In this document: piece after piece, positions 1 through 64,000 of the stretch
Layout: the number at the start of each line of letters is the position of its first letter
How positions within the stretch are numbered: the first letter of the stretch is position 1
NCBI RefSeq assembly: GCF_003966565.1
Contig: NZ_AP018719.1
Span: forward strand, 62,001-126,000
Direction: 5' to 3'
DNA: 64,000 nt
From: Sulfuricystis multivorans
GTDB lineage: Bacteria; Pseudomonadota; Gammaproteobacteria; Burkholderiales; Rhodocyclaceae
Notes under the pieces: generated by a model
What the model saw: the letters and a program-made list of their open reading frames with translations, nothing else
Databases searched by the model: none
Told to the model about the DNA's origin: nothing
Translations under genes and position numbers: made by a program

Positions 1-301
1 CGGTCTTGGGAACCCTGCGCCTTTTGGGTGCGCAGGACTTCGCGGCCAGAGCCGCCGGGTTGCCGCCCGCCTCCTTGAGGGCCCTCTTCCAGCGGTAGAG
101 GGTTCTGCGCGACACCCCGAAGGCATCGACCGTGGCGGCCAGGCCGTGTTTGTCAAAAAACCGCAGAATCTTCAGTCGTTCTTGGGCATCTTTGGGGATC
201 ATCCCTGCCTGTGCGTTGCACGCAGACAGGTCCCAAAGATGCCCCAGCTTCGCTATCCGGTAAAACCCCCGAACTCGGTATCCAACGTGCTGAACCCGCA
301 T
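1..301 (-). CDS. IS transposase/integrase, N-terminal part, runs off left edge
   Basis: Reading leftwards from ATG at 301 gives 100 residues with no stop before the window edge. The stretch from about residue 36 on (KDAQERLKILRFFDKHGLAA, then FGVSRRTLYRWKRALKEAG) is a typical helix-turn-helix of integrase-core (IS481/IS3-like) transposases, which binds the element's terminal repeats. The following AALAAKS and CAPKRRRVPK stretch is the basic linker before the catalytic DDE domain, which lies outside the window. Family assignment beyond 'integrase-core transposase' is uncertain. It marks this end as a site of insertion or an element boundary; no terminal inverted repeat could be confirmed to its right. 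Confidence 0.75.
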   Translation of the reverse strand, partial: MRVQHVGYRVRGFYRIAKLGHLWDLSACNAQAGMIPKDAQERLKILRFFDKHGLAATVDAFGVSRRTLYRWKRALKEAGGNPAALAAKSCAPKRRRVPKT

Positions 302-597
302 GGCGCTCCTTCCTCCACAAAGGAGTGCCAAAGGTTTCTGAACTTATGCAGCCTTTAATTCGCTCTTTTTGATCAGTTTCATCCATCCATCGCGGACGGG
401 GACTTGGCGGGATGGTCGATCGGTACTTTTTTCAGAAATGCCCTGATCGGTTCCATAAGCTGCCAAGGCATGGACACATCCGCATTCATCGACAAAGAGC
501 TGCGCAACCTGGAGATTCATGGCCGTCTGGCCCTTAAGGATCTGCCCACGTCATCGCGGAACCTGGCACCATCATCCACTCGTAAGGATTTTCAACC
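302..597. other. Intergenic stretch next to the transposase
   Basis: About 300 bases with no convincing gene. Short frames run through it but lack ribosome-binding sites. The right end of the insertion sequence must lie somewhere here, but no second copy is available to define its terminal repeat. Confidence 0.4.
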
Positions 598-840
598 ATG
601 GCTATTGTGATCAAGGCGTTCATCCTCTGCTCTACCGACAATCCAGAAGAAGCGGAAAATGCTGTGTTCGCGGCCCTCAACAGCGGCGTATTCGAGTCAG
701 CAAATCCAATTCTGGATTTCGTCACTGGCATCGAGCAGACCGTACCGATTACCGACAACTACGAAGAAGGCACCTTCGTGCGCATGGTTCCCTCGGCGTC
801 CCTCCTTCGCACAGCCAATTCCATGCAGTTGCCCTGCTGA
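598..840 (+). CDS. Small protein of unknown function, probably cut short by IS200/IS605 debris
   Basis: ATG at 598 is preceded by AAGGA with a 9-base gap. The 80-residue product starts MAIVIKAFILCSTDNPEEAE and has acidic, well-formed sequence up to about residue 62 (NYEEGTFVRM). The last 18 residues look less natural. The same frame continues past the TGA at 838 to a TAA at 966 and ends with THYKEFVDLVGRMATGSLE, which looks like a genuine C-terminus. Between the two lies a hairpin typical of IS200/IS605 right ends. The simplest reading, an inference, is a roughly 120-codon gene interrupted by a remnant. I do not recognise the family. Confidence 0.5.
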   Translation: MAIVIKAFILCSTDNPEEAENAVFAALNSGVFESANPILDFVTGIEQTVPITDNYEEGTFVRMVPSASLLRTANSMQLPC

Positions 841-857
841 TCGAAATGCGCGACAGA

Positions 858-887
858 CCCCGCCGTTCAGGGCGGGGAGGGTGTCAA
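858..887 (+). mobile_element. Orphan IS200/IS605-type right-end hairpin
   Basis: CCCCGCC (858-864) and GGCGGGG (871-877) form a stem with loop GTTCAG, followed by AGGGTGTCAA. This arrangement is what is usually seen at the right end of IS200/IS605-type elements downstream of tnpB, where it also forms the 3' part of the guide RNA. No tnpA or tnpB reading frame is present nearby, so this would be a relic. A plain terminator is the alternative, but no T-run follows. Confidence 0.45.
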
Positions 888-1087
888 TCAAGCATGCGCA
901 CCCGACACGCACTACAAGGAATTCGTGGATTTGGTTGGTCGAATGGCTACCGGGTCCCTCGAGTAAGGCCGGTCAAAACCCCAGGGCCTTTTCGAGCCGT
1001 GGATCGCCGCCCCGGCTGCGGTTGATTTGAACGATTACTACGCAGAGTAGAACTTATTCCAAACGCGCCTAGGTCAGATCGGTAGTC

Positions 1088-3277
1088 TTGAAGACGGATC
1101 TGAAATCACTGACCGACGTCATGCTCACCGAAGACACCAAACAAGAAATCCGCGACAAGCTGGCTGCCATTTCCAAGGCCATCCCAGGTTTCCGTTCGCG
1201 CCCGGCACAGAGAGTGATGATCGCTGAGGTGGCGAAGACTCTGGCCCGCTGTCCTGATCCGGGACTGAGTGTCAGCAAGCCAGTCCCTGGGCAGACCATT
1301 TTGGTCATTCAAGGTGGCACCGGTACCGGCAAGTCCCTGGGGTATGGACTGGCCGGCATGGTCATGGCCAAGCGCAAGGGCAAGAAGCTGGTCATTTCCT
1401 CGTCGACCATCGCTTTGCAGGAGCAACTGACGATTCGCGATCTCCCCCTCTTCAGCCAGGCAGCAGGTCTCAACGTATCGATCGAGCTCGCCAAGGGCAG
1501 GACCCGTTACGTATGTCAATACAAGCTCAATCAGGCGATTGGTGATATGCAGCAGATCGCCATGTTCGACCACAAGGAAGAACGTGCTGGCGCGACTGGC
1601 GACGTCGATTCCGACTCGATCCGGAAGGATATCGAGGCTATGGCAAAGGATCTAGCGGAAGGCCGTTGGAATGGCGATCGTGACTTACGGGATGCTGTAA
1701 CTGATGAGGTATGGAAGTCGATTACTACCGACCGTCATGGCTGTCTCAACCGGATCTGCCCGTTCTACAAAAGCTGCACCCAGATGGCCGCGCGCAAGCG
1801 CTTGCGCGATGCTTCGGTGATCGTTGCCAACCACGATCTACTCCTCGCCGACCTTGCTATGGGCGGCGGCAAGATCCTTCCACCTCCGGAGGAATGCTTC
1901 TACGTCATCGACGAAGCTCATAGTCTCCCCGAGAAGGCTGTCTCGAGCTTTGCCTCTGGCCACTTCATCAATGCCGAGCGCCGGTCGGCCGAAAAGCTGA
2001 TCAACCTGGCTACCAATCTTCAGGTAGCACTGGGGTCCGCATATGAGCATACATGTGAGCAGATCCATGATGAGGCTGATCGGCTGCGTTCCGATCTCAC
2101 TGACGCCTACGGTTTCCTCTCGAGCCTTGCACAGCTGCAACCGTCCATCAAATGTCCTCGTCCAACGATTGAGTTCGAGGATTCTTGCCTCCCTGAGGAG
2201 TTCTTCGAGATCGGCGAGAACATCAAGAGCTTGACGAACAGCTTGTCTGGCCTCCTTGACGAGTGCCAGCGCGCCCTCAACGACCAACTCGGCACTGATC
2301 GCAGTAAGCAAGCGTTGTTCGAAAAACTGTTGGCCGAGGTCGGCTTCCAGTTGGGTCGGATGGAGGAAGTGCACACTACTTGGAACCTCTTCCTTAAGGA
2401 GCCAGGCGAGAACGCCCCGCCGGTGGCCAAGTGGATCGAGGCCATCAGTTTCAAGAAGAACAGCGTCGACTACCAGATCAATGCTTCTCCGGTTTTCGCC
2501 GGCGACTACCTTCGCCACCTCCTTTGGGAAAAAGCTGCAGGCGTGGTGTTGACCTCCGCTACGATTACCACCCTGGGGACCTTCGATGATTTCCTTCGTC
2601 GAACAGGCCTGGATTCCTACGAAGTTTCGTGCGTAGACCTACCCAGCCCGTTCGACTACGCTACCCAGGGCCTCATCGACATCCCGAAGATGCCGAGCCC
2701 CAAGCACTACGAGGCCCATACCAAGGCGGTGGCTGATCGCCTGATCACCGACATGGCTAAGCAGGGCCCTGAAGGGATGTTGGTGCTCTTCACCAGTCGG
2801 CGCCAGATGGAAGACATCGCAGGTCGGTTGCCGAAGGATTTGCGTGCTCGGGTCTTGGTTCAAGGCGAGCAGTCTAAGGCCGCGATTATCTCCGCCCATT
2901 GTGCTGCCATTGATGCCGGCAAGCCTTCCACAATATTCGGCTTGGCGTCTTTCACGGAGGGCGTTGATCTGCCCTCGAGCTACTGCACCCAGGTCGTGAT
3001 CACCAAGCTACCGTTCGCTGTCCCCGACAGCCCGGTTCTTCGTACGTTGGCCAGATGGATCGAACGCCGCGGCGGCAATCCCTTCATGGAGATATCGGTA
3101 CCGGATGCCGCGCGCAAGCTCGAGCAATCCGTCGGTCGCTTGATCCGTAATGAAACCGACCACGGACAAGTGGTTGTTACTGACCCTCGTCTCTGGGAAT
3201 CCCGCTTTGGTCGCGCGATGCTGCGCGGATTGCCGAACTTCCGCGTAAAGGCGATGGGCAAGGAGGTAAGACTGTGA
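1088..3277 (+). CDS. DinG/XPD-like ATP-dependent DNA helicase with iron-sulfur cysteines
   Basis: The 729-residue protein belongs to the Rad3/XPD/DinG superfamily-2 helicases, 5'-3' enzymes that unwind forked or R-loop DNA. Walker A GGTGTGKS lies at residues 76-83 and the DEAH box at 275-278 (VIDEAHSL). Four cysteines between them (143, 219, 224, 230; CLNRICPFYKSC) fit the Fe-S cluster. Motif VI (QSVGRLIRNE) is near the C-terminus. The TTG at 1088 gives the longest frame; ATG at 1121 is an alternative and neither has a strong ribosome-binding site. The stop overlaps the GTG of the next HTH gene. Size and motifs match DinG, but an accessory paralogue carried for element maintenance is likelier than the chromosomal gene. 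Type IV CRISPR systems also use DinG, but no csf genes or repeats are present. Confidence 0.85.
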   Translation: MKTDLKSLTDVMLTEDTKQEIRDKLAAISKAIPGFRSRPAQRVMIAEVAKTLARCPDPGLSVSKPVPGQTILVIQGGTGTGKSLGYGLAGMVMAKRKGKKLVISSSTIALQEQLTIRDLPLFSQAAGLNVSIELAKGRTRYVCQYKLNQAIGDMQQIAMFDHKEERAGATGDVDSDSIRKDIEAMAKDLAEGRWNGDRDLRDAVTDEVWKSITTDRHGCLNRICPFYKSCTQMAARKRLRDASVIVANHDLLLADLAMGGGKILPPPEECFYVIDEAHSLPEKAVSSFASGHFINAERRSAEKLINLATNLQVALGSAYEHTCEQIHDEADRLRSDLTDAYGFLSSLAQLQPSIKCPRPTIEFEDSCLPEEFFEIGENIKSLTNSLSGLLDECQRALNDQLGTDRSKQALFEKLLAEVGFQLGRMEEVHTTWNLFLKEPGENAPPVAKWIEAISFKKNSVDYQINASPVFAGDYLRHLLWEKAAGVVLTSATITTLGTFDDFLRRTGLDSYEVSCVDLPSPFDYATQGLIDIPKMPSPKHYEAHTKAVADRLITDMAKQGPEGMLVLFTSRRQMEDIAGRLPKDLRARVLVQGEQSKAAIISAHCAAIDAGKPSTIFGLASFTEGVDLPSSYCTQVVITKLPFAVPDSPVLRTLARWIERRGGNPFMEISVPDAARKLEQSVGRLIRNETDHGQVVVTDPRLWESRFGRAMLRGLPNFRVKAMGKEVRL

Positions 3278-3576
3278 GCCTGATATTCCCTGTCACCTGG
3301 CGACTGCGTGAATGCATGGAGGCTGCCAATATCCATACTGTCACCGAGCTGCACCACCGGATCATGGCTATTGCCCCCGATACAATCAAGTATGCCCAGC
3401 TCGCCCGGATCGTACAATCCCCCCCGGCGCGTCTCAACTTGCAAACACTGGCGGTACTGACCATCGTTCTTGGCTGCCGCCCGGGCGACCTCCTGGATCC
3501 GCAACCGAACAATCTGGTGACGCGTAATGTGACACGTCAAAGAAAAAAAAGAAACACACGTAGAGGACTGGTATAA
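3274..3576 (+). CDS. XRE/Cro-type helix-turn-helix protein
   Basis: GTG at 3274 overlaps the helicase stop (GTGA), so the two genes are translationally coupled. The 100-residue product reads RLRECMEAANIHTVTELHHR followed by LARIVQSPPARLNLQTLAVL and VLGCRPGDLLDP, the pattern of small Cro/C1-like regulators (HTH_26 type) that end in 'GCxPGDLL'. The C-terminus is strongly basic (RQRKKRNTRRG), coded partly by a run of eight A residues. It probably binds DNA and may autoregulate the helicase pair; the target is unknown. Confidence 0.75.
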   Translation: MSLIFPVTWRLRECMEAANIHTVTELHHRIMAIAPDTIKYAQLARIVQSPPARLNLQTLAVLTIVLGCRPGDLLDPQPNNLVTRNVTRQRKKRNTRRGLV

Positions 3577-3789
3577 GTGAGTCATCCAGCGGCAAAGTTG
3601 CTCCGTACCTTACGGACGGCTATGCTAAACAATTTCTTAACCTGCTACTTGCCGATCCCGACAGGGATTTGCTGTGGCCATCAACTAGGAGCACGCTCAT
3701 GCTAAAGCTGAATACCCGCAGCTCGCTCGCATTGCCTGACCTGCCCACGAGGAGGATTCGCATGCGTTTTCGTAAAAGGAAAAAGAATC

Positions 3790-4302
3790 ATGGACTTTCT
3801 GGATAGATTCTTCGGCGCTGTGGTGTCCCACGAGGACGCTGCTCCTGCCCCATACATCGTTCCTCTGCAACGACGTGATTATGCTGCGGCTGTGCCGCTG
3901 CTGAAAGCGGCCATGAATAGGGGCGATGCCTGCGCAATGGGTTTTTTTGCTGCCCTGTCTGCCCTCGGTCGCGGTGTCGAGAAGAACCCGCAAGACGCCT
4001 GTGCCTGGTTCCGTCAGGCGGCCATTCGGGGTCACGTTCCGTCCCAGGCGGCACTTGGCATGTGCCTGGCCGGAGGCCTCGGCACCTTGGAGGACCGCAA
4101 GGAGGCCGCCTATTGGCTGTACCGTGCCGGCAAGGCTGGCAACATGCAGGCCATCGAGGTACTGGGCGCTCTCGCCTATAAGGACAACTCAGTGGTCGGT
4201 GAGCATTTCACCGAAGATGAGCTGTGCAAATTGGTAATGCAGATGCGCAAGCAGTCCAAGTGGGCCGGTGCCGCGTCGGCTGTTCCGGCCCAACTACATT
4301 GA
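3790..4302 (+). CDS. Sel1-repeat protein
   Basis: This 170-residue protein contains two to three Sel1-like (TPR-related) repeats from about residue 30 to 125: GDACAMGFFAALSALGRGVE, DACAWFRQAAIRGHVPSQAA, then AAYWLYRAGKAGNMQAIEVL. Sel1 repeats form alpha-solenoids that mediate protein-protein contact. No signal peptide is seen, so it should be cytoplasmic. A purine-rich stretch precedes the ATG. A small membrane-protein gene follows after 15 bases, probably in the same transcript. The partner protein is unknown. Confidence 0.7.
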   Translation: MDFLDRFFGAVVSHEDAAPAPYIVPLQRRDYAAAVPLLKAAMNRGDACAMGFFAALSALGRGVEKNPQDACAWFRQAAIRGHVPSQAALGMCLAGGLGTLEDRKEAAYWLYRAGKAGNMQAIEVLGALAYKDNSVVGEHFTEDELCKLVMQMRKQSKWAGAASAVPAQLH

Positions 4303-4317
4303 GCAGGTGGAGCCGAA

Positions 4318-4488
4318 ATGATTGCTGCAAATACTGCTGAGGTCGTCCAACTGACCATTGGTGCCGTGCTCGGTATCGCGGTTTCTTTTAACCTTGACCG
4401 GTTCCGTTTGTCCGGGTGGAAGGCGGCGAGCATCGTCGCTGCCTTCCTCTTCACCTTCCTGGTCCTCTCTGATCTGCTGATCAACTAG
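4318..4488 (+). CDS. Small membrane protein, 56 residues
   Basis: ATG at 4318 follows GCAGGTGGAGCCGAA, which offers a ribosome-binding site, 15 bases after the Sel1 gene stop. The product has two hydrophobic stretches (VVQLTIGAVLGIAVSFNL and ASIVAAFLFTFLVLSDLL) joined by a short basic loop (DRFRLSGWK), a two-helix hairpin membrane protein. Its stop overlaps the convergent gene on the other strand by 8 bases. Function unknown. Confidence 0.55.
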   Translation: MIAANTAEVVQLTIGAVLGIAVSFNLDRFRLSGWKAASIVAAFLFTFLVLSDLLIN

Positions 4489-5158
4489 CGCGGGACGCTT
4501 CTTCCAGGCCTTTGTTGTCCTGGCAGTGGCAGTCCCCGCTTTTCCCATCCATGCCGAAACGGCAGCGTCCTAGGCGGACGCATTTCTGGCTACAGAAGAC
4601 CATGGGCGATCGACAGTCTAAGAGCCAATAGAACACGATCATCACGAACGGCGGGCCGATCAGCAGCGCATCTTTCATGCACGCACCCCCGAGCTGCCAG
4701 ACCTTGCCGGACGCCGCCGGCGTCATCAAAGCAATCCCGATATCCGACAGCAATAGCGTCAGCGTGGCCACCAAGCCAAAACGTGGCCACGGCCAGTTCT
4801 CCAGCGGCTTTTGCCCAGATAGCCGCCAGACGGCATACCCTGCTAGGAAGATCATGAAGGGTGCGAGGAGTGCGTAGCCCGGGAGCCCTGCAGCTCCGTC
4901 GGTGACCATCCTGGTTTTCAACACGGCAAGCTGCCCAGCGACTAGCCCCAACACAATGAGTGGATCCATCCAGCCGATCGTCCGCCTCCGAATGCAATGC
5001 ACCAGGCAGACGAGCAGGTAGAGTGGGACTGCCAGCATCGATGGGATCGAGCGCGTAGTGATGGCTAGATCGCCATGTAAGAACAGGATGAGAGGAGGAG
5101 CTTCGCAAAATACCATCGGGCCATTATGCAACAGCTCTGTTGCCATGACCGGCGGCAA
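4481..5158 (-). CDS. Multi-pass membrane protein of unknown function
   Basis: The frame codes for up to 225 residues with five or six hydrophobic segments, among them MLAVPLYLLVCLVHCI, LIVLGLVAGQLAVL, LLAPFMIFLAGYAVWRL, LVATLTLLLSDIGIALM and LLIGPPFVMIVFYWLL. A short polar tail carries several cysteines (CSQKCVRLGRC). The start is unclear: ATGs at 5158, 5146 and 5116 are all possible and none has a clear ribosome-binding site. It stands alone on its strand, convergent with the Sel1 pair. I do not recognise the family. Confidence 0.55.
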   Translation of the reverse strand: MPPVMATELLHNGPMVFCEAPPLILFLHGDLAITTRSIPSMLAVPLYLLVCLVHCIRRRTIGWMDPLIVLGLVAGQLAVLKTRMVTDGAAGLPGYALLAPFMIFLAGYAVWRLSGQKPLENWPWPRFGLVATLTLLLSDIGIALMTPAASGKVWQLGGACMKDALLIGPPFVMIVFYWLLDCRSPMVFCSQKCVRLGRCRFGMDGKSGDCHCQDNKGLEEASRAS

Positions 5159-5328
5159 CCGGACGGAATTTAAGTGGCCCGTCCGCGCCGGACAGGCTCA
5201 GCGATGGACGTGGAATTCTGCTGTTCTGAGCGGTTTCGCGGTTCCGTAGAATTTCCAGAAATGGCTATGCCTCCTGCGTAGGATGGGCAGCAGTTACCGA
5301 CTGCACCGAACCGACGAAGGAGAATCCC

Positions 5329-5943
5329 ATGGTCATTTGTCCGAAAAAAATCAGCCCGGATGATGCCGACTGGCAGCAGGCCTGCGCCCTTATGCAGGTC
5401 CTCGCCCTCGACCCGCGCCGCCCACAAAACCGGGCCGCTCGCCATCTTGGACGATATTTCGAGTCAGCTGATGACATTCTCGAACGCCCCAATATCTGGG
5501 TCAATCACAAACTGATCCCTGCTCCCTACTTCAGCTATTACTTGCAATTCAACGTGGCGGTCTCTGTCATCGGACAAATTCCTATTGACGACGAACAACA
5601 AATTACAGAATTCAGGCGAGTAGTGAATTCGGCCCTGCGCAACGAACTGACCACAGCGATACGCAAGTCCTGGGAAGCCAACGAACAGCGCCTTGTGGTG
5701 CTGCGGAAAGCGTATAACCAGTACCCGCAACCCGATGATGCTACTGCAAACGATAAAGTCATGGAGCTTCTTGCGGTAGCTGCCGCTGAATCAGCGAAAG
5801 CCCAGCGTTACTACATGGCCGTTCGTGATCAGATTGAAGCTCCTCGCCGTTACGATGGAGTTGCACGGCCTAGCCTATCCCGGCATGAAGAGGTCTTGGC
5901 AGGTTTAATTCGGCTGGGAACGATGTTCCTGCAGGCTGCCTGA
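5329..5943 (+). CDS. Hypothetical protein, 204 residues
   Basis: ATG at 5329 has a good ribosome-binding site (GAAGGAGAATCCC). The protein is soluble, mostly helical and rich in charged residues, with the stretch TELRRxV-like EFRRVVNSALRNELTTAIRK and a long helix at residues 120-170. No catalytic motif was recognised. It begins a three-gene plus-strand operon with the next two genes; the following start lies 1 base past its stop. The operon ends with a DUF4942 protein, so a mobile-element house-keeping role is plausible, but no function is assigned. Confidence 0.65.
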   Translation: MVICPKKISPDDADWQQACALMQVLALDPRRPQNRAARHLGRYFESADDILERPNIWVNHKLIPAPYFSYYLQFNVAVSVIGQIPIDDEQQITEFRRVVNSALRNELTTAIRKSWEANEQRLVVLRKAYNQYPQPDDATANDKVMELLAVAAAESAKAQRYYMAVRDQIEAPRRYDGVARPSLSRHEEVLAGLIRLGTMFLQAA

Positions 5944-5944
5944 A

Positions 5945-6298
5945 ATGATGAGCGCATCCCAATCTGTCCCTGTGGTCAGCAAACCATCCCTGGGCGCTAC
6001 AGCCTTGGAGGTCTGGCGCACCTGGCGGTCCCTCGGCTGGCAAGGTCTGCCGTGCTACGGCAACGCCCTTGGCTTGGGCGAATTTACTTGGATGCAGGGT
6101 GGCCAGCTGCACAAGGTTCTGAATGTCTATCTGACCCGTCCCGCTACCCAGTCCGAGGTAGATGAGGTGTGGGATTGTTTATTGTCGGGCGCACTACGTA
6201 TCTACACCCGCCGCAACAGGGTCGGCGTGAGTTGCTTGCCAGTGACCATCCTGCACGAGATGACGGGTAATCCATTGCCATCAGGACTATCGGAATGA
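5945..6298 (+). CDS. Hypothetical protein, 117 residues
   Basis: The start ATG follows the previous TGA by one base and the stop overlaps the next ATG (ATGA), so it is translationally coupled on both sides. The product is a small globular protein with the stretch LEVWRTWRSLGWQGLPCYGN and no membrane segment or signal peptide. I do not recognise it. The tight packing between its neighbours is the best support that it is a real gene. Confidence 0.6.
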   Translation: MMSASQSVPVVSKPSLGATALEVWRTWRSLGWQGLPCYGNALGLGEFTWMQGGQLHKVLNVYLTRPATQSEVDEVWDCLLSGALRIYTRRNRVGVSCLPVTILHEMTGNPLPSGLSE

Positions 6299-7380
6299 GC
6301 CAGGAAACCGAGGTTCTTGCCCTTCTCGACGACGAGACAGCGGCGCTTGCCCTCTATACGCCCCTCAACGCTCTATTCGCCGAATACCAGAAGTTGCGAG
6401 CCGACATTGAGCAGATCTCCGGCTACGTTGCAGGCGCGTCGGATGTCATGTGCTATTTCCTCGCGGGGGCGCAGAAGGAACGTAGTGTCGGGCATTACAC
6501 GGCAACGGAGCTGTTTGCCGCCGGTCCCGCTATCCGCGCCTTGGATTCGTATTTCTGGTCCCGCGCAATGAAGCTCACGGACGTCCTGGACTTGATGCCG
6601 GCAGAGGTACGCAACGAATGGACTCGCCAGATACGAGCGCACGAAACGCCTCCATTCGAGCCTGCCAGTGTTCGAGCTACCTTGCAGACCATGATCGCCA
6701 GTCGTGCCAAGTTCTTTGCGGACAGGGTGGAAGGTCTTTTCTACAATCTCAGCGACCGCCATGCCACGAACAGTCCAGAGGGATTCTGCAAGCGAATGAT
6801 CCTCTCGGGGATGTTGACCTACTTCGGTTCGCTTTGTTACGACCGCTGCAATTTGGTCCATGACCTACGGTGCGTGATAGCCAAGTTCTCAGGCCGCGGA
6901 GAGCCGCCGGCGATGCTCACCGCTCGGGCGATGGAAGGCATCTACCGGGCTGGCAACTTCGGCGTCTGGTACGAGTTCGACGGCGGCGCAATCAGAGTAA
7001 GACTCTACAAAGTTGGCACTTGCCATATTGAGATTCATCCGGATGTTGCCTACCGATTGAATATGGTCCTAGCCTGGCGCAATCCTACTGCCATCCCCGT
7101 CCGGTTTCGCAAGGTACCTGCCAGAGATAAAGTCGATCGCCCTCTGCACCATGGGCTAGCTCACTTTGACGTTATCTCCAGCATCGGCGATGGGGTATTC
7201 TCCCCGGACGGTCGGCGGGTATTTTTTACATCGCCAGTGCCTGCAAGTGTTGCAGATTTTCTGTGCCGTCATGGAGGGCAGCAGACCGAGAACAGTTGGC
7301 AATTCCACTACGACTTTAGGTCTGCCTTTCACGAAATGGAGCGCACTGGACGGATGCCAAAAGCTTCCTCTAACGGGTAA
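6295..7380 (+). CDS. DUF4942 domain protein
   Basis: The 361-residue protein matches the DUF4942 family as I recall it from plasmids and ICEs. Features include an N-terminal helical region, then LDSYFWSRAMKLTDVLDLMP, ASRAKFFADRVEGLFYNLSD, TNSPEGFCKRMILSG, LVHDLRCVIAKFSGRGEPP, and the core GGAIRVRLYKVGTCHIEIHP with VAYRLNMVLA. In many homologues this domain is fused to a C-terminal SAM methyltransferase; here the protein ends soon after the DUF4942 core, so the methyltransferase half is absent. Its function is unknown. It ends the three-gene operon starting at 5329. Confidence 0.85.
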   Translation: MSQETEVLALLDDETAALALYTPLNALFAEYQKLRADIEQISGYVAGASDVMCYFLAGAQKERSVGHYTATELFAAGPAIRALDSYFWSRAMKLTDVLDLMPAEVRNEWTRQIRAHETPPFEPASVRATLQTMIASRAKFFADRVEGLFYNLSDRHATNSPEGFCKRMILSGMLTYFGSLCYDRCNLVHDLRCVIAKFSGRGEPPAMLTARAMEGIYRAGNFGVWYEFDGGAIRVRLYKVGTCHIEIHPDVAYRLNMVLAWRNPTAIPVRFRKVPARDKVDRPLHHGLAHFDVISSIGDGVFSPDGRRVFFTSPVPASVADFLCRHGGQQTENSWQFHYDFRSAFHEMERTGRMPKASSNG

Positions 7381-7543
7381 GCACGAAACGGACCGAGGCA
7401 GACAGATTCCCGAGGGGAGACGCCCGAAAGGGCGCGTAACGAGGCCCGTAAGGGCACTGGCAAGAGAAAAGCAGTATTTGTATGCTTTAAATAGATGCCG
7501 CCATATTTGCTGCTTTCTTGATCAAGGCCGAGCTCCGATGGCG

Positions 7544-7825
7544 TCAAGACAGTGCCTCCCAAGGCACGACGACAACAACCCCTGCGAGGTAATCGTCCGA
7601 TTGAATGGACTCAGCTTCTCGTGCAATCACAGTAGCGATTTCATTGATGAGATGCGGGCTATCCTTGACCTCTTCCCAAAAGACCAGGTATTTGGCGCCC
7701 GGCACGGGCACCACTTCGAGGTGGCCGCCCACGAGATCCTTAAGCAGTTGAAGGCGCTGTTTCTCGTCATCCGGCAATTCGCGGCTATTGATTTCGCCGC
7801 CCGGGTAAAGGATGATTGCCTGCAT
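7544..7825 (-). CDS. DUF3846 family small protein
   Basis: The start chosen is ATG at 7825 (MQAIILYPGGEINSRELPDD), with GAGGGCAAG just upstream; the frame remains open to 7930 but that extension looks random. The 93-residue product has the DUF3846 pattern: a short beta strand MxAIIxYPG, then LLKDLVGGHLEVVPVPG, common in mobile elements and phages. The rest (YLVFWEEVKDSPHLINEIAT, VVPWEALS) fits. Role unknown. Confidence 0.7.
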   Translation of the reverse strand: MQAIILYPGGEINSRELPDDEKQRLQLLKDLVGGHLEVVPVPGAKYLVFWEEVKDSPHLINEIATVIAREAESIQSDDYLAGVVVVVPWEALS

Positions 7826-7991
7826 CTTGCCCTCGTCAGGCAAAGACGTACTGTCCGGACGCATCCTTAATAGGACGGAAGCCCCGTATTTTCGGAAAGA
7901 CACTTCGGGAAGTGAGCTTGTCCTTAACAACCGTTAAGCCTTGGCGAAGAAAGATTCTCGTGTGGTTTTTCATAAACACCTCGCTAGGAAA

Positions 7992-8020
7992 CCCGCGACT
8001 TCAGTCGGGGGGTAATTGAC
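7992..8020. mobile_element. Second possible IS200/IS605-type end, or terminator
   Basis: CCCGCGAC (7992-7999), loop TTCA and GTCGGGGGG, followed by TAATTGAC, looks like the right-end hairpin of IS200/IS605 elements. It lies just downstream of the ERCC4 nuclease gene on the minus strand, where the same hairpin followed by TTTCC could serve as its terminator. No transposase or tnpB is nearby, so the mobile-element reading is tentative. Confidence 0.35.
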
Positions 8021-8025
8021 GGCGG

Positions 8026-8715
8026 TTACGAGAGGGCTGATATGATGGTGTCTGCGCTCTTCGGGCCAAGGCCTTTTACTTGAAGCAACTCCTCTCTGGT
8101 TGCAGAAAACACGGCGCGTGGCGTGCCGAAATGGGCAAGTAGCGCCTGGGCCAGCTTTGGCCCGACACCAGGGAGGCCCTCCAGGATGTACTGGGCCGCT
8201 GTCAGTCCTTTCGGTTTGGCTCGAAGGGGTATCTCGTAACCCAGTCCGTTCTGAACATGGAGCGCCATGCGGTGAAGGATGAAAGGGGTTCGCGCCAGGG
8301 ACGGCGAGTGGATCAGCGATGCACCCGAGAGCAAGGAAATGTAGGACAAGGCGCCATCCAGGGATTCCGGGCTGATTGCCGAGCGCGTCTCGTAGATGTT
8401 GCCTTCAACCAGGACGATTGCCCGCTCATACTCGATGACCATGCGGGCCAGTTGATCAAACAGCCTCCCCTCCATGAGACTGATCACGAAGTCGCTGGCA
8501 GCCTTGCGCTCGACAGCGACGCTCGTTCCAATGAGATAGTCGCCGCTGGTCAGTTCTGCCTGCTCAAGAGACACGCCGGGGATGTTCTTTAGCTTGAGGG
8601 CAATACCAGAACGTGTTTCCCGGCTGTCGACGGTGATGATGACGGGCTTGATACCGTCCTTTGTTGATTTTTCGATCATGCGAAAGAGGCGTACGTCCTC
8701 GCCGTGCAAGGACAA
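8026..8715 (-). CDS. ERCC4/XPF-type structure-specific nuclease with HhH domain
   Basis: The 229-residue protein joins an ERCC4 nuclease domain (residues about 24-150) to a double helix-hairpin-helix (about 175-228). The nuclease motif GDYLIGTSVAVERKAASDF (58-76) contains the ERKxxxD metal-binding core, and VDSRET (29-34) is the first acidic motif. The C-terminus (LEGLPGVGPKLAQALLAHFG, then LLQVKGLGPKSADTIISAL) binds branched DNA non-specifically. Relatives are XPF, Mus81 and archaeal Hef, which cut flaps and forks; bacterial copies are seen mainly on plasmids and phages. ATG at 8679 (MIEKSTKDG) is an alternative start. A role in repair or processing of the element's DNA is inferred. Confidence 0.85.
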   Translation of the reverse strand: MSLHGEDVRLFRMIEKSTKDGIKPVIITVDSRETRSGIALKLKNIPGVSLEQAELTSGDYLIGTSVAVERKAASDFVISLMEGRLFDQLARMVIEYERAIVLVEGNIYETRSAISPESLDGALSYISLLSGASLIHSPSLARTPFILHRMALHVQNGLGYEIPLRAKPKGLTAAQYILEGLPGVGPKLAQALLAHFGTPRAVFSATREELLQVKGLGPKSADTIISALS

Positions 8716-8863
8716 TCGATTATTTTGGGATTATCGTGGATGGAGCTGCCTTGCTCTATACGGAAATGCAGTTTGATTCCGCAGGTTAGACGGAGGAATG
8801 GATCTGCTGGCCTATAGGACAGCAAACAAACGCATCTCGTGCAATGGCACGCCACGCTATCTA

Positions 8864-9208
8864 TCAGGCTTTACCCTCCGTTGCCGCCGTGTAGCCCCAA
8901 CCTAGATCACGAAACATCTTTATGCCGCGCTCGGTGACGCGCCAGCCGCGCTTCTTGGCGCGAGGCTCATATTCTTCGACTAAGAATTCCGGTACAGGCC
9001 CCCAGTGGCCAAGCGGAATCATGCTGAATTCGGTTTTGCCGATCAGTTCATCGTTGAAGAACTCAACCAGCATTTCCTTGCCAATGCGGTTGATGATCTT
9101 GCCGACACGACCGGCGTCTGGATGGTTGCTCTCTGGATGCAGCACAACAAAGCATCCTGGCTGGAACAACGCTTCCTGTTCATTCGTGAGTTTGAGATCA
9201 GTTTCCAT
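8864..9208 (-). CDS. Hypothetical protein, 114 residues
   Basis: ATG at 9208 is preceded by GTGGAGCGCACT, a better site than the upstream start at 9259. The N-terminal half (CFVVLHPESNHPDAGRVGKI and MLVEFFNDELIG) resembles a small SH3/KOW-like barrel that describes a surface 'height/variation' motif. The C-terminal half (YEPRAKKRGWRVTERGIKMF) looks like a winged or helical DNA-contact region. No family was recognised; the description is structural guesswork. Confidence 0.5.
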   Translation of the reverse strand: METDLKLTNEQEALFQPGCFVVLHPESNHPDAGRVGKIINRIGKEMLVEFFNDELIGKTEFSMIPLGHWGPVPEFLVEEYEPRAKKRGWRVTERGIKMFRDLGWGYTAATEGKA

Positions 9209-9332
9209 AGTGCGCTCCACATTCAAAAGGGCACTGCTCCAACGAGTGGCAGAAACCATTAAGTTGATGATTATTTACAGGTTAATCCTATCAGGTCGCA
9301 TGACAGCATTCTGGTTTTTTCTGATCTCTTTC

Positions 9333-9944
9333 TCAGTAACGGATCTGGTAATCCTCACCATGAGAGAAGCGTCTGTTCCAGTGCTCCAGGTAGCCTTTAG
9401 CTAGCTCGGTGTTCCTCCAAATCACCATTACGTTCTCGCTGTTCTTGCCCGCGGCGGCATCGCTGTAGTTGAAACTTCCCGTTTCAACGGTTTCCCTATC
9501 TACAATGATTACCTTGTCATGGTGGATGGGGTAGAGCGATATCGTCCTGACACGACAGCCAGCATTTACTAGGGCGGAGAGGGCAGCGCGTGCCTTGCCT
9601 GACTTGTCTTCGGCGACATTGCTCTTGTAATCGGAGACGATAGCAACATCAACGCCCCTATGACGTGCAGCGATTAAAGCCCTTACCACCTGCGCTGAAG
9701 TCAAAGAGTAGGTCATCATGCGGATTTCGGAGCGAGCCGAGTCAATGACCTTCAGGACCAATCTTTCGGCTCCCTCATGCGGGCTAAATGCGTATTCGAT
9801 TGTTCCATTATGCTGAACCGTTGAGGAATGATCTCCGATTTCCTGGGCAGACTTTTCGACTACCTTCAGCCAGTTGGCTGCGCTGGCCTGGACAGCGAAG
9901 AGGACGAATGTAAGGGCGGCTGCCCTGAGTACGGCATGCTTCAT
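9333..9944 (-). CDS. Secreted phospholipase D-type endonuclease (Nuc-like)
   Basis: ATG at 9944 follows AAAGGTAACAAC and opens a signal peptide (MKHAVLRAAALTFVLFAVQA, cut after ASA). The mature protein has one HKD motif: HHDKVIIVD with GSFNYSDAA following, the catalytic signature of Nuc/EndA from plasmid pKM101, a periplasmic dimeric non-specific nuclease. The first part (RLVLKVIDSARSEIRMMTYS and RGVDVAIVSDY) is the typical PLD fold. The longer frame to 10058 is not needed. Periplasmic nucleases of this type are common cargo of conjugative plasmids; effect on transfer is unknown. Confidence 0.88.
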   Translation of the reverse strand: MKHAVLRAAALTFVLFAVQASAANWLKVVEKSAQEIGDHSSTVQHNGTIEYAFSPHEGAERLVLKVIDSARSEIRMMTYSLTSAQVVRALIAARHRGVDVAIVSDYKSNVAEDKSGKARAALSALVNAGCRVRTISLYPIHHDKVIIVDRETVETGSFNYSDAAAGKNSENVMVIWRNTELAKGYLEHWNRRFSHGEDYQIRY

Positions 9945-10085
9945 GTTGTTACCTTTCGAGATGGCACCATTTGCGTGGCGGAATGGTTTCGCTCCTTGCC
10001 ATTGGCTTTGCGGAGGGTGATCAGGTCTTGGTGCCAGGCGACCACTTATGTCGGCCATCGCCAGGCTGACCGATGACGGAGATCC

Positions 10086-10113
10086 TTCACATCTCTTTTC
10101 GTGTGTATATAAT
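10086..10113 (+). promoter_or_regulatory. Predicted sigma-70 promoter for the 10218 gene group
   Basis: TTCACA (10086-10091, five of six matches to the -35 consensus) and TATAAT (10108-10113, perfect -10) are 16 bases apart in an AT-rich stretch. It points towards the three small plus-strand genes starting at 10218. Confidence 0.5.
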
Positions 10114-10217
10114 TAAAAACGAAAGCACTTCACTTTGGCGCCCTCCCTGGCCTCTGGCTACCAGCGCCGTTAAGCATCATTACCACTCGAAATTCAAAAT
10201 GAGAAGGGGTAAGTCAC

Positions 10218-10394
10218 ATGAGAAAGAGTAAGACACATCAGGTTCTCGAAGCGATTAAGGCGGGTGGTCTCAAGGCTGGCGAGCAGAAAGCCACCGAACT
10301 CGGTCTCGGCTTTTACTACAGCCAGTTCCCCGGACACTTCGAGTTGTGGGCCGTCCGTAATGGCAGGTGGGTTCGCCAGATATACGCATCGTGA
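10218..10394 (+). CDS. Small protein, 58 residues
   Basis: ATG at 10218 is preceded by GAAGGGGTAAGTCAC and lies about 100 bases after a predicted promoter. The product begins MRKSKTHQVLEAIKAGGLKA and ends GRWVRQIYAS; it is basic and soluble, with LKAGEQKATELGLGFYYSQF in the middle. It heads a run of three small genes. Function unknown; coding status rests on the promoter, ribosome-binding site and protein-like composition. Confidence 0.5.
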   Translation: MRKSKTHQVLEAIKAGGLKAGEQKATELGLGFYYSQFPGHFELWAVRNGRWVRQIYAS

Positions 10395-10431
10395 CACCTA
10401 CCCTGGCTCGGCCTGGATTTTTTCTTGAGTC

Positions 10432-10680
10432 ATGCGTATGGTCAATCACTCAAACCGAGGTTGGCGCTCTCGCTGGTCCGTTGACCTGGAAACTGCCACA
10501 GCCACGCACTGCGATGGCTGGGTGTTCAAGTTCTTCCCAGCTACTGACCAGGCAGGTGCTTTCGACGGCCAATGCGTCGTTCAACCATCGCCACTGACCA
10601 AAGAGCACGTAGCGCAAGCATCACGCATCGCCAGGGAAGCCGGGGAGATATACATCGAGGCACGTAATGCCAGGCACTAA
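10432..10680 (+). CDS. Small hypothetical protein, 82 residues
   Basis: The product (starting MRMVNHSNRGWRSRWSVDLE) ends with a helix, THEH-like KEHVAQASRIAREAGEIYIE. ATG at 10438 is an alternative start. Its end overlaps the start of the next gene by 14 bases. No motif was recognised. Conserved-looking amphipathic helices and tight packing support a real gene. Confidence 0.5.
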   Translation: MRMVNHSNRGWRSRWSVDLETATATHCDGWVFKFFPATDQAGAFDGQCVVQPSPLTKEHVAQASRIAREAGEIYIEARNARH

Positions 10681-10864
10681 GCGACCGACTGAGAAGTGCC
10701 CTGTCGGCCGCCCGGCCTATGTTGGTGGAAAGCGCGTCCAAGTCTATCTTGATGCCGAAAGTCTTGTCATTGCCGCCGAGTTTGGCAACGGCAACGTCAG
10801 CGATGGTATCCGAAAGGCGCTCAAGCAGATTAGACGAACAGTGCTCCGCTCTGACACAGGCTGA
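10667..10864 (+). CDS. Small ribbon-helix-helix-like protein, 65 residues
   Basis: The sequence GRPAYVGGKRVQVYLDAESL followed by FGNGNVSDGIRKALKQIRR has the beta strand then two-helix pattern of CopG/Arc-type DNA-binding proteins (RVQVYLD strand, then NVSDGIRKAL). It could regulate the small gene group it ends. It overlaps the preceding gene by 14 bases and, at its 3' end, the convergent DUF3268 gene by 35 bases. Confidence 0.55.
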   Translation: MPGTKRPTEKCPVGRPAYVGGKRVQVYLDAESLVIAAEFGNGNVSDGIRKALKQIRRTVLRSDTG

Positions 10865-11297
10865 CGACTCGTTTGCACTCCGTTACATCCATCCAGGAGA
10901 TGTGGACGTAGCGAACTCCCAAGGCCTTGGCGAGTGCCTTGTACGCCTGAGAACGATGCCACGAGGTCTTTCCTCGCCACAGCTGGTCAAGAGCGTCATG
11001 AGCTTCCCGACGGGCCTGCATGGTCGGGCCATCGGCCAGCGTGCCCAAGGGTATGTCGGTGCCTGGATGGCACCCCACGCGCGCCCCGCAGGACGAGCAG
11101 CAATACGCCAAGGGCCAACCATACTCACGGCCATTGTAGAAATCGGCGTTGTTGACCAGCTTCACTTCGCCATTGCAGAAGCGGCAGGAACCTGGTACGG
11201 ATGCTGTTGCACCTTTCACACGCGCAACTGCTTCAGGCAGATTCACCGTCCGTCCGAACAGCTCATATGGCTTGAAGCGCCTGCGCTTACCGGCCAT
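10830..11297 (-). CDS. DUF3268-type zinc-finger protein
   Basis: ATG at 11297 (MAGKRRRFKPYELFG) gives 155 residues. The family pattern is clear: a first pair CRFCNGEVKLVNN, then YCCSSCGARVGCHPGTDIPL, the PLGTLAD loop, a helical stretch with ALDQLW and a closing YVHISWMDVTECKRVV. This DUF3268 family is widespread in phages and ICEs; four or more cysteines likely hold zinc. Function unknown. Its start lies inside the end of the upstream membrane-protein gene (11 bases of overlap), so it is probably the last gene of that transcript. Confidence 0.8.
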   Translation of the reverse strand: MAGKRRRFKPYELFGRTVNLPEAVARVKGATASVPGSCRFCNGEVKLVNNADFYNGREYGWPLAYCCSSCGARVGCHPGTDIPLGTLADGPTMQARREAHDALDQLWRGKTSWHRSQAYKALAKALGVRYVHISWMDVTECKRVVSLCQSGALFV

Positions 11298-11634
11298 GGC
11301 ATCCACTGTTCGAGTAAGGTTGCCAGTCCCGGGACTGACATATGACCTGTTGCACCGGGAACATGGCCAGTTCATCACAGTAGTTCCTCGATCGGCTCAG
11401 GCGAGGCAGTACAAGCCACCGCCAAACACCCAAGAGCGAGGTTCCTGTAAAAACGATTTGCATGGCGACCATCCCGAAGGTGTGCGTCATCAGGCCATAG
11501 GCTATCCAGGCGGCGTTGGACACCAGAAAGAGGACGAACCCATACCCCGACCAGCGATTGTTTAAGGCCAAGAGGAGCGCACCCGCAGCGCCCCCGATGG
11601 CTCCGATCCATTCAAGCATGCCCAGGCTCAGCAT
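11287..11634 (-). CDS. Small membrane protein, PnuC/SWEET-like half unit
   Basis: The real start is ATG at 11634, which overlaps the upstream gene's stop by 7 bases; the frame remains open to 11979 but that part is the shadow of another gene. The 115-residue product has three hydrophobic segments (WIGAIGGAAGALLLAL, YGFVLFLVSNAAWIAYGLM and GMVAMQIVFTGTSLLGVWRWL). The SNAAWIAYGL and LLGVWRW pattern recalls three-helix units of PnuC or SWEET-type transporters. That assignment is weak; a C-terminal cysteine-containing tail is not typical. Confidence 0.55.
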   Translation of the reverse strand: MLSLGMLEWIGAIGGAAGALLLALNNRWSGYGFVLFLVSNAAWIAYGLMTHTFGMVAMQIVFTGTSLLGVWRWLVLPRLSRSRNYCDELAMFPVQQVICQSRDWQPYSNSGCHGR

Positions 11635-12068
11635 GATGCCTCCTCCTGCTTGACCACTGGCAGCCGCTCCTGGTAGGCCTTCCTGCCCGGGCACGGCATG
11701 GACACCCAGCGATAGATGCCTGCGACCGTCGCGTCCAGCGCTAGCACCAGCCCGAGGGCGACCACCCCGGCGGCCTTGAACGAGGCCAGGGTCAGGATTA
11801 CAGAGATGCCCACGCCATCGACGGTATTTGCGATCCAGCCGACCGCACCGGCGATCATCAGCATGCCGACGAAAAACTGGATCAGCGCGCGCTGACTGAG
11901 AGTGCTGCTGAGCGCTTCCGGTGGGGTGTCCACCACCCAACTTCCGGTATAGCCACAAACGACGATGGGGCGATGCCACGCAGCGTAGCGCCAGGTGGGC
12001 ACGTCGATGTCGCGCTTCACCAGCAGAAGAAACAGGGCGAATTGGTAGTTCAGGTAATTGCTGATCAT
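11628..12068 (-). CDS. Membrane protein of unknown function, 146 residues
   Basis: ATG at 12068 follows GGAGTTGTCACC, a strong ribosome-binding site. The product begins with an amphipathic stretch (MISNYLNYQFALFLLLVKRD), then has two or three transmembrane segments (ALIQFFVGMLMIAGAVGWIA and VILTLASFKAAGVVALGLVL) and a charged tail. It is translationally coupled to the next membrane protein, so the two may act together. Family not recognised. Confidence 0.55.
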   Translation of the reverse strand: MISNYLNYQFALFLLLVKRDIDVPTWRYAAWHRPIVVCGYTGSWVVDTPPEALSSTLSQRALIQFFVGMLMIAGAVGWIANTVDGVGISVILTLASFKAAGVVALGLVLALDATVAGIYRWVSMPCPGRKAYQERLPVVKQEEASC

Positions 12069-12335
12069 GGTGACAACTCCATAGTGGTTGGCATCAGCTT
12101 CCTCCGATCTTTTTCCATCCGGTTTGGTAGACCGGATCGAAAAAGAGGCCTCCCAGGGAGGGAAGGAGGCCTAAAGCCTCAAGGTGAGGCAGTGGAGGAG
12201 AACCGAGACCAGATTACATAGGTGGCACAGGCGGTTCTGGAAAAAAATCGGCCTGTGCCCTGGGTGTTTCGGGGTCCGTAAGGGATGCGCTGTGCGCAAC
12301 CTTTGCCCTCTGCTATCGATATCCCGTAGGGTCAT
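12069..12335 (-). other. Leader with a 15-bp hairpin; no gene
   Basis: No reading frame is convincing here. CTTTTTC...ATCCGGT (12109-12123) and ACCGGAT...GAAAAAG (12131-12145) form a 15-pair stem with one mismatch and a 7-base loop, 41 bases upstream of the start at 12068. A second possible stem is AGGCCTCC with GGAGGCCT (about 12146-12170). The first has no T-run in the direction of transcription, so it looks like a leader structure rather than a plain terminator. Confidence 0.5.
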
Positions 12336-12958
12336 TCAGGAAGCCGCGGTGAAGGCGTCCTTCAGCTCGGGCAGGCGGCCGATCTCGGCCAACTTGCCCT
12401 GGAAACGGCCACGCTCGATGGTGGGCACCATGAACCGTTCTTCGCGGCGGATCACCAGGCCATCCTCGGACAGCACGTCGCGCAGCTCGACATCGCGCTT
12501 GGAGCCTCCCCAGTCCGGAGCCAGCACGTCCATGCGCGGCTGCACCTTCACCGGAGGCATGCCGTTGTAGCAAAGCGGCCAGCGGGAATGCCAGTTGCCC
12601 AGGCTCTCGCAGGTGGCGTACCTGAGGGTCATGTCGTCGCTGACCGAATCGAAGTGTCCATCCAGGACAACATGCTCAACCCGGTGGTTCAGCACGGTGT
12701 CGGCCTTGATCGCCCAGCACGTCACCACGGTGTAGGACTCCAGGAACTTCTCGTTCTCGATGAAGAGCCCGGCCACGGCCTTCTGGCCGACCTTGCGGCA
12801 GCCCACCCAGTAGCACTTGTTCGGTAGGGACGGCAGATCGTCAGGTCCTGGTCGCCCTTGAGTACCAGGTCCGTCTCATCGATGGTCAAATCGACAAGAC
12901 GAACGGCGGCATCCAGTCCGCCAGGGACGTACAGCTTGGGTAGAACGTGGATCAGCAT
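12336..12958 (-). pseudogene. Frameshifted gene of unknown function, about 207 codons
   Basis: ATG at 12958 has a strong ribosome-binding site (AAAGGAGCTTCAA). Frame 1 reads well for 38 codons (MLIHVLPKLYVPGGLDAAVR to DLVLKGDQDL), then turns into random-looking sequence and stops at 12722. Another frame, open down to 12336, then carries the natural sequence (SLPNKCYWVGCRKVGQKAVA, YNGMPPVKVQPRMDVLAPDW). The switch lies at about 12836-12844; adding one base (reading CTG ACC GAT CTG) restores a continuous protein. Either a recent pseudogene, a sequencing error or, less likely, programmed frameshifting. Downstream GTG at 12806 might give a separate short product. Function unknown. Confidence 0.6.
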
Positions 12959-12984
12959 TTGAAGCTCCTTTGGTGCGATAACGG

Positions 12985-13026
12985 GTTCTTTTCAGGATGC
13001 GCTCGGCAGAACGTCCTGAAAAGAAC
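12985..13026 (-). repeat. Perfect 13-bp inverted repeat in a leader
   Basis: GTTCTTTTCAGGA (12985-12997) and TCCTGAAAAGAAC (13014-13026) are perfectly complementary with a 16-base loop. The hairpin lies 27 bases upstream of the start at 12958 and 33 bases below the stop of the preceding gene. No T-run follows, so it may be a leader structure, an operator or a recombination site rather than a terminator. Confidence 0.6.
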
Positions 13027-13059
13027 GCCCCCAGTGGAGGCGAAGGGAACTACATGGGT

Positions 13060-13455
13060 TTAATGGCCCCGTGGATAGAACTTCACGGAGGCTTTCTGCA
13101 GCTTGATCAGCCGTGCGTTGCAGCCATGAACAGGATCTGTCGCTGGCATGCCAAGCATCTCGATGGAACGACGTGCCCGCGCATAGACCGCATCCGAGCC
13201 AGCCATCTCCCCCTCATAGACCGGGGTTTGCTCGATGATATCGTCGCCGTAGGTGAAAACGGCGGTTCCGATCATCACGGGCTTCTCAGCGACGGCCTCG
13301 CCCCTGGCGATCCGCAGCAGCGCATCGGCAAAGCAGGTATGTCCAGGCATTCCGGACCAGACCTTCCTTACCGCTAAACGCTCAGCGTCCGTCATGGACA
13401 GTTCCCCAGAGGCAAGTCGGGTGTCCCAGATTTCCTGGGCACGCTGCGGGCTCAC
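13060..13455 (-). CDS. Hypothetical protein, 131 residues
   Basis: GTG at 13455 overlaps the upstream stop (GTGA), so translation is coupled. The soluble product begins MSPQRAQEIWDTRLASGELS and contains LAVRKVWSGMPGHTCFADAL, VFTYGDDIIEQ and a basic end. No family recognised. It shares an operon with the zinc-ribbon protein upstream. Confidence 0.6.
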   Translation of the reverse strand: MSPQRAQEIWDTRLASGELSMTDAERLAVRKVWSGMPGHTCFADALLRIARGEAVAEKPVMIGTAVFTYGDDIIEQTPVYEGEMAGSDAVYARARRSIEMLGMPATDPVHGCNARLIKLQKASVKFYPRGH

Positions 13456-14084
13456 GACACCACCTCTGTCTCTTCGTCAGGGACAGCGATGAAGCTGTGA
13501 TTGCAACGGCAAACATGGACTTGCCAACCATCGCGGGGCAGCTCACCAAACTCGGTGCGCGAACCGCATAGCGGGCAATGGACCATCTCTTCACCGTAGC
13601 CATACATTACGAGCTCGCCGCTGGCGCTGGCCGGAACAGCAACATGAATCTTGCTGCCCGGGTGGGCTTCGGCACAGATCTCCATCGCCTCCTCCCGGTC
13701 ATCCGCTTCACAACGGAATGCCTGCGAGCAGTCACCGTGGAAGACGAACCAGACCTTCGGTACGTCCGATGCGGCAACCTCGTCGAGGATTACTTTGGTT
13801 TCGTCAATGAGAATTGCGAGGTTAGGCCATTCGAGCGTGACACCCACGCCTTCATGACCGTATTCGCAATCGCCCGTCCCTTGGAAACCATCACCGTCAT
13901 CCACGCGCAGGGCGGAAACGTCGGCATGCAGGCTCTTGAGCATCAGGATCGCGCGACGAGCGAGCGACAACTGGGCTTCAACTTTTCTGCGACGGCGAAG
14001 GATTTCACGTTCGGCAGACTTATCAGCGCCTTCCGGAATAACAAGGCCGGCAAGAGCGGCTTCGTGCAGATACTTCAACATCAT
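13452..14084 (-). CDS. Hypothetical protein with C-terminal zinc ribbon
   Basis: The start is set at ATG 14084 (MLKYLHEAALAGLVIPEGAD); ATG 14096 and 14087 are alternatives. The N-terminal 55 residues form a charged helix (EREILRRRRKVEAQLSLARR), the middle is an alpha/beta region with KVWFVFHGDCSQAFRCEADD, and residues about 180-210 carry CPLCG and CRC, a likely zinc ribbon. The middle part may be a small domain modifying or binding nucleotide or protein, but nothing specific can be said. A structured leader repeat lies directly upstream (14107-14302). Confidence 0.6.
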   Translation of the reverse strand: MMLKYLHEAALAGLVIPEGADKSAEREILRRRRKVEAQLSLARRAILMLKSLHADVSALRVDDGDGFQGTGDCEYGHEGVGVTLEWPNLAILIDETKVILDEVAASDVPKVWFVFHGDCSQAFRCEADDREEAMEICAEAHPGSKIHVAVPASASGELVMYGYGEEMVHCPLCGSRTEFGELPRDGWQVHVCRCNHSFIAVPDEETEVVS

Positions 14085-14111
14085 GGATACCTCCAATCAA
14101 AGGGCATCCAC

Positions 14112-14213
14112 CCCCGGTCGGGAGGAATGCCCGACACGGGAATCCCCACCAGAAGGCAGGGGCAAGAGCAGGTCATAACGCAGACCAGCAGGCGTTTTCG
14201 ATCACTCGGGAAA
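14112..14213 (-). repeat. Leader repeat, copy A
   Basis: Upstream of the start at 14084 lies a hairpin (CCCGGTCGGG with CCCGACACGGG, about 14115-14143) and then a 47-base core (14167-14213) beginning AGCAGGTCATAACGCAGACC and ending GATCACTCGGGAAA. The core recurs at 15237-15283 with only three differences, and the hairpin recurs in position but with different bases, suggesting a conserved RNA structure. It is transcribed on the minus strand. Confidence 0.65.
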
Positions 14214-14253
14214 TCTTTGTGCTTTTCGGCCAAGCCTCATCGAAGCTGGGCTG

Positions 14254-14278
14254 AAAAACCCCCTCCAGCCGGAAGGGG
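14254..14278 (-). terminator. Intrinsic terminator after the 14303 gene
   Basis: On the minus strand CCCCTTCC, loop GGCT and GGAGGGGG form an 8-pair stem followed by TTTTT. It lies 25 bases past the stop of the 14303-15148 gene, a textbook rho-independent terminator. Confidence 0.8.
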
Positions 14279-14302
14279 AAACCGGAAGTCCGGTGTGGAT
14301 CG

Positions 14303-15148
14303 TCAGGCGGCCACCAGTAACTGACAGGCCTTGTGATTGCGGGCGGCAGCGATGGCCGCATCTCTATCACGGAAGTAGCCCAGGTAGTCACGGTCGTCGT
14401 TGGGATTCCCTCCAGGCGGCAGGACGTAGTAGCCTTCAACATCCACGCCCCGTTTTGAGATGACGTATCCGGGAAGATCTGGGACCGCCAACCGATCAGG
14501 GGCATCCTTCACCAGCTTGAAGCTGGCCTTCAAAGCGGAGAGGACGGTCACCCAGTCCAGCGCGACTGCTGTTGCTTGGGACTCTGCATAGGCCTGACCT
14601 TCCCAGCTGCGGTCATCGAGCACAAGGCCCGAGGCAGTGGAAACCAAAACCTTGTCCATGCCGGACAGAATGGTGATTTCCTCCGTGAGGGATGTCTGAC
14701 GATGCCAAATGTACTGGCGAGGCACCTTGTCGGCCATGGAGACCAACTCGGGCACCTCGTTCCAGAATATGATCGAGTTGAGCGCCGCATCGATCGCTCG
14801 GGCGATTGCCCAACACTCATCGGCAGAACCGAAGCTCTTGATCCAGGTGAGGCTTTTGAAGACATCCCCACGCAGGTACAGCATCACCTCGATGATCCGG
14901 CCTTCGTTGGCACCTTCGCGCACATAGCACGCGACGTGATGCACACAGTCGTCTGCGACGCCGGCGCCGGGAACGCGATCATTGCGTTGCAGTGCCCGCC
15001 CCCGTCCGAACTGGTTATCGGCGAAGTATTCGATGCCGTTCTCCGGGAAGAGAACATTCACGAACTTCTCCAACCAGGCGACGAGTGCGCCAACAGTGCC
15101 ATCGCCAACCGCGTCGGCTTTGCAGGTTGCATTGAAATACGACTTCAT
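14303..15148 (-). CDS. Hypothetical protein, 281 residues
   Basis: ATG at 15148 follows GAGGAGCTTGTCCT, a good ribosome-binding site. The soluble product begins MKSYFNATCKADAVGDGTVG. It includes the stretches GRIIEVMLYLRGDVFKSLTW, WNEVPELVSMADKVPRQYIW and a C-terminus GYYVLPPGGNPNDDRDYLGY. I do not recognise the family. It is flanked by a leader repeat (copy B) and an intrinsic terminator, so it is probably a single-gene transcription unit or a regulated cassette. Confidence 0.6.
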   Translation of the reverse strand: MKSYFNATCKADAVGDGTVGALVAWLEKFVNVLFPENGIEYFADNQFGRGRALQRNDRVPGAGVADDCVHHVACYVREGANEGRIIEVMLYLRGDVFKSLTWIKSFGSADECWAIARAIDAALNSIIFWNEVPELVSMADKVPRQYIWHRQTSLTEEITILSGMDKVLVSTASGLVLDDRSWEGQAYAESQATAVALDWVTVLSALKASFKLVKDAPDRLAVPDLPGYVISKRGVDVEGYYVLPPGGNPNDDRDYLGYFRDRDAAIAAARNHKACQLLVAA

Positions 15149-15179
15149 AGGACAAGCTCCTCAAATGCGGTGGAGCCAG

Positions 15180-15283
15180 TCCCCTGTGGGGAATGGTCCC
15201 CACCAGGGTCGAAATCCTGCCGGACAGCGCAGGGGTAGCAGGTCATAACGCAGACCAGTAAGCGTTTCCGATCACTCGGGAAA
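15180..15283 (-). repeat. Leader repeat, copy B
   Basis: The hairpin CCCCTGTGGGG with TCCCCACCAGGG (about 15181-15208) sits about 32 bases upstream of the start at 15148, followed by the 47-base core at 15237-15283 that matches copy A except at three positions. The order hairpin, GCAGGGG, core, CTTTTCG, terminator stem is shared with copy A, so the repeated unit is about 170 bases. Confidence 0.65.
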
Positions 15284-15322
15284 ACTTGGCTTTTCGACGT
15301 CGCCTACGGACTGGCAACACGG

Positions 15323-15347
15323 AAAAGCCCCCTCCAAGCGGAAGGGG
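15323..15347 (-). terminator. Intrinsic terminator after the 15357 gene
   Basis: Minus strand CCCCTTCC, loop GCTT and GGAGGGGG, then CTTTT. Same design and nearly the same sequence as the terminator at 14254, placed 10 bases past the stop of the 15357-15824 gene. Confidence 0.75.
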
Positions 15348-15356
15348 AAGGCAGGA

Positions 15357-15824
15357 TCACCGACGAGCGATGTTCTCGATCGCGCGGATTTCCTTGGCGA
15401 TATCGTCCAGCAGCTGGCGGCCGCGGGACATCAATTCGCTTTCGGGGGGAAGCACTTCGCCTTCCAGCACCTGTCCCGGCAGGACCGGGTGAAGGAGCCG
15501 GGCGGCGTAGCTCGAACCAATCCGCATCTCCGCCTCGACCAGATAGGCGTCGATTTTCATGGCGACGAGCCTCTGGTCCATATCGAACGGGATGAAGAGG
15601 TCCATGGCGGCCAAGACGTTGTTGCCTTCGCTCCTGTACTCCCCATTCACCCACCAGCTGTCGCTCGATCCAGCATCGACACGAATCTGAGCTTCCTTGC
15701 GACCCACCGCGGTCGCGAAGAACTTGTTCATCACCTGCGGCGCGGTGTCGAGTTCTTTCCATCCAGCATCGATCATCTTGCCGACGATGATGGCGAGGAC
15801 CTGCAGTTTCAGCTCTTCTTTCAT
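15357..15824 (-). CDS. Hypothetical protein, about 155 residues
   Basis: ATG at 15824 (MKEELKLQVLAIIVGKMIDA) is chosen, with GAAGAA just upstream. A 15-base tandem duplication (ATGGGATGTGAAGAA) has produced a second identical start context at 15839, so a form with five extra residues (MGCEE) is possible. The protein is soluble, with NKFFATAVGRKEAQIRVDAG, VLAAMDLFIPFDMDQRLVAM and a helical C-terminus. No family recognised. Confidence 0.55.
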   Translation of the reverse strand: MKEELKLQVLAIIVGKMIDAGWKELDTAPQVMNKFFATAVGRKEAQIRVDAGSSDSWWVNGEYRSEGNNVLAAMDLFIPFDMDQRLVAMKIDAYLVEAEMRIGSSYAARLLHPVLPGQVLEGEVLPPESELMSRGRQLLDDIAKEIRAIENIARR

Positions 15825-15861
15825 TTCTTCACATCCCATTTCTTCACATCCCAAAAGGAAC

Positions 15862-15887
15862 GCCCCCAAGCCTTTCGGCAAGGGGGC
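15862..15887 (-). terminator. Probable terminator after the 15895 gene
   Basis: GCCCCC (15862-15867) pairs with GGGGGC (15882-15887); the inner GCC/GGC pair extends it across two mismatches. It lies 8 bases past the stop of the 15895 gene. A weak CCTTTTGG run follows on the minus strand, so the terminator call is reasonable but not strong. Confidence 0.55.
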
Positions 15888-15894
15888 ATAAGTC

Positions 15895-16494
15895 TTAACG
15901 CAGCATGCTGATGTTCACGTAGCAGCACTCACCGTTCGGTTTGTCCGGGTCAAAGCCGAAGTAGGCCTTGAGTCCGAAGTCACCGACCAGCATCGTGTCG
16001 CCGACGGTCACACCGCGCGTGGTCTCGAACCAGGCGAGCACCCGATCCAGGCCGACCTTGTGGACCAGAGGCAGAGCCTCGGGTGCCAGGTTGAATCGAC
16101 CCGACAGGCAATGCCGGTCGAGCGCGGACTGGGGAACCGGCCACCAATCTTCGGCAACCGGATGAACGACTGCCCCGCAAGCGGGACATTCACCCACCGG
16201 CATCGGCTCGCCAGGGGCGACCCGTTGCTCCAGATCCAAGACGGGCTTGAGCTCGTCCTGCTTCCGATAGCCGGCATCGCAGTTGTCACACCGGTAATGC
16301 ACGATGTACTCAGCGATGTCGTCCAGTACGGACGGCGCTTTTTCCATGAGCAGCGCCTTGTGGGCGTCGCTCAATTCCGGGGCAGGATCACCAGCTTCCA
16401 GGTTCTGGAAGTCGATGACCACCACATCCACCTCTGGGCTCGCAACGTGCTCGACGATACCGCCCTTGGTCAGCCACACGACCACGGCGCTCAT
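15895..16494 (-). CDS. Hypothetical protein with zinc-finger cysteines, 199 residues
   Basis: ATG at 16494 (MSAVVVWLTKGGIVEHVASP) overlaps the stop of the 50-residue gene upstream (ATGA), which fixes the start. Residues about 65-120 hold two cysteine pairs, YRCDNCDAGYRKQDE and VGECPACGAVVHP, likely a zinc finger. The C-terminal part (HKVGLDRVLAWFETTRGVTV, YFGFDPDKPNGECCYVNIS) is not recognised. It is coupled to the small gene before it. Confidence 0.65.
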   Translation of the reverse strand: MSAVVVWLTKGGIVEHVASPEVDVVVIDFQNLEAGDPAPELSDAHKALLMEKAPSVLDDIAEYIVHYRCDNCDAGYRKQDELKPVLDLEQRVAPGEPMPVGECPACGAVVHPVAEDWWPVPQSALDRHCLSGRFNLAPEALPLVHKVGLDRVLAWFETTRGVTVGDTMLVGDFGLKAYFGFDPDKPNGECCYVNISMLR

Positions 16495-16643
16495 ACCTGA
16501 CCTCCCCATGGAAGGAACATGCCGATGACGCCGCAGACGAGGGTGACCTTGAACACCAGAGCGTCTAGCTTGTCCGGGTTGTTCCAGATGGAGTCCTGCG
16601 TAAAGATGTTGCGATTGAAACGCGAATTAACGACTGCTTGCAT
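16491..16643 (-). CDS. Small protein, 50 residues
   Basis: ATG at 16643 follows GAGGTGCAACC. The product (MQAVVNSRFNRNIFTQDSIW, then DALVFKVTLVCGVIGMFLPW) has one hydrophobic segment near its C-terminus, so it may be a small tail-anchored membrane protein. Its TGA overlaps the ATG of the next gene, a coupling that supports both starts. A hairpin of the leader-repeat type lies 34 bases upstream. Confidence 0.6.
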   Translation of the reverse strand: MQAVVNSRFNRNIFTQDSIWNNPDKLDALVFKVTLVCGVIGMFLPWGGQV

Positions 16644-16677
16644 GGTTGCACCTCACTCAAAACGGGGCGCAATCAGC

Positions 16678-16706
16678 CCCTGTCGGGGTTGTTGGCCCCA
16701 ACAGGG
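16678..16706 (-). repeat. Leader hairpin, third member of the family
   Basis: CCCTGT and GGGG (16678-16688) pair with CCCC and ACAGGG (16696-16706). Position (34 bases from the start at 16643) and layout match the hairpins of copies A and B. The sequence behind it (GACCGCAGACCGCCAAGGCGG) only partly resembles their 47-base core (AACGCAGACCAGCAGGCG). Confidence 0.5.
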
Positions 16707-16897
16707 AAAGACCGCAGACCGCCAAGGCGGTACCGCGATAGATGCCTGCAACAAACTTCGCTGCAGGAAGTCCCGGCCAGACAGCACCGGAAGGAGTCGG
16801 GATAAATCGGGGCGTATCCCGCGACACCACAGAACATCGTTTGCACCAAGGCGCTTGCCTTGATCGACCGACCAATGTAAGAGCCTTGATAGGGCTC

Positions 16898-17218
16898 TTA
16901 CTTTGCTTGGGACTGAAGTAAAGAGGCCTCCTCAAGCACCTTCGCCTTCAGGGTTTCGCGCTCATTCGCCCAGATCAACTGAAAGTGCTCCTTGATCCTG
17001 GCTATCCTGACTGCACCCTGTGGGTCGTTCTTGCAATACAGCTCACAGGTAGCTTTGAACTCTTCGATTGCGGCATCTTTGCCATCCAGAAGCCGGGTCC
17101 TGATGTACTGCTTCACTATGGCCACAGCCTCGCAGTAGGCCATCCACTCGATGCCGTTTCGATCGACCGTGGCTTTCCAGGCATCGTCAAAGGGATACGG
17201 CTTGTGGCTGGTAACCAT
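16898..17218 (-). CDS. Hypothetical protein, 106 residues
   Basis: The product is a small helical soluble protein (MVTSHKPYPFDDAWKATVDR, VAIVKQYIRTRLLDGKDAAI, EEFKATCELYCKND). Its start lies 32 bases inside the end of the upstream gene. The stop codon is buried in a 9-10-pair hairpin (GTAAGAGCC at 16877-16885 with GGGCTCTTAC at 16892-16901). It is probably the last gene of the recombinase operon. Function unknown. Confidence 0.6.
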   Translation of the reverse strand: MVTSHKPYPFDDAWKATVDRNGIEWMAYCEAVAIVKQYIRTRLLDGKDAAIEEFKATCELYCKNDPQGAVRIARIKEHFQLIWANERETLKAKVLEEASLLQSQAK

Positions 17219-17549
17219 GGCTTCCCTCTTCGGAAAGACCTAAATCGTGCGATGCGGAGAAGGATCCGACTGCAAGAACTTGCCCTCTCCGATAGAACGT
17301 CTCGAAGATCGAGCGTGGAACGCCCATCAGAAAACGCCTGTGGAATGGGTTGGGCGTCTCGTGGCGGTCTTCTAGGAAGTCCTCTTTCCCTAGCTCGTAG
17401 GCTTCATTCATGGTGAAGTTGGCGATCGCATCGAGATCCGTTTTGGTCAGCTCATAGATCGACTTTCCCGACCAAGCGGGAGGTAATCCGGAATCGGGGA
17501 TGTAGATTGGGGCGTGCTCCGGATCACCACTCAAAAGAATGGCAGGCAT
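17187..17549 (-). CDS. Hypothetical protein, 120 residues
   Basis: ATG at 17549 (MPAILLSGDPEHAPIYIPDS) is preceded by GGAGACAGCACT and lies 11 bases after the recombinase stop; the frame start at 17576 would overlap the recombinase. The sequence contains YELTKTDLDAIANFTMNEAY and RRFLMGVPRSIFETFYRRGQ. No family recognised. It belongs to the recombinase operon. Confidence 0.6.
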   Translation of the reverse strand: MPAILLSGDPEHAPIYIPDSGLPPAWSGKSIYELTKTDLDAIANFTMNEAYELGKEDFLEDRHETPNPFHRRFLMGVPRSIFETFYRRGQVLAVGSFSASHDLGLSEEGSHGYQPQAVSL

Positions 17550-17560
17550 AGTGCTGTCTC

Positions 17561-18655
17561 CTAGCAAAAAGTACAAACTCCATTTCCGTCTTTCTTCTTT
17601 TCCTTACTCTGCTTGTCCGTACTGGGCATCGAGATCGGTTTGAATGTATAGGTCATGCTTACCGGGTCCTGGCGCAGGGCGTGTCCATAACTGCCGTAGT
17701 AACTGGTGGTGACATCGATCCGGCCGTGGCCTAGCGCACGGGACACGGTGATGCTGGCTGCCCGGTGCGTCTCGCGCTCAATCCGGCCAATGGCGCCGCC
17801 CTTGATCGGACTGGGCAGACCGCCGGTCTCTTCCTCATAGGCGCGTTGAGCATAGCCGTGACGCAAACCGTGAGGAGTAACGCCGGCTGTCTTGCCAGAG
17901 ATCCCGAGTCGGTTCCTGACGTAGTGATAGAACCGCCCTTGGGCCTGCGTGAAGGTGCAATCCGGCCACCTCAGCCGCTTGGTGTTGCCAGACTCAGCAA
18001 CCTGACGAGCCCAGGCAATTATTTCCCGTTGCTGATCCGACTTGATCGGTACGCGACGGACACGGCCCCCCTTCGTGCCCTCGTGGATCTCCAGCATCCT
18101 TCCGCCATCGACCACAGCATTAGCCGGACGCAACTCAATGCTCTCTTTAACACGCAGACCAAAGTAGTGCTGCATGGCCAACATGACGGCGAGGCGCTCA
18201 TCAATCTGCTTTGCTAGCTGGATGATCGTCAGCGGATCAATGTCTTTCGCGTCCCAGGCCTTCGAGACCTTAGCAACGGTGTGTCTCCGAACCTCCTCGG
18301 CCGGCAAGTAGGCGGTGATGCCCTTCACAACGTTGAACTTGCCCAACCAGCTGCAGAGGACTTTGATCATCGAAAGCCGTGTGTGCAGAGTTCCGGCGAC
18401 GATGCCCTTCTCATGCCAGTAGGCCATGAGTGTTTCGACGTGCTTAGAGGACAGGGATTCCAGTTTGCGGATGCGGTATCCCAGTTCCCACAGCTCTGCG
18501 ACCATCAGCAGTATGAACTGCCGGCGCTCAGTACGCATCTTGGCTGAGCAGACGCGATCGCCTTTGGCACGAAGCCGCAGGTAAGGTTCGATAGTGCGAA
18601 GAACTCCGTCGATTATGTACTTCGGCAGCACTCGTTCGGCAAGGGATTTAGCCAT
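17561..18655 (-). CDS. Tyrosine recombinase / site-specific integrase
   Basis: The start is ATG at 18655 (MAKSLAERVLPKYIIDGVLR), overlapping the small gene upstream by 8 bases; the longer frame to 18805 is that gene's shadow. The 364-residue protein has a SAM-like core-binding domain (about 30-140) and a catalytic domain with the full set: R in YFGLRVKESIEL, K in EGTKGGRVRRVP, HGLRHGYAQR, GHGR in SRALGHGRIDVTTSYYG and the tyrosine nucleophile there. It resembles the Integrase_1 group (PF12835) found on large mobile elements. Such enzymes either integrate an ICE or resolve plasmid multimers; no attachment site could be identified. C-terminus is basic (SKEKKKDGNG). Confidence 0.88.
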   Translation of the reverse strand: MAKSLAERVLPKYIIDGVLRTIEPYLRLRAKGDRVCSAKMRTERRQFILLMVAELWELGYRIRKLESLSSKHVETLMAYWHEKGIVAGTLHTRLSMIKVLCSWLGKFNVVKGITAYLPAEEVRRHTVAKVSKAWDAKDIDPLTIIQLAKQIDERLAVMLAMQHYFGLRVKESIELRPANAVVDGGRMLEIHEGTKGGRVRRVPIKSDQQREIIAWARQVAESGNTKRLRWPDCTFTQAQGRFYHYVRNRLGISGKTAGVTPHGLRHGYAQRAYEEETGGLPSPIKGGAIGRIERETHRAASITVSRALGHGRIDVTTSYYGSYGHALRQDPVSMTYTFKPISMPSTDKQSKEKKKDGNGVCTFC

Positions 18656-18827
18656 ATGCCACCTCGCGAACTGGAATGGCCGGAGGAGATGCGCACTCCA
18701 GGAAGACAACCTGGGATGCTTGCGTGATGCACTCGATCGCTTCCGCTTCGACTTCAATGCCGTAGCGGAGCAGATCGTTATAGACGTCTTGCGGCAGATA
18801 GCCACGCTTTGTCGATTCGTTGCTCAT
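18648..18827 (-). CDS. Small protein, 59 residues, leading the recombinase operon
   Basis: ATG at 18827 follows CTGGAGACCAGAC. The product starts MSNESTKRGYLPQDVYNDLL and ends PVREVAYG; it is acidic in the middle (RYGIEVEAEAIECITQASQV). Its stop overlaps the recombinase ATG by 8 bases. It could be a small partner or regulator of the recombinase, comparable to an excisionase by position only. Confidence 0.55.
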   Translation of the reverse strand: MSNESTKRGYLPQDVYNDLLRYGIEVEAEAIECITQASQVVFLECASPPAIPVREVAYG

Positions 18828-19737
18828 GTCTGGTCTCCAGGTGTTGAATGGAAAACCGACTCGGTCTTGTCGGTGCGCAGATGTGCGCAGTCCTCATGCG
18901 GAGCCGCGCATGAGGAAAGTTCGGGTACAGCAGGAATGGCGAGAGTGTTTAGAAAGGTGAATCAGGTGGCGACGGCAGGTTCCATTTCTGCAACCCGGCG
19001 TCAGCGGCGGCGCATCACAGCGCGGCACGCCCAAGTCCGGTAGCCCAATCCGCTCGCAGCGGTTGGACCCATTGGTGTCGAATCGCATTCGACGGGAGCA
19101 CCCCAGAGGAATACCCCCCAGGCGGATTTTTACCCGCACCGGTCCTGTCCATCTGCGACCACGAGCCCCATGGACTCGCTTCGCAGTCCGATCGTTTTGC
19201 CTAACCAGGCAAGGTGGTCATCCGTGGATGACTCGATCGCTTTTCTGAAGAAATTGCTCCGGCCCCGAAGGGATTTTTGCCTCCTGCCACCAGAGGCCTC
19301 GGTTGCGCCGTCCAGCTAGACGATCCGGCCTCTACCGGATTTCTACACCGGGGGTCCATGAAGGACGCTCACGCTGCAATTTCTTTGTTCGAGTGTCGGC
19401 CAGTGGGTGAAGTGCAAAAGAGTCAGGGACCGCCCTGCTCCTGCAACGACATGCCAAAAGGCCCAGGAAAGTTGTCCTCCAGTGAGGAGAACGATGATGG
19501 GAGTTGCACAACAACTCGGTAACGCCCGTCTAAGAGCGGGATGTCCCACAGGACATCGAAGGCCGTAGCCAGTTCTACCAGCTACGGGATTCCGGCGCGG
19601 CTCGCACCGAAATAGCAACGGCTTTGTTGGTTTTGACAACACCAACTCCAGGAGGCCGTCGTGATCCTGGGTGGTCCATCACGGACACACAACGGGGCGC
19701 ATTTTGATCGCTTTTACCGGTCCGTGTCAACCCCTCA
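18828..19737. other. Gene-free, hairpin-rich region
   Basis: About 900 bases with no believable gene. At least a dozen short perfect stems occur in a row. Examples are CCTCATGC/GCATGAGG (18892/18908), CCGCT/AGCGG (19050/19058), GTCGAAT/ATTCGAC (19077/19087), TTGCCT/AGGCAA (19197/19207), GTCATCC/GGATGAC (19217/19226), ATCCGG/CCGGAT (19323/19335), GAGTTG/CAACTC (19501/19512), ATGTCC/GGACAT (19541/19551), CCGTAGC/GCTACGG (19563/19581) and CGTGAT/ATCACG (19660/19678). Possible roles are a structured RNA, a single-strand origin, leading-region promoters or an oriT; none can be proven from sequence alone. Confidence 0.5.
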
Positions 19738-19858
19738 GGGCATTCAATATCCAATCAGGTGATTATTCTGTTCGAATTTAACCCCTCAAACCTAGTCCAG
19801 AAGCGGAAATCGATCCCCGTCAGGTTTGAGTCGAGTTTTGAATGGATATTGAATGCCC
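19738..19858. repeat. Long interrupted inverted repeat beside the centromere region
   Basis: GGGCATTCAATATCCA (19738-19753) is perfectly inverted at 19843-19858, and an inner pair CTCAAACCT (19785-19793) / AGGTTTGAG (19822-19830) is nested inside. The 121-base palindrome-like unit lies between the hairpin-rich region and the TGGCGACAC array, so it may be a protein-binding or replication element. No gene crosses it. Confidence 0.7.
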
Positions 19859-19944
19859 CCTTCTGGGAGGGGGAGTGCCGCCGCCGAAATTCACCCCCTC
19901 CACAGCCAGCCATTTCAGCTGGTTCTTCGGCAGAGCCGTCCTCC

Positions 19945-20087
19945 GTGTCGCCACCCTTGCTGTACCGGAAGATCTCACGTTGTTTTGGCGACACTGCGGT
20001 GCCACTGTGTCGCCACCCATGCCGCACCAGAGGATCCTCCGTTGTTTGGCGACACTGCGGTGCCACAGTGTCGCCACTGTGTCGCCA
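19945..20087. repeat. TGGCGACAC box array, probable parC-like centromere
   Basis: Six copies of the 9-mer occur: GTGTCGCCA at 19945, 20007, 20068 and 20079, and the inverse TGGCGACAC at 19986 and 20047. Two pairs form palindromes with 12-base spacing (19986-20015 and 20047-20076) around a conserved TGCGGTGCCAC. The array lies directly upstream of the parM-parR operon, where actin-type systems keep the ParR-binding centromere, which usually doubles as the operon's operator. Confidence 0.75.
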
Positions 20088-20224
20088 CCCTTGGGATTTA
20101 CGCAAAAAAGTTTGCGCTACCTGTCCATTCCTACCTCTAATCCCATCGATTCGGCAGTATTTCCGACTTCCTTCCACCCATCCGGATGCCGACAATCACC
20201 TCTCCCATATCAGAGAGGCCTTCC

Positions 20225-21289
20225 ATGTCACTTTCCATCACTACCCGTGCGATCGACGTCGGCTACGGCCACATCAAGTTTTCCGACGGCCGCCACCCGA
20301 CGAGCCAAATCATCCGCACCGACTCCATTCCGTCTCAATCTCCCATCGCCAGGCCTAGCGTTAAGCTTGGAGCCGGCGTTATGAAACAGCGGGATACTTT
20401 TCTAGTCCCTGTCGGCGGGCGCCTGTTCGAGGTTGGCCGCGACGTCCATTTGGCCCTCCATGGAAAACAAGAGACCGAGGTTATGGACGAAAACTTTTGC
20501 CTTGGCGATGCCTACGCCGCGAGGCTCTTTGGCGCAATCAACTACATGGTTCCGAACTTGCCAGCCGACGTGATCGATGTCTTGGTCTTGGGTTTGCCAC
20601 TCAATACCTATCGGAAGCATCATGCTGCACTGGCGAAGCGCTTCGTCGGGGAACACGAAATCAATGAGCGTGGTTCCAAGATCCAGATCAAGACCTGCCA
20701 CGTTTATCCTCAACCGCTTGGGAGCTACATGTGCTACCTAGCGACCAACCCCTGCCACGAAAAGGCTCCGTTGGCTCTGTCGATCGACCCTGGCTACAAC
20801 ACTGTCGACTGGTTCGTCTGCCAGGGAATGTCCGCCAACGATTCGTTGAGCGATGCCGTGCCGCGCGGCATGGGCGCTGTGCTTCGCGCAATCGCGGACG
20901 ACATCATCAAAACGCACGGATTTGATGCAACACCCGTGGAACTCGTCCGAGCCATCGATCGTTCCCTCACCACCAAAACACCGTTCGAGCTTTACGGGCA
21001 GCGCTTCGACATCGAGAAGCACCTTGCTGCAGGTGATGACGTGGTGTACGAAGCCGCCCAGGCGATCAAGAACTCAATCGGGTCGGGATCGGATATCAAC
21101 GTGATCATTCTCACCGGCGGCGGAGCTTCGTTTTATGCGAAGGCTATCGCAGAGAAGTTCCCGCGCCATAAGGTCGTGACGCTTGAAGAACCGGCGCTAG
21201 CCAATGTGCGTGGATTCCACATGATCGGCGAAAAGCTGGCGAAGTCGCTTGGGCAGGCACTTAAGATGAGCGCCGTAGCAACAGCATGA
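20225..21289 (+). CDS. parM: ParM/StbA-type plasmid segregation actin
   Basis: ATG at 20225 is chosen (GAGAGG ribosome-binding site, 6-base gap); the start at 20186 is less likely. The 354-residue protein has the actin-fold nucleotide motifs: phosphate-1 AIDVGYGHIKFSDG at the N-terminus, phosphate-2 ALSIDPGYNTVDWFV in the middle and the adenosine motif VIILTGGGASFYAKAI near the C-terminus. ParM/StbA proteins polymerise with ATP and push plasmid copies apart through ParR bound to a centromere. The overlapping ParR-like gene follows and a box array lies upstream, completing a type II partition locus. Confidence 0.87.
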   Translation: MSLSITTRAIDVGYGHIKFSDGRHPTSQIIRTDSIPSQSPIARPSVKLGAGVMKQRDTFLVPVGGRLFEVGRDVHLALHGKQETEVMDENFCLGDAYAARLFGAINYMVPNLPADVIDVLVLGLPLNTYRKHHAALAKRFVGEHEINERGSKIQIKTCHVYPQPLGSYMCYLATNPCHEKAPLALSIDPGYNTVDWFVCQGMSANDSLSDAVPRGMGAVLRAIADDIIKTHGFDATPVELVRAIDRSLTTKTPFELYGQRFDIEKHLAAGDDVVYEAAQAIKNSIGSGSDINVIILTGGGASFYAKAIAEKFPRHKVVTLEEPALANVRGFHMIGEKLAKSLGQALKMSAVATA

Positions 21290-21627
21290 GCGACAAAGAC
21301 GATTCGTCCTTCCGCGTTCATGCGCGCTTCAATCGGGTCGAGTATGCCGACCTGGAAGAGGACCTGAACCGCTATTCACCGGGCGCCGATCGCTCCGGAC
21401 GGATACGCTTTCTGATACGCCTAGGACTGGAAGTTTCCAAAGGGCGGATTCCTTCGCTTCCCACGGAGGAGCAAGCCTGTCCCTCGCAACAAGGCACCCG
21501 AGAGAATACGGAGCAAGCTGCACCCATGGCCGTCTCGCCCAAGCCAATCCATCAGCCAGAACCCGACGATATTCTGGACTCCCTGGGTATTGATCCCGCC
21601 TCGTTTCAATTTGGCAGCCAAACATGA
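21286..21627 (+). CDS. parR: ParR/StbB-like centromere-binding protein
   Basis: The ATG overlaps the parM stop (ATGA). Residues about 8-52 (FRVHARFNRVEYADLEEDLN, SGRIRFLIRLGLEVSKG) form a ribbon-helix-helix with strand, helix, turn and helix in order; the rest is a flexible acidic tail ending DDILDSLGIDPASFQFG. By position it is the adaptor that binds the TGGCGACAC boxes upstream and caps the ParM filament with its C-terminal tail. Sequence similarity to any one ParR is low, as is usual for this family. The stop overlaps the next gene. Confidence 0.7.
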   Translation: MSDKDDSSFRVHARFNRVEYADLEEDLNRYSPGADRSGRIRFLIRLGLEVSKGRIPSLPTEEQACPSQQGTRENTEQAAPMAVSPKPIHQPEPDDILDSLGIDPASFQFGSQT

Positions 21628-22604
21628 AGCTATCGATTGTCGTCCCCTGCTATAACGAGGAAGCCACGATCCCAGTCTTCCTTTCAACAGTCACACCGAT
21701 CGTCCAAAGCACCGGCCTCGATTACGAGATCATTTTTGTGGACGACGGCTCTCGCGACACCACAGTGGCCACCATCGTTGCCCTATCCAACCTCTATTCC
21801 AAGGTGCGACTGGTTGAACTATCACGCAATTTTGGGAAAGAAGCCGCGATGACCGCCGGTTTCTCTTATGCGACGGGGGATGCCATCATCCCAATGGATT
21901 GCGATCTTCAAGATCCGCCAGAATTGATTCCTGAAATGATCGCGAAGTGGAAAGCTGGCTTTAAAGTCGTGCATGCAGTCCGCAGATCCAGACAGACTGA
22001 CACTTGGCTGAAGCGTATCACGGCCAGCGCCTTCTACCGGATGATGGAAGGCATCACCGACGTCGCGATCCCACCCAACTGCGGTGACTACCGGCTCATG
22101 GATCGCACTGTGGTCAATGCCATTCTGTCCTTTCCAGAACGGAACCGATTCATGAAAGGGATCATGGCTGCTGCCGGGTTCAAAGCTACCCAAGTCGAGT
22201 ATGACCGGCCGGAGCGCGCCGCCGGCGAAACTAAGTTCAACTTCTGGAAGCTCTGGAACTTCGCACTCGACGGCATTACCGGATTTTCTACCGTCCCCCT
22301 CCGAATATGGACCTACATCGGCGCCATAGTCGCGCTGTTTTCGTTCTCCTACGCCGGCTGGATCATCATCAAAACCATAGTCTGGGGTGTCGTTACGCCT
22401 GGGTTTGCAACCTTAACCAGCGTCATCCTTTTCCTCGGCGGGATACAGTTGATTGGCATTGGCGTTCTCGGCGAGTACATCGGACGTATCGTGGCAGAAA
22501 CCAAGCGCCGCCCTCTTTTCCTAGTCGGAGCACTGTATGGCTTCGAGGATCGCAACACCGTTGTCCAGCTTGATGCGGCATCTGCTGATCGAGGAGCTCT
22601 TTGA
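21624..22604 (+). CDS. gtrB: GtrB-like family-2 glycosyltransferase (undecaprenyl-phosphate sugar transferase)
   Basis: The 326-residue protein is a GT2/DPM1-type transferase: LSIVVPCYNEEATIPVFLST at the N-terminus, VDDGSRD, the metal-binding DCDLQDPPELI (the GtrB 'DxDLQDP' motif) and a CGDYRLMDR loop. The C-terminus has two transmembrane helices (YIGAIVALFSFSYAGWIII and LTSVILFLGGIQLIGIGVLG). GtrB moves glucose or a similar sugar from UDP-sugar to undecaprenyl phosphate at the cytoplasmic face. The start overlaps the parR stop (ATGA). With the GtrA gene two positions on, it makes a gtr-type surface-modification cassette. Confidence 0.88.
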   Translation: MKLSIVVPCYNEEATIPVFLSTVTPIVQSTGLDYEIIFVDDGSRDTTVATIVALSNLYSKVRLVELSRNFGKEAAMTAGFSYATGDAIIPMDCDLQDPPELIPEMIAKWKAGFKVVHAVRRSRQTDTWLKRITASAFYRMMEGITDVAIPPNCGDYRLMDRTVVNAILSFPERNRFMKGIMAAAGFKATQVEYDRPERAAGETKFNFWKLWNFALDGITGFSTVPLRIWTYIGAIVALFSFSYAGWIIIKTIVWGVVTPGFATLTSVILFLGGIQLIGIGVLGEYIGRIVAETKRRPLFLVGALYGFEDRNTVVQLDAASADRGAL

Positions 22605-23356
22605 TGTCTGCCGCCGAACTACGTCAAGAACATATCGCCTTCCAGGCAAACCTTTACGAATCCAACAACCCGACACGCCGCTGGCTACACAATGTCCGGC
22701 GCGATTGGGTCATTCAAGCCCTCGATCATGTAACGCCGTCACAGGCGCATTTCCTCGAGATCGGCATTGGGTGCGGTATCTACACCCATCTGATGGCTTC
22801 ACGCGGCAAAGTATTCGCGATCGATATCAACTCTGCCTTCGTTGAAGCGGCCAACCAAATCCCCAACGTGGTCGCACAGGTTTCCGATATCACCATCGAC
22901 CGCTTCGATCCAGTACACGACGTTGCTCTCTGCTCTGAAGTGCTCGAGCACGTCCGAGACTCGGCATCCGCACTCAAAAACATCTATGCAAGCCTTAAGC
23001 CGGGGGGCTACCTAGTGTTGACAACCCCGAACTCCTATTCGACGGTTGAACTGACCGCACGGTTGCTCTCATTCGGTCTGGTCGTAAAACTCGCCCGCCT
23101 GATCTACGGCGAGTCTGTCGACGACCTGGGACACATCAACCGCATGACCCGCTCCCAACTTAGGACCCAGATTGACGCCGCCGGCTTCGAGGTCGTGCGC
23201 CAAGAAAACATTGCTTTCTACCTGCCAGTGATCGCCGAGTTTTGCGGAGATCTCGGGGTCCGGATCTGCCAATGGTTCGCACGGCGACTAGCTGGGTCCA
23301 GGCTCGCTCCCCTGCTCTGGACGCAGTGCTGGGTTCTTCGTCGTCCGAAACCATGA
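22601..23356 (+). CDS. SAM-dependent methyltransferase
   Basis: The 251-residue class I methyltransferase has motif I FLEIGIGCGIYTHLM, an acidic residue in KVFAIDINSAFVEA, the post-motif region VALCSEVLEHVRDSASAL and LKPGGYLVLTTPNSYS. The 'CSEVLEHV...LKPGG' signature matches UbiE/Coq5-like (Methyltransf_11/23) enzymes, many of which act on sugar or lipid acceptors in polysaccharide clusters. It starts inside the end of the GT2 gene (4 bases) and its stop overlaps the GtrA start. Acting on a lipid-linked sugar made by the GT2 protein is an inference from context. A hydrophobic stretch near the C-terminus could touch the membrane. Confidence 0.82.
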   Translation: MMSAAELRQEHIAFQANLYESNNPTRRWLHNVRRDWVIQALDHVTPSQAHFLEIGIGCGIYTHLMASRGKVFAIDINSAFVEAANQIPNVVAQVSDITIDRFDPVHDVALCSEVLEHVRDSASALKNIYASLKPGGYLVLTTPNSYSTVELTARLLSFGLVVKLARLIYGESVDDLGHINRMTRSQLRTQIDAAGFEVVRQENIAFYLPVIAEFCGDLGVRICQWFARRLAGSRLAPLLWTQCWVLRRPKP

Positions 23357-23736
23357 TCGACCGGACATTGGTCCGGTTCCTGGCCGTCGGCGCCGGGAAT
23401 ACCGCTCTCGGACTGGCAGTTATTTTCAGCTCTCGACAAATCTTCTCGGATGTTGCGGCCAACCTGATCGGCTATCTCGTCGTGGTGCCAATCTCGTTTC
23501 TAGCGCACCGCGACCTTTCCTTTCGCGACCGAGGTAACCGGCTGAAAGCCTTCGTACGCTATATCCCAACCATCCTAACTGGCTATTGCGCCAACTTCGC
23601 CATGCTCACCGTGGCTATGCAGTCCGGCACCAACCCTTACCTGGCACAGACGGCAGCCATTGCTTGCCATGTACTGGCCACCTACATCATGTCCAGGATC
23701 TTCGTGTTCCCGTCCCATGAAGAAAGGAAAGAATGA
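23353..23736 (+). CDS. gtrA: GtrA-like flippase
   Basis: ATG at 23353 overlaps the methyltransferase stop (ATGA); the longer frame back to 23242 is not needed. The 127-residue product has four transmembrane helices and the family features: RFLAVGAGNTALGLAVIFSS at the start and FLAHRDLSFR in the second loop, ending YIMSRIFVFP. GtrA proteins flip undecaprenyl-phosphate-linked sugars across the inner membrane. The trio with GtrB and large membrane transferases downstream is the usual layout of O-antigen-modifying cassettes in phages. Confidence 0.85.
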   Translation: MIDRTLVRFLAVGAGNTALGLAVIFSSRQIFSDVAANLIGYLVVVPISFLAHRDLSFRDRGNRLKAFVRYIPTILTGYCANFAMLTVAMQSGTNPYLAQTAAIACHVLATYIMSRIFVFPSHEERKE

Positions 23737-23924
23737 CTCCTCCAACTCCCGGAACGACTCCTCCAACTCCCGAACAGATCATGGCCGACCCTTCCGCCTC
23801 CTTCTGGCTGAAAGAGGCTTTGCGGAAGTCCATTACACGCGACCCGGTAGATGCGCTCAATGACGCGGAAGTTCTAGTAGCCGTGCTGAAGGGCCGGCTC
23901 GACCGTATTCTTTCTGGAGGTTGA
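23733..23924 (+). CDS. Small protein in the gtr-like cassette, 63 residues
   Basis: It overlaps the GtrA stop (ATGA). The N-terminus holds a duplicated PPTPG/PPTPE stretch, coded by two near-copies of a 17-base segment 21 bases apart (23735 and 23756). The rest (SFWLKEALRKSITRDPVDAL, NDAEVLVAVLKGRLDRILSG) is an amphipathic helical region. No membrane segment. Function unknown; it is tightly packed between cassette genes. Confidence 0.55.
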   Translation: MTPPTPGTTPPTPEQIMADPSASFWLKEALRKSITRDPVDALNDAEVLVAVLKGRLDRILSGG

Positions 23925-23928
23925 TGGC

Positions 23929-25443
23929 ATGATGGTATCGATTCCCTTCATTGTCCTCGCGTGCCTATTCGCCTACAGAGCCCCTTCCCTTGCTGGCGCC
24001 GGCATCACGGACCCGGACTACTACTGGCATGTGGGTTATGGTGAATGGATCCTGAACCACGGGAGCCTTCCGACGGAGGACTTCTGGTCCTGGACATTCG
24101 ACGGACACGCTTACCGCCTAACGCAATGGCTCGGCGAGGTCTGCATGGGGTTAGCCAATCAAGCAGCAGGACTGACAGGAACTTCCATGCTGGCAGCTCT
24201 TCTTGTCAGCCTGACCATGGCAGCCTCCTATCGAGCTGCATGCTGCTACCTCGACAACCGCCTCGCCGCCCTGGCTGTCGCGATTGGCTGCAATTCGGCT
24301 TTGATTTCCCTGGCTTGCCGCCCGCATCAATTTACCCACTTGGGGCTTGCAGCCCTGACCTGGATTCTCGCCGCCTACCAGACGGGAAATCGCCGCGCCC
24401 TGTATTGGCTCCCTCCCCTCTTCGCTCTCTGGGTGAATCTGCATGGCGGCTATGCCTTCGGCCTGACGTACCTGGGCATGATGGCCACCTTTGTGTCTAT
24501 CGAAGCCTATATGCAGCGCGACATGGCAAGGCTTCGAGCCTCTGCCGTGCCCCTTTTCATCGCCACCAGCGTCAGTCTCCTGGCTACGCTCCTGAATCCT
24601 TACGGCTGGGGCGCCTGGCAATACGCTATTCAAATCGCGGCCTTGAAATCCTCGTCCGCCGGCATCGTTGACGAGTGGGCGGCTACCAGCATCAAGACCG
24701 ATGCCGGCCTCAGCTTCTTCCTGGTGACCTCTGCGGTAGCGGCCGCGATGTCCGCCACAAAACAGCGCCCCTCGATCAGCCAAGTTTTGACGGTATTGGC
24801 CCTGGGTGCCATCGGTTGGTCTGCGGTCCGGTTGTCGCTGATGGCTACGGTTCTGATGGTTCCGCTTCTCGCCGCGGCCGTTCGCGGAACCGCCTTCTAC
24901 GACCTTGCCTTCGCCGGAGAAGCCAGGCGCTATGATCGGACCGTCCATATCGCCATAGCTCTTGGCGCAATTGCCCTAGTCTTCACGGCCTCCCTTGGCT
25001 TGTCCAAGATCGAAAGAACGACGGCTCAATACATGGCCACCAAGTTCCCTGTCGAGGAAGTGGCTTTTATGAAGGCGCATGCCATCGCCGGGAAAATCCT
25101 CAACACCCCTGAGTCCGGTGGCTATCTGATCCGCCAACTCGGAACCCGTGTTTCGATCGACACCCGCCTTGACCTATATGGGGACCGCGCCCTCTTCGAA
25201 CTGCTGTTTGCCATGCGGGGAGATGCGGGTTGGAAAGAGTACATCGCCCGCCTCGACCCCGATGTCGTTTTACTCAATAACCCTTCGCCGCTCCGATATC
25301 TGTTGGCTGACAGTGGGGAATACCGTGCAGTATTTGAAGGGCCGGCCTATACGGTATTCGTTCGTCAAGGGCAGTACAGCAACCTACCGACCGTCCAGAT
25401 GAAACCGACGAATCGTGCCATCCTCGATCAGCTCACTTCGTAG
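23929..25443 (+). CDS. Large membrane protein, putative GT-C-type glycosyltransferase
   Basis: The 504-residue protein has about ten transmembrane helices and a luminal DPDYYWHVGYGEWILNHGSL near the N-terminus, the type of acidic first loop seen in GT-C (PMT/ArnT-like) transferases that use undecaprenyl-linked sugars. A polar periplasmic C-terminal domain of about 130 residues follows (VSIDTRLDLYGDRALFELLF). Its place after GtrB and GtrA is where the serotype-specific transferase of gtr cassettes sits, so it may attach the flipped sugar to a surface glycan. The GT-C assignment is an inference; no family name was recalled. It is a paralogue of the next gene. Confidence 0.6.
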   Translation: MMVSIPFIVLACLFAYRAPSLAGAGITDPDYYWHVGYGEWILNHGSLPTEDFWSWTFDGHAYRLTQWLGEVCMGLANQAAGLTGTSMLAALLVSLTMAASYRAACCYLDNRLAALAVAIGCNSALISLACRPHQFTHLGLAALTWILAAYQTGNRRALYWLPPLFALWVNLHGGYAFGLTYLGMMATFVSIEAYMQRDMARLRASAVPLFIATSVSLLATLLNPYGWGAWQYAIQIAALKSSSAGIVDEWAATSIKTDAGLSFFLVTSAVAAAMSATKQRPSISQVLTVLALGAIGWSAVRLSLMATVLMVPLLAAAVRGTAFYDLAFAGEARRYDRTVHIAIALGAIALVFTASLGLSKIERTTAQYMATKFPVEEVAFMKAHAIAGKILNTPESGGYLIRQLGTRVSIDTRLDLYGDRALFELLFAMRGDAGWKEYIARLDPDVVLLNNPSPLRYLLADSGEYRAVFEGPAYTVFVRQGQYSNLPTVQMKPTNRAILDQLTS

Positions 25444-25450
25444 GTCAAAC

Positions 25451-26962
25451 ATGTCCATTCGATTTCCCACTACTCTGCTTGTGTTCCTTGCCGTTCTCTG
25501 GGTGAAAGCTATCTACCCGCCTTCATCTGGGATTGCCGATACAGACTTTTACTGGCATCTGACCTACGGACAATGGATCGTAGATCACGGTGAGCTTCCC
25601 ACGAGCGACTTCTTCAGCTGGACGTTCGCAGGCCAACCCTATCAGCTGACTCAATGGCTTGGCGAAAGCGCCATGGGTATGGCATACAAAATTGCTGGGC
25701 TTGACGGCACCAAGTTTCTGTCCGTTGTTCTTTCAGCGATTACGATTGGATTTGCCTGGCTGGCCGCTTGCCGCTACGTTCACACGTCGGTGGCCCTGGG
25801 TTTGGCGCTGATGTGCAACCTGGTGCAGATCGTCACACCGATGCGTCCTCAGTTGTTCTCCTTCGCTTTGCTATCTGTCGCTACCTACCTGGTTGTGAGC
25901 TTCTTGGAAACCCGGCGCATTCGATTCATCATTGGATACCCGCTGCTAATGGTGGGCTGGGTTAATCTACATGGAGGCTTCATAGTAGGCCTCATCCTCA
26001 TCGGGCTCATGGCCACCGGTATGACTGCGGAAGCTGTCCTCGCTGGACGGCTGAAATCATCGGTACGGGACCTATTGCTTACCTGGGGTGTGGTGGTTGC
26101 GTCTACACTAGCAACCCTCGCTAACCCGTACGGCATCAACGCGATCCTCGCAGTGATAATGATTGGCGGTCTCAGGAGCTCGTCAGTGATCTCCGAATGG
26201 ATGCCCGTCAATCTGACCACTGAGCTTGGCTGGTTCTATCTCCTCAACTTGGTCCCCTTTGTTGCCTTGATGGCGGTGTCTGGCTGCAGGCCGAGACTGA
26301 CTCACGCGATGGTAGCCGGGTTCTTCCTGATATTTGGGGTAATGGCAAACCGGCAGGTCGCCATGTGTGCGGCCGTCATGGCGCCATTGACCGCGGCCTT
26401 GCTCGCCCGCGCCCCGCATTACGCGAAGATGCTGCCAACCATTTCCGATCCAAGCCGCCCTGTCTTGTACATCCTCATCCTAGCCGTTCTGGGCGGATCA
26501 TTTCCCGCCATCGCAGCCAAAGGTAATGGCACGTGGGAGGCGACCATGAACCTTCAATATCCACTGAAGGCGACCGACTACCTTCAAGAGCACCACCTGA
26601 CCGACCGCGTGCTATCGGACACTCTTGAGGCCAGCTATCTGATCCACCGTGGCATTCCGGTATTTGTCGATGGCCGTATGGATCTGTACAAGGATCAGCA
26701 CTTTTTCGAGTGGTATTTGGCCAGCCGTGCAGCTCCGGGATGGGAAGCGTTGCTCGAAAAACACAAGCCAACCGCTATGCTGCTTCGCTTGGATATGGCA
26801 ATCCGTCAGGCGGCTCTGGCCAGCCAGCAGTGGAAGCAGGTCTATGAGGATGAACGGTACTCAATCCTGGTTCCCGCCAACAGTCCCCTTCCTTCTGTGG
26901 ACGTCAAAGCCGTAGCTTACCTAGATGGGCAGGGACGGATGATCCGCCCCTACATGCCATGA
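25451..26962 (+). CDS. Second large membrane protein, paralogue of the preceding gene
   Basis: ATG at 25451 begins MSIRFPTTLLVFLAVLWVKA; the frame extends to 25415 but that overlaps the previous gene. The 503-residue product shares the layout of its neighbour: DTDFYWHLTYGQWIVDHGEL, then FFSWTFAGQPYQLTQWLGES, about ten helices and a C-terminal domain with VFVDGRMDLYKDQHFFEWYL. Tandem duplication followed by divergence is likely. Each may add a different sugar or act at a different site. GT-C-type function is inferred only. Confidence 0.6.
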   Translation: MSIRFPTTLLVFLAVLWVKAIYPPSSGIADTDFYWHLTYGQWIVDHGELPTSDFFSWTFAGQPYQLTQWLGESAMGMAYKIAGLDGTKFLSVVLSAITIGFAWLAACRYVHTSVALGLALMCNLVQIVTPMRPQLFSFALLSVATYLVVSFLETRRIRFIIGYPLLMVGWVNLHGGFIVGLILIGLMATGMTAEAVLAGRLKSSVRDLLLTWGVVVASTLATLANPYGINAILAVIMIGGLRSSSVISEWMPVNLTTELGWFYLLNLVPFVALMAVSGCRPRLTHAMVAGFFLIFGVMANRQVAMCAAVMAPLTAALLARAPHYAKMLPTISDPSRPVLYILILAVLGGSFPAIAAKGNGTWEATMNLQYPLKATDYLQEHHLTDRVLSDTLEASYLIHRGIPVFVDGRMDLYKDQHFFEWYLASRAAPGWEALLEKHKPTAMLLRLDMAIRQAALASQQWKQVYEDERYSILVPANSPLPSVDVKAVAYLDGQGRMIRPYMP

Positions 26963-26981
26963 CACCTTTGCGGAGAAAACA

Positions 26982-27311
26982 ATGTCTAAATCATCAATCA
27001 TCAAGAAGGTCCGCGTCCCCAAATTACGCCCTCCGGAGCCGACACCCAAGGAGCGTGCTGCTTGGCAGCATTTCCTTGCCATGGCCCAGGAACTACAGGG
27101 GGAGTTAGCAGAGATGTCCCCCTTAGTCCGGTATGAATTGGAGCGCCTGGTTGCAAAGGGAAATCCACTTGCGATCAACTTGCAGCGCAGAATCGATGCG
27201 TCCGCGTACAAACCCCGCGCTGCCGAAGATCAGCCACTTCCCCCTCCGACGCCCCGCAGGATTAGCAGGCTTCAGTGGGGATGTCCGAAACAGGCGAATA
27301 ATCGAAAGTGA
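26982..27311 (+). CDS. Small basic hypothetical protein, 109 residues
   Basis: ATG at 26982 lies 19 bases after the membrane-protein gene, with GGAGAAAACA as ribosome-binding site. The protein is basic at both ends (SSIIKKVRVPKLRPPEPTPK, PTPRRISRLQWGCPKQANNR) with a central helix (MAQELQGELAEMSPLVRYEL). It could bind nucleic acid. Family unknown; probably the last but one gene of this plus-strand run. Confidence 0.55.
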   Translation: MSKSSIIKKVRVPKLRPPEPTPKERAAWQHFLAMAQELQGELAEMSPLVRYELERLVAKGNPLAINLQRRIDASAYKPRAAEDQPLPPPTPRRISRLQWGCPKQANNRK

Positions 27312-27377
27312 GCTGACACCGTTCCATCAGATTTACCCAAACCGAACGGGTAGCGGGTTTCAAATTGAACCGCTGGG

Positions 27378-27794
27378 ATGGTTTTGATGGGAATGAGTAG
27401 CAGGTTTGGTCTGGAATATGCAGGTTTACCAGAACGAGACGAAGCAGTATGCTATTTTTCCATTATGAAAACCGTTTTCCAGTTCCTCTCTGCCACCTTT
27501 CGGCTCTTGATCCTCAAGCCGTTCGACTTCCTGCTTTTCGGAGGGTCTGGCGTGCTGACGATCTCGCGTGCTGAATGGCAGAAGATGATTCAGAACGACG
27601 TCCGTTCTGCAGGGCCATATAAAGAACAAGTCGGCACAGACGATGGAGTCGTATATGCAACTGACAATGCCTGGTGGTTACCTGATAAGATCATCCCGAC
27701 CATACCAACGTGGCTAAACACCCACCTGCCGACCATCTATGATGGTCCGGGGGGCGATGCGGTCTTCTTGCACGACGAGAACGAGAAGTACTGA
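27378..27794 (+). CDS. Hypothetical protein, 138 residues, possible membrane anchor
   Basis: The ATG at 27378 gives 138 residues; ATG at 27465 (MKTVFQFLSATFRLLILKPF) would put a hydrophobic helix (FLSATFRLLILKPFDFLLFG) at the start instead. The rest is polar: ISRAEWQKMIQNDVRSAGPY, VVYATDNAWWLPDKIIPTIP. No family recognised. It is convergent with traG, 45 bases away. Confidence 0.45.
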   Translation: MVLMGMSSRFGLEYAGLPERDEAVCYFSIMKTVFQFLSATFRLLILKPFDFLLFGGSGVLTISRAEWQKMIQNDVRSAGPYKEQVGTDDGVVYATDNAWWLPDKIIPTIPTWLNTHLPTIYDGPGGDAVFLHDENEKY

Positions 27795-27839
27795 CGGTAC
27801 CGACTTTGACGGGTTGAAGGCACCAGGCGGATCATTACG

Positions 27840-30800
27840 TTACTTCCCGATCCAGTAATCCTTCGCGCTTTGGAGGGCATTGTTTAATGTCTCGCCTGCT
27901 CTATCAAAAAACCCGTCATCTCGATGCTCACTAAAGAACTGCTTGTCATCCTCGGTGACTCGCCCGTGGCGACCAATTTGCTCCAGGCGAGCGTTGAACG
28001 CCGGATTGGAATCCGCCAGCTTCTGAATGGCAGCACGGTTTTCATCATGCGTTTTCGTCCCAATGCCAAATCCCAGTGAAGCACTAAGGAGCCGTCCGAA
28101 TCCCGCTTGGTCTGCAAACGCGGCCTCCAACAACCGGTTGATCCCTGCTTCGCGAGCAGCACTGTGCTGGCCCGAATTCAAGCCGCGTTCTGTAGATCCC
28201 TTGATCGTGTCGAAAGCCTTCTGGGCAGACGTTAGGTCTGGCATATCAACGGAAGGTGGTGCTCCAACCTGTGTTCTTTGTTTTTCTGCCATTTGCAAGT
28301 AGCCTTGGCCGGCGGCAGCGGCAGCTTTCTGGTCTTTACCGCGCTGATTCTTAACCGCTTCTTGGCCGTCAAGACGTTGTTTGTCAACGCTCTTGGGAGC
28401 CTCGATTGGCTGGCCATCCATTCCATACGCCGAGCCACCAAGAGGTGCCACCGCTCCGGCAACGCGCCGAGCCACGGTGCTGGCAACCTGCTCGCGAAAG
28501 TTTGGATTTGTCACTGCCTGTTCAATGGCACGATACCCACTTCCACCAGCTAGGCGCAGCGCTTCGGCCCCGTAGAGACCATTGTCGTTGACTTCGACCG
28601 ACGCTCCGTTTGCATCGGTGCGTGAGCTGGCTTTGCTCGCAGTCTGCGTATAACTCTGGCTGACATTGGTTTGGTATGTTGCGTCTGTAGCTCTGGCCAA
28701 CGAGCCGAGGAAACTTTGCATTGCGGCACGTTCCCCGGAATTGCTCGTCTTGGACATCAGCCCCTCGATCGCCCTAGCCGCTTTATCGAAGTTCTTTTCT
28801 GCGCGCTGCTGAATCTCAGCGGTATTGCCCCGATCGCTAGACCAACTCTTCTGCTCAGTATCTCGAGAAGAGAAGCCATAAGTGGCGTTTGGCCCATATG
28901 ACGATTGGCTTGGAGCCTGGCCGAGTTGTTGCGCTGCACGATTGGCCTTGCCCTGTAGATCTTCTGCGGCGCCTTTCGGCATTGGCGATCCATTCTGACC
29001 GCCACCTGCCGGATCACCTACCGCCGGAACACCAGAAGATCCGGAAGCCGCCCCAGTCGTTGCACCCGGTGCCGAAGCACCTTGTTGCGCGACAGCCGGG
29101 GGAACATTTGAACCAGACGCCGCCTTGTACGGGTCGCCGTTAAGGACGTGTGCGGCACCCTGAGCATTCTGCTTGTTTTTTGCGTCATGTACAGGATTTT
29201 TTGCTGTCTGCGCTGCGCCCGCATTGATTCCAGCACGCCCACCGAGCTCAATGTTGCTTGTGTGAGCTGTGGCGGTAGTTGTGCCACTTCGGTCGCTGGC
29301 TGTGGTGGCTTTCCCGGAACCATCGCGGGTTAGCCATGACCAGTCACCCCCAAGGCTGTTCTCCAAAGCCTTCTGGATCTTCGCTGCCGCCGTCGCGCCT
29401 TCTTGATGCGTAAACTGCCCAGAGGTCCTTTGGGCCAGACCCGATGACGTACCACTGGTGAATTCTGCCCGATCGCCGCTGCTGCCAATCTTCGCAGCCT
29501 CCACACGCGCGCCATGGCTACCAATGACCCCAATATTGCCATATTCGCCCGTAAGATTCCCGACCGCATTAGGTGTGCCGGCTTGGCTCCCACGAAGGGT
29601 CATCGAGCCGAATTCGGTTTGGACATCGCCGCGGCTCAGCATTGCGTAAGCAAAGGCCGTATTCGAGTGGTTTGCAGCCGCATTGTTGGCGTTGTAATTG
29701 CCCCAAGAAATGTTGCCAGCATTGACGTTGCCGGACCCTACCTGTCCGCCCACATTGGTTGCTGCTCTATCAGCAGGTCCGGTAATGCCGGACGTAATCC
29801 CTGAAAGAGCAATTTCACCCCCCTTGATTATGGCCAGGGCAATCAAAGGAACACTGATGGTCAGAACCCCTGCTACGGCTTCGGCGGAGATTGTGCTGTT
29901 CAGCAATGCAGCCGCATTGTTCACCGCTACCCCATCGATACCCGCGAGGGCGGCTTTGAAATTTTTCGCGCCGGCCATTGTGCCAACATAGTTCACAATT
30001 GCATACAGCGGAGCCCACAGCTGAACCCAGAGCATAGTCATTACATAGGAACGGAGAACCAACCCCCCTTTGGAGCCGGCGATGATAATCAGGATGAGAA
30101 CTATCGGGAAAATGCCGAGCACCACAAGTTCGATCGCGTTCCGTACAAGAGGAAGCGTTTCTTGAGCCAGTCGGGCCAAGACCGAATAGGCCGTATTGGC
30201 ATTGGACGTTGCCATTGCAGTACCTAGAGCAGTTTGCGCGGCCGTAGGATCGTTCATGATCTGTGCCATGTTCGACGAGGTATCGTTGAGCATGTTGATC
30301 ATCATTCGCTGTCTGATGGCATCGGTAGTAGACGCACTGGCGGTCATGATCAATCCTTCAGCAGCCGGCAGCAGGGAAGCGAGCATCGTGTTAGCCGTTG
30401 CAGGACTCGCATTCGGAGATAGGATCTGTGCGATACGAGCAAATTCGCTCGCTGCCGCCGGAGCCAGTCTGGGCCCGATCTTGTTGGTATAGGCATCGTC
30501 GCATTGGACGGAGCCAGTGTTGCCAGAGAGCGTGACCATTCGGCCAGGGTTGAGGACGCCGATACCCGATGGCCCGAGATCTGTCCAGATATCCTTCGAG
30601 ACGAGCAGCGCATTGACCAGCGCCGGAGATACCACCAGCTCTGGATTGATGCACTCTCGCATAAAGTTGGTAACATCCTGAGCCAGGATAGGATCAGGCA
30701 TGGCCGCGGACTGTGCCAGCCTGAGGGCCCTTGCCCCCCCCATCAGACCATGCGAACTCAGCCGCAACGATGTATCGGGAAGGGAGAAGAATGTCTCAGT

Positions 30801-31172
30801 CTTCTCCGTAAGCCAGTATCCAATGTGACTAGTGGTCGATGCGAAGAATGCCAGGCCAATGGGCACGTGGTCGACAACAATGGGGGCGCCCCCCCCAGCT
30901 CCGCCGTGGTCTTCAATCGTTACGCTCACCCGCGGAATGAACAAGGTAGTGTAGAAGATCGCCATCAAAAGCAAGTAGTGGGCAGCGTCTTCCCCGCGCG
31001 CGCGGAGGAATCCGTAACAGACCGCCATGAAGGATCCAAGTAATGCGGCTACACGGACAAGGCTGAGATAGTCTCCGTCGACGCCGCCTGAGCCCATCAG
31101 CATCACTACAGCATTAAGGACTCCCTGAATCTGGTCGGCGTTGAAGTAGCAGTAGATCGTGTAGGCGTTCAT
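27840..31172 (-). CDS. traG: TraG, F-type mating-pair assembly/stabilisation protein
   Basis: The 1110-residue inner-membrane protein starts MNAYTIYCYFNADQIQGVLN and has N-terminal helices (YLSLVRVAALLGSFMAVCYG, AAHYLLLMAIFYTTLFIPRV) and a further membrane block around residues 360-480 (ELVVLGIFPIVLILIIIAGS, AVAGVLTISVPLIALAIIKG). A long, polar periplasmic C-terminus rich in Gly, Ala, Ser and Asn follows. This matches TraG_N. In F, the N-terminal part is needed for pilus assembly and the C-terminal part for mating-pair stabilisation. It is the last gene of an operon with traH and traF; the ATG is at 31172. Somewhat longer than F TraG (about 940 residues). Confidence 0.9.
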   Translation of the reverse strand: MNAYTIYCYFNADQIQGVLNAVVMLMGSGGVDGDYLSLVRVAALLGSFMAVCYGFLRARGEDAAHYLLLMAIFYTTLFIPRVSVTIEDHGGAGGGAPIVVDHVPIGLAFFASTTSHIGYWLTEKTETFFSLPDTSLRLSSHGLMGGARALRLAQSAAMPDPILAQDVTNFMRECINPELVVSPALVNALLVSKDIWTDLGPSGIGVLNPGRMVTLSGNTGSVQCDDAYTNKIGPRLAPAAASEFARIAQILSPNASPATANTMLASLLPAAEGLIMTASASTTDAIRQRMMINMLNDTSSNMAQIMNDPTAAQTALGTAMATSNANTAYSVLARLAQETLPLVRNAIELVVLGIFPIVLILIIIAGSKGGLVLRSYVMTMLWVQLWAPLYAIVNYVGTMAGAKNFKAALAGIDGVAVNNAAALLNSTISAEAVAGVLTISVPLIALAIIKGGEIALSGITSGITGPADRAATNVGGQVGSGNVNAGNISWGNYNANNAAANHSNTAFAYAMLSRGDVQTEFGSMTLRGSQAGTPNAVGNLTGEYGNIGVIGSHGARVEAAKIGSSGDRAEFTSGTSSGLAQRTSGQFTHQEGATAAAKIQKALENSLGGDWSWLTRDGSGKATTASDRSGTTTATAHTSNIELGGRAGINAGAAQTAKNPVHDAKNKQNAQGAAHVLNGDPYKAASGSNVPPAVAQQGASAPGATTGAASGSSGVPAVGDPAGGGQNGSPMPKGAAEDLQGKANRAAQQLGQAPSQSSYGPNATYGFSSRDTEQKSWSSDRGNTAEIQQRAEKNFDKAARAIEGLMSKTSNSGERAAMQSFLGSLARATDATYQTNVSQSYTQTASKASSRTDANGASVEVNDNGLYGAEALRLAGGSGYRAIEQAVTNPNFREQVASTVARRVAGAVAPLGGSAYGMDGQPIEAPKSVDKQRLDGQEAVKNQRGKDQKAAAAAGQGYLQMAEKQRTQVGAPPSVDMPDLTSAQKAFDTIKGSTERGLNSGQHSAAREAGINRLLEAAFADQAGFGRLLSASLGFGIGTKTHDENRAAIQKLADSNPAFNARLEQIGRHGRVTEDDKQFFSEHRDDGFFDRAGETLNNALQSAKDYWIGK

Positions 31173-31181
31173 TACTGTTCC

Positions 31182-32645
31182 TTACTGGCGCTTGCCAAAG
31201 CGAGCATTAGCGGCGAGCATCGTGTTCAGGTTGGCATACATGGCGCGCTCTACCTTATCCAGCTGATCGATCTTCTCGTAGGGATTACCCTTTTGTTGGT
31301 AGAAGTGGGTGATCTTCTGATGCATATCTACTCGTATCGCCTTGATGCGCTCACGCATCTCCTGGTAGGGAGCCATAAGGATTTGAGGTACTTTGGCCGA
31401 GATCCCATTGAGAGCCTTGTCGGCGGTATTGAGGTAATAGGTCATCATGTTGAACGCGGCATCAACCGCAGCGTAGTCAACAAGGTCATAGACTAGTTGG
31501 TCAGCAACGATGGCCGCCACACCAGAACTTTCTGCCATCGCTGCCGCACGATAAAGCGGCACGGAAGACATTTTCAGAACGAGCAGTTCGTCGGGCGTCA
31601 GGGTATTCCCTGAAGTGCGATTAACGATGTTCTGGCGAATGTGTGTTACCGCTCCCATAGCGCGAGCGGAGAAGGGCATGAATGTCTTCGTGGTGTCTGT
31701 CACGGTGGTGCATTCCGCATCAATACACGTCAGCACCTTGAGGGGTTGCAGAACTGAAGCGGTCAGGGCGTCATCGCCCACCAGATGCGAGAAGTCGATG
31801 GTTCCTGGACGTCCAGCATTGAAGTCGGGGGCCTCGTTACCATCACTATCAGTGCCTTGAGTGACGATCACGGTTGGCCCGACGATGGACATGATCAAAT
31901 CCTTCTCATCGTCATTCAGATTGACTGCATTGTTATGATCAAGCGCCCAACGCAAGAGGTTCACATACACCGGTATTGCCTTGCCGTTATCGGCAGCAAT
32001 GACAGCAGACCTGGGCTTGCCATAGTTCTGCATGTATTTTTCCTGCATTATCTTTTGCCCGTTTCCTTGGATGCCGAACATCGCGTCGAATTCGTCGACA
32101 AATTCGCCTGCCGCTCGAGCGTAGCCCGTTGCATCGCGGGCATTGGCCTCCATCCAGTCTCCTGCCAGGTAATTGACGGCCTTCTGGGCCGCGCGGCAGG
32201 AATTCATCGAGAACTGATTGATCCGGTTAGCCAAGTCATTGATCACGTCGAGGGTAACCGCGATTTCCGGCGCCATCGTCCGCAGCGCTAGCTCGAAGAA
32301 ATACCCGAGCGCAGCCTGGCCGAAATTTCGGAGAGCCTGAACAAATTCTGCCTTGTTCGGGAAGCTGAACCCTCCAAGGTAAACATCGATGCCACCACAA
32401 CCAGCTTTAAGCGACGGAGGAGTGATCATCAAGGGCTGGAAATTCTTGTTCGGAACCCGCCAGCTCAAACCTCCACCACTGTAGCCGACCACAGACTGAG
32501 ACGCAATGGCCTGGGGAGCCGTCGTGTTCACAGCAGCGCCTGCGGAATTGTAGAAATCGCCAATCCAATCTGCGTAGGCTGTTACAGATGACAAAGCCAG
32601 TGTGGCGGCTACGGCAGCAGCTGTAATACGCAATTGCAATCTCAT
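31182..32645 (-). CDS. traH: TraH, F-type pilus assembly protein
   Basis: The 487-residue protein has a signal peptide (MRLQLRITAAAVAATLALSS, VTAYA) and the TraH features: WRVPNKNFQPLMITPPSLKA, GCGGIDVYLGGFSFPNKAEF, QALRNFGQAALGYFFELALR and NSCRAAQKAV. A coiled region at the C-terminus (MRERIKAIRVDMHQKITHFY) is typical. TraH acts in the periplasm with TraF and TraG for pilus extension. It sits 3 bases after traF and 9 before traG. Confidence 0.92.
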   Translation of the reverse strand: MRLQLRITAAAVAATLALSSVTAYADWIGDFYNSAGAAVNTTAPQAIASQSVVGYSGGGLSWRVPNKNFQPLMITPPSLKAGCGGIDVYLGGFSFPNKAEFVQALRNFGQAALGYFFELALRTMAPEIAVTLDVINDLANRINQFSMNSCRAAQKAVNYLAGDWMEANARDATGYARAAGEFVDEFDAMFGIQGNGQKIMQEKYMQNYGKPRSAVIAADNGKAIPVYVNLLRWALDHNNAVNLNDDEKDLIMSIVGPTVIVTQGTDSDGNEAPDFNAGRPGTIDFSHLVGDDALTASVLQPLKVLTCIDAECTTVTDTTKTFMPFSARAMGAVTHIRQNIVNRTSGNTLTPDELLVLKMSSVPLYRAAAMAESSGVAAIVADQLVYDLVDYAAVDAAFNMMTYYLNTADKALNGISAKVPQILMAPYQEMRERIKAIRVDMHQKITHFYQQKGNPYEKIDQLDKVERAMYANLNTMLAANARFGKRQ

Positions 32646-32648
32646 TTC

Positions 32649-33473
32649 CTAGAATTCCTCCCCGGGTTTCGTCATGGTCATTACACGGATGCGCTCGGCC
32701 AGCTCCTCGCCGGCGACAACACCAGTACCCAGTGGCGTGACTTTCTGTGTCTTTCGGTCAATTAGATAGATAGCCGGAACTATATTGATGCCATTCCCGC
32801 CGGACGCAAGCATCGAAATCCCGTTGTCAGGCTTGGCGTCTGGAAATAGAGGTATGGGACCCGAGTCCATGGAGATCGTCAGTATTGGTATGCCCGTCTT
32901 CATGCTGAAGGCTTTGAGGATTGGCGCCTCGTCGTGGCAGTAGTTACAATCGGATCGGGCGAAAAAGAGAATGCCGTGCGTCTCGGACAGGTTCTTCAGA
33001 TTGTCCTCTCGCATTTTGTCTTTACGCATCCTGTCTCGATCCCGGGCATAGCTCACTACAGACGATCGCGCCGAGTAATTCACATCCGGATTGGCCCAGA
33101 CAACGCGGCGGGAGACATCAGCGAACATCGAGGCCTTGTCCATGACGAAATGCTGAGCCCTCAGGAAGGCCAGGACATTCTCCTCGGTGGGATTGACGAC
33201 CGCCTCGCCCTTCAAGCGCGCCAGTTCCTTCTGGATCTCCTCGAGGGTCGTCATCTCATAGATGGTCTTGGGCTTTACCTCCGGCTTTAGCTTCTGCTCG
33301 TGGTGTTCTTCCTTTGGGTCGGGGTACCAGTTGAAGCCGCGGTCTGGATTAACCCAAGGTGTTTCGTCCCACCAGCTGCGAGTTTCATTCAATATATCTC
33401 CGCTCGTAGCATGGACTGTAATAGCCCAAAAGCAGCAACCAAAGGCTGCCAGATATTGATTTGCTCTAGGCAC
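32649..33473 (-). CDS. traF: TraF, thioredoxin-like pilus assembly protein
   Basis: The 274-residue protein starts with a signal peptide (MPRANQYLAAFGCCFWAITV, HATSG). The early part WWDETPWVNPDRGFNWYPDP fits TraF. A thioredoxin-like C-terminal domain has SDCNYCHDEAPILKAFSMKT, so the CxxC active site is present (F TraF lacks it, while many relatives keep it), plus IVPAIYLIDRKTQKVTPLGT. It probably helps disulfide formation in the cysteine-rich Tra proteins of this system. The start lies 8 bases inside the upstream lipoprotein gene. Confidence 0.9.
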   Translation of the reverse strand: MPRANQYLAAFGCCFWAITVHATSGDILNETRSWWDETPWVNPDRGFNWYPDPKEEHHEQKLKPEVKPKTIYEMTTLEEIQKELARLKGEAVVNPTEENVLAFLRAQHFVMDKASMFADVSRRVVWANPDVNYSARSSVVSYARDRDRMRKDKMREDNLKNLSETHGILFFARSDCNYCHDEAPILKAFSMKTGIPILTISMDSGPIPLFPDAKPDNGISMLASGGNGINIVPAIYLIDRKTQKVTPLGTGVVAGEELAERIRVMTMTKPGEEF

Positions 33474-34662
33474 TTACTTTGCTCCGGTATGGGCAAGCGA
33501 AGGGCTCGACATCGATTCCAGAGAGCATGGTCATGACTTTAGCGGACACGTCACCTAGGCGCCCCTGGTTTAGTTGCTCCTTAACGAAATCCGAATCGCC
33601 CAAGGCGATCAGGCCCTTCGCAGAAGCAAGCTTGTGTTGGCGTATAGTTGCTTGAAGGAGGACTTTCCTAAGCTCCTCCTTTGCACCTGGTTGTTTGCGG
33701 CAGACAATCACGTTGGCGGCCACGAATGGCACCTCGCCAAGAATCGCAGAGGAGACCGTTGTTTGGGCACCAGGTCTGAGCATTTTCGCAATACCAGCGT
33801 CGAGGATGGTTCTAAACACATCATCCGGCTCGGCGTCATCCTCAACGGACGCTAGCGCACGTAAGAGAAGGTGGTCAGCCCTTTTCCAGTCTGTAAGAGC
33901 CTGGTGTGTGTCTTTCAGAGGAAGAATTCGTCGTAGGTCGGCAGCCAGATCGGAGGCATGGTGTTTTTCAATCCAAAATGCCGCGGCTCGCATCTGGACG
34001 ACATCGATAGCGGAAGTAACAGGAGTAGCTAGGCGTGCGCGTATGGTCTCTACAGAAGGTTCTACAAATTTGATCGCCCAGCCGTCCATGTGCAGTTTGC
34101 GGTTCTGATTGAACCAGCCATCGACATCCGTGAAGACTGCCGACTCGTGGTCGAAAATCACTCCGTCCGCTCCAACCAGGCGATCGTCAGATTTGTCCCG
34201 GAATTTCCGGTGGAAGACGCCAGCGCACTTCAAGGCAGCTTTGTCTCCGGTGTATTCTCCGCCAGCGTAGTATCTCGGCCGGTTGATAATCATGTCGGCA
34301 TTCATCAACTGCAGGTACAGCCAGTCGTCGCAGTCCGCGCGACCGATGACTTCGAAATACTTCGTCGGCGGAACTTGGCCAGTGAAGGCGATGTAGGCGC
34401 CCGACTTCGGATCCGAACGCAGCACCTCCACTGGAGCTTGTCCGATCAGAGGCGCTTTGCCTGGAGTTGGGGGCAGGCCCACCGCAGGATGCGGGTTATC
34501 CGGGTCCGGAGGCACGGTATTATTTACGTCCTTGCCCATGATCGATGCGGCTGCTGTCCGCATCTCTGGAGGTGACAACGGTATATACGGCTTTGCCGAT
34601 CCGAGACCGGTACAAGCCGTCAAAGCGCAGACAAGGGGGAAGATACAGGACACGCGTAGCAT
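33466..34662 (-). CDS. Putative outer-membrane or periplasmic lipoprotein, 398 residues
   Basis: The signal peptide ends in a lipobox (CALTACTGLG). The mature protein has two parts: a region with KYFEVIGRADCDDWLYLQLM and a helical C-terminal half. I do not recognise a family. It leads the traF-traH-traG operon and is preceded by one of the four 49-bp activator boxes, so it is a transfer gene by context. A role in pilus or mating-channel assembly is inferred only. No clear ribosome-binding site; see the leaderless finding. Confidence 0.6.
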   Translation of the reverse strand: MLRVSCIFPLVCALTACTGLGSAKPYIPLSPPEMRTAAASIMGKDVNNTVPPDPDNPHPAVGLPPTPGKAPLIGQAPVEVLRSDPKSGAYIAFTGQVPPTKYFEVIGRADCDDWLYLQLMNADMIINRPRYYAGGEYTGDKAALKCAGVFHRKFRDKSDDRLVGADGVIFDHESAVFTDVDGWFNQNRKLHMDGWAIKFVEPSVETIRARLATPVTSAIDVVQMRAAAFWIEKHHASDLAADLRRILPLKDTHQALTDWKRADHLLLRALASVEDDAEPDDVFRTILDAGIAKMLRPGAQTTVSSAILGEVPFVAANVIVCRKQPGAKEELRKVLLQATIRQHKLASAKGLIALGDSDFVKEQLNQGRLGDVSAKVMTMLSGIDVEPFACPYRSKVSA

Positions 34663-34695
34663 GCCCTGAGGATAGTCCTCGCACTCAAGTTACGG

Positions 34696-34744
34696 CAATG
34701 CAGAAATGCAGCCGAAAAAGTGGAGTTAGGTGCAGTTTTGGATT
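34696..34744 (-). promoter_or_regulatory. Activator box 1, in front of the lipoprotein-traF-traH-traG operon
   Basis: Read on the minus strand the 49-bp box carries AATCCAAAACTGCACCTAAC, then TCCACTTTTTCGGCTGCATT and TCTGCATTG. It is the most divergent of four copies but keeps the CACCTAA, TTTTTCGGC and CATTTCTGCATTG blocks. It lies 33 bp upstream of the start codon. Confidence 0.75.
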
Positions 34745-34837
34745 CCCGCCCTTAGGGAAACACTGAAAAAGTCGTCGTATCCAGCCGGAGAGCAAGACGC
34801 TCAGAGCGCAGGATGCGAGACAATTCGGTTGCACCGG

Positions 34838-35293
34838 CTACTGTTGCGCTGCTGGCTGCTGAATCGGAGAACCCAGATCTGGCTTGAGGCCAGAGTCCTT
34901 CACCATCCTCTCTTCTAACTCGTATTCGCTATCTACTCCGGGCGGCAAGCCATTTTGGCACATGTTCAACTTGACGCTCATGTCAAGCATACGGGTTGAA
35001 CCATCCGTCATGGGTAACAAGGTACCAGGAGTGTAGTAGCGAATGTTGAACCGCTTGCACCCCTCCTGCTTCAGGTTGGCTACAGTGGTCACCTCGGCAA
35101 CTACTCGGGCATTCGGACGATTGATCTGTTGGCGGATCATCTCGGCGGTTCTCCCTGTCACCTCCACCGAGGCTTTGCCATCTTTGGCGTTCATGGCCTT
35201 CATCAGCAGATCACGGTAATCGGTTCCGTCTCCGGCGGCGAAGGTCATCGCCGGCAAGAGCGCGAGCAGGCTAACAATACCTTTAGCGTTCAA
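34838..35293 (-). CDS. Periplasmic hypothetical protein, 151 residues
   Basis: A signal peptide (MNAKGIVSLLALLPAMTFAA) is followed by a small soluble domain with SVEVTGRTAEMIRQQINRPN, VANLKQEGCKRFNIRYYTPG and two cysteines. It overlaps the preceding gene by 4 bases and is the last gene of the traW operon. No family recognised. Confidence 0.6.
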   Translation of the reverse strand: MNAKGIVSLLALLPAMTFAAGDGTDYRDLLMKAMNAKDGKASVEVTGRTAEMIRQQINRPNARVVAEVTTVANLKQEGCKRFNIRYYTPGTLLPMTDGSTRMLDMSVKLNMCQNGLPPGVDSEYELEERMVKDSGLKPDLGSPIQQPAAQQ

Positions 35294-36021
35294 GACTCAT
35301 TGCTCCCTTGGACTGCTGCTGGCTTTTTCACGTCATAGAACGGCTTCAGGACATTTTCAATGGCGTCGCTAATAACCATGTCAAGAACTACCTTGGAGTC
35401 CTGTGCCTTTTCCATTATCCACCAGTGTCCGCTGTCGCCGTTGACACTCAATATGACGGAACTGGTGAATTTGTTGCATTGGTCGCCATAACAAAACCCA
35501 CGGGGATCGCCGGTGAGCAGTTCATTGAAGCGACCCGCGATTCCGGTCTTCTGGCCAATCCATCGAACCATGTCAGTGACGGACAGCATAGATGCCACGC
35601 CTGTGGCGGCTACAGACACGCCAATCTGCAGCAGATCCACGTTCTGATGGTGATAGTCTGGATTGCTGGGTTGAGCGACGCCAACAGCGGACTCCAACAA
35701 CTCTCCAAGCCTACCGCGAACTTCCTCTTTGCCAGCACCGGAAATTAGGAATATGCCGTCGAAATTGAACTTCGCATCGGCATCTTCCAGCTTCTCAGCT
35801 ACGGTGAAGCCCATCGCCCTCATTTTTTCTTGGAGGATGCGTGTCATCTTCGGGCTGTGTTTGAAAGAAACGTACAGACGCTTTTCTGCAATTCCGGCAT
35901 TTGGCAGGGAATTGAAATGCGGTTCGCGCTCGATCTCGACGCTCGTCGTGGAACCAGTATCTGCCAGAACCACAACTGCTGAAGTCGCAAGAGTCAAAGC
36001 AAGAATGAATTTACGGACCAT
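35290..36021 (-). CDS. Periplasmic protein, second copy of a TraN-partner family
   Basis: ATG at 36021 (MVRKFILALTLATSAVVVLA) opens a signal peptide; the start overlaps the traN end by 11 bases. The 243-residue protein has RLYVSFKHSPKMTRILQEKM followed by GFTVAEKLEDADAKFNFDGI, matching AGAVYAQFVGSPSITDTIRR and GFAVAWNKADAKQYLTLKGS of the 37900 gene. Both also share a C(x3-4)C element and a conserved C-terminal beta region. Each follows a TraN-type gene, so they look like paralogous partners. One hydrophobic segment (IGVSVAATGVASMLSV) is present in this copy. Function unknown. Confidence 0.65.
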   Translation of the reverse strand: MVRKFILALTLATSAVVVLADTGSTTSVEIEREPHFNSLPNAGIAEKRLYVSFKHSPKMTRILQEKMRAMGFTVAEKLEDADAKFNFDGIFLISGAGKEEVRGRLGELLESAVGVAQPSNPDYHHQNVDLLQIGVSVAATGVASMLSVTDMVRWIGQKTGIAGRFNELLTGDPRGFCYGDQCNKFTSSVILSVNGDSGHWWIMEKAQDSKVVLDMVISDAIENVLKPFYDVKKPAAVQGSNES

Positions 36022-37903
36022 AGTAACTCGCAGCTTTTTGTTGCAACCGCTCGACTGCATAGGTATTTGTCTTAGGGTCGGGTTGGATGCTGTTGAAGAA
36101 TTCTGACAGATCCATCTCGTCGAATTTCAGAAGCTTGAGCTCTTCCAGGGTAAAGCCCGAGCAATCCGGATTTTGCGCCGATCCCCAGCTCTTGCCGATC
36201 TGAGCACGACCTTGTTCATTGACGATACGACCGAGCTTTGAGGGGAAGCAGCACCATCCCTCTTTTTTCTCAACACATACCCCCAGAACTTTAGAACTGC
36301 AGTATGAACCAACCTGGTGGCATAATCCCTGCCCTCGCTTCATCCCCAGGATTTGATCCTGTTGATCGCAGCTCATCATATCCATAATGACGTAAATGGC
36401 AATAGAGGTTGCGAGAGACCATGGGTCAAATCCGACATAACTAATTCCGCCTGCGGTCGAGATTGAAAACTCTGCGCCCCAGATAGAGAACGTGCTCGAT
36501 GTACTCAGGAGGTTGCCAGCGGCCTGTAAAGCGTATTCCTGAAGAATTTCGCTGCCAGTAGCCATCAAACCTTCGAAGATGTATTTGGAACCCCAGACGT
36601 AGATTTCTTCTGTGCCCACTTTGAAAACGGCCGTGCCGATCGCCTGGGCGATCACATCGTTCCTGCCGCCTTGACCTCCCCCTTTGGCTTTACAGCAGTT
36701 CTTTAGTAATTTTTTGGTGCAAGACTGCGACTCTCCATCGAAGATGTTGTAGTTGGTGGCTTCTCTGGCAAGCTCCATTTGCGAGATCGTCGCGGCGAAA
36801 TCCCTATCGGCGGGATGACCAGTATCGAAACACTGGCCATCCAGGCAGAAAGACTGGGTTCCACAGTCTGTCTGGGTGGAGGTGGAAACCGGCGCTTCAG
36901 CGCATTTGTACTGGTGCTCAAGTAATCCACACTGGCCTCCGGGCAAAGTATCAACGCAAGTCGATCCAGTTTCGACGCAAAGAGGATCGTTCTTTAGTTC
37001 ATCGCAGGTCGAGGTGAGGTTTGTAGAAGCGCAGGTGTAATCTTTCTTCCATTGCCAGCAGTCTTTGTAGACGTCCAGGCCATTAATATTTTTTGTTCCT
37101 GGGCCATCTACACAGGTTTGGGAAGCAACAGTGCAGTTCGGATTGTTGTCGAGCGACGTGCATTGCGACACATCTACCTGGTCATTGACGATCGTGTACG
37201 AGGTGTTGAGATATTGAACGTTCGTCGGAAGCGGCGTGATTTCCGAGCCGCAAAGATAGGTGAACTGCTTTTCGATGCAAACGCCAGTAAAGGCGACATT
37301 CGTACAGATTTCCGTCTGTTGCGTACATCCGGCTTGCTTCAGGGGCATGCAATAGTCGGCCGGGTTGCTGACCACGCAGTTGTAGTCCTCCTTCCACTGC
37401 CAGCAGTCCTTGTAGACATCGAGGCCGTTGATATTCTTTGTGGCGGGGCCATCGATACATATCTTAGCCGAGAGTTGGCAGCTTGGATTACTGGAGTAAC
37501 TGGCGCATGGGGATGTGTCGATCGTGTCCGAGACGATCGTATAGCTATTGCCCAGTTGAATGACCCCATTCCCCACTTGCGCAGCATTGTCGCAATGGTA
37601 GGTCTTCGTATAGCCGAGGCATGTCCCATTGAATGCAGTTCCGTTGCAGACTGAACTAACTTGGGAGCATCCAGGCGTGGCAGCGATGGCCGCACAGTAA
37701 TCGACCGGGTTGGGATCGACGCAGTTGTAAGTTGCTTGATAATCCCAGCAGTCGCGATAGATCATCGTACCGCCAATGTTTTTAGAACTGGGCCCATCCA
37801 CACATACCTCGCCCGTCTTTTGGCAGGTAGCAACTGCGTTGGCTCCTGTCGAGAAGGTAACAGCCACTAGGACCGACAGGATGTATCGGAAAATATTGTT
37901 CAT
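36011..37903 (-). CDS. traN: TraN, cysteine-rich mating-pair stabilisation protein
   Basis: A signal peptide (MNNIFRYILSVLVAVTFSTG, ANA) precedes three tandem units of about 85 residues, each with CxDGPxTKNINGLDVYKDCW and a closing CxxxxxxYxC pattern. In F and its relatives TraN carries the 'DGP...DCW' blocks. The C-terminal 250 residues hold KKLLKNCCKAKGGGQGG and a hydrophobic stretch, also TraN-like. The protein is exported to the outer membrane, where it contacts the recipient. The three units are close copies in DNA and protein. Compared with SXT-type TraN the N-terminal third seems to be missing and is coded separately at 38613. Confidence 0.9.
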   Translation of the reverse strand: MNNIFRYILSVLVAVTFSTGANAVATCQKTGEVCVDGPSSKNIGGTMIYRDCWDYQATYNCVDPNPVDYCAAIAATPGCSQVSSVCNGTAFNGTCLGYTKTYHCDNAAQVGNGVIQLGNSYTIVSDTIDTSPCASYSSNPSCQLSAKICIDGPATKNINGLDVYKDCWQWKEDYNCVVSNPADYCMPLKQAGCTQQTEICTNVAFTGVCIEKQFTYLCGSEITPLPTNVQYLNTSYTIVNDQVDVSQCTSLDNNPNCTVASQTCVDGPGTKNINGLDVYKDCWQWKKDYTCASTNLTSTCDELKNDPLCVETGSTCVDTLPGGQCGLLEHQYKCAEAPVSTSTQTDCGTQSFCLDGQCFDTGHPADRDFAATISQMELAREATNYNIFDGESQSCTKKLLKNCCKAKGGGQGGRNDVIAQAIGTAVFKVGTEEIYVWGSKYIFEGLMATGSEILQEYALQAAGNLLSTSSTFSIWGAEFSISTAGGISYVGFDPWSLATSIAIYVIMDMMSCDQQDQILGMKRGQGLCHQVGSYCSSKVLGVCVEKKEGWCCFPSKLGRIVNEQGRAQIGKSWGSAQNPDCSGFTLEELKLLKFDEMDLSEFFNSIQPDPKTNTYAVERLQQKAASYYGP

Positions 37904-38613
37904 CTCCCACCTCGGACCATGTCCATGGCGAGATACAACGCTCGGACGGTAAGTACATTCATGTTCACAAATTTGTCTTTCATCGAAGCAATCACTTTGC
38001 CCTTCTCCGTCCGCCCGTTTTTCGTGACCTCGATATCAATAATTGTCTGCTGTGTAATGATTTGTGCAACACGGCATCTTTCGGGGGGACATGAAGGATC
38101 GTTACCGATGCCCTTCTCAAACATGCGTTTGGAAAACCACCGTCCTTGATCCCCGAGATCAACGGGAATTGGGTTTCCCGTAACCAGGGATATGCCTTGT
38201 TGGGTATTAGGCTGCTGCCCGTGATCACCGATGGTGTAATGCCCTTCCGGAACATGGGCTGGAGTAGGCTTTTCCTTCACCGGGACAGACAAGGCCACTC
38301 GCTGGCCTTCCGCGATGGCGGCGATATCTTCCTGGGCAGCTTTGCCATTTGAAGACTTAATGCTCAAACTGCCCTTCAGAGTCAGGTATTGCTTCGCATC
38401 TGCCTTGTTCCACGCCACAGCAAAACCATGTGCGGCTAAATCACGGCGTATCGTATCCGTGATGGACGGGCTACCGACAAACTGAGCATAGACGGCACCA
38501 GCTTCGGGCCTAAGCGTAGCCACGCCCTCAACGCGACTTTCGATTCGGCCCAAATCCCCTGCAATCGCTAATGCAGCCAAGAAAGAGACCGCTATTCCAA
38601 TAATTATTCTCAT
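37900..38613 (-). CDS. Periplasmic protein, first copy of a TraN-partner family
   Basis: Signal peptide MRIIIGIAVSFLAALAIAGD, then a domain with VYAQFVGSPSITDTIRRDLA and VALSVPVKEKPTPAHVPEGH. It contains CPPERC and a C-terminal beta-rich stretch (IIDIEVTKNGRTEKGKVIAS). It resembles the 35290 protein. It overlaps traN (4 bases) and shares its boundary base with the upstream TraN-like gene. Function unknown; context suggests that it helps TraN fold, anchor or be exported. Confidence 0.65.
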   Translation of the reverse strand: MRIIIGIAVSFLAALAIAGDLGRIESRVEGVATLRPEAGAVYAQFVGSPSITDTIRRDLAAHGFAVAWNKADAKQYLTLKGSLSIKSSNGKAAQEDIAAIAEGQRVALSVPVKEKPTPAHVPEGHYTIGDHGQQPNTQQGISLVTGNPIPVDLGDQGRWFSKRMFEKGIGNDPSCPPERCRVAQIITQQTIIDIEVTKNGRTEKGKVIASMKDKFVNMNVLTVRALYLAMDMVRGGR

Positions 38614-39785
38614 CAGTACGTCCTACTGTTTAGCGTTGCGCACTGGTCGTTCCAGACATCGGTGTATGTAACCTGAGTGGGGAGGGAGAAGTTCGCTGAC
38701 CCGTAATACGAAAAGCCCAGGCACGGGTTGTAGAACCAGGAGCCCATAGTGCAAGTCGTAGCGTTACAGGTTTGGCTGTAGTAGGTTATGAAGCAGTACC
38801 CAGCTCCGGTATTCATATTGGTAATACCCTGGGTTTGCGGGATGTAGGCCCCAGGCGTTCCGGGAATGTTTGCCCAACCTAAGTCTACGTAGAATTGGTT
38901 GGTTCCGTGCACCTGCGTGTAGAAGTGCTGCTGGTAGTACCCGTTCTGGCAGTAGTAGTCGTATACCAGGTAATCGATGCAGTAAGGGCAGGGGTCGGCG
39001 ATTACTCTGACGATAAAGGCGCCCGGCGTACATCCTGGGATCGTGTTGATCTGGATGTTCAGCGTCTTATGGCAGGTGTGGGTATTGGTTTGATATTCGA
39101 TTTTCGTGCACTGGTAGTTGTAATCTACATCAACCACAACCACATCGCCGTAGGTACAGGTTCCGTGGTTGATGGTGGAGATGGTTTCCTTACAACTGTA
39201 GAGGTAGTCAGGATCGACGACGACGTTCTGACCTATTGTGCATGAGGCGGCCCCGTTTTCCGACCAGTCATCACATGTTTGCATGACAAAGTCTGGCGTT
39301 GAGGCTTGCTGTGTGGTAGTACAGTTCGAGTAATTTCCGTTAATCGCCCCAGCAATGGCTTCTGGATTAGCTGCGATCGCCTTACCCTGCAGCATGAGCG
39401 GGTCGCTGCGGGTAATTTGACTGTTCGCATTGAAAGACTGTGCATTAACTAATGAATTGACTGCCTCACAATGTTCCTTGTCTGCCGGATTCGTCGATGA
39501 CGTGCCTGCGCCGCATTCAGAAATCTTGGCTTGGCCTCCAAAATACAGTGAGTTCAATACTGTGTTTTGCCCTCCATAATAGGCAGATTGCGGCGGCGGT
39601 ATTTGGGAGTAGCCGCTGACCACGTTACCCGCTTGGGAATGACCAATGTTGTTGAAGATGTCTTGTGTGTGAGTGTTATCTCCAGCCGCTTTACCGTCCG
39701 CAAAAGCGGCCATCTGCTCTGGCGTTTGTGCGTAGGCAATTCCAAAAGATATTGCCAATGCCACGATTAGGGAACGGATGATCAT
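38613..39785 (-). CDS. Second TraN-like, cysteine-rich secreted protein
   Basis: ATG at 39785 overlaps the trbC stop (ATGA); the frame to 39857 is not needed. Signal peptide MIIRSLIVALAISFGIAYAQ. The 390-residue protein has many cysteines with patterns such as YSCKETISTINHGTCTYGDV, YQCTKIEYQTNTHTCHKTLN and a Tyr-rich C-terminus (YYSQTCNATTCTMGSWFYNP). The 'YxC...C...CxKTL' rhythm recalls the N-terminal region of larger TraN proteins from R391-type elements. It may be a split TraN half or a second adhesin. It heads a TraN-like/partner pair that is repeated downstream. Confidence 0.65.
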   Translation of the reverse strand: MIIRSLIVALAISFGIAYAQTPEQMAAFADGKAAGDNTHTQDIFNNIGHSQAGNVVSGYSQIPPPQSAYYGGQNTVLNSLYFGGQAKISECGAGTSSTNPADKEHCEAVNSLVNAQSFNANSQITRSDPLMLQGKAIAANPEAIAGAINGNYSNCTTTQQASTPDFVMQTCDDWSENGAASCTIGQNVVVDPDYLYSCKETISTINHGTCTYGDVVVVDVDYNYQCTKIEYQTNTHTCHKTLNIQINTIPGCTPGAFIVRVIADPCPYCIDYLVYDYYCQNGYYQQHFYTQVHGTNQFYVDLGWANIPGTPGAYIPQTQGITNMNTGAGYCFITYYSQTCNATTCTMGSWFYNPCLGFSYYGSANFSLPTQVTYTDVWNDQCATLNSRTY

Positions 39786-40474
39786 TGCCGAGTCCTTTCC
39801 AGACGCTGAAGGTAAATGTCGGCTTTCTCTCCGATCGGACCGCCTCGGCTCGACCACTGCTCCAAGGCGTACTCCAACGTGACATCGCCTGTGAGTGCGT
39901 ATGATTGGCTGTCACAGGTGTCTGAGGAACAGCCCTCTTCCTTGCTCGCAATTACAAACGTCGGAACGGCTTTGACGTTGTAGCGGGTGAAGGCCTCCGG
40001 GTCGATTTGAATTTGGGCACCCGTAGTGCCAACCGGCTGAAGGGCCTCCATCGTCTTCTGGATGGCCCCCCTGGTTCCCAGAGGTGCAACCAGACCGCGC
40101 ATGACCAGAACCGCACCAGTTGCCTTAGCCTGTTCCCCAAGCATGACCAGTGCTTTGGTAGGCATCGATGTCGAGATAAAGATCATCAGCTCCTGCTTTG
40201 CCGGCCCCTGTCCAACTCCAGATGCCTCGTACTTATTGGCGAGCGTCAACGGATCGACCCCTTTCATCTTTCGGACTTCCTCTACGCTCAGTCCTTGCTT
40301 ATGCCCTGTTTGCTTGTCGTTCTGCCGCATGGATTGAGCTTGGGCCATTGCGCGCTCGATAGCCTGCTGGGTGCGGAGGTAAGGATCTTGTTCCTGTGCC
40401 GAGGGGTTAATCTGTGCCAATGCAATTGCAGGGGGTATGGATAGCAGGGCAAGAGCTATTTGACGTTTCGTCAT
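39782..40474 (-). CDS. trbC: TrbC, F-type pilus assembly protein
   Basis: ATG at 40474 (MTKRQIALALLSIPPAIALA) starts a signal peptide; the longer frame to 40552 overlaps traU. The 230-residue protein has the TrbC_Ftype core: KQELMIFISTSMPTKALVML, VLVMRGLVAPLGTRGAIQKT, IQIDPEAFTRYNVKAVPTFV. The fold is thioredoxin-like without a CxxC. In F it works with TraW in the periplasm for pilus assembly and in some systems the two are fused. Gap to traU is 38 bases. Confidence 0.9.
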   Translation of the reverse strand: MTKRQIALALLSIPPAIALAQINPSAQEQDPYLRTQQAIERAMAQAQSMRQNDKQTGHKQGLSVEEVRKMKGVDPLTLANKYEASGVGQGPAKQELMIFISTSMPTKALVMLGEQAKATGAVLVMRGLVAPLGTRGAIQKTMEALQPVGTTGAQIQIDPEAFTRYNVKAVPTFVIASKEEGCSSDTCDSQSYALTGDVTLEYALEQWSSRGGPIGEKADIYLQRLERTRQ

Positions 40475-40512
40475 AGGTGTATATCGCAATATCAGGTGAC
40501 GGTTTAGGATGC

Positions 40513-41565
40513 TTACGGGGCCATGTAATTCAGCAAGTTTCCGGCGCAGCAATCCCTTTTCCGGAAGATTTGGTAGACGAAATCCTCGCCCTTAACCGGA
40601 AACTCTCTGCCTGACCCCCAGAGGGCGGTTGAACGCCCGAACGGCTGACAGCATTTCCCGGCGATTTTCTTGGTTTGAGGTATCGGGTAGAGCATCGTGT
40701 ATTTGTAGTCGGTTTTCTTCATTACTGGCTCAGGGTAATAGCCACACAAGCCGTCATCACCGGATGCTGCCCACATTAGAAGTTCTCGATGCAGTTTTGT
40801 GGCCATCCGCGCTGCGATGAGTGAAGAGGCCTGAACACCACCTACTTTCGAACCGACCCATCCGTCCAAAGGAAACATTGAGCCCTGGCAGCCATCACAC
40901 CAGAACAATTCATCACGCCCGAATCCGAATGCCGTGGCAGATACGCAGTCGAGCGCGCAGGCTGCTTGGGCTATAGGATTTCCCCACAACACAACGTCCG
41001 GATTGATGATGAAGGTCGATACGCTGTCAGACCACAACGGATCAATTTCAGTCAGGTATACGAGGTCAAATACACCTCTTTCAAGGCATTTGTCGTCCAG
41101 CAGCACCTCAAGCCAGAACATCAAGGGGTTGGTATACCAATGAGCGTGGTAAAACGCACTAGGGGAACGCGCTTCGCTCTTTCCTGTTTGTGCGTGTTTG
41201 GCTGTCTCAATACCAAAGTCCATACTGACGCCACCCATCCCGACGAAGCAGTAAGGTGTGCGTGTCACATCGACCATGCGTACTGGTTCCCAGAATCCCA
41301 TCTTCATGCCGATCTGCGGGGGGTCTGTGCAGGCACAAAACGGGTTGCTTGATGAGGCAAGACTAGACGTGTTTTCGTCTTGACCCATCGTGACTGCATT
41401 TGATCCGGCCAGCTTGATCGGAAAGGAGCAGGACCAACAGTAATCCGTGATCGGGTTGGCGAACGCGCCATGACAGTTCGGGTCAGCCATCACATGCAAG
41501 GAGAACGCCCCAGCCAGCAAAGCAGCGGTAGCAGCAATCATTCGTCGGTAGAACAAGAACATCAA
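40513..41565 (-). CDS. traU: TraU, F-type mating protein
   Basis: The 350-residue protein has a signal peptide (ATAALLAGAFSLHVMA) and the family hallmarks: DYCWSCSFPIKLAG, FCACTDPPQIGMKMGFWEPV, WYTNPLMFWLEVLLDDKCLE and SDSVSTFIINPDVVLWGNPI, then FWCDGCQGSMFPLDGWVG and CCQPFGRSTALWGSGREFPV. Cysteines are abundant, in line with dependence on DsbC. TraU is needed for DNA transfer more than for pilus extension. Starts 4 bases inside traW. Confidence 0.93.
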   Translation of the reverse strand: MMFLFYRRMIAATAALLAGAFSLHVMADPNCHGAFANPITDYCWSCSFPIKLAGSNAVTMGQDENTSSLASSSNPFCACTDPPQIGMKMGFWEPVRMVDVTRTPYCFVGMGGVSMDFGIETAKHAQTGKSEARSPSAFYHAHWYTNPLMFWLEVLLDDKCLERGVFDLVYLTEIDPLWSDSVSTFIINPDVVLWGNPIAQAACALDCVSATAFGFGRDELFWCDGCQGSMFPLDGWVGSKVGGVQASSLIAARMATKLHRELLMWAASGDDGLCGYYPEPVMKKTDYKYTMLYPIPQTKKIAGKCCQPFGRSTALWGSGREFPVKGEDFVYQIFRKRDCCAGNLLNYMAP

Positions 41566-42203
41566 TTCATCTCCAGCTCGTCAATTCGCAACCGTTTCCC
41601 TTCCTGGCTCACCAGTGAAGGAACGCGGATAATGCCCAGTTTGCGCACCAGCATTCCGCCTTGGTCGAAATAAACCTGAGTCTTCCATTGACGAGACATT
41701 TCTAGGGGCTGCCCATTGACCAAGACGGCCTTCATCTGGCCGTTGTATTGCTGCATCAAGGCCTCTGCTTTCTTCACTTGGGCAGGGTCGGTACCGTCGA
41801 AGAACAGCAAATTCTTCGGCAAGGTCACGTAGTCGAGTGGGTTGATAGTTTTTCCTGCTTCAGCGATCACGTTTCCGTTTGGATCCGTGATCGTTTTGGG
41901 GACCCGCACCGTTGGGTCCCAATAGAACACCCGCGCTTTTTCGACACGGGAGAGACCCTTAACGGGCTTAGGGTTCTCGATAGAGCGCTTCGCGCGGTCG
42001 ACAGCTTCCTTCTGCAACCGAGCTAACTCTCCGGACCTCTGCTTTTCTTTCAGGACCCGATAGATCTCTTGGAGCATGTCTGGTTCAACGATCGGATGTA
42101 CCGGGCCAATCTGCTCTGCGGCTTTACTTGGTATCACAACACCACAGGCGATAATCAGTGGAGTGAGTCGACGCAGCATGGAAGATATAAGGGGGATTTG
42201 CAT
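41562..42203 (-). CDS. traW: TraW, F-type pilus assembly protein
   Basis: The start is set at ATG 42203, preceded by GTG at 42206; ATG 42203 gives the same distance (32 bp) to the upstream activator box as the other tra operons. A signal peptide precedes a core with ARVFYWDPTVRVPKTITDPN, VIAEAGKTINPLDYVTLPKN and LLFFDGTDPAQVKKAEALM, typical TraW. The C-terminus has MSRQWKTQVYFDQGGMLVRK and IRVPSLVSQEGKRLRIDELE. It opens the traW-traU-trbC-TraN operon of eight genes. Periplasmic. Confidence 0.92.
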   Translation of the reverse strand: MQIPLISSMLRRLTPLIIACGVVIPSKAAEQIGPVHPIVEPDMLQEIYRVLKEKQRSGELARLQKEAVDRAKRSIENPKPVKGLSRVEKARVFYWDPTVRVPKTITDPNGNVIAEAGKTINPLDYVTLPKNLLFFDGTDPAQVKKAEALMQQYNGQMKAVLVNGQPLEMSRQWKTQVYFDQGGMLVRKLGIIRVPSLVSQEGKRLRIDELEMN

Positions 42204-42235
42204 CACGTTAAGATAACGAGCCCCCTTTGCTATGC

Positions 42236-42284
42236 CAATGGAGAAATGCCGCCGAAAATGTGGGACTAGGCGTAGAAATGGACT
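42236..42284 (-). promoter_or_regulatory. Activator box 2, in front of the traW operon
   Basis: Minus strand, in pieces: AGTCCATTTCTACGCCTAGT, CCCACATTTTCGGCGGCATT, TCTCCATTG. Three CATTT repeats start at offsets 5, 25 and 37 of the box (CATTTCTAC, CATTTTCGG, CATTTCTCC). It lies 32 bp from the traW ATG at 42203. Confidence 0.85.
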
Positions 42285-42332
42285 GGCAAAAAATACAGCT
42301 GGAGCTGCGGTTGGAGCCTGATAAGGGCCGAG

Positions 42333-42926
42333 TCAGAACAACGAAAAGGTCCGGCCGATGATTTCTTTCTCAGTAATCCATCCAACCATCGCGTAGCGTG
42401 AATCCAGACTGTCGGGGTGCGGAGCGTAAACGTAATATGAGCCCTGCGGGATCACCCCAACCGGCCCCGCCTCGAGCGGCTTGCCACTCATCGAGAAAGT
42501 CTTCGCTACCCCGATCGTGCCATTGCTACCAGGAATCATCGTTGCCATATTGCGTTCTCCAGGTGACATGACAGAGAACCCCCTGGCAGGCGTCATGCTC
42601 ACTATGTCACCACCAACACCGCCAATGATTTTGACCATATGAGCACCCTTACGAAATGGGGAAACCGGGTTTTCGGTCGGGAATTCGAAAGCCACATAGT
42701 CGCCTCGTTTGAGGCCCGTCTTCCATCCCTTCACGGTGATGAACACGTGATCCGGTAAAGAGTCCGTGTAGTTAACGTCGATACGAATCACGAGTTGAAG
42801 CAAGAACACCACAACCAATGGGATGGTGTAGTGCTTCCAATACCGCAGAAAGTGGGACTTACAGAGGTTCAGGTATTCCGGCAAGGAAAGGCGGCGAGCA
42901 CCGTTGGCTGGCGCAAGCAGGCTCAT
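42333..42926 (-). CDS. S26-type conjugative signal peptidase (TraF/TrhF-like)
   Basis: The 197-residue protein has one N-terminal membrane helix (YTIPLVVVFLLQLVIRIDV), then the S26 catalytic blocks: Ser in SLPDHVFITVKGWKTGLKRG and Lys in MVKIIGGVGGDIVSM, with PQGSYYVYAPHPDSLDSRYA as the third block. Such peptidases process pilins or other exported proteins in IncP, IncH and SXT-like systems. It is the last gene of the traA-to-traC operon, with its start overlapping trbI by 4 bases; it likely matures the TraA pilin. Confidence 0.87.
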   Translation of the reverse strand: MSLLAPANGARRLSLPEYLNLCKSHFLRYWKHYTIPLVVVFLLQLVIRIDVNYTDSLPDHVFITVKGWKTGLKRGDYVAFEFPTENPVSPFRKGAHMVKIIGGVGGDIVSMTPARGFSVMSPGERNMATMIPGSNGTIGVAKTFSMSGKPLEAGPVGVIPQGSYYVYAPHPDSLDSRYAMVGWITEKEIIGRTFSLF

Positions 42927-43465
42927 TTCTTGTCTCCTTCAATGATCGGGGTACGGCTACCGCCGCCCAGCGAACGCAATTGCTTGACGAGCTCATCCTG
43001 ATTGACGTTTTCCATTCCCAAGCGACGTTTGAGTTCCGGGGTTAGGTCCTCAGCGCCTGCCGGCTTAACTACGGCCGCTTTGACGAAGATGCTGCAGCCA
43101 CACTCCTGTTGGAGTTCGTTGAGGGCGACTCCCACATCCTTGCCAAATTTCGCCACGTCGTCGTAAGCCTTTAATTTTGCTTCCTCGGAGGCGTCCGGAC
43201 GCATCGCCGCAATGGTGACTTGGAGTTCCTTGATGTTCAGGACTTCTGAGAGATCAACGACAGCGTATCTCTGTTTATTCGGCAACACATAGAAGTAGTG
43301 GTAGGCAATCAGCACAATGACCACAATGAGAACGGTAGTAACGAGGCTGATCAACCTCCCCAACCAGACGCTCTCGCCCTTCTCAACATCGTCGGATGTA
43401 ACTTCTGCTTCTGAGATTCCCGGATCGACCTCGGCCAGGACCTCAGTGTTTTGGTTTTGGTTCAT
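42923..43465 (-). CDS. trbI: TrbI, F-type inner-membrane protein
   Basis: The 180-residue protein has an acidic cytoplasmic N-terminus, one membrane helix (LISLVTTVLIVVIVLIAYHY) and a periplasmic domain with VVDLSEVLNIKELQVTIAAM and KDVGVALNELQQECGCSIFV. This layout matches F TrbI, thought to influence pilus retraction. The ATG shares one base with the traC stop. Confidence 0.85.
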   Translation of the reverse strand: MNQNQNTEVLAEVDPGISEAEVTSDDVEKGESVWLGRLISLVTTVLIVVIVLIAYHYFYVLPNKQRYAVVDLSEVLNIKELQVTIAAMRPDASEEAKLKAYDDVAKFGKDVGVALNELQQECGCSIFVKAAVVKPAGAEDLTPELKRRLGMENVNQDELVKQLRSLGGGSRTPIIEGDKK

Positions 43466-46134
43466 TAAGCAGCTTTCCTTTGCAGCTTGTGGGTGTAGCC
43501 CGGCATGCCACGATCGGCCAGAACGGATTCCAGCGCCTCGACAATCGTGTAGCCTTGCTGGCGGTATGCTTTGACAGCCTCAAAGTCCTCGGCTTTGGAG
43601 GAAACCAGGAGCAGAGAGAACGGGTCAAATAAAACACGGCCGATGCCGTGCCCCATCTGACCTCCGTGTACGAAAACCTCGGAATAGACGCCCTGTACTG
43701 TCTTCACCGACATCAGCATGTCTCTCATGCCCTCGTCGATGACCAGCTTGTCTGATTTCTCTAGGGCGAGGATCGATTCGGGCTTTTGGCGCAATAGGAA
43801 CAGCCAATCAGCGTTGTTGAAGGCAGCCTCGGCGGCGCGGGACATGCTGAAGTCCCCTATCCCCTGTGTCGCAGCGCAAAAGCTTCCGTGATATTTCCGA
43901 GCGCGGCGATACCCTGTTTCGATGAAATCACCGCTGTTTCCGCTACCCAAGAGGGACCAGGCCTCGTCCAGGATGCATATTTTGGGACGATTCCGCGTCA
44001 AGTACATGTTCTGGGTGATGCGGTACATCAGCAAGAACATAATGACAGCCTGAAGGTCTTTCTTGGCAGCAAGTTCTTCCAATTCAAGGACAATCAGATC
44101 GCTTTCAAAATTGACGTTGGTTTCTCCATGAAAGTATCGTCCGTACGGACCATCGCTTGTGTAGGGGAACAACTGGATCCCAATGTCCCGGATCCGTGGA
44201 TCGCATAAATTCTGGCGCTCCTCATGCGGCAGTGCGCGAACCTTGGCGATCCACTCTGGATCGGCCCATTTGGAATTCGGACCACCTTTCTCGCAGTTGT
44301 TGATTAGCGAGTACGCGAGGTCGTCGACCGTTGCTTCGCGGCCCTTTTCGTACCACACGGACAGAATGTGCAGTCCAAGTTGCCGGCGACGATAGTCGTC
44401 CAATGGTTCGCTTGGCGAAACCATCTGTTCGAACAGGGGGACCAGCATTTCAAGGTCATCCTCGATGTCTTCAACCATCGTGAATGGATTCAGCCGAATA
44501 TCCGATTCCGGGGTGAATTCCAGATACTGGCCGCCAACCGTATGACACAGCTTTTCGAACGACCTACCAATATCGACGATCCATACGCGGCCGCCAATCC
44601 CCAGATATGACAGTGCGATCGAGTTCAGGAGGACGGATTTGCCTGAGCCACTGGTCCCTGCAATTACGGCGTTGAAGTTACCTGTCATGTTTGCAAACAG
44701 ATCGATGGACATCGCCTGGCCACGACGGCCCCACATCGGCACAATCGGACGGCCAACCCCGTGCCACTCCGCAAGCAGGGGTGCCATGTTTACTGCATTG
44801 GGGATCGTCTTGGTCGTCATGCGCTGAGCGGTACGGATATCCTTGGTCAGCGTTGGCGTCAGGGACATCGGCAAAGAACCGAGCAGGCCTTGGATCTGGA
44901 TGAAGGTGTCTTCGACGATCTCGAACTGACGTGACCGCCATACCGCCTGGGCAGATTGCTCTGCCCGGGCCATGTCTTCTGGGGCAGCCCACAGGATGAG
45001 TTGGTGGTACATGTGAACCGTGCCCTTGCCCTCGTCGAAGCTACGCTGGGCAATGTCCCAATCGTACTTGATGTCCTGCAGTTCAGGCAGGAATCTCGCC
45101 ATCGGGCTCTCCGCCTTTTGGGTGGCTCGGGCTGCTTTCATCTGAGTAGTTGCCCGAGATTCTTCAAAATCAAGAGTAGAAATGCCGATGGTGATCATGA
45201 ATGGCGAGGTGTAGCCGATCGCCGGCTGCATGTAGTCGCCAATCAACGAGCCCATGGCATTCAGCGTGCAGGCCTTCGGATAGCTCCGAACCGACATGCA
45301 CTTTGCAATGCACTCATTCTTTCTCTGTGGTAGGCCGTAAATCAACCCGTCCTCGGTGACGCGCATCACGGTGTTCGGGGCGATGATCTGCTCTTTGATG
45401 GGCCGGCCTTCATCGTAATTGATGTGGGGAGCGTTGCGCTTGAGAATGGCTTCCTGGGGATTCAAGACCACTGCACACCAATTGATGAGGTCTTCAGGAT
45501 CCCAGTCCCGCTCGTATTGGTAGTATGTTTTCAGGGTCGTTGCGCACGTTTCACGAATTGTTTCAATCTCATGTAGAAGATCTTCGTCCTCGTAGGAGGT
45601 AGCCGGAATGACGACGCTCATTACAATTCGGAAATCGCGCAGTAGGTATGGCTGGTTCGGCACCAGAGGATCTGTCGCACCCTTGCGAAAGTGCTCCGCT
45701 TGGCGTTGGGCCAGTGCGCGGAACAATTCGCGGCGTTCCCGCTCCTCTTTCGTGGGTGCTGTTGCCGGATCCAATCGAACGCCAACATATGCATCCAAAA
45801 AACGGTCAATGAGAGGCGTGGCAATCAGACTCCACTGGACACCGGAACCCTTGGGTAAATAGGTAAAGATCGTGGTGAGAAGATCCGCCATGTCTGGGGT
45901 TGCCCCGGTCTGCGGTGTCATCTCCAGGCAGAAGCCAATCGCGTCAACCTTTTGCGGAACGTCGCCTTCAAGAACGAAAAGGCGGCGCTCTGGTATCCAG
46001 GCGAGATATGGCAGCAAGTCCGAGAAGCGGTCATAGTTCACTTCTCGGGACGGATTGGCGATCGGAGACGGGGTGTAATGCTCTACCCCCCCTTCCTTAA
46101 AGATAGTTTTGAAGAAATTCTTAATGGTGCCCAT
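43465..46134 (-). CDS. traC: TraC, VirB4-family pilus assembly ATPase
   Basis: The 889-residue protein begins with the TraC N-terminal region (SDLLPYLAWIPERRLFVLEG) and has Walker A AGTSGSGKSVLLNSIALSYL near residue 490 and Walker B KICILDEAWSLLGSG near residue 723, followed by YRRARKYHGSFCAATQGIGD. It is the cytoplasmic ATPase that powers pilus polymerisation at the inner membrane. A ribosome-binding site, GGGGAG, lies upstream of the ATG at 46134... the neighbouring gene traV ends 18 bases before. Confidence 0.95.
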   Translation of the reverse strand: MGTIKNFFKTIFKEGGVEHYTPSPIANPSREVNYDRFSDLLPYLAWIPERRLFVLEGDVPQKVDAIGFCLEMTPQTGATPDMADLLTTIFTYLPKGSGVQWSLIATPLIDRFLDAYVGVRLDPATAPTKEERERRELFRALAQRQAEHFRKGATDPLVPNQPYLLRDFRIVMSVVIPATSYEDEDLLHEIETIRETCATTLKTYYQYERDWDPEDLINWCAVVLNPQEAILKRNAPHINYDEGRPIKEQIIAPNTVMRVTEDGLIYGLPQRKNECIAKCMSVRSYPKACTLNAMGSLIGDYMQPAIGYTSPFMITIGISTLDFEESRATTQMKAARATQKAESPMARFLPELQDIKYDWDIAQRSFDEGKGTVHMYHQLILWAAPEDMARAEQSAQAVWRSRQFEIVEDTFIQIQGLLGSLPMSLTPTLTKDIRTAQRMTTKTIPNAVNMAPLLAEWHGVGRPIVPMWGRRGQAMSIDLFANMTGNFNAVIAGTSGSGKSVLLNSIALSYLGIGGRVWIVDIGRSFEKLCHTVGGQYLEFTPESDIRLNPFTMVEDIEDDLEMLVPLFEQMVSPSEPLDDYRRRQLGLHILSVWYEKGREATVDDLAYSLINNCEKGGPNSKWADPEWIAKVRALPHEERQNLCDPRIRDIGIQLFPYTSDGPYGRYFHGETNVNFESDLIVLELEELAAKKDLQAVIMFLLMYRITQNMYLTRNRPKICILDEAWSLLGSGNSGDFIETGYRRARKYHGSFCAATQGIGDFSMSRAAEAAFNNADWLFLLRQKPESILALEKSDKLVIDEGMRDMLMSVKTVQGVYSEVFVHGGQMGHGIGRVLFDPFSLLLVSSKAEDFEAVKAYRQQGYTIVEALESVLADRGMPGYTHKLQRKAA

Positions 46135-46152
46135 GGGGAGGAAGTCACTCTA

Positions 46153-46728
46153 TTACTTGGTATCGGGTTTCTCGACCAAGTGTTCGTACTGCTGCTTTTG
46201 GATGAGCGGCTGAACTGTCTTGTCTGCCTGGGATTGCTCCTGGCTACTCTGAGTCGGTCGATTGAGCGGATAGATCGGTTTGAATTGACTACTGATTGAG
46301 TTCCGATTGACCTCGATCATCCACTTGCCGCTGTGGACCATCGTGTAGAGGTAGGACTGATCATGCAGATCGCCGTCTGCATCTTCGTACGGAGCCATCC
46401 AGATGCGAAGCACCAGTGGTGGTTGTCGCACGGGCATCCCCGAAAACGGGGCATTCATGTCCTTGGGCGAGACCTTGCTATCGTTGCGCTGTGTCCCATA
46501 AGGCTTTTTCTCTCCGTCCTGCGTCTTCGATGCGGCCTCCTCCTGGCGCTGGAAAGGAAGATTGCCAGCCATGGTGTTTTGATATACGCCAGTGATGGAT
46601 TGACAGTTCACACCCGGTGCTGCCTTACAGCTGAAGCTACTGGCGGCATCAAGGCCGCTCATCGAACCACAGCCCGCCAGGAACGCGGCGGTAAGCGCAG
46701 ATGCTGCGAGTAGGAGTTTGTTCATCAT
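46153..46728 (-). CDS. traV: TraV, outer-membrane lipoprotein of the core complex
   Basis: A lipobox (AAFLAGCGSMSG) follows the signal peptide. SSFSCKAAPGVNCQSITGVY is the typical TraV cysteine region, and the body ends with VLRIWMAPYEDADGDLHDQS and a Gln-rich tail. TraV is the VirB7-type lipoprotein anchoring TraK and TraB at the outer membrane. It overlaps dsbC by 4 bases. Confidence 0.92.
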   Translation of the reverse strand: MMNKLLLAASALTAAFLAGCGSMSGLDAASSFSCKAAPGVNCQSITGVYQNTMAGNLPFQRQEEAASKTQDGEKKPYGTQRNDSKVSPKDMNAPFSGMPVRQPPLVLRIWMAPYEDADGDLHDQSYLYTMVHSGKWMIEVNRNSISSQFKPIYPLNRPTQSSQEQSQADKTVQPLIQKQQYEHLVEKPDTK

Positions 46729-47471
46729 CTCTTGGCGACCTTGCCAGTGGCTTGATTGAGCATCTGTTCCAGCTTCGCGGCCGAGGGGGCACCCGGAATG
46801 ATCGAACCGTCCGGCAGGATAACTGTCGGCGTACCATTGATACCCAGGGATTCGGCCAGCGCCACGTTACGATCAATCGGGTGCTCGCAGGAGCCGGTGG
46901 GGATTTCATTGCGACGCATGAGACCTTCCCAAGCCTTGGCTTTATCCGCCGAGCACCAGACAGCCACCGCCTTTGTCTTGGCTTGTGGGTGCAGTTGGTC
47001 GATTGGGAACATGAAGAGGTAAATCGTCACGTTTGTCAGGTTGGCGATGTTATTTTCCAGTTGCTTGCAGTACGGGCAGTCCGGGTCGCTGAAGATGGCG
47101 ACCTTCCGGCTGCCGTCGCCGCGGACGATGGTAATTGCATCCTTCAAGGGCAAACTATTGAAGTCAATCTTGGCCACTTGTTCTGCCATGATCTTGCCTT
47201 CCGTCAAATCGGTCTGGGTCTGCATGTCAAAGAGATGGCCAAATAGGAAATACCGGCCGGATTCTTCGACATAGGCGACGTTCTTGCCCATGACTACTTC
47301 ATAGATACCCGGCAGGTTGGTGGCTGTTACAGACTTGAATACCGTGCTGGGATACTTCTGCCTCAGATTGGCCAGGACAGCGGTGTCCTTGAGTGTGTCT
47401 CCGGCTGCAAGCGAGGTACCGGTGCACAGTGCAGAAGCCAAGAGGGAAGTGATCAGTCTCGTCGTCTTCAT
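46725..47471 (-). CDS. dsbC: DsbC-type thiol:disulfide isomerase
   Basis: A signal peptide (MKTTRLITSLLASALCTGTS) precedes a dimerisation domain and the thioredoxin domain with SDPDCPYCKQLENNIANLTN and the cis-proline loop INGTPTVILPDGSIIPGA. A further cysteine pair (VWCSADKAK, GSCEHPI) is as in DsbC. It would rearrange disulfides in the cysteine-rich TraN, TraU and TraV proteins in the periplasm. Position between traB and traV is seen in SXT-like clusters with small order changes. Confidence 0.92.
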   Translation of the reverse strand: MKTTRLITSLLASALCTGTSLAAGDTLKDTAVLANLRQKYPSTVFKSVTATNLPGIYEVVMGKNVAYVEESGRYFLFGHLFDMQTQTDLTEGKIMAEQVAKIDFNSLPLKDAITIVRGDGSRKVAIFSDPDCPYCKQLENNIANLTNVTIYLFMFPIDQLHPQAKTKAVAVWCSADKAKAWEGLMRRNEIPTGSCEHPIDRNVALAESLGINGTPTVILPDGSIIPGAPSAAKLEQMLNQATGKVAKR

Positions 47472-47540
47472 TTCAGGTCCTTTTTCGAGGGTTGTGGTTG
47501 GGCCATTTTTCCAATTTGACCCGTGCTTTTCTGGAATTTC

Positions 47541-48794
47541 TTACTTGCGGGCGACGGAAATGCCTTTGGTTATCACAATGTCCACCGGCTGGCCTGCATC
47601 CACCTCAATGACTGGGAACATTTTGTCGGCGAGCTGGATGTAATACCGTGACAATTGCTGCAGGGCATTCCCGACACCCTGCCCAATGCCGGCCTGGAGC
47701 TGTTGCCCATCCTTCACTGTTTGCGTCGCGCCTAGGGGCGATACGGAGGTGGTCATTGCGCCCTGGGAGAAGGCAGTACCGATCCCCGATGCCACACCCG
47801 CCAAGAGAGCATTTGCAAGCACTTGGCCCTGCTTACTAACCAAGCGGCCCCGAATGCCGGCCTTCCCTGTCGAATCAGCTACGTAGCCTTTCACAGATAC
47901 ATCAAGCGCACCACCGTCTTCGGAAATGCAACTCAGTCTGTCAAGTCGGATCAATGCCCGCTCACTGCTCAGGTCGCCGGCACCGTTTGCCGTGAACCGA
48001 CAATTCTTGTAGTCAGCTTTGAACTTGTTCGGTAGCGATGCCATGTCCAAAACCTCAATCACAACAGGATGGGGATTCTGCTGGGCTTGGCCTCCGGTCG
48101 GGGCGTCAAGCCCAGCAAGCAAGACACCACGCATGAACGTGCCGGCCGGGATATATGTTTCGGCGTTTTGGTCACTAGTCGCTTTAGCAACTGCACCGTT
48201 ATTTTCATCATTGGCGTCATGGGTGATGTTGTTCTTGCCTGTCGGGGCTGGAAGGCCCTTGGATTGGCTATTACCCATATCCACGCGCATGATTCCTTTA
48301 ACAATCTCTGCTTTTGGCGCTCCACCGTTGAAGTCAGGTGGGCCCGGCTGACCGAGCGGCCCCGTCTGCATTGGCAGACCCGTCGCTGGCGGTGCCTTTG
48401 ATGCGCGGCGCTCGGCTTCTTCACGCTCGCGTTTTTTCTTCTCTTCCTCTTCTCGTTTAGCAGCAGCTTCCTGATCGCGGATCTTGGCGTCGGCGTCAGC
48501 CTTTTCTTTGGCTGCCAGCTTCGCCTGGATATCGGAGAGCTGCTGCTGAAGCTGCGAAATGCGAGCCCCTTCCTGCGTACGCCATATGTCGGCCTGATTG
48601 ATTTGCTCGCCTTGGGCGCCAAACGCCTTGCGGGTAGTTTCCTGGGCACGCGGCGGGGGCGCTTTCTTTTTCTCTCCAAGCATGGCAGCGCCAAAGGCAA
48701 TCAAGACAACAACAACTAGAAGACTGACAAGGATGATGATTTGCTTCCGTCGCACCTGGGATATTGCCTTGCCTTTCGCCTTGATACCAGCCAT
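47541..48794 (-). CDS. traB: TraB, VirB10-like core-complex protein
   Basis: The 417-residue protein has a basic N-terminus, one membrane helix (KQIIILVSLLVVVVLIAFGA), a coiled coil rich in Lys/Glu (residues about 70-135, DAKIRDQEAAAKREEEEKKK), a Pro-rich stretch and the TrbI/VirB10 beta domain: AETYIPAGTFMRGVLLAGLD, CRFTANGAGDLSSERALIRL, VKGYVADSTGKAGIRGRLVS. It spans the periplasm and links inner and outer membranes. It overlaps traK by one base. Confidence 0.93.
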   Translation of the reverse strand: MAGIKAKGKAISQVRRKQIIILVSLLVVVVLIAFGAAMLGEKKKAPPPRAQETTRKAFGAQGEQINQADIWRTQEGARISQLQQQLSDIQAKLAAKEKADADAKIRDQEAAAKREEEEKKKREREEAERRASKAPPATGLPMQTGPLGQPGPPDFNGGAPKAEIVKGIMRVDMGNSQSKGLPAPTGKNNITHDANDENNGAVAKATSDQNAETYIPAGTFMRGVLLAGLDAPTGGQAQQNPHPVVIEVLDMASLPNKFKADYKNCRFTANGAGDLSSERALIRLDRLSCISEDGGALDVSVKGYVADSTGKAGIRGRLVSKQGQVLANALLAGVASGIGTAFSQGAMTTSVSPLGATQTVKDGQQLQAGIGQGVGNALQQLSRYYIQLADKMFPVIEVDAGQPVDIVITKGISVARK

Positions 48795-49495
48795 CAGTTG
48801 CTCCTTACCACATAGATGGTGGTCGATTGGCCGGCCTCGAGGAGCATGTTCTCGATGGCCACAGCGACAACACCCTTGCGATACAGCTCCTGCTCAACAA
48901 GACGCATTGGAGTCTTTCCTGTATTGGTGAGGACATATTTCTCACCTACCAAGTCGCGCCCGTTATATACGGCCGTCATCACAAAACGGGTGTTTTCCCA
49001 GAGAGCAAATTCCTGATGGGTGACCCGCATCTCAACGCTGGTAGGTGGTTCTTCCAAGGCCATTGATGCGACCAGATTTCGAACCTGCTTTTCCAAGTTG
49101 CTGGAAGACCTCCGCTTCCCCTTGCTGTTCTCAGTAGTGCGGAAGGTGGATGGCTCTTTGATTACGATGTCTTCTTGCGGAATATCGACAGGCTGCATGA
49201 CTAGGTTATAGGTCGCACCGCTACCTGCAATCACGCGCACATTGATCGGCTTATTGAGAATCGCCGGCCGGATGAACAACTGACCGCGGTCTTCGTCCTT
49301 CTCGACGGTTAGTTCGCCATCCGTTGCGATCAGGGTACGAATCTTCCCTCCGTCGATGTACAGGCGCGTCGTCTCTTTGGCGCTGATCTTCACGAATGCA
49401 TTCTGGCCCTCGACTGGATTAACTTCCTGAAGCGCGAGAGTGTTGAAGGAGACGACAACAGCCGTCGCCGCAAAAAGCAGTTTCTTGATTACCAT
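48794..49495 (-). CDS. traK: TraK, secretin-like core-complex protein
   Basis: The start is ATG at 49495 (MVIKKLLFAATAVVVSFNTL), opening a signal peptide; the frame to 49678 overlaps traE. The 233-residue product has QEVNPVEGQNAFVKISAKET, TRLYIDGGKIRTLIATDGEL, EDIVIKEPSTFRTTENSKGK and a C-terminal domain with RFVMTAVYNGRDLVGEKYVL. This is the TraK (VirB9-like) outer-membrane pore component with its N-terminal secretin-like part. Confidence 0.9.
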   Translation of the reverse strand: MVIKKLLFAATAVVVSFNTLALQEVNPVEGQNAFVKISAKETTRLYIDGGKIRTLIATDGELTVEKDEDRGQLFIRPAILNKPINVRVIAGSGATYNLVMQPVDIPQEDIVIKEPSTFRTTENSKGKRRSSSNLEKQVRNLVASMALEEPPTSVEMRVTHQEFALWENTRFVMTAVYNGRDLVGEKYVLTNTGKTPMRLVEQELYRKGVVAVAIENMLLEAGQSTTIYVVRSN

Positions 49496-49505
49496 GCCGT
49501 ATCCT

Positions 49506-50246
49506 TTAACGGGAGATCGGGGCAGCAGGAGTCGCCGCTGGCGTAACAGGAGCGGTTGGCGCTGGTGTCGCCGGTGAGTGGAAGGTTCCAGCCTGTTGTT
49601 GGACAGCTGGTACGTCTTGGGCCGGTTGCTGATACAGAGATTCAGTCTCAGCGGTGGGTGGAGCGTTGGGGGGATCAAACGGACGAACCGGGCTTGTCTC
49701 CCTCAACTCCTTGATAAAAGTACGGCTGCCGTCGTAGTCGAAGACAACGAGATAGGCTTTCACTTCATCACCAGGGACGCGCTTGTCTGCGATGAAGGTA
49801 GACTGGGTACCAATCAGAGCGACTGCCTGGTCTTTTTCGCTAATCCGCACTTCACGAGGCATGAAAATCTTGCTCATGTTCTCCTGCTTCAGACGATTTG
49901 CACCCATCTTGAAGCGAACGGCCAGCTCACCATTAACGGACGGGTGAACTAGCTTGAGGAGGACGGAATTCTGATAATCGATGGACTGAGGAGAAACGGT
50001 CGCGTACTGGGAAATTACCCAAGAACCCATCTGTTCGAGCCATTCAGGACCAATGTGTTTTCCATCGACCCAAAAGGTCTTGTTGATTTCAGGGGGCACG
50101 AGGATGGTCCGCACAGTGCGGTCCATCGTGAAGAAGGCTCCTGCCATAAACACGTTGGTCAGCAGGGAAGCAATCAAGATCATCTGGAAAGCCTTGGTAA
50201 CGCCTGCGCGGGCTTCCACATCTGCCATCAATTTTCTGAGTAACAT
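49506..50246 (-). CDS. traE: TraE, VirB8-like inner-membrane protein
   Basis: The protein has one N-terminal membrane helix (MILIASLLTNVFMAGAFFTM), then VRTILVPPEINKTFWVDGKH and a VirB8-like periplasmic domain (SPQSIDYQNSVLLKLVHPSV, IFMPREVRISEKDQAVALIG). The last 60 residues are a Pro/Ala/Gln-rich tail (PAPTAPVTPAATPAAPISR) not found in short TraE proteins. Gap of 10 bases to traK. Confidence 0.92.
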   Translation of the reverse strand: MLLRKLMADVEARAGVTKAFQMILIASLLTNVFMAGAFFTMDRTVRTILVPPEINKTFWVDGKHIGPEWLEQMGSWVISQYATVSPQSIDYQNSVLLKLVHPSVNGELAVRFKMGANRLKQENMSKIFMPREVRISEKDQAVALIGTQSTFIADKRVPGDEVKAYLVVFDYDGSRTFIKELRETSPVRPFDPPNAPPTAETESLYQQPAQDVPAVQQQAGTFHSPATPAPTAPVTPAATPAAPISR

Positions 50247-50279
50247 CAGTACAGTCTCGTCGTCTCGGTGTTGGGATAA

Positions 50280-50573
50280 TCAGCCGATGAATTCACGTAT
50301 GGCTGATGGAGGGGTGATACGAAACCCGAAACTGGTAGGCAAATACCAGTAAAGGGCATGAAGCCCAAAGGCACGACTACGCCCGGACTTCAATTTCTGG
50401 TAGGACAAGGCGATAACTACGCCCAGACCAGAGAATGTCAGGGTCTGGTTCGTCATGATTCCAATGACGACACAGCCCATGAAGAGGATCGCCACGTCGA
50501 AGTCCCACCACAAGAACTTGGGTGGATCATCCAGACGGTGCGGGATGATGTACTTGTGATCGATATCCGACAT
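50280..50573 (-). CDS. traL: TraL, VirB3-like inner-membrane protein
   Basis: The 97-residue protein has the TraL pattern: IIPHRLDDPPKFLWWDFDVA, one or two hydrophobic segments (ILFMGCVVIGIMTNQTLTFS, LGVVIALSYQKL) and the closing LHALYWYLPTSFG. It assists pilus tip formation. Follows the pilin gene by 37 bases. Confidence 0.92.
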   Translation of the reverse strand: MSDIDHKYIIPHRLDDPPKFLWWDFDVAILFMGCVVIGIMTNQTLTFSGLGVVIALSYQKLKSGRSRAFGLHALYWYLPTSFGFRITPPSAIREFIG

Positions 50574-50610
50574 GGCGATTGCTCTACGCTTGTGGCCTGC
50601 TACGGCTGAA

Positions 50611-50907
50611 TCAGATCAGCGCGGAAGCGATGCCGTCAATGATGCCTGGGCCGATGGCGAACAGCACGGCGAAGATGATGCCGATCAGAGCGGGCATCGC
50701 GGTGGACTTCGCAAAGCCGACAATGGCGCCCACCAAGAAAGCGGCGATAGCCAGAGTGCGACCCAGGTAGCCTTCAGACCAGCCCTTCACCAGGTTGTAC
50801 AGGCCGCCGAACTCGGTGCCGGTGGTGCCAGCAAAGGCCGGGGCAGCAAGAACGAGGGAGGAAGCGGTGAGGCTAACGCGGTTGAACATCTTGGAAAGCA
50901 GTTTCAT
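50611..50907 (-). CDS. traA: TraA, F-type pilin
   Basis: The start is ATG at 50907 (MKLLSKMFNRVSLTASSLVL), preceded by GCCAAGGACAAAGAC; the longer frame to 51105 belongs to a neighbour. After a signal peptide ending APAFA comes a short polar part (GTTGTEFGGLYNLVKGWSEG) and two hydrophobic helices (TLAIAAFLVGAIVGFAKSTA and LIGIIFAVLFAIGPGIIDGI). This is the arrangement of F-like pilins. The S26 peptidase at the end of the operon may do the processing. Confidence 0.88.
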   Translation of the reverse strand: MKLLSKMFNRVSLTASSLVLAAPAFAGTTGTEFGGLYNLVKGWSEGYLGRTLAIAAFLVGAIVGFAKSTAMPALIGIIFAVLFAIGPGIIDGIASALI

Positions 50908-50948
50908 GTCTTTGTCCTTGGCAAAAGTTGAAAGATAAAATTGGATTT

Positions 50949-50976
50949 GTCTCGTCGTCTCGTCGTCTCGTCGTCT
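50949..50976 (-). repeat. Short tandem repeat in the traA leader
   Basis: Three units of the 9-mer GTCTCGTC-G run across 50949-50976, read as GACGACGAGAC on the minus strand. It lies between the stop of the small RHH-like gene and the pilin start. A related TCTCGTCGTCTC occurs just upstream of the traE start (50253-50264). Function unknown. Confidence 0.6.
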
Positions 50977-50980
50977 GAAC

Positions 50981-51235
50981 TTATGCTTCTGTCTTGCTAT
51001 GGATATCGCGAACAACCACCTCACGCGTCCGAGCAAGCAAACGGTAGAGAGCTTCTTTGCTCTTTCCTGCGTCTTCGATAACCAGCTCAAGAGCTGCAGT
51101 TGCAAGACGGCGTTCTTGAAATAGGTCGCGATCAGGAAGAGTGGAGCGAAGATCGCGAAGCGCCTTTTTGGTCTCTTCCCTGACGAGGACTGCTTTGTAG
51201 CCGTACTCGTGGTTTCCAGTAGTCTGATTGTTCAT
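50981..51235 (-). CDS. Small RHH-like protein, 84 residues
   Basis: The product (NHEYGYKAVLVREETKKALR, DLRSTLPDRDLFQERRLATA) has a strand followed by two helices with RLATAALELVI at the second helix, like Arc/TraY-type ribbon-helix-helix proteins. The position directly before the pilin gene fits a TraY-like regulator or oriT-binding protein, though this is only context. The start overlaps the OmpA-like gene by 4 bases. Confidence 0.5.
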   Translation of the reverse strand: MNNQTTGNHEYGYKAVLVREETKKALRDLRSTLPDRDLFQERRLATAALELVIEDAGKSKEALYRLLARTREVVVRDIHSKTEA

Positions 51236-51828
51236 TTGGTCGTGATCGTAATATCAATGTCTGTGCGTCTGAGTTCTTGCATGATCCTTTTTGAGGCACG
51301 CAAGTCACCATCACAGCAAGGGGCCTGGGCCACTGCCGTAATTGTTTCAACAGGAACCCCAGTCTTGACAAGCGCTGCCTTAACAGCCTGCGCACGCCGG
51401 ATGGCAAGTTTCTCGTTGAACTTGAGAGAGCCAGTCGGATCAGTTCGTCCTGCGACGACAATCGACTTGGCATTCTTGAGATGACCAGAGGAGATAATCT
51501 CGTCAACTTCTTTGAAACCGGAGGTGTCGAGGCGACCCCATCCCCAACGGAAATGCACTTTGAAGTGCACCTGCTTCGGCGTTTCAACAGCCTTAATGGA
51601 GGTAGGTGTTGAAGGTGGTGCTGGTGTTGGTGGTGCGGGCTTGGGGATAAATTTCGGAGTTCTCTGCGGGCAATTGTCTGTTTCGCAAAACACCAGTTCA
51701 GCGTTTTGCTTAGTGCCGACCTCGACGACTTCCAGCTTACTGTTTGGAGGCCGTTCGTCAGAGTTCTGAATGGAAGCGCAGGCCGACATCATCAGAGCCA
51801 GAGAGGCGCAGGACAATAACTTATTCAT
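51232..51828 (-). CDS. OmpA-like lipoprotein
   Basis: ATG at 51828 (MNKLLSCASLALMMSACASI) starts a lipoprotein signal peptide with lipobox MSAC. A Pro-rich linker (PAPPTPAPPSTPTS) separates it from an OmpA C-terminal domain with AKSIVVAGRTDPTGSLKFNE and KLAIRRAQAVKAALVKTGVP, which binds peptidoglycan. It overlaps the transglycosylase gene by 8 bases. It probably anchors the transfer machinery to the cell wall; gene order suggests co-function with the transglycosylase. Confidence 0.8.
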   Translation of the reverse strand: MNKLLSCASLALMMSACASIQNSDERPPNSKLEVVEVGTKQNAELVFCETDNCPQRTPKFIPKPAPPTPAPPSTPTSIKAVETPKQVHFKVHFRWGWGRLDTSGFKEVDEIISSGHLKNAKSIVVAGRTDPTGSLKFNEKLAIRRAQAVKAALVKTGVPVETITAVAQAPCCDGDLRASKRIMQELRRTDIDITITTK

Positions 51829-52522
51829 CGTCACGCACCTCTTCATAATTCAGGAAGCCGCCGCCAACAGAGAACGCCTGGAGATCGTCTTCCCCAGATG
51901 CTGTCGCGAGCTTCATGGACTGGTCGGACTCTCCGAGCTTTACGACCATGATCTTCTTCGGCTGAATAGCAGCGCTTGCGCTGTGAATCGGCATGTTGGC
52001 AGCTGCAGTAGCAACCTGGCCATAGGCTGAGGCAGCTAACACTTGAGTCGGCGCATCGATGTCACCACCTTTTTTCAGTGCTGCGTGGATCTTCCAGGCA
52101 TATTGATTGCGGCGGCGAACGCACTCGGCTTTGTCCAGCTTGGCGCAGCCCACGTTGTAGGCGCCAATCGCATTCCAGTTCCAGCCAAGCTTCTTGGCGT
52201 TGTTGGACAGAATCCATGCGCCGACTTTGACATTCGTGCATGCGTCCTTCAGGGACTCTTCCGTAACGCCGTACTTCTCGAGTTTAGGCAGCCAACTCGA
52301 ATTGATCTGCATGATACCGACATCATATGTCCCATCACTGTTGACGTTGCGAGCATTTGCATTGAAGCCACTCTCTGTTTTCGCAACTGCCTTAAGCACC
52401 TCAACCGGGATGCCATAGCTCTCGCTAGCAGCCTCCCAGCACGTTGCCCTTGCGACCATGGGTACTGTAACGGCCAGCCCACAAAGTGTGATCAACAGGT
52501 ATTTTGGGGTTGCGTTCTGCAT
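51821..52522 (-). CDS. Lytic transglycosylase (VirB1/TraL-type)
   Basis: The start is set at ATG 52522 (MQNATPKYLLITLCGLAVTV), which gives the common 33-bp distance to the activator box; the ORF start at 52546 is closer. After the signal peptide the SLT domain reads CWEAASESYGIPVEVLKAVA, KTESGFNANARNVNSDGTYD and VGIMQINSSWLPKLEKYG, with the catalytic glutamate in KTESG. It cuts peptidoglycan to make room for the secretion channel. It is the first gene of the traA-L-E-K-B-V-C operon. Confidence 0.9.
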   Translation of the reverse strand: MQNATPKYLLITLCGLAVTVPMVARATCWEAASESYGIPVEVLKAVAKTESGFNANARNVNSDGTYDVGIMQINSSWLPKLEKYGVTEESLKDACTNVKVGAWILSNNAKKLGWNWNAIGAYNVGCAKLDKAECVRRRNQYAWKIHAALKKGGDIDAPTQVLAASAYGQVATAAANMPIHSASAAIQPKKIMVVKLGESDQSMKLATASGEDDLQAFSVGGGFLNYEEVRDDE

Positions 52523-52555
52523 GGGCCAAATCTTGCCGGCTGACAAGAAAATCTA

Positions 52556-52604
52556 CAATGCAGAAATGCCGCCGTTTTGATGGGGTTAGGTGTAGAAATG
52601 GATT
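52556..52604 (-). promoter_or_regulatory. Activator box 3, in front of the pilin/core-complex operon
   Basis: Minus strand, in pieces: AATCCATTTCTACACCTAAC, CCCATCAAAACGGCGGCATT, TCTGCATTG. The outer CATTTCTAC and CATTTCTGC elements and GGCGGC are kept; the middle T-run is replaced by AAAA. It lies 33 bp from the ATG at 52522. Confidence 0.85.
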
Positions 52605-52607
52605 CAG

Positions 52608-53243
52608 TTACGCAGAATGTTGAATGTTCGAGATAACTAAGCGCACGAAAACGCCCATAAGCGTAATCACGACAGGGTAGAAAAAGACCGACAAAGGGGT
52701 CACTACAGCGAAGGCAACCATCGATGAAGCCGCCAAGGCGATAATCAGGTGCCATGAGACATTGTAGACTGTGGGAGATGTGTATTTGAATGAGGCCAGC
52801 TTTGCCTTTCTCGTCATCACTCCATCGAAAATAATGGCAGCTAAGAACGGTGTCAGATAAATCACCCAAGACCAGGAATGGGCAATCCTGAAAAAAAACA
52901 TCCAGATGTTGTAGAGAAAGTTCCCCCAGTATTCCATCAGGTGCTCAGCGTAAGGTGTCATCGCATTCGGTAGCATGACGCCTGGTGCCACTTCCTTACT
53001 CGGCATGGGCTTGACGAAATGCTTGCGAATGAGCGGATCAATTCCAGTACTGACCATCGCAACATCATAGAGCCGGTTCGTCCGATTAAGGATCGTCTGC
53101 ACTTCCTGGCCGTCATACCACTCCTCCGCGGTGGCCAGCTCCTTTTCTACGCACGACACATAGTCGGCTTGGTTAATCAGCAGTGGAGCGAATAGAAAGA
53201 TAACGATGATTGCGAACAGCCAAAGTAATCCGTGTCGGGTCAT
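52608..53243 (-). CDS. DUF4400 membrane protein
   Basis: The 211-residue protein has four membrane helices (LLWLFAIIVIFLFAPLLI, WSWVIYLTPFLAAIIFDG, WHLIIALAASSMVAFAVV and FFYPVVITLMGVFVRLVI). The pattern, with a polar periplasmic loop between helices 1 and 2 and RKAKLASFKYTSPTVYNVSW, matches the DUF4400 family that follows traD in SXT/R391, IncA/C and related elements. Role unknown. It is the last gene of the traI-traD operon. Confidence 0.8.
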   Translation of the reverse strand: MTRHGLLWLFAIIVIFLFAPLLINQADYVSCVEKELATAEEWYDGQEVQTILNRTNRLYDVAMVSTGIDPLIRKHFVKPMPSKEVAPGVMLPNAMTPYAEHLMEYWGNFLYNIWMFFFRIAHSWSWVIYLTPFLAAIIFDGVMTRKAKLASFKYTSPTVYNVSWHLIIALAASSMVAFAVVTPLSVFFYPVVITLMGVFVRLVISNIQHSA

Positions 53244-53253
53244 TATGGCTTTC

Positions 53254-53778
53254 CTACTGTGAGGGGCTCATGTGAAGCAAGCTCAGGTAATCAAGTCCAG
53301 CTACCTCGAGATCCTTTGTAGGACTGATAGCTGCCAGAAGCTTGATCATCACTGTGCTGGAAGCGACTGGAGTATCACGCTCTCGGATTTGTATCGCGTA
53401 GCGCTTATGGTTGGCAAGGTATCGCATCAAGGGCTCATCGTAGGTCCAGACTGACCAAAGTCCATCCTTGCCCTCAACAGACACGCGAATAGACGAAAGT
53501 GCCTTAGCACTTGCGGCGATTCGCTCGATGAACTTCCTGTGGCTTACTTCATAGCCTAAGAGCAATGTTTCGTCATAGGAAGCAATCGCATCCCGCAGCG
53601 TCTGTTCCGCAAGGTTCTCGCCATTCACGACCAGCCATGGTGACACGAAATAGATGAACTGGAACGCCACATGCTCCAGGGTAGGCCAATCAGTGAACGC
53701 CTTCACCGGGCCGGATGAGAATCCGGCGCTACTTAGAATTCTGTTGAGGCTTAATCTCACGAGGGTGTTAGCGTTCAT
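53254..53778 (-). CDS. Hypothetical protein of the traI-traD operon, 174 residues
   Basis: It overlaps traD by 4 bases and precedes the DUF4400 gene by 10. The sequence has LNRILSSAGFSSGPVKAFTD, FIYFVSPWLVVNGENLAEQT and LKLLAAISPTKDL-like IKLLAAISPTKDLEVAGLDY; it is soluble with no signal peptide. No family recognised, though its position is the one usually taken by a small unnamed gene in SXT-type traID operons. Confidence 0.6.
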   Translation of the reverse strand: MNANTLVRLSLNRILSSAGFSSGPVKAFTDWPTLEHVAFQFIYFVSPWLVVNGENLAEQTLRDAIASYDETLLLGYEVSHRKFIERIAASAKALSSIRVSVEGKDGLWSVWTYDEPLMRYLANHKRYAIQIRERDTPVASSTVMIKLLAAISPTKDLEVAGLDYLSLLHMSPSQ

Positions 53779-55700
53779 GCTTCTTCATGTGAAATGATTG
53801 GCAGACGGCCCTTGATAAGTCTGCCGCCTGAAACCATTGCGATGTATTGCCAGTTTGGCAGTTGCCCAAGTACGTCCGGCGGCAGAACATCTTCCAGAGC
53901 TTCAGTTACTCTCTCCTGTACAGAGCCGGTGAAATGTGTGATCGTCTTTTCTGTCGAAGAAGACGTCGCATGGATCTTCTGTTGCGTATAGACGTAGGTC
54001 TGACCAAAGGTTTCCGTAACGAAATCTTGAGTAACCCTGTCCTTGATTCGCATGGAAACGAGATTATTGAAGTTCCCGAGCATCTGTCTAGCCTTGTCCA
54101 TCGACTCGAACCGCGCAGCCAGGTCAGGAATCGTTTGGATGGCTGCCAGATTGATGAAGCCGGCACCGGCAGACTTGTTCAGCATTTGGATGTACGGATC
54201 GTTGACCACCTCTGCAGCCTCATCGACGATGAGGAATACCTTGTGGTTTCCGCCGTAGTTGTAAAAAGCTGCAGCAACCGAAGTTAGGTCCGATAGCAAC
54301 ATCGAGCCGACCGCAGAGCTGATTGTCTTATTTGCCAACGAATCCAGGCCAATGCTCACTACGCTGTTGGCGCGAATCAGCGAAGCTAGGTCTGTCATCG
54401 GCCGAGTATCTGCAACATCTCGCGGGTCAGGAGAAAGTAGATCTCCGAGCTCTCCGGTAGTGAGCATCCCCAGAATCGGCACAAGGTTTGCAATCATCTT
54501 GGTGTAGTGAGCGCTGTCATGCTTGTAGATGGTTGCCAAGGCCTCAATAGCTTCGTCTCGTATGCCACGCGGAACGATCATGTCCAGATAAAATTCCAGG
54601 AGAAGATTGAGAGACTGACGCACAAGGATCTCGCCATCTTCTTGCCCCTTCTTCCCCTTCACTTGCTTGAGCGTTCGCGCATACGCCGCCACTTCGGTTT
54701 CCCAATTCGGCTGTAGCTCCTCGTCGAAGAACTGAAGAATGACACGCATCAAGAGATCGGCAATCCCGTTGTCCACGTAGGAGCGAATGCGCACAAGTGA
54801 CGGCTTTTCGCCCGTTGCTAGCATGCCCATCACGATGGCGTTCAGCACCCCCCACGCAAAGTCTCGGAAGGAAGAAGACTTGTCCCCACCAGGCATCAGC
54901 GCGGCGATTCGCGATGCCAAGTCGCTTGGATTCGTATAGTTTTTCAATGGATCAATACGGGCGCTCTGCCCAGGGAATGCAAGATGGAATCTGACATAAT
55001 CATGTTCCCGGCCCGCCTGTTTGCACGCCGCACGCAGGGAGGCATCAAAGGGCTGGTCTCCCTTTGGATCAATGCAGATGACGGTGTAGCCAAGTTCGAT
55101 CGCCATTTCAGCAATGAGCTCTAAGAAGCGAGTCTTTCCGCACCGGGTTGTCCCGACCAGGAGGGTGTTACCTATTAAGTTCTGAATTGGCACATACAGA
55201 TCGTCCTCAGATCCATTCAGGCCGTGTATCCACGGGGCGCCAATATATTCAGTAGTATTTGCGCCCACCTGCTCACCGCTCCATTGTTCGATCATCCACA
55301 TGATCATCTTCGGTGGATAGAACTGTTCCGGGTCGGCCCGCTTGATTTCGTACACCCGCTGGGTATGAACCGGGGTCCAGTCGAAGCCCTTCCCAAACCA
55401 AAGCGCCCGCGAGTTTTCCTGCCCTTCTACGCTGGTGACTTTGGTTTTCAGTTCCTCGTCAGTGATGAAGCTGATGCCCTTACCACCCAGACTCCATTTG
55501 AGTCGCCAAATCTCCCATGCCCGAAGTAGGTTGAAGATCATGAAAACAAGAGCAGTCGCCCCAAGGTAGTAGAAGGGAAGGTCAGGGAAAGATGTGGTGT
55601 ACCATGCGTATGTCAGTCCTATCACGCAAAGGAACCACACGGCTGCAGAATAAGCCTCGTAGGCCTTCCGCCACGGCATTTCGAATTGGCGAAGAAGCAT
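53775..55700 (-). CDS. traD: TraD coupling protein (SXT-type VirD4)
   Basis: The 641-residue protein has two N-terminal membrane helices (AVWFLCVIGLTYAWYTTSFP and FYYLGATALVFMIFNLLRAW), a QFYPPKMIMWMIEQWSGEQV region, Walker A LLVGTTRCGKTRFLELIAEM near residue 183 and Walker B KVFLIVDEAAEVVNDPYIQM near residue 493. This is the SXT/R391 TraD subfamily of type IV coupling ATPases. It brings the relaxosome to the channel. Lies 5 bases after traI. Confidence 0.95.
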   Translation of the reverse strand: MLLRQFEMPWRKAYEAYSAAVWFLCVIGLTYAWYTTSFPDLPFYYLGATALVFMIFNLLRAWEIWRLKWSLGGKGISFITDEELKTKVTSVEGQENSRALWFGKGFDWTPVHTQRVYEIKRADPEQFYPPKMIMWMIEQWSGEQVGANTTEYIGAPWIHGLNGSEDDLYVPIQNLIGNTLLVGTTRCGKTRFLELIAEMAIELGYTVICIDPKGDQPFDASLRAACKQAGREHDYVRFHLAFPGQSARIDPLKNYTNPSDLASRIAALMPGGDKSSSFRDFAWGVLNAIVMGMLATGEKPSLVRIRSYVDNGIADLLMRVILQFFDEELQPNWETEVAAYARTLKQVKGKKGQEDGEILVRQSLNLLLEFYLDMIVPRGIRDEAIEALATIYKHDSAHYTKMIANLVPILGMLTTGELGDLLSPDPRDVADTRPMTDLASLIRANSVVSIGLDSLANKTISSAVGSMLLSDLTSVAAAFYNYGGNHKVFLIVDEAAEVVNDPYIQMLNKSAGAGFINLAAIQTIPDLAARFESMDKARQMLGNFNNLVSMRIKDRVTQDFVTETFGQTYVYTQQKIHATSSSTEKTITHFTGSVQERVTEALEDVLPPDVLGQLPNWQYIAMVSGGRLIKGRLPIISHEEA

Positions 55701-55705
55701 ATTTG

Positions 55706-57703
55706 TTATTCCTTGGGGGGGGTCATATCGAAGCCGAGGCTAGAAGCGATCTCTGGCTTCAGAATAATCATTCTGTGCGTCTTCCCATTGATCTCGACTG
55801 GATGAATTCGGCGACTTGCTCTGGTCTTGTCTTGCCAAAGCCACGCCTTCAGGCCAAGCTCTTCGAGAAGTTCCATCACAGGAATTCCGTGCCGGTTTAG
55901 TTCTTCGTGGCTAATTCCAAAGCCGTAAGGCAAAGCTGCAGTCACGCCGCTCATAGTTCCATTGCGATAGGCCTGCATAACCTCATTCAGCAGCCACGCA
56001 TTCGTGCGCTTTAGAGACCCGAGTAGCTTTGCAGCTGTTGGGCTCACGTCAGCTCCAAGCGAGGCGCCGCTGTCGCTTTCCTGATCTGGGTATCGTTGAC
56101 TCTTTGCTTGAACATCTTTCCCGGTGCCGCCATCCTTCTCTTCTTCTGCACTGATCCTGGGTTTCTTACGATTCGAGCTTTTAGGGGTTGCTGTCGCCGG
56201 CAGTTCCTTGTTTCCTTCAGGAAGAGGCTCGTTGCTTTGCACGCGGGACAGAATCTCTGCGGGCGGTGGCGCATTCAGTTCCTGCTTCGGCGCAGTCCAC
56301 AGCTTTTCATTTGCTGTACCGGCCGGAACATCCATTCCTGAAGGAGTATTCAGCGCAGAGGCATGAGCTATCGAAGCCTGCGTTGTACCGTTTGCCGCTG
56401 GAGCTGCTTGCTGATTCGCCTGAACCGTCGAAGTTGGCGAGAGTGCAAGTTGGATGTTCTTGTAAGGTTCGAAGTCGAAGCCCCGGGGGAAGATCACCTC
56501 TCCCTCTCGCAGCTTTACCATGCCCTCCTTCGCCTCGAATGTTCCCGGCAAAGCGATCGTCCAGTACCGAGAGCCGCTTTCGTTCAGCTGAAGAAGATTT
56601 GCGGATACCAGAAGGTCTGCCAAGGTATCCGGGTCTTTCGGGATGCCAGCAAACGAATCTCGAGCCAACAGGTTCGCTATGTCAGACGCTGCGACTGACC
56701 AGTCGATGTAAACGCCTTCCTTCCCCACCCAAAGACGACCACCTGATGCGACGTTGTTTGCGATCCACTTACCTCCTCGGACAAGGCGCCGCATTGCATC
56801 GACCAGGTGCATTTCAAGGTGGGTTCCGATTACCAAGTGCCCATAGTTCGTGGCGGACCGCTTCAAATCGTCCTCGATCACCCGGGTGATCACTGGAGCA
56901 ACCAGTCGACCGATCGGGTTCTCGGATGTATTGGTTTCGACACCAGCGATCGTTGCGGTCATTGCCGGTACTATTTGATTATTGTCGCTGGCGAGATACT
57001 CTAGAACGTCATGGGGGACTACTTGAGAAATTGAATACGCAGATGATGCTTGGGCACCGTGAACGTGCGTATCTTCCATCCAGCGGACAAAATAGACGTC
57101 TGCTTTCGTATTCGTGCACCATTGGAAAAGGGAGTGCAGGAGCGGAGACCACTGTTGGTTGTCCCTCGTCATAACCGCCATCGAATTGACTGTGCGGTAG
57201 TTCTGGCTGCATAGACCTGCTAGGAAGGTGGCCAACGTCCACTTTGGTTGCATGAAAAATCTGCGCTCAACCCCTCCTCCGGTGGGAAAGACTGCTGCAT
57301 TGGCTGATTGCAGCGAATTCAGTGCGATTTCGAGACTCATGCGGAAAAGCCCACCAGTTCCGCGGAAATAGGTAGTGCTCGTTGCCGGTAGTAAATGCAC
57401 GTGCTCCGCCATATTTCGTACGGCCGGCATGTAGAGGCGGTTGAAGTCGGCACGCGAGACGCCGGCGGTGCGGAAGATGCGGTCCAGCAACTCTTGTTGC
57501 GATTGCAGGATTTTCTCTACGGGGATGACAGGTATGCCTTTGTCGAATGGAGGATAGCGTGTTATCGCATAGTCGCCTGGATCCTCTTCGCCCGGATAGA
57601 CGTCCAAGCCGATCCCACGGGACTGGAGTTTCTGCGGGATCAACAATGGAGCAGATTGTTGCGTTGGAGTACGAGTCAGCAGACGGCGGATAAACTTGAG
57701 CAT
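55706..57703 (-). CDS. traI: TraI, MobH-family relaxase-like protein lacking canonical HD residues
   Basis: The 665-residue protein matches the TraI_2/TraI_2_C (MobH) family: YPGEEDPGDYAITRYPPFDK-type opening, MAEHVHLLPATSTT, GGLFRMSLEIALNSLQSANA, QWSPLLHSLFQWCTNTKADV and YFVRWMEDTHVHG, plus a C-terminal domain (LLNEVMQAYRNGTMSGVTAA, MELLEELGLKAWLWQD). In relatives the first blocks read roughly 'HHH...GGLLRHxLEVA' and 'LLHDxGK'. Here TYF (111-113), M122 and LCSQNYR (164-170) stand at those places, so the metal-binding histidines and the HD pair look lost. It either does not nick DNA itself or uses other residues. The start, 33 bp from box 4, has no good ribosome-binding site. Confidence 0.85.
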   Translation of the reverse strand: MLKFIRRLLTRTPTQQSAPLLIPQKLQSRGIGLDVYPGEEDPGDYAITRYPPFDKGIPVIPVEKILQSQQELLDRIFRTAGVSRADFNRLYMPAVRNMAEHVHLLPATSTTYFRGTGGLFRMSLEIALNSLQSANAAVFPTGGGVERRFFMQPKWTLATFLAGLCSQNYRTVNSMAVMTRDNQQWSPLLHSLFQWCTNTKADVYFVRWMEDTHVHGAQASSAYSISQVVPHDVLEYLASDNNQIVPAMTATIAGVETNTSENPIGRLVAPVITRVIEDDLKRSATNYGHLVIGTHLEMHLVDAMRRLVRGGKWIANNVASGGRLWVGKEGVYIDWSVAASDIANLLARDSFAGIPKDPDTLADLLVSANLLQLNESGSRYWTIALPGTFEAKEGMVKLREGEVIFPRGFDFEPYKNIQLALSPTSTVQANQQAAPAANGTTQASIAHASALNTPSGMDVPAGTANEKLWTAPKQELNAPPPAEILSRVQSNEPLPEGNKELPATATPKSSNRKKPRISAEEEKDGGTGKDVQAKSQRYPDQESDSGASLGADVSPTAAKLLGSLKRTNAWLLNEVMQAYRNGTMSGVTAALPYGFGISHEELNRHGIPVMELLEELGLKAWLWQDKTRASRRIHPVEINGKTHRMIILKPEIASSLGFDMTPPKE

Positions 57704-57736
57704 GTCCGGAATTATCCGGAGCGGCTCAGAAAGACG

Positions 57737-57785
57737 CAGCAGAGAAATGCCGCCGAAAATGCGGGACTAGGCGTAGGAATGGGCG
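57737..57785 (-). promoter_or_regulatory. Activator box 4, in front of the traI-traD operon
   Basis: Minus strand, in pieces: CGCCCATTCCTACGCCTAGT, CCCGCATTTTCGGCGGCATT, TCTCTGCTG. It agrees with box 2 over most of its length and lies 33 bp from the traI ATG at 57703, right after the FlhC-like gene. Confidence 0.85.
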
Positions 57786-57796
57786 AAGATGAGATA

Positions 57797-58441
57797 TCAA
57801 CCTTCGCAGGCGTGGCGAGATGCCGCAATACGCTCGGAGTTCTCAACCAATCTCTCGTAACGCTTCTGTATTGCGCACATTGGGCACGACTGGTTGTCCA
57901 GCTCCGCTTCGGTGATCACGAGGTAGCTAGCTCCACAATCTGGGCAGTCCTTTAATGTCAGTGACGCATACTTACGCCCATACCCATAGCCAAGGTGAGT
58001 CATCAGATCATAGGCGTTATTCAGTGTGATCCTGGACAATCTGGGAAGAGCTTGCTGGATGGGGTCGGTGAGGCGGTAATACGCCTGGAAGGCCGTGGTA
58101 AGCAACCAACCGCGGTTTGCAGGCTCATCTAAAGCAGCTTCGATCTTGAGGTAGATACTGGCAAATGCAGCAGCTTGTAGATTCCAGTCGAGTCCCCCGC
58201 GATTATGGGGTATCGCATAATGTTTCGGCTGGGCCTGCTGGAGCCTTCCGGCTGGCGCTTCTTGGCCCGTGAGGCGCTTATACCGCTCGGCGATAGCCTT
58301 CGATGATAGGCCAGTGTACCTGGCGATCAGTTTCGGTTTTCCTCCCAACAGGACCATGGTATTCGCAAGGTCCAGGAATCTACTGACCCAGATGGGGTCA
58401 TCGAACTGAGCCGATTCTGGAATGGGGGCGCCTGGATGCAT
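57797..58441 (-). CDS. FlhC-like transcriptional activator subunit (SetC/AcaC-type)
   Basis: The 214-residue protein follows FlhC: a first helical part (SRFLDLANTMVLLGGKPKLI), a HTH-like stretch ARYTGLSSKAIAERYKRLTG with the family's GQEAPAGRL, a helical middle (FQAYYRLTDPIQQ) and a zinc site CPDCG (166-169) with CPMC (186-189). FlhC with FlhD forms the flagellar master activator; SetC/AcaC with SetD/AcaD do the same for conjugation genes in SXT and IncA/C elements. It lies 10 bases after the FlhD-like gene. Confidence 0.9.
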   Translation of the reverse strand: MHPGAPIPESAQFDDPIWVSRFLDLANTMVLLGGKPKLIARYTGLSSKAIAERYKRLTGQEAPAGRLQQAQPKHYAIPHNRGGLDWNLQAAAFASIYLKIEAALDEPANRGWLLTTAFQAYYRLTDPIQQALPRLSRITLNNAYDLMTHLGYGYGRKYASLTLKDCPDCGASYLVITEAELDNQSCPMCAIQKRYERLVENSERIAASRHACEG

Positions 58442-58451
58442 GACGATTTCC

Positions 58452-58904
58452 TTACGCAGCCGCTGCCAACATGGCGGCGGAATAGTGAGGGATAGCCTTC
58501 TGATGCAACGGCCTAATGCTAAGAGTAGCGGCCCCTGATACGTCGAATATTGTTCCTGGCCAGCGACGTGAGATGTCAGAAATTTGCTGGTTTGTCAGCC
58601 GCGCCAAGACGCGCGCTTGTGCCATGTTGATACTCAGAATGATCAGGCCATCGAAGTATCCGCTCAGGACGTCGCGGGCTGTCTGCCGTGCGAACAGCAG
58701 GTATTCCTTGTTGATAGCGGTGACGTCCGGGGGATTTTGGTGATGCGAATGAGCAACAACGGTAGCAACTGTCGAAAGCTCAGATGCCGATGGTTTTAGT
58801 TTCCCAAGGCAGACGGTGAGGAGATTCAGCGTCGAGTGCAAGTTGACATTCGCAGGCCCCATTTGCATCAGGATACGTTTGTTCAAAGCGCGTAAATCGT
58901 CCAT
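58452..58904 (-). CDS. FlhD-like transcriptional activator subunit (SetD/AcaD-type)
   Basis: ATG at 58904 follows GAAGGGTCGCAA, a good ribosome-binding site. The second half matches FlhD: INKEYLLFARQTARDVLSGY, LIILSINMAQARVLARLTNQ and QISDISRRWPGTIFDVSGAA, corresponding to FlhD's 'YLLLAQRLI...LGI...LAALT...VKLAE...CHFR'. The first 60 residues are an extension relative to E. coli FlhD. It is expected to form a hetero-oligomer with the FlhC-like protein. Promoter with a perfect TTGACA upstream (58989-59018). Confidence 0.85.
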   Translation of the reverse strand: MDDLRALNKRILMQMGPANVNLHSTLNLLTVCLGKLKPSASELSTVATVVAHSHHQNPPDVTAINKEYLLFARQTARDVLSGYFDGLIILSINMAQARVLARLTNQQISDISRRWPGTIFDVSGAATLSIRPLHQKAIPHYSAAMLAAAA

Positions 58905-58978
58905 TTGCGACCCTTCTCTGTGATCTAGGGCCGCAAACTAGGTGGAATCCCGTATTGACAAGCCCTACGTCATGCGAA

Positions 58979-59063
58979 CGTATTGCGGATTATTGTGAGG
59001 TGCGCCATACTTTGTCAAGAGATATTTTCCGTGTAACGGAGTTTTTGTTTCCGTAATGCGGAG
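58979..59063 (-). promoter_or_regulatory. Promoter and operator candidates of the FlhDC-like operon
   Basis: On the minus strand a perfect -35 TTGACA (59013-59018) is 18 bp from AATAAT (58989-58994). Three related palindromes surround it: TCCGTGTAACGGA (59028-59040), TTCCGTAATGCGGA (59049-59062) and, over the -10, the TCCGCAATACG form (58979-58989). Such spacing suggests a repressor or autoregulation. The rest of the 440-base divergent region holds the response regulator promoter and nothing else recognisable. Confidence 0.6.
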
Positions 59064-59282
59064 GTTGTTGCAGCCGTATGCGAGAATTAGGTAAAGATGT
59101 TTTGCTAAGCACAAGACTACTGCGGCTTGTTCTGGCGCTCGAACTTTCCGATCACCTAAATAAAGTTTCTACCTTCGATAGGATCTATGTGGCACAATGA
59201 AAACGCACAATGAGAGATTTCCTGGCCGTGGTCTATGGCAGCACAAGTGCCATTACATTGCCTATCTATAACTAAGGACATA

Positions 59283-59320
59283 TATAATGCGATCCTTTTT
59301 GTCTTGACCAACCGGTCAAG
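59283..59320 (+). promoter_or_regulatory. Response regulator promoter and palindromic operator candidate
   Basis: TATAAT (59283-59288) has only a weak -35 at TTGCCT (59258, 19-bp spacing). Downstream, CTTGACC (59303-59309) and GGTCAAG (59314-59320) form a perfect palindrome with a 4-base centre, inside the expected 5' leader of the gene at 59345. It could be an operator or leader hairpin. Confidence 0.45.
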
Positions 59321-59344
59321 CTCAAGTGCTCAGAGAAAAACATC

Positions 59345-60004
59345 GTGCCGATTCGAGTATTTCTGGCGGATGATCACCGCCTACTGGTGGAGGGTTTCCG
59401 CCATGCCCTCAAGGACTACGACATCGATGTCGTGGAGGTTGCTTACAACCTTGATGGTTTGATTTCCCGTTACCTCGAGGTGAAACCCGATGTACTCGTC
59501 ATTGATGTCCGGTTTGACCGCAAGAGCGCGTCCGAGACTGGGCTAGATGTATGTGAGGAGCTTCTTGCTACGCACCCTGACGCGAAGATCATCGTCTTCT
59601 CTCAGTTCGACGACCAGTACATCATCGAGAAAGCCTATAAGATCGGAGTCCTGTCCTTCGTCCTGAAGGACGAAAGCATCGATGTCCTGAATCAAGCTAT
59701 CCGTACTGTCGCCGAAGGCAATGAGTTCTTTTCACCTAAAGTCGCACAACTACTTGCCCGATCCTCGGTAAAAGACCGGAATCCCACCAAGCTTCTCGAA
59801 GAGAAAGAACTTCGCGCATTCTTGCTGACTGCAGACGGAGCTTCTCTTGCTGACGTCGCCGAAACAATGGATCTGTCAACCAAGACCGTGGGCCATCTGC
59901 TGAAGAGCATCAAGTCCAAACTTGACATTGAGACGCAGGCTGATTTCACCAAGCTCGCGATTAGGTTCGGGCTTACTACGACCGAGTTGAAAACGAAAAA
60001 GTAA
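59345..60004 (+). CDS. NarL/LuxR-family response regulator
   Basis: GTG at 59345 begins MPIRVFLADDHRLLVEGFRH. The receiver domain has acidic residues D9-D10, phosphoacceptor D54 (VLVIDVRFD) and K108 (SFVLKDES). The C-terminal HTH (DGASLADVAETMDLSTKTVG, HLLKSIKSKLDIETQADF) is LuxR-like. No good ribosome-binding site precedes the GTG. It is convergent with, and overlaps by 29 bases, the histidine kinase gene, an unusual arrangement for a partner pair. Likely target genes include neighbours or the transfer activator. Confidence 0.88.
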   Translation: MPIRVFLADDHRLLVEGFRHALKDYDIDVVEVAYNLDGLISRYLEVKPDVLVIDVRFDRKSASETGLDVCEELLATHPDAKIIVFSQFDDQYIIEKAYKIGVLSFVLKDESIDVLNQAIRTVAEGNEFFSPKVAQLLARSSVKDRNPTKLLEEKELRAFLLTADGASLADVAETMDLSTKTVGHLLKSIKSKLDIETQADFTKLAIRFGLTTTELKTKK

Positions 60005-60920
60005 CCCGCGTTCCTGGGTGTTGAGCATTATCGGGGAACGCCGGTTGAATATTGAGATTTCCGCCGATCGCCCGGGCTCGCTCACGCATGTCGATAAGGC
60101 CAATGCCAGCGGGAATCCCTGCAGGCGTTTTGGCTCTTGACTTCAACCCTACCCCATCATCGGTAATCATGACTTCGATGAGGCGCTTCCGTTCATTCAA
60201 CTTCATGGATACAGAGATCTGCTTGGCATTGGAGTGCTTGATGGCATTGTAGATGGATTCACGGATGATTTTGTACGCCGTAATAGCAACTTCTTCATTG
60301 ATCTCCGGCCGTTTTGGTAGGTTGTGTTCCAAAACAATCTCGGGCTTATCGAAGAAATTGGTGTAGTGTGAGATCAAGGACTCAATCGCCACCGTAAAGC
60401 CTATCGAGTCGATCATTTCGATCCGAGCGCTCTTGATGATGTTACGTGTCTGGGAATAGGCATCTGCCAAGAGTTCCTGGATGGACGTAAGAATTTTGCT
60501 AGCTTCCGGATTGTCCTGGACGTAAGGCGCAAGGCGATTCAGTTCGTTTTTACAAAGCACAAGATTGGGATTTACATCGTCATGGAGGCGCCGAGAAATC
60601 ATCCGGCGCTCTTCGTCGATACGGCGATTCAGTTCCGCGAGAACGCGCCTGGTCTCCTCGTGTGAGACGTCGGTCTGGACGTTACTTTGTATATTTTCCA
60701 GGATGGACACATATAGCAGAAAGACTAAGGCCAGCACGGCTGGAAGGCTGGAAATGATATTCGATTTGATTGTGAATGGGAGCAAAACAACTAGGAACGC
60801 GGCCCATGTCCATAGAAAATATTTGGCCGTTAAGTTACCCCTAAATGCAAGGATCAGGTTGACAACGAAAGCCACCAACAGGAAAACGCAGATTGTTAGA
60901 AAGACGAAGCTTTCATCCAT
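59976..60920 (-). CDS. NarX-type sensor histidine kinase (HisKA_3)
   Basis: Three N-terminal hydrophobic segments (FLTICVFLLVAFVVNLIL, WTWAAFLVVLLPFTI and AVLALVFLLYVSIL) lack any sizeable periplasmic domain, so input probably comes from within the membrane or from a partner. The dimerisation helix has DEERRMISRRLHDDVNPNLV with phosphoacceptor H113, then an ATPase with RESIYNAIKHSNAKQIS (N box) and DDGVGL and GIGLIDMRERARAIGG (G boxes). It lies 26 bases after the DUF1805 gene in a three-gene operon and is the obvious partner of the convergent response regulator. Confidence 0.9.
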   Translation of the reverse strand: MDESFVFLTICVFLLVAFVVNLILAFRGNLTAKYFLWTWAAFLVVLLPFTIKSNIISSLPAVLALVFLLYVSILENIQSNVQTDVSHEETRRVLAELNRRIDEERRMISRRLHDDVNPNLVLCKNELNRLAPYVQDNPEASKILTSIQELLADAYSQTRNIIKSARIEMIDSIGFTVAIESLISHYTNFFDKPEIVLEHNLPKRPEINEEVAITAYKIIRESIYNAIKHSNAKQISVSMKLNERKRLIEVMITDDGVGLKSRAKTPAGIPAGIGLIDMRERARAIGGNLNIQPAFPDNAQHPGTRVTFSFSTRS

Positions 60921-60946
60921 GATGCGCCCATGCGCGCAGCTGCTGC

Positions 60947-61201
60947 TTACCGAAATCTGGCTAGGGCAGATTCGCCGGTGTCGCCCACCTTGATGCCCAT
61001 GGCTTCTGCTGCTTTGGAAACGGCAACGATCGAAGCTTTTTTCATATCCTCGAAGTCATTTACCCCAGATACGATGGCGCAGGCTTCTTCCGTCTTGTTG
61101 CAAGTTTCCGGATTGATATAGCCGCATGCCAGGAACCCTTTCGTCCCTTTCATCAATAGCAGTGGTCGCTTCAGCTCAAATCTCAGTGTCTCAATGCTCA
61201 T
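60947..61201 (-). CDS. DUF1805 (YunC-like) protein
   Basis: The 84-residue protein has LLLMKGTKGFLACGYINPET, CAIVSGVNDFEDMKKASIVA and AAEAMGIKVGDTGESALARF, the DUF1805/YunC pattern ('KGxxxCGxL...AxxVxGVxxxxxMLxA...A..xGIxxGMxGxEAL'). Ribosome-binding site GAGAGGTGGCAA precedes the ATG. The family's role is unknown. Its position between a PAS protein and a kinase suggests a ligand-binding or signalling accessory. Confidence 0.8.
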   Translation of the reverse strand: MSIETLRFELKRPLLLMKGTKGFLACGYINPETCNKTEEACAIVSGVNDFEDMKKASIVAVSKAAEAMGIKVGDTGESALARFR

Positions 61202-61236
61202 TTGCCACCTCTCAGAAATGCTATGTGGGAGAAACT

Positions 61237-62088
61237 TTAACTGCGTTTCTTGCTCTTCTGGATCATCTCGACAATCGTCTCGTTCTCGTTGATAGCCTTA
61301 AAGGCCTCAATGAATCGAGCTATAGCTGCAGGATCTTTTCCGTCCATCTTCGAGATATCGATGTTGAGGCAGATGAAGCCAATGAGTCCATAGGTGTTGT
61401 TGAAAAGCGGGATAGTCGTCGACTTGACCTGTCTTCCATCCTTCAAAGTCAATCCATAACTGACAAAAGACTGGCCAGTACCCCGTTCGATTTGGCTGTA
61501 GTTCTTGATCAACTGAATTCCGAAGTTGGTGTTAGGATCTCCTAGTCGCCGGCCGGAAATGGGGTTTTGAATGGCAACGATTGAATTCAGCGGATTGCGG
61601 GTATCGTGGAGAACGATTTCGATCGGCGTACCCGCAAAGGTCTGACCGATTCCATTCACGATGTCCTTATAGGTCTGGAGAAGCCTATCTTTCTGTACAT
61701 CCGCTTCTGCCACTGCAGCGTAATCCGGCAAGTTGCTGAGACTGATGTATTTGGACCTGGCAGACTCGCTGAGCATTAGCGTCACATGGTTGGAGTTACC
61801 AAGATAGATGAGGTCCGCGATCTCCCGAGGAGAAGGGTTGGCCGTGAAATAATCTATGGCCTTCTCGAAAAGATGCCTGTCGAGGTAGATCGCTCCAGTT
61901 TCATCGGCTCGAATTGGGTAGAACTGTTCGTAGGCTGCTAGTGGCTTGCCTGGAAGCACTCGGGCTTCTTCAATTATCTTCGGACGGAGGCTGAGCGCAT
62001 AGACGCTTAATGAGGCGATCAGTAGCGCTGGCACCACCACTGACATCAATGTCTTGAGATTTAGAGAGAATAAACCGCGCTGACTCAT
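61237..62088 (-). CDS. Membrane-anchored YheO-type PAS protein
   Basis: A membrane helix near the N-terminus (LMSVVVPALLIASLSVYALS) precedes a roughly 100-residue region that looks extracytoplasmic. The PAS_6/YheO domain follows (about residues 130-245): TPIEIVLHDTRNPLNSIVAI, QNPISGRRLGDPNTNFGIQL and VKSTTIPLFNNTYGLIGFIC. In regulators such as DauR this domain sits before a HTH; here no HTH is present. It begins the operon with the DUF1805 and kinase genes, so it may be the sensor feeding the kinase. Confidence 0.75.
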   Translation of the reverse strand: MSQRGLFSLNLKTLMSVVVPALLIASLSVYALSLRPKIIEEARVLPGKPLAAYEQFYPIRADETGAIYLDRHLFEKAIDYFTANPSPREIADLIYLGNSNHVTLMLSESARSKYISLSNLPDYAAVAEADVQKDRLLQTYKDIVNGIGQTFAGTPIEIVLHDTRNPLNSIVAIQNPISGRRLGDPNTNFGIQLIKNYSQIERGTGQSFVSYGLTLKDGRQVKSTTIPLFNNTYGLIGFICLNIDISKMDGKDPAAIARFIEAFKAINENETIVEMIQKSKKRS

Positions 62089-62190
62089 AGTAGGTTCCTA
62101 AGTTCATTGATTTCATGAAGTATATGTGACTTGCAGACGTTTTGTTGCATGATCCGGCAGCCTGTGCCACAAATCTGGCATCCTGCCAAA

Positions 62191-62224
62191 AGACCTTGGC
62201 CGTGCGGAAGCAGGGCCGCACGGC
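62191..62224 (-). terminator. Intrinsic terminator after the 62247 gene
   Basis: GCCGTGCGG (62199-62207) pairs perfectly with CCGCACGGC (62216-62224), loop of 8. On the minus strand it is followed by CAAGGTCTTTT. It lies 22 bases past the stop at 62247. Confidence 0.65.
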
Positions 62225-62246
62225 GACCCTGGAAGGGATTCAGTTC

Positions 62247-62990
62247 TTAGATACCAACCGCTGCTGGTGTATTTGTTGTGACCGCCCGAGCGTTTGCTTC
62301 CGGATGAACAACGGTGACCAAACGAGGCAGTCGACCAATTCGATCGGGCTCAGCGATGACCAACAAAACTTTCCTCTTCTCATCAATAGCATAGCGACCG
62401 GGCCGACGATGCTTGATGTCGTGTATAGCATTGCGGTTCAAAAGTACCGCTGGCTGCACGTCACGGGCGATCCTTGCCAGCTCTCGCCAGGCCTTCTCTG
62501 GTTTACGATCAAACCTGGCCACATACTGCTCGACAGCATGCGCGGTCAGTTCGACGGGGCCTATGCCGGAGACTTCGAGAACCGTTACAGACGGCTTAGG
62601 CACATCCAGATAGTCCACTTGGGATTCACAAAGTTCGTCGGCCCAGGGATACGGCGCTTCACAGTGCTGGACTTCCGCGCCAAGAAATCGTGTACGGAGA
62701 AAATTGGCATATGGGGCCAGGTAGCTTTTTGGCGAAATGCCAGCCATCAATTCTAGGATGGTGCTAGAGCTCGTATAAATTCTCAGCCCGGCACCGGCCT
62801 TATTGTGACCACAAACATTCTTAACTGTCAGCAGATACTGGGCAGCAGCTAATTCCGCCGCTGTGCGGGCATCATCCAGGAGCGGAACGGTGACGCGAAC
62901 CCGGCCCTTCTGGATGAGGCCTGTCATCCAGTAAGTATCGAAAACACGCGGATCAGCGGTTGGAGAAGTGGTGAGATGTAAATCGTTCAT
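62247..62990 (-). CDS. Hypothetical protein, 247 residues
   Basis: The start is ATG at 62990 (MNDLHLTTSPTADPRVFDTY) with GGAG 8 bases upstream; the ORF's first codon at 63002 is a TTG inside that site. The soluble protein has LDDARTAAELAAAQYLLTVK, SYLAPYANFLRTRFLGAEVQ and a C-terminal part with VEQYVARFDRKPEKAWRELA. The end of the protein (KRKVLLVIAEPDRIGRLPRL, VTVVHPEAN) recalls small toxin-like or phage RNase folds, but this is not firm. It shares its strand with the VWA gene upstream. Confidence 0.6.
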   Translation of the reverse strand: MNDLHLTTSPTADPRVFDTYWMTGLIQKGRVRVTVPLLDDARTAAELAAAQYLLTVKNVCGHNKAGAGLRIYTSSSTILELMAGISPKSYLAPYANFLRTRFLGAEVQHCEAPYPWADELCESQVDYLDVPKPSVTVLEVSGIGPVELTAHAVEQYVARFDRKPEKAWRELARIARDVQPAVLLNRNAIHDIKHRRPGRYAIDEKRKVLLVIAEPDRIGRLPRLVTVVHPEANARAVTTNTPAAVGI

Positions 62991-63129
62991 GTAGATCTCC
63001 AATAAGAATACCGCGGCTTGGGTATGTATTTCAGGGGATCTTGTTGGGTGCTTTTCGCTTGGTCCTCTCGTCTCTCGAGGGCCAGGTGAAAAGCACCCCC
63101 AACTTTCGTCGAGGGTGGAAAGAACTGTG

Positions 63130-63987
63130 CTAGTGCACGCGGTGGTGGTCTTTAAAAGCCGCCTTAACCAACTTCACCATCGAGGCTGACAGCTCCCCGA
63201 TGTCTTTGATGGTTGCAGCGTACCTGGAATCAAACACCTGCGAGGTGTCCACGCCGATGCCGAGCCCGACAACAGTGATACCATCTGCTCGAGTGCGATC
63301 GATGATGTACTTCGTGGCCTCGCGGTCATCCGGATCGCCGTCGGTGACGACCATCACGATTTTCAGCGTTTCCTCACGTCGCACAATATCGGAAGCAGCG
63401 AACAAGATGGCTTCCGCCATCGGAGTTCCGCCGTCTGTGGAGAGGCTTGCAACTCTGCCTGCCAGCTGCTTAGGACTTTCGTCCCAACGCTTGATCACGG
63501 CTACCCCTTCATCGCGATTTTCGCCATACCAAGGGAAGACCGTAACCTGCGTCTTCAATCCTGGTACGTCGAACGCCAGCATCGTGGCTACGGCTGCTTG
63601 CACAGCATCACTAATGGCATAGATCATGGAGCCAGATCGGTCGATGACGATTGATACCGCTGCATTGATGTCGATACCTTCATCCTCACGGCAAAAGATT
63701 GCACCACCGAAACGGCCTTGCCAGATGCGCGAAGAATCGATCTGCATCCCAGACCGGGAATACGAGACCTCTCCTTCAGCAACCGAAGACATCCACTGCA
63801 GCGTCCTGGTACGGATTGCATTGACGCTGGCGCGGAGTTGCGCCATATCAACGGGAACCGCACCGAGGTGCGCCTTGTGGACGTTGGGCATCAGCACATG
63901 GATGCCATCGCCTTCGGCATTTGCCGCGGCGTTGATGGCGTTTTGAAGCATCTCGCCCATATCCTCTTCCACGTCCTGATCGGACAT
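63130..63987 (-). CDS. CobT-like von Willebrand factor A protein, possibly extending past the right edge
   Basis: The VWA domain has MIDAS motif SIVIDRSGSMIYAISDAVQA, then STDGGTPMAEAILFAASDIV and KIVMVVTDGDPDDREATKYI. This pattern matches the CobT C-terminal domain. CobT works with the AAA+ protein CobS as a cobaltochelatase in cobalamin synthesis, but plasmids and ICEs of the SXT/IncA/C type carry a CobS-CobT-like pair of unknown job. The ATG at 63987 is possible, but the frame stays open to the window edge, and CobT proteins are usually much longer, so the gene may start outside. Confidence 0.75.
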   Translation of the reverse strand: MSDQDVEEDMGEMLQNAINAAANAEGDGIHVLMPNVHKAHLGAVPVDMAQLRASVNAIRTRTLQWMSSVAEGEVSYSRSGMQIDSSRIWQGRFGGAIFCREDEGIDINAAVSIVIDRSGSMIYAISDAVQAAVATMLAFDVPGLKTQVTVFPWYGENRDEGVAVIKRWDESPKQLAGRVASLSTDGGTPMAEAILFAASDIVRREETLKIVMVVTDGDPDDREATKYIIDRTRADGITVVGLGIGVDTSQVFDSRYAATIKDIGELSASMVKLVKAAFKDHHRVH

Positions 63988-64000
63988 GTTGAGTAGCTGT

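Follow-up and report, generated by a model that had tools for sequence, protein, structure and literature searches.

A conserved 49-bp box upstream of the transfer operons of a Sulfuricystis plasmid, the probable operator of a plasmid-encoded FlhDC-like activator

Background

The FlhDC-like activator AcaCD leaves a footprint of approximately 40 bp, the downstream edge of which is 31 bp before the start (PMC4605294); its promoters lack a clear −35, and their −10 element follows the site at 22–24 bp (PMC5058578). SetCD motifs coincide with the −35 or immediately precede it (PMC4344509), and parMRC of IncC plasmids appears to be part of the AcaCD regulon (PMC10954446). Poulin-Laprade et al. (PMC4542580) noted that mobile elements carry more FlhCD-like regulators, predicted unrelated motifs for them and expected that such motifs would uncover new families of mobilizable islands. 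Here we describe a candidate for such a motif in a window of 64,000 nucleotides from C2, a 149-kb plasmid of Sulfuricystis multivorans. Both the box and the presumed FlhDC-like activator appear to be undescribed so far.

A family of boxes upstream of transfer and other genes

The first-pass annotation of this window reported four 49-bp boxes of identical orientation at 34696, 42236, 52556 and 57737, separated from the chosen ATG by 33, 32, 33 and 33 bp, respectively, and we verified the coordinates, lengths, orientation and gaps. We searched the 2.8-Mb genome (chromosome and plasmids C2 and C3) and found ten boxes on C2, all with E <= 1.2e-7; the next best match in the whole genome has an E value of 0.09. 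A profile built from these four tra-operon boxes alone is sufficient to recover all ten. The profile detected zero boxes on plasmid C3 and on the chromosome, where they were sought as possible hitch-hiking islands. The four boxes before tra operons are real but an incomplete set that is not restricted to tra operons: C2 carries six more, two of them inside the window (8756 and 20122). The boxes in the window are as follows.

Box 1, 57737..57785, minus strand: putative operator and −35 CTG of the traI–traD operon; −10 GATAAT 57711–57716; ATG 57703; pAZI09 orthologue 279417
Box 2, 52556..52604, minus strand: putative operator and −35 TTG of the slt-traA/L/E/K/B/V/C operon; −10 CAAGAT 52530–52535; ATG 52522; pAZI09 274241
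Box 3, 42236..42284, minus strand: putative operator and −35 TTG of the traW-traU-trbC-traN operon; −10 TATCTT 42210–42215; ATG 42203; pAZI09 263824
Box 4, 34696..34744, minus strand: putative operator and −35 TTG of the orf398-traF-traH-traG operon; −10 TATCCT 34669–34674; ATG 34662; pAZI09 257044
Box 5, 20122..20170, plus strand: precedes an actin-like PRTRC-D gene; −10 GACAAT 20191–20196; pAZI09 239700
Box 6, 8756..8804, minus strand: precedes an ERCC4/helix-hairpin-helix nuclease-like gene (ORF 8026–8715); −10 GATAAT 8730–8735; pAZI09 213043; G400 C70 17725

The transfer genes downstream of Boxes 1 to 4 are arranged in four units.

53775..57703, minus strand (Box 1): traI and traD; traI, MobH relaxase, 55706–57703; traD, SXT type, 53775–55700
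42333..52546, minus strand (Box 2): mating-pair operon with slt, traL, traE, traK, traB, dsbC, traV, traC and a signal peptidase gene (names partly from position in pAZI09)
34838..42206, minus strand (Box 3): region of traW, traU, trbC and traN
27840..34662, minus strand (Box 4): orf398, traF, traH and traG

TraD falls in the SXT subfamily (TIGR03743), and the plasmid that encodes the presumed activator pair carries a MOBH relaxase together with type-F transfer genes. The gene that follows Box 5 is PRTRC_D by TIGR03739, above the cut-off, and probably starts at ATG 20225, preceded by the ribosome site GAGAGG. Altogether, the ten box-preceded units of C2 comprise the four tra operons, the parA operon, PRTRC-D, a rhomboid protease, an ERCC4-type nuclease and two small or unknown genes. 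Reading the box as a conjugation operator is supported, although it also serves units other than tra.

With the four-box profile, the related plasmid pAZI09 has 13 boxes (score >= 34), ten of which are orthologous to C2 boxes. Nine more occur in a Rhodocyclaceae metagenome-assembled genome (MAG) and one in a Dechloromonas MAG; both MAGs are bins without the tra region and the activator, and box and presumed activator occur together in two complete plasmids only. The box holds approximately 50 bits of information over 49 bp, and when three or fewer mismatches are allowed, a 33-bp core pattern matches only the four tra boxes in the window (0 expected from 100 shuffles). A match in a Patescibacteria MAG and one in G044 (L074 and L062) score <12 with the profile and are attributed to chance.

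The conservation of the box has sharp edges. Between C2 and its pAZI09 orthologues, identity is 83% in the box, 93% in the −10 zone, 70% in the spacer and 56% in the upstream flank; among the C2 paralogues, it is 63% in the box and 25–27% in the flanks. The box has no clean inverted repeat. Of the internal pattern first proposed, we confirm the CATTTCTAC-like elements with their 32-bp spacing, but the middle CATTTTCGG is present in only two of the four boxes.

Promoter geometry

The −10 element was not used in finding the boxes. A −10-like hexamer, xAxxxT, starts 19–21 bp past the box in all 33 boxes from four elements, compared with a maximum of 17 in 2,000 permutations. This includes every copy beyond the original four (six on C2, 13 on pAZI09 and ten in the MAGs); the many promoter-unlinked copies that would have spoken against an operator were not seen. 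Box bases 47–49 are T, T and G in 28, 25 and 30 of the 33 boxes, at a position 16–18 bp upstream of the −10, and most likely represent the TTG of a −35; Box 1 (57737) has CTG in its place. The conserved unit extends from about base 2 to base 49. Because the −10 lies at a fixed distance in 33 of 33 cases and a TTG occurs at −35 spacing, we interpret the box, from sequence, as an operator of approximately 46–47 bp that abuts the −35 of weak sigma70-type promoters, a class II arrangement as for FlhDC, AcaCD and SetCD. For the tra promoters, this geometry amounts to a shared operator directly adjoining the −35. The promoters themselves are poor: only 4 of the 33 −10 elements open with T, and the second half of the −35 hexamer shows no conservation.

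The placement of the boxes relative to the predicted starts matches that of FlhDC and AcaCD. At the four tra operons, transcription is predicted to begin on the ATG itself, and the tra-operon mRNAs may therefore be leaderless.

The presumed activator

Immediately upstream of traI are two genes for a presumed heteromeric activator, followed by a two-component system.

57797..58441, minus strand: FlhC-like subunit of the presumed activator, 214 amino acids, Cys4 motif kept, just upstream of traI
58452..58904, minus strand: FlhD-like subunit of the presumed activator, 150 amino acids, immediately upstream of the FlhC-like gene
58989..59018, minus strand: predicted sigma70 promoter of the activator operon, TTGACA-18-AATAAT, near-consensus (11/12 matches), also visible in the pAZI09 alignment
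59345..60004, plus strand: response regulator of the LuxR/NarL type, oriented divergently to the activator operon, kept in pAZI09
59976..60920, minus strand: histidine kinase partner, kept in pAZI09

The first-pass annotation had assumed an FlhC/D-like pair, and its two members are not equally secure. Profile and fold confirm the FlhC-like subunit: it scores 26 bits against PF05280, 1 bit short of the cut-off of 27, matches FlhC in a PDB profile search (E 4e-8) and has a predicted model with a TM score of 0.84–0.86 to FlhC of 8j56/2avu; a weak DUF2857 match was also recorded. The FlhD-like protein has no Pfam match. Its best PDB profile match is FlhD of 8j56 (E 0.0036), and the top seven Foldseek matches are all FlhD but with E values of 0.5–1, such that the assignment is weak by fold search; homologues of this protein sit before FlhC-like genes elsewhere. 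Proteins of pAZI09 were left out of the structure-prediction alignments.

Direct searches of 84,980 genomes and IMG/VR returned no close FlhC-like relatives, and a PLSDB search with the FlhC-like protein returned pAZI09 only. Relatives with 33–36% identity on other Burkholderiales contigs have no box and differ in context, some of them residing beside ParA genes. The profile search detected no box upstream of the activator operon.

Proposed mechanism and alternatives

In our view, an FlhDC-like transcriptional activator of class II, encoded on the plasmid, very probably uses the box as its operator. The boxes, their fixed −35/−10 geometry, their conservation and restriction to plasmids, and the FlhC-like fold are established from sequence; binding by the pair, activation and the start sites are inferred. 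In this model, the pair would be expressed from its own near-consensus promoter, possibly controlled by the adjacent two-component system, and would assemble as a large heteromer on approximately 46 bp directly upstream of, and touching, a −35 reduced to TTG. The bound pair would recruit sigma70 RNA polymerase, and the poor −10, 16–18 bp further on, would then be melted. At least ten C2 transcription units with roles in transfer, partition and a small number of other processes could thereby be turned on together. More tentatively, and with considerable doubt, the operator may be asymmetric, with two equally oriented CATTTC-like half-sites at a distance of 32 bp, read as a direct repeat (FlhD4C2 reads an inverted repeat), and with leaderless transfer mRNAs that begin at the start codon.

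The boxes could instead be bound by the response regulator (59345–60004), with the FlhDC-like pair as a second tier or unrelated. The kinase and regulator genes adjoin the activator and are kept together with the boxes in pAZI09. LuxR/NarL-type regulators usually recognize inverted repeats of approximately 16–20 bp. One contiguous site of fixed length, approximately 46 bp, abutting the −35 at 33 promoters suits a large heteromer better, and the same type of tra genes is under FlhDC-like pairs in IncC and SXT (PMC4207636, PMC4344509), which makes this alternative unlikely. Repression is a little less likely again: a silencer over the −35 of the tra promoters would occupy the classic position for a repressor, which the box indeed overlaps, but the box promoters are poor and appear activator-dependent, in contrast to the promoter of the activator operon (11/12), and no conserved repressor gene was identified.

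Control by the flagellar FlhDC of the host, which would link transfer with motility, is very unlikely. A bona fide FlhDC is encoded on the chromosome, and the promoter-proximal part of the box may resemble an FlhDC half-site; however, the chromosome has no box, and therefore none at flagellar operons, and the plasmid FlhC shares only 20% identity with that of the host, so different sites are expected. It seems scarcely credible that the boxes have no operator role and represent dispersed repeats or elements of an RNA leader. Several copies per plasmid might suggest repeats, but the −10 distance is fixed in 33 of 33, the conservation edges are sharp and there are no mobile-element terminal repeats. 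As RNA elements they were rejected: Rfam has no match in the window, and the predicted start is downstream of the boxes, which places them outside the transcript.

Comparison with known systems

AcaCD of IncA/C (PMC4207636, PMC4605294, PMC5058578) shares with C2 a plasmid-encoded FlhDC-like pair, MOBH/type-F tra operons, the class II layout and a weak or absent −35. It differs in its site, a core GCCCAAAATGGGC within approximately 28 bp as opposed to the unrelated site of approximately 46 bp on C2; the resemblance to the AcaCD motif once seen in the centre of the box does not hold, as the match to this core is not significant (p = 0.12). AcaCD is also under Acr1/Acr2/AcaB, whereas the C2 pair adjoins a two-component system. 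SetCD of SXT/R391 (PMC4344509) likewise combines an FlhDC-like pair, class II promoters and a TraD of the SXT subfamily (TIGR03743), but its motif is 19 bp, and at most one part of the 46-bp C2 box could match it. SetCD promoters have a −35 without recognizable consensus (PMC4344509) and are under SOS control via SetR; short of a systematic search, no SetR-like repressor came to light on C2.

Escherichia coli FlhDC (PMC9962212) resembles the C2 system in site length (42–44 bp), in a site placed approximately 30 bp upstream of the start (predicted on C2), in the FlhC fold and possibly in a half-site at the promoter-proximal end of the box. A 15-bp half-site variant, CGCTATTT-N2-SCRTT, matches best at that end (p = 0.0035, uncorrected, seven variants tried). 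For the inverted repeat AAYGSSNNAAATAGCG-N10-12-CGCTATTTNNSSCRTT, the N12 form gave p = 0.017, and the published 16-bp half-site and the N10 and N11 palindromes were not significant. The FlhDC box is an inverted repeat, whereas the CATTTC-like elements of C2 are direct repeats 32 bp apart, with the distal half unmatched. BisDC of ICEclc (PMC7423338, PMC9286271) shares an FlhC-like subunit (DUF2857) and a single motif before co-regulated transfer promoters; its motif is 27 bp, BisD is ParB-like rather than FlhD-like, and its operon is under autoactivation, whereas the C2 activator operon lacks an upstream box.

The C2 box would be one of the predicted unrelated motifs, and is informative enough for whole-genome searches that give hardly any false matches; a betaproteobacterial plasmid family without described transfer regulation becomes directly testable. 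Partition-type genes are part of the reported AcaCD regulon, as they are of the units behind the C2 boxes, which again suggests that FlhDC-like activators couple transfer with genes of this type.

A family of boxes on two related plasmids

The first-pass annotation described a 49-bp box before each of four tra operons (window positions 34696, 42236, 52556 and 57737) as a likely new operator of a conjugation regulon. All four positions proved exact, and the core pattern of the box matched only these sites in the window (0 in 100 shuffles). The four are not the full set: the plasmid that contains the window (C2; 149,340 bp, of which the window is 62001–126000) carries ten boxes, also before non-tra genes. 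A weight matrix trained on these four recovered six more C2 sites (scores of 20.6–47; best C2 background, 10.2) and no box on C3, the 102.6-kb plasmid that makes up the rest of the genome together with a 2.56-Mb chromosome (best C3 score, 14.0).

Added boxes
Window 20122–20170: before an actin-like gene scoring above the cut-off of the PRTRC_D model
Window 8756–8804: before the gene for an ERCC4/HhH protein
C2, outside the window: before a rhomboid protease gene, a ParA gene, the gene for a 274-aa protein and a 63-aa ORF

The weakest added site (C2 70756, window 8756) scores 20.6 against a shuffled maximum of 23.1 (20 shuffles); we accepted it because orthologous copies precede the same gene on the related plasmid pAZI09 and in MAG G400, and because a −10 is present. 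A sequence profile from 23 boxes, with the ten C2 boxes as part of its training set, placed those ten at E values of 1e-12 to 1e-7 and found no other match better than E 0.09 in the whole genome.

The closest plasmid with a known sequence is pAZI09, from Azospira sp. I09; it has 13 boxes, ten of them orthologous to the ten of C2, and these two are the only complete plasmids in the comparison. pAZI09 (NZ_AP021845) also carries type IV CRISPR-associated genes, csf1–csf5, at 5374–11263. Besides one chance match, an exact-pattern scan of 84,980 genomes found the box only in a Rhodocyclaceae MAG (nine, on three contigs with 65–78% DNA similarity to C2) and a Dechloromonas MAG (one); among 399 same-order genomes it occurred in its own genome only, plus one stray partial match. 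Conservation has sharp edges (mean of 1.08 bits per position inside the box versus 0.06 upstream), and the ten C2 boxes share a mean pairwise identity of 63%, compared with 25–27% in their flanks.

Promoter anatomy and predicted leaderless transcripts

An xAxxxT hexamer follows the box in 33 of 33 cases, starting 19–21 bp downstream (exactly 20 in 22), although the −10 played no part in finding the boxes; the highest count in 2,000 permutations was 17 of 33. The count of 33 overstates the independent evidence because orthologous boxes are not mutually independent; the rule also holds in the ten C2 boxes taken alone. The hexamers resemble GATAAT, with A at position 2 and T at position 6 throughout (33/33). 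The box ends in T (28/33), T (25/33) and G (30/33), and this TTG lies 16–18 bp, mostly 17, from the −10, which is σ70 spacing. We therefore read the box as an operator of about 46 bp (bases 1–46) followed by the TTG of a −35, the remainder of which is not conserved. With +1 placed seven bases past the T of the −10, transcription would start about 32–33 bp downstream of the box, which would span about −81 to −33. The traI −10 sits within a short palindrome, CCGGATAATTCCGG (window 57707–57720), that is kept in pAZI09 and is possibly the site of a second regulator.

In all four tra operons, on both C2 and pAZI09, the predicted start falls within 0–1 base of the first-gene ATG, and these ATGs have no clear ribosome-binding site; the tra mRNAs are thus predicted to be leaderless. 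Translation of traW may instead begin at a second in-frame ATG, at 56 bp, which the pAZI09 annotation uses. Other box genes, PRTRC-D and the 63-aa ORF among them, carry the ATG at 51–54 bp and a GAGAGG or GAAAGG site.

The presumed activator and other candidate binders

Genes for an FlhC-like (window 57797–58441) and an FlhD-like protein (58452–58904) lie directly upstream of traI, in an order kept in relatives elsewhere. The FlhC-like protein scores 26 bits against PF05280 (cut-off, 27), its family profile matches solved FlhC chains (E 4e-8), and its model (pLDDT 89) has TM scores of 0.84–0.86 to FlhC of Cupriavidus and Escherichia coli. The FlhD-like protein has no Pfam match; the best PDB match of its profile is FlhD (E 0.0036), and the best seven matches of a fold search are all FlhD, each with a weak E value. 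No box precedes the operon of this pair on C2, and its promoter is near-consensus (TTGACA-18-AATAAT); inspection of the alignment gave the same picture for pAZI09. Another FlhC-like gene (43 bits) lies on the box-free C3, at 52524–52964.

The FlhDC-like pair is the probable binder and activator of the boxes. Response regulator and kinase genes adjoin its operon, and that the regulator binds the boxes in place of the pair is a reading we consider improbable; that the boxes are repressor operators seems slightly more improbable still. Binding by the flagellar FlhDC of the host is the least probable of these readings: host FlhC is only 20% identical to the plasmid FlhC-like protein and the chromosome lacks any box, both of which argue against it.

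Other repeated elements

A second repeated element of about 70 nt, with the core GTTTTCCCGAGTGATCGGAAACGC..TGGTCTGCGTTATGACCTGC, is unrelated to the box and occurs on three related plasmids.

Copies of the 70-nt element
Window 14162–14233 and 15232–15303, reverse strand
C2 57442, 59077 and 59692
pAZI09 159620, 161268, 161885, 231808, 233496 and 234367
Contig C70 of G400: 425, 1490 and 2294

It lies about 50–95 nt upstream of ORFs, and two hairpins are predicted in it, with compensatory changes at 4 of the 12 pairs; no Rfam family matched in the window. The element is a candidate for a new RNA with a cis-regulatory role or for a palindromic operator. Separately, a traN-like ORF (window 36011–37903) contains three repeats of about 85 nt, spaced by 345 bp, at 37030–37804, which suggests a protein domain in tandem.

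Comparison with known systems

Text searches of open-licence papers found none on this motif or on transfer regulation in the C2/pAZI09 plasmid family, and one review points to FlhCD-like regulators yet to be characterised, whose motifs are presumably unrelated, as an open question (PMC4542580). We rate the kind of activator and the promoter logic as already known, and the operator, the wider regulon and the possibly leaderless output as new.

The layout of the box promoters is that of AcaCD and SetCD. The AcaCD footprint covers about 40 bp, with its edge 31 bp before the transcription start (PMC4605294); in AcaCD promoters the −10 follows the site by 22–24 bp and the −35 is indistinct (PMC5058578); the 19-bp SetCD motif lies close to the −35 (PMC4344509). 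In sequence the box differs from AcaCD, whose motif its centre had been said to recall (core match, P = 0.12). The FlhDC consensus is an inverted repeat of 42–44 bp (PMC9962212), whereas the visible CATTTC-like elements of the plasmid box are direct repeats 32 bp apart. A 15-bp variant of the FlhDC half-site, one of seven variants, aligns best at box bases 34–48 (P = 0.0035) and the distal half of the box has no match to the FlhDC box; we take the likeness as no more than suggestive. For BisDC of ICEclc the common motif spans 27 bp (PMC9286271). The partition-type genes in the presumed regulon of the plasmid find a parallel in parMRC of IncC and srpMRC of SXT (PMC10954446).

Follow-up and report, generated by a model that had tools for sequence, protein, structure and literature searches.

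RESULTS

The window analyzed here, a stretch of 64,000 nucleotides, is part of contig C2 (149,340 bases) of a 2.81-Mb genome in three contigs and carries a gene for a 665-amino-acid MobH homologue, here referred to as traI* (positions 55706 to 57703; minus strand, as for the genes in this paragraph and all codon positions below). The protein exceeds the cut-offs of both the Pfam TraI_2 profile (PF07514; 225.9 bits against a cut-off of 23.9, 8e-67) and the NCBIfam MobH profile (306.1 bits against a cut-off of 200, 2.6e-91). Directly downstream, on the same strand and after a gap of 5 bases, lies traD (53775 to 55700), whose coupling protein product matches SXT_TraD (NCBIfam, 7.7e-197). It is followed by a gene for a 174-amino-acid protein (53254 to 53778), which has no Pfam match and is also present in plasmid pAZI09 of Azospira sp. 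I09, and by a DUF4400 gene (52608 to 53243; PF14348, 1.1e-18). Upstream of traI* are genes for an FlhC-like regulator (57797 to 58441; NCBIfam FlhC, 1.9e-7, which is below the cut-off) and for a 150-amino-acid protein in the FlhD position (58452 to 58904) that has no Pfam match and is conserved in pAZI09. F-type T4SS genes, including traG, traH, traN, traU, and traC, occupy positions 27840 to 46134.

The sequence-only reading had reported TYF at residues 111 to 113, a methionine at residue 122, and LCSQNYR at residues 164 to 170 in place of the motifs expected of MobH relaxases, and translation and an alignment of TraI* with 75 ORFs bore this out. Residues 104 to 128 read LLPATSTTYFRGTGGLFRMSLEIAL, and the intact MobH protein encoded on contig C3 of the same genome has LLPASQSHHHRGAGGLLRHSLEVGL and LCHDAGK at the matching motifs. 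TYF (codons 111 to 113; 57365 to 57373) replaces the HHH of the metal-binding 3H motif, which is present in 22 of 22 intact sister proteins; in the clade of lost-site relatives described below, H111 is retained in 0, H112 in 4, and H113 in 11 of 41 rows. The methionine (codon 122; 57338 to 57340) takes the place of the first histidine of the HD site, kept by all 22 sisters and by none of the 41 rows, and LCSQNYR (57194 to 57214) takes the place of LCHDxGK, with S166-Q167 (57203 to 57208) standing for an H166 and a D167 that are likewise absent from every lost-clade row. The TYF, M122, and S166-Q167 replacements all lie within positions 57190 to 57405, as had been claimed. TraI* also lacks K170, D174, H216, and D272, each of which is invariant in the 22 sisters: codon 216 (57056 to 57058) encodes glycine, with histidine in 0 of 41 lost-clade rows, codon 272 (56888 to 56890) encodes isoleucine, with aspartate in 1 of 41, and position 170 is an arginine in 39 of 41 lost-clade rows versus a lysine in all sisters. 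A histidine at codon 295 (56819 to 56821) is specific to the lost clade (39/41 rows; proline in 20/22 sisters) and is the sole histidine kept in nearly all rows among the columns conserved in this clade; a search of the lost-clade alignment for shifted ligands revealed no clade-wide His/Asp set. Since the loss is common to pAZI09 and 40 more clade relatives, it is not due to chance or to an assembly error. We noticed that RefSeq and the NCBIfam MobH equivalog call lost-site proteins (the window protein and those of loci L033 to L035, L068, and L073) "MobH family relaxase," a name that does not depend on the catalytic residues.

The best plasmid match is the pAZI09 protein, which is 80.8% identical to TraI* and has the same changes. 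Further lost-site relatives are encoded on complete plasmids of Azonexus, Paraburkholderia (pBN2), Piscinibacter, and Hydrogenophaga, and the lost-site sequences come from Burkholderiales/Rhodocyclales plasmids and genomes. A tree of 101 rows unites the 42 lost-site rows in one group (support, 100/100), next to intact MobH proteins that include the C3 copy, and when the motif columns were removed, 41 lost rows still stood apart from 34 intact rows (98/93). One member, L163, is without the motif region and does not enter the residue counts; near-copies (L041/L160 and L045/L073) are present in the tallies. The site loss is a lineage trait and not the property of one odd protein; the sequence-only reading was right about the loss but had missed that a whole lineage shares it. 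Within the window's own family, a search of 199 genomes listed 88 TraI_2 places, and among the 73 MobH copies read (15 fragments were left out), 13 are lost and 60 intact. A genome scan yielded 30 loci, of which the 29 readable at the motifs are all lost-site, but the single degenerate pattern used contained the lost-clade histidine and biased the scan towards this clade, and its result is therefore not used as a frequency. No relative was found when viral contigs were scanned with the TraI* sequence or in a single-protein scan of genome contigs, and the open-licence literature searched describes no MobH clade without the site. As a separate observation, locus L056/L098 (G203:C19) encodes a TraI_2 protein on a long branch whose motifs read PYH and LLSPLP but which retains H122; this is a second, independent partial loss, separate from the main clade, and the clade counts exclude it.

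Residues were lost selectively. Among 30 columns that do not vary in the 22 intact sisters, 12 are kept in at most 20% of the 41 lost-clade rows (H111, H112, H122, H166, D167, G169, K170, D174, P187, H216, D272, and S275), 7 fall between 20% and 80% retention, and 11 are kept in at least 80%; these last look structural (P, G, L, A, W, and N316, and also E125). The Ka/Ks ratios between the window and pAZI09 are 0.037 for the TraI_2 core, 0.087 for the C-terminal domain, and 0.358 for the linker, compared with 0.029 for traD and 0.037 for the FlhC-like gene. Between these two, the lost-site TraI_2 domain is under strong purifying selection, as is TraD, and the reading frames of traI* are intact over a deep clade. 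This Ka/Ks pattern is unlike that of a decaying gene.

A fold model of TraI* built from 30 sequences is confident in its core (pLDDT mostly above 85) and shows disorder at about residues 423 to 548; the model starts after Met1, so that its residue n is residue n + 1 of the protein. The TraI_2 core (residues 46 to 404; 56492 to 57568) is predicted to comprise HD-like helical and winged-helix-like domains: residues 66 to 288 of the model align to HD-fold enzymes such as SAMHD1 (Z about 10), and residues 290 to 420 align to 2ipq (DUF1528; Z 10.2). The last part of the protein (about residues 548 to 665; 55709 to 56062) is predicted to form a winged-helix domain, a candidate for DNA binding. Modeled alone, the C-terminal 125 residues align to SaPIBov1 Rep (Z 9.9), TcpK (Z 7.3; rmsd 3.0 to 3.2 over 88 to 89 aligned residues), and 2ipq (Z 7.0), with ranks 5 onward at Z 5.2 or less. 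Foldseek gave no match for this domain at an E value of 0.001 or better; its TcpK match has a probability of 1.00 but an E value of 7.1e-3. The domain is homologous to that of intact MobH proteins (hhalign probability 96.3, E 1.6e-9), and because the intact copies have it too, it was inherited and is not a new gain. The claim that the fold and the C-terminal domain are kept thus agrees with the structure predictions and with the hhalign comparison to intact C termini.

The gene order FlhC-like gene, traI*, traD, often a small gene, and the DUF4400 gene recurs among the lost-site loci. The T4SS genes that come next are F-type in the window, in pAZI09, and in some other loci (L134 and L141, for example) and VirB-type in Azonexus and pBN2, among others; the pairing of traI* with traD thus persists with both kinds of transport system, as would suit a role at the coupling step. 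Modules that are nearly identical are found in separate genera (pBN2 and Burkholderia aenigmatica, 94.5% over 15.2 kb; Schlegelella and Piscinibacter, 97.1% over 9.4 kb), which we take to mean that lost-site elements move or moved recently. Several side observations concern the same region. Counterparts in the position of the 174-amino-acid gene are present with VirB-type systems and absent from some Sphaerotilaceae loci. In L144, L147, L150, and L156, unrelated cargo genes seemingly lie between the FlhC-like gene and traI*, which would seem to point to an insertion hot spot. An Integrase_1-type tyrosine recombinase (17561 to 18805) and an actin-like protein (20186 to 21289) are encoded in the window and are common to most lost-site plasmids.

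The second contig of interest, C3 (102,623 bases), is plasmid-like and encodes the intact MobH of the sister lineage mentioned above (L001; G000:C3:53934-54866), so that two MobH types share one cell. We also noted a 3.3-kb stretch with 91.5% DNA identity between the two contigs of this genome, G000 (C2:44469-47762 and C3:3983-7270), which is likely a common transposable element.

Other relaxases were sought by profile. On C2 and on three complete plasmids with a lost copy (W02, W03, and W04), there was no match to PF03432, PF08751, or PF03389, and the sole TraI_2 protein was the lost copy; the suggestion of a nickase elsewhere thus found no recognized relaxase in its favor on C2 or on these plasmids. 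Over a wider set, PF03432 matched 4 of 18 genomes or records (G246, G050, W01, and W05), PF08751 matched only G254 of 13, and PF03389 matched only G516 of 13. In W01 and W05, the relaxase match belongs to a separate ICE-like block that has a TraG and replication/partition genes of its own and, in W05, trb genes as well; we take these blocks to be Tn4371-like. Among 9 searched for PF02486 (Rep_trans), W02 alone had a match, a single one in a block with its own integrase, and the absence of PF01076 matches in 9 carries no evidential weight because the control gave none either. Of a further 11 genomes carrying a lost copy, 3 matched PF03432 and none PF08751. In G575 and G412, only lost copies were seen, and the profiles of five other families of relaxases gave no match; the control for one of the five, PF01076, was uninformative. 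No inverted repeat pair indicative of an oriT was found near traI* in positions 58800 to 59400 or 57650 to 57850. A tyrosine recombinase was also considered as the nickase. Such recombinases are present in 13 of 13 genomes or records searched, and homologues of the best-shared one of C2 also occur on C3 and W07, which carry intact MobH; since recombinases also occur on intact-MobH plasmids, none stands out, and this candidate was not supported. Typing by MOB-suite does not track the loss, with intact Comamonas and P. mandelii plasmids also being typed as nonmobilizable.

DISCUSSION

TraI* shares with the MOBH relaxases of SXT/R391, IncC plasmids, and the GGI the TraI_2 domain, the traI-traD linkage, a disordered middle, and a C-terminal globular domain (review PMC12857230) but differs from them in lacking the 3H and HD motifs, H216, and D272. 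As the catalytic features of MOBH relaxases are absent, with TYF at the 3H motif and M122, S166-Q167, G216, and I272 at the HD site and its companion residues, we file TraI* as a MobH-derived pseudo-relaxase. According to the same review, both the 3H and the HD motifs are needed for cleavage by the GGI TraI, the one MOBH relaxase studied biochemically. Because both motifs are required and the site was lost selectively, the lost clade should be unable to use the known chemistry.

On balance, we think that TraI* is a noncatalytic, DNA-binding adaptor to TraD and that nicking is performed by another protein. The two-metal 3H/HD nuclease site would have been dismantled in the clade's ancestor, on the simplest view in a single event, without loss of the fold, of the C-terminal winged-helix domain, or of the partnership with TraD. 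TraI* would then act as a noncatalytic relaxosome protein that recognizes either the transfer DNA or a nicked complex formed on that DNA, binds via its winged-helix domains, docks to TraD without cutting, and hands the DNA to TraD and the T4SS; oriT would be cut by another protein, supplied by the plasmid itself or by a partner element. The best precedent is the IncC TraI, a MOBH protein that raises the transfer of SGI1 by about 3 to 5 logs even though SGI1 uses its own oriT and MpsAB, and the authors of that study suggested that it helps to bring the relaxosome to the T4SS (PMC6414798). An adaptor role is the most likely one for TraI*, probably within a MOBH-like relaxosome. The sequence-only reading had offered a noncatalytic scaffold with the nickase elsewhere; its first half is upheld by the clade-wide site loss, the kept fold, and the strong purifying selection, but its second half is not, as no alternative nickase or oriT was found in the searches made. 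Also weighing against the adaptor reading are that none of the tyrosine recombinases stands out, that MOB-suite typing does not follow the loss, that the C-terminal winged-helix domain is ancestral, and that the intact MobH on C3, in the window's own cell, could nick in trans.

It appears unlikely that the old pocket was rebuilt and still cuts DNA, the "other chemistry" that had been put forward. Much of the clade has E167 (34/41), H169 (30/41), R170 (39/41), H174 (21/41), Y287 (36/41), and H295 (39/41), and R170, H295, and Y287 are found in 0 of 22 sisters. However, the window lineage has Q167, Y169, and S174, so that R170, H295, and Y287 are the sole polar replacements with a wide distribution, and no complete ligand set is common to the clade. 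We give equally little credence to nicking in trans by the intact MobH of a coresident element, here C3, with TraI* as a partner subunit or regulator. Of the 12 genomes of the family that have a lost copy, 6, including that of the window, also hold an intact MobH, as this would require, but 5 (G070, G130, G117, G032, and G197) have the lost copy only and no MOBP or MOBF match (G119, with one fragment left unread, was counted in neither group), and G575 and G412 speak against it as well, within the limits of the PF01076 control. If the T4SS had ceased to transport plasmid DNA and had taken on a protein or contact function instead, nicking would have been freed from selection, in line with the lack of a recognized relaxase on C2, W02, W03, and W04 in the families searched; we regard this as improbable in view of the near-identical modules across genera and the selection on the winged-helix domain. 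Plain decay, with traI* as a pseudogene on its way out, would account for the lost site but is already contradicted by the intact frames, the low core Ka/Ks ratio, and the selectivity of the loss, and is thus highly improbable.

Returning to the adaptor reading, we infer that the lost-site plasmids are competent for transfer and probably start it some other way, and no report of the transfer of one was found in the open-licence literature searched. It is conceivable, although we hold this only tentatively, that these plasmids are self-transmissible and begin conjugation without a known relaxase, by means of either a MobH-derived pseudo-relaxase together with an undescribed nickase or a rebuilt active site; if true, this would be a new way to initiate DNA transfer. 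Two of the closest known systems may be compared with TraI* here. On SGI1, the IncC TraI aids transfer begun by an unrelated nicking system, but unlike TraI* it keeps its site (HHH/HD in the IncC plasmid copy, L070), and the plasmid's own transfer needs it (PMC6414798, PMC9299015). TcpK is noncatalytic and binds the oriT of pCW3 beside the unusual tyrosine-recombinase-like relaxase TcpM (PMC6137059), and its winged-helix fold may resemble the predicted C terminus of TraI*; in contrast to TraI*, it is a separate small protein of a Gram-positive system and has no TraI_2 domain. The lost clade would represent either an unfamiliar start of conjugation, used by a large set of environmental plasmids, or a relaxase fold turned into a pure adaptor. 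In both cases it is a natural experiment that parts two roles of a MOBH protein, cutting and DNA delivery, a question left by the IncC/SGI1 work.

Two further observations may be added. Just upstream of the FlhC-like genes, a response regulator gene (plus strand) and a histidine kinase gene (minus strand) with overlapping ends (59345 to 60920) form a pair that is conserved in pAZI09 and may control transfer. The closest solved structure to the TraI* model is PDB 3kq5, a hypothetical protein of Coxiella burnetii, which aligns to residues 51 to 420 with a Z score of 22.1 over 306 residues and an rmsd of 12.3, so that the domains are shifted relative to each other. The sequence match is only 12 to 17 bits, and in this weak alignment, the stretch of 3kq5 likewise seems to have no HHH or HD, perhaps through an independent loss.

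Follow-up and report, generated by a model that had tools for sequence, protein, structure and literature searches.

Several conjugative elements are controlled by FlhDC-type activators, and those already published include SetCD, AcaCD, SgaCD, AqaCD, and AsaCD (PMC4542580). The sites of SetCD and AcaCD have a class II layout, with a long site that overlaps or abuts a poor −35 (PMC4344509, PMC5058578, PMC4542580). BisDC of ICEclc is a published master activator in which BisC has DUF2857 and BisD has a ParB domain (PMC7423338), while deletion of orf246/orf247 in Rts1 abolishes transfer (PMC10838148). A 2014 paper described FlhC homologues immediately preceding MOBH traI in systems related to that of the gonococcal island (PMC4207684). 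Mapped sites are available for few conjugative FlhDC-like activators (SetCD and AcaCD). Here, we describe a further lineage, from environmental Betaproteobacteria and not from enteric bacteria, with a concrete candidate operator; the new content is this predicted operator and its predicted regulon.

The DNA stretch analyzed (64 kb; henceforth, the window) comprises bases 62001 to 126000 of contig C2 (149,340 bp) in a 2.81-Mb genome of three contigs with an estimated completeness of 100%. Based on the collinearity of C2 with plasmid pAZI09 of Azospira sp. I09 across most of the transfer region together with the presence of PRTRC-D and a ParA-like ORF, C2 is most likely a 149-kb plasmid of the MobH type. 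On the minus strand, the window contains an flhD-like gene, an flhC-like gene after a 10-bp gap, mobH, and traD, in this order, and the pair is followed by a complete F-type/MobH transfer region extending to traG at 27840 (Table 1). Thus, both open reading frames of the original prediction are present in the order flhD-flhC next to the tra region, and, as for SetCD and AcaCD, adjacent D and C genes lie on an element with a conjugation system.

Table 1. Positions of the flhDC-like pair, neighboring genes, predicted boxes, and promoter elements (window coordinates unless noted)
Feature	Position	Strand	Evidence or remark
FlhD-like subunit, 150 aa	58452..58904	-	Predicted FlhD fold, residues 54-132; extra N-terminal part, 1-57
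FlhC-like subunit, 214 aa	57797..58441	-	C166xxC169...C186xxC189
mobH relaxase, first transfer-region gene, directly downstream of flhC	55706..57703	-	NF041494 E 2.6e-91; PF07514
traD coupling protein, SXT type	53775..55700	-	TIGR03743 E 7.7e-197
40-bp box before mobH (predicted activator site)	57743..57782	-	ATG 39 bp from box end; same place on pAZI09
40-bp box before slt (lytic transglycosylase)	52562..52601	-	ATG 39 bp from box end (A at 52522); same place on pAZI09
40-bp box before traW	42242..42281	-	ATG 38 bp from box end; same place on pAZI09
Diverged 40-bp box before 398-aa gene heading traF-traH-traG block	34702..34741	-	ATG 39 bp from box end; pAZI09 257050-257089
40-bp box before PRTRC-D (ParM-like) gene	20125..20164	+	TIGR03739 E 2.8e-70; same place on pAZI09 (239703)
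Weak, doubtful box-like site 46 bp before 229-aa ORF	8762..8801	-	Weight matrix 19.8-23.8 bits vs 29-60 for others
Box sites beyond the window	145096-145135, 51165-51204, 18887-18926 (C2 coordinates)		Weight matrix
Conserved sigma70-like flhD promoter, TTGACA - 18 bp - AATAAT; without 40-bp box	58989..59018	-	pAZI09 alignment
Two TCCG-N5-CGGA palindromes with 22-bp spacing, close upstream of flhD -35	59028..59062	-	
NarL/GacA-type response regulator, divergent from flhD	59345..60004	+	PF00072 E 2.4e-16; NF052445 E 3.6e-34; same synteny on pAZI09
HisKA_3 histidine kinase (NarQ-like), convergent with response regulator	59976..60920	-	PF07730, PF02518; same synteny on pAZI09

The 214-aa protein matches the Pfam FlhC profile (PF05280) with 26.0 bits (E 9e-6), below the curated cut-off of 27 for membership; this profile covers known conjugative FlhC-like proteins poorly (PMC4542580). 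The NCBIfam FlhC profile matches with 31 bits (E 1.9e-7). The anticipated zinc site CxxC...CxxC is present, and its four cysteines are invariant across 23 FlhC-like domains. In a PDB search with a profile of five relatives, two solved FlhC structures came out on top (E 6e-4 and 0.0098). Using alignments without the pAZI09 rows, we built AlphaFold models of both proteins. The FlhC-like model (mean pLDDT 64) matches 8j56_C with a Z of 13.7 over 160/160 residues and 2avu_E with a Z of 13.0, the next entry being at 5.5. The subthreshold but specific Pfam match, the NCBIfam match, the zinc cysteines, the PDB profile search, and the predicted fold together support that this protein is of the FlhC type.

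For the 150-aa partner, searching Pfam, NCBIfam, and PDB with the plain sequence gave nothing usable. The NCBIfam FlhD profile did not match it, and the Pfam FlhD profile (PF05247) matched none of five members of its group. Profile-profile comparison (hhalign) gave 81.5% with FlhD. In its model (mean pLDDT 72), residues 54-132 match 8j56_A (Z 7.7), 2avu_A (7.2), 4es4_B (7.0), 5hxg_B (7.0), and 1g8e_A (6.8), all of which are FlhD, while the next entry is at 2.9. While sequence profiles alone fail, the profile-profile comparison and the model support that the partner carries an FlhD fold; in contrast to flagellar FlhD, it has an N-terminal extension. Accordingly, the proposed FlhD/FlhC match holds for FlhC by profile, cysteines, and predicted fold and for FlhD by predicted fold and hhalign, whereas the suggested HMM search found FlhC only.

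Using tblastn with both proteins against PLSDB, we found pAZI09 as the sole relative, with orthologues that are 92-93% (FlhC-like) and 79-80% (FlhD-like) identical and that have the same neighbors, two-component system included. A Rhodocyclaceae MAG holds a more distant relative (59% identical), and relatives on Burkholderiales MAG contigs are ~36% identical and lie beside integrases. A scan of the whole genome collection returned three loci only, and the viral contigs contained neither FlhC relatives nor the 40-bp box described below. Searching by relaxase instead, we found the order FlhD-like, FlhC-like, mobH, traD also on plasmids of Paraburkholderia (pBN2), Azonexus, Piscinibacter, and Janthinobacterium. 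With C2 and pAZI09, six betaproteobacterial plasmids therefore share this order, with the FlhC-like gene directly upstream of mobH. Of these plasmids, only pAZI09 carries a pair of the same clade as C2 along with the box and the two-component system. On the remaining ones, S24/CI-like repressors or different genes lie upstream, and fused subunits occur on some. At several chromosomal ICE-like loci, an FlhC-like gene is located just upstream of a MobH/TraI_2 gene; at three of them (L006, L008, and L010, in G048, G066, and G073), the TraI_2/MobH gene is directly preceded by two ORFs, a small FlhD-like one and an FlhC-like one. Annotation pipelines label many of these relatives "FlhC family transcriptional regulator."

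In a maximum-likelihood tree of 23 FlhC-like domains, which covers neither SetC (SXT) nor BisC (ICEclc), the window protein falls inside a five-member clade with a support of 100/99. The AcaC/AqaC side is separate (100/99), and the flagellar pair also lies apart; the deeper order has no resolution and several branches are long. Identity to AcaCD and to flagellar FlhDC is 19-22%. Based on this sequence comparison, the window pair forms a distinct, well-supported clade within a known type of regulator, and the clear divergence proposed originally was confirmed. The original interpretation thus stands in its main lines. However, the pair is not a third branch, as had also been suggested, because SetCD, AcaCD, SgaCD, AqaCD, AsaCD, BisDC, and the Rts1 pair were already published; rather, it counts as a further one among at least seven lineages that have been described or named.

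Like the window pair, AcaCD of IncA/C plasmids as well as SgaCD and AqaCD are FlhD/FlhC-type pairs on MobH plasmids, and AcaCD has a long operator before tra operons in a class II layout, as predicted here for C2. However, AcaCD is only ~20% identical to the window pair and has an unrelated operator. Moreover, acaDC lies away from mobH, whereas the window pair adjoins it; AcaD, unlike the window subunit, seems to consist of two tandem FlhD domains; and AcaCD is controlled by Acr1/Acr2. Membership in the AcaCD family was rejected, as the AcaCD core GCCCAAAATGGGC occurs at chance level in the window and the FlhC-like protein does not group with AcaC. SetCD of SXT/R391 ICEs resembles the window pair as an FlhDC-type activator of tra operons with a box abutting a poor −35; it answers to the SOS-cleaved repressor SetR, whereas the window pair adjoins a two-component system. 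BisDC similarly combines an FlhC-like subunit and a partner in a master activator of a conjugative element, but BisD has a ParB domain where the window partner has the predicted FlhD fold. We rejected membership in the BisDC family, since DUF2857 scored 19.3 bits in the FlhC-like protein versus a cut-off of 36.8 and the partner had no ParB match. Orf246/Orf247 also represent an FlhC-type gene pair, which is needed for conjugation in Rts1 (PMC10838148); the Rts1-like FlhC of pECTOK-001 is on the IncC side of the tree and its gene is not adjacent to mobH.

The comparison of the window and pAZI09 gave unexpected cross-matches at unrelated positions, which traced back to a single sequence repeated before mobH, traW, and slt. 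This sequence, CCATTYCTACRYCTARYCCC-N7-CGGCGGCATTTCY, forms a 40-bp box that precedes each of the four transcription blocks of the tra genes as well as the PRTRC-D gene (Table 1). On pAZI09, mobH, slt, traW, the same block (before traF), and PRTRC-D are likewise preceded by sites, and there are two others. With a weight matrix, we identified eight sites on C2 with scores of 29-60 bits, the best score in shuffled sequence being 15; some copies are near non-tra genes. Allowing ≤3 mismatches, we found five sites in the 2.81-Mb genome, all on C2 and none on the chromosome, and 0 with a reversed control. The inner motif occurs 5 times against a chance expectation of 0.01, and all four tra boxes are in intergenic gaps, which make up ~1% of possible box positions. 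Among 397 related genomes, there were 0 matches; the box was also absent from pBN2, the Azonexus and Piscinibacter plasmids, and IncC plasmids, all of which carry other FlhC-like proteins, and from the genome of the 59% identical Rhodocyclaceae relative. In a 40-bp blastn search of PLSDB, pAZI09 was the sole convincing match.

These data suggest that, as for SetCD and AcaCD, the tra operons have a common operator, which is probably the binding site of the FlhDC-like switch, and the pair very probably has a DNA target of its own, as originally predicted. The proposed link between box and pair draws on two plasmids with activators that are 93% (FlhC-like) and 79% (FlhD-like) identical. A search for a comparable repeated motif on pBN2 and on the plasmids of Piscinibacter and Azonexus gave no clear equivalent. 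On pBN2 (L044), flhD, PRTRC-D, virB8, and two other genes are preceded by a weak ACTTCCTGnnAnGAAAT-like repeat, to which the activator of pBN2 itself or, equally, its CI-like repressor might bind.

Three bases past the box, there is TTG or CTG, followed by ~17-18 bp, a −10-like hexamer, 6-7 bp, and ATG. The hexamers behind the tra boxes are TATCTT, GATAAT, CAAGAT, and TATCCT; relative to the ATG, a −10-like hexamer lies at about −13 to −7 on C2 and pAZI09 alike. On both plasmids, mobH, slt, traW, and the gene heading the traF block begin with an ATG 38-39 bp from the box, their start codons in the window being at 57703, 52522, 42203, and 34662, respectively; PRTRC-D and some other sites have longer leaders. 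This spacing suggests that the tra promoters are of class II and that transcription would begin at, or immediately beside, the start codon; the tra mRNAs are therefore predicted to be, possibly, leaderless. One box lies before the ParM-like PRTRC-D gene and others near non-tra genes, which would fit a DNA site with another role, in partition, in replication, or as an RNA element, standing before tra genes by accident. We consider this highly improbable, because the tra boxes all have the same orientation and the same distance to the start codon on both plasmids.

Our preferred reading, which we regard as likely, is that the pair acts as a heteromeric activator of the FlhDC type and turns on the transfer genes through the box. 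The plasmid-borne two-component system, or basal transcription, would act on the sigma70-type flhD promoter; the two subunits, as suggested by folds and gene order, would form a complex; and this complex would bind the box before mobH, slt, traW, the traF-traH-traG block, PRTRC-D, and a few plasmid genes. There, it would replace the weak −35 as a class II activator, with the −10 ~10 bp before the start codon. That the pair instead mainly controls a function other than transfer, e.g., host motility, or is a nonfunctional remnant seems very unlikely. Cross-talk with the chromosomal flagellar FlhDC of the host is conceivable, but both subunits are conserved with pAZI09, the zinc cysteines are intact, the gene order beside mobH is fixed on six plasmids, and the chromosome lacks the box.

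Upstream of flhD, the promoter has the consensus TTGACA-18-(A/C)ATAAT over the window and pAZI09. There is no box before flhD, the response regulator gene, or the kinase gene and, therefore, direct self-activation of flhDC via the box is not expected. The palindromes close to the −35 (Table 1) are well placed for response-regulator sites; they occur 2 times in the 64-kb window versus 1.6 times expected and are partly kept in pAZI09, and we consider such a role possible but weakly indicated. These observations bear on whether the pair activates tra while the box belongs to another plasmid regulator, e.g., the response regulator, a repressor, or a nucleoid-type protein. The box is defined by repetition only, and the two-component system shares the two-plasmid distribution and the synteny. 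However, 40 bp is long for NarL-type regulators and normal for FlhDC and AcaCD types, and the box is lacking at all three regulatory genes, with a different conserved promoter region at flhD; hence, we think that ownership by another regulator is rather unlikely.

The gene order suggests that the input module of flhDC has been exchanged between plasmids: an HTH/S24 (CI-like) regulator takes the place of the two-component system on pBN2 and on the plasmids of Azonexus and Janthinobacterium. This would suggest that one activator core can be coupled to different inputs, i.e., SOS-type repressors or a two-component system. We put forward only tentatively the more specific idea that an FlhDC-type activator, equipped with a 40-bp operator of its own and firing leaderless class II tra promoters, is driven by a plasmid-borne two-component system in place of an SOS-cleaved repressor. 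If so, an outside signal would turn on transfer in a cell that also has flagellar FlhDC and an FlhC-like gene beside mobH on a second plasmid.

Fused and tandem subunits were observed among the relatives. The FlhC-like proteins of Azonexus NZ_CP151407 (L024 7648-8841) and Piscinibacter NZ_CP136337 (L023 7647-8843) have 397-398 aa and look like two FlhC units fused in tandem with two cysteine clusters; the Azonexus protein has two Pfam FlhC stretches, and the Piscinibacter protein is annotated as a shorter ORF. On Robbsia p3 (L050 3398-4489), FlhD (83-160, E 0.0099) and FlhC (198-358, E 2.8e-10) are fused in one polypeptide, and the protein of Burkholderia cenocepacia pBcp895-1 (L052 3218-4417) appears by eye to be an FlhD-FlhC fusion of this type. 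AcaD (L021 45000-45608), AqaD (L049 1421-2002), and the Halomonas D subunit (L046 1925-2467) have 180-202 aa and resemble a tandem of two FlhD units, an arrangement that would be compatible with a D4C2 complex made from two chains of each; in AcaD, the second unit alone matches Pfam FlhD.

The genome carries three FlhC: besides the C2 copy, there is the FlhC of the flagellar FlhDC on the chromosome, and contig C3, a second replicon of 102.6 kb, has an FlhC-like gene close to one for a MobH relaxase. Confinement of the box to C2 fits with separate DNA targets for the three copies and suggests that FlhDC copies within one cell are kept apart by different targets; the box could also be used as a tag for finding islands that answer to the C2 plasmid. 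The C3 gene (~52524-52964) is flanked by a gene for a DinG-like helicase of type IV CRISPR on one side and by genes for an S26 peptidase and the MobH relaxase on the other, and a CRISPR-like 41-nt repeat in three copies with 66-67 nt spacing is located just before flhC. In the window, a gene at 1088-3277 (+) encodes a 729-aa helicase matching type IV-A CRISPR DinG (PADLOC PDLC01439, E 1.9e-120).
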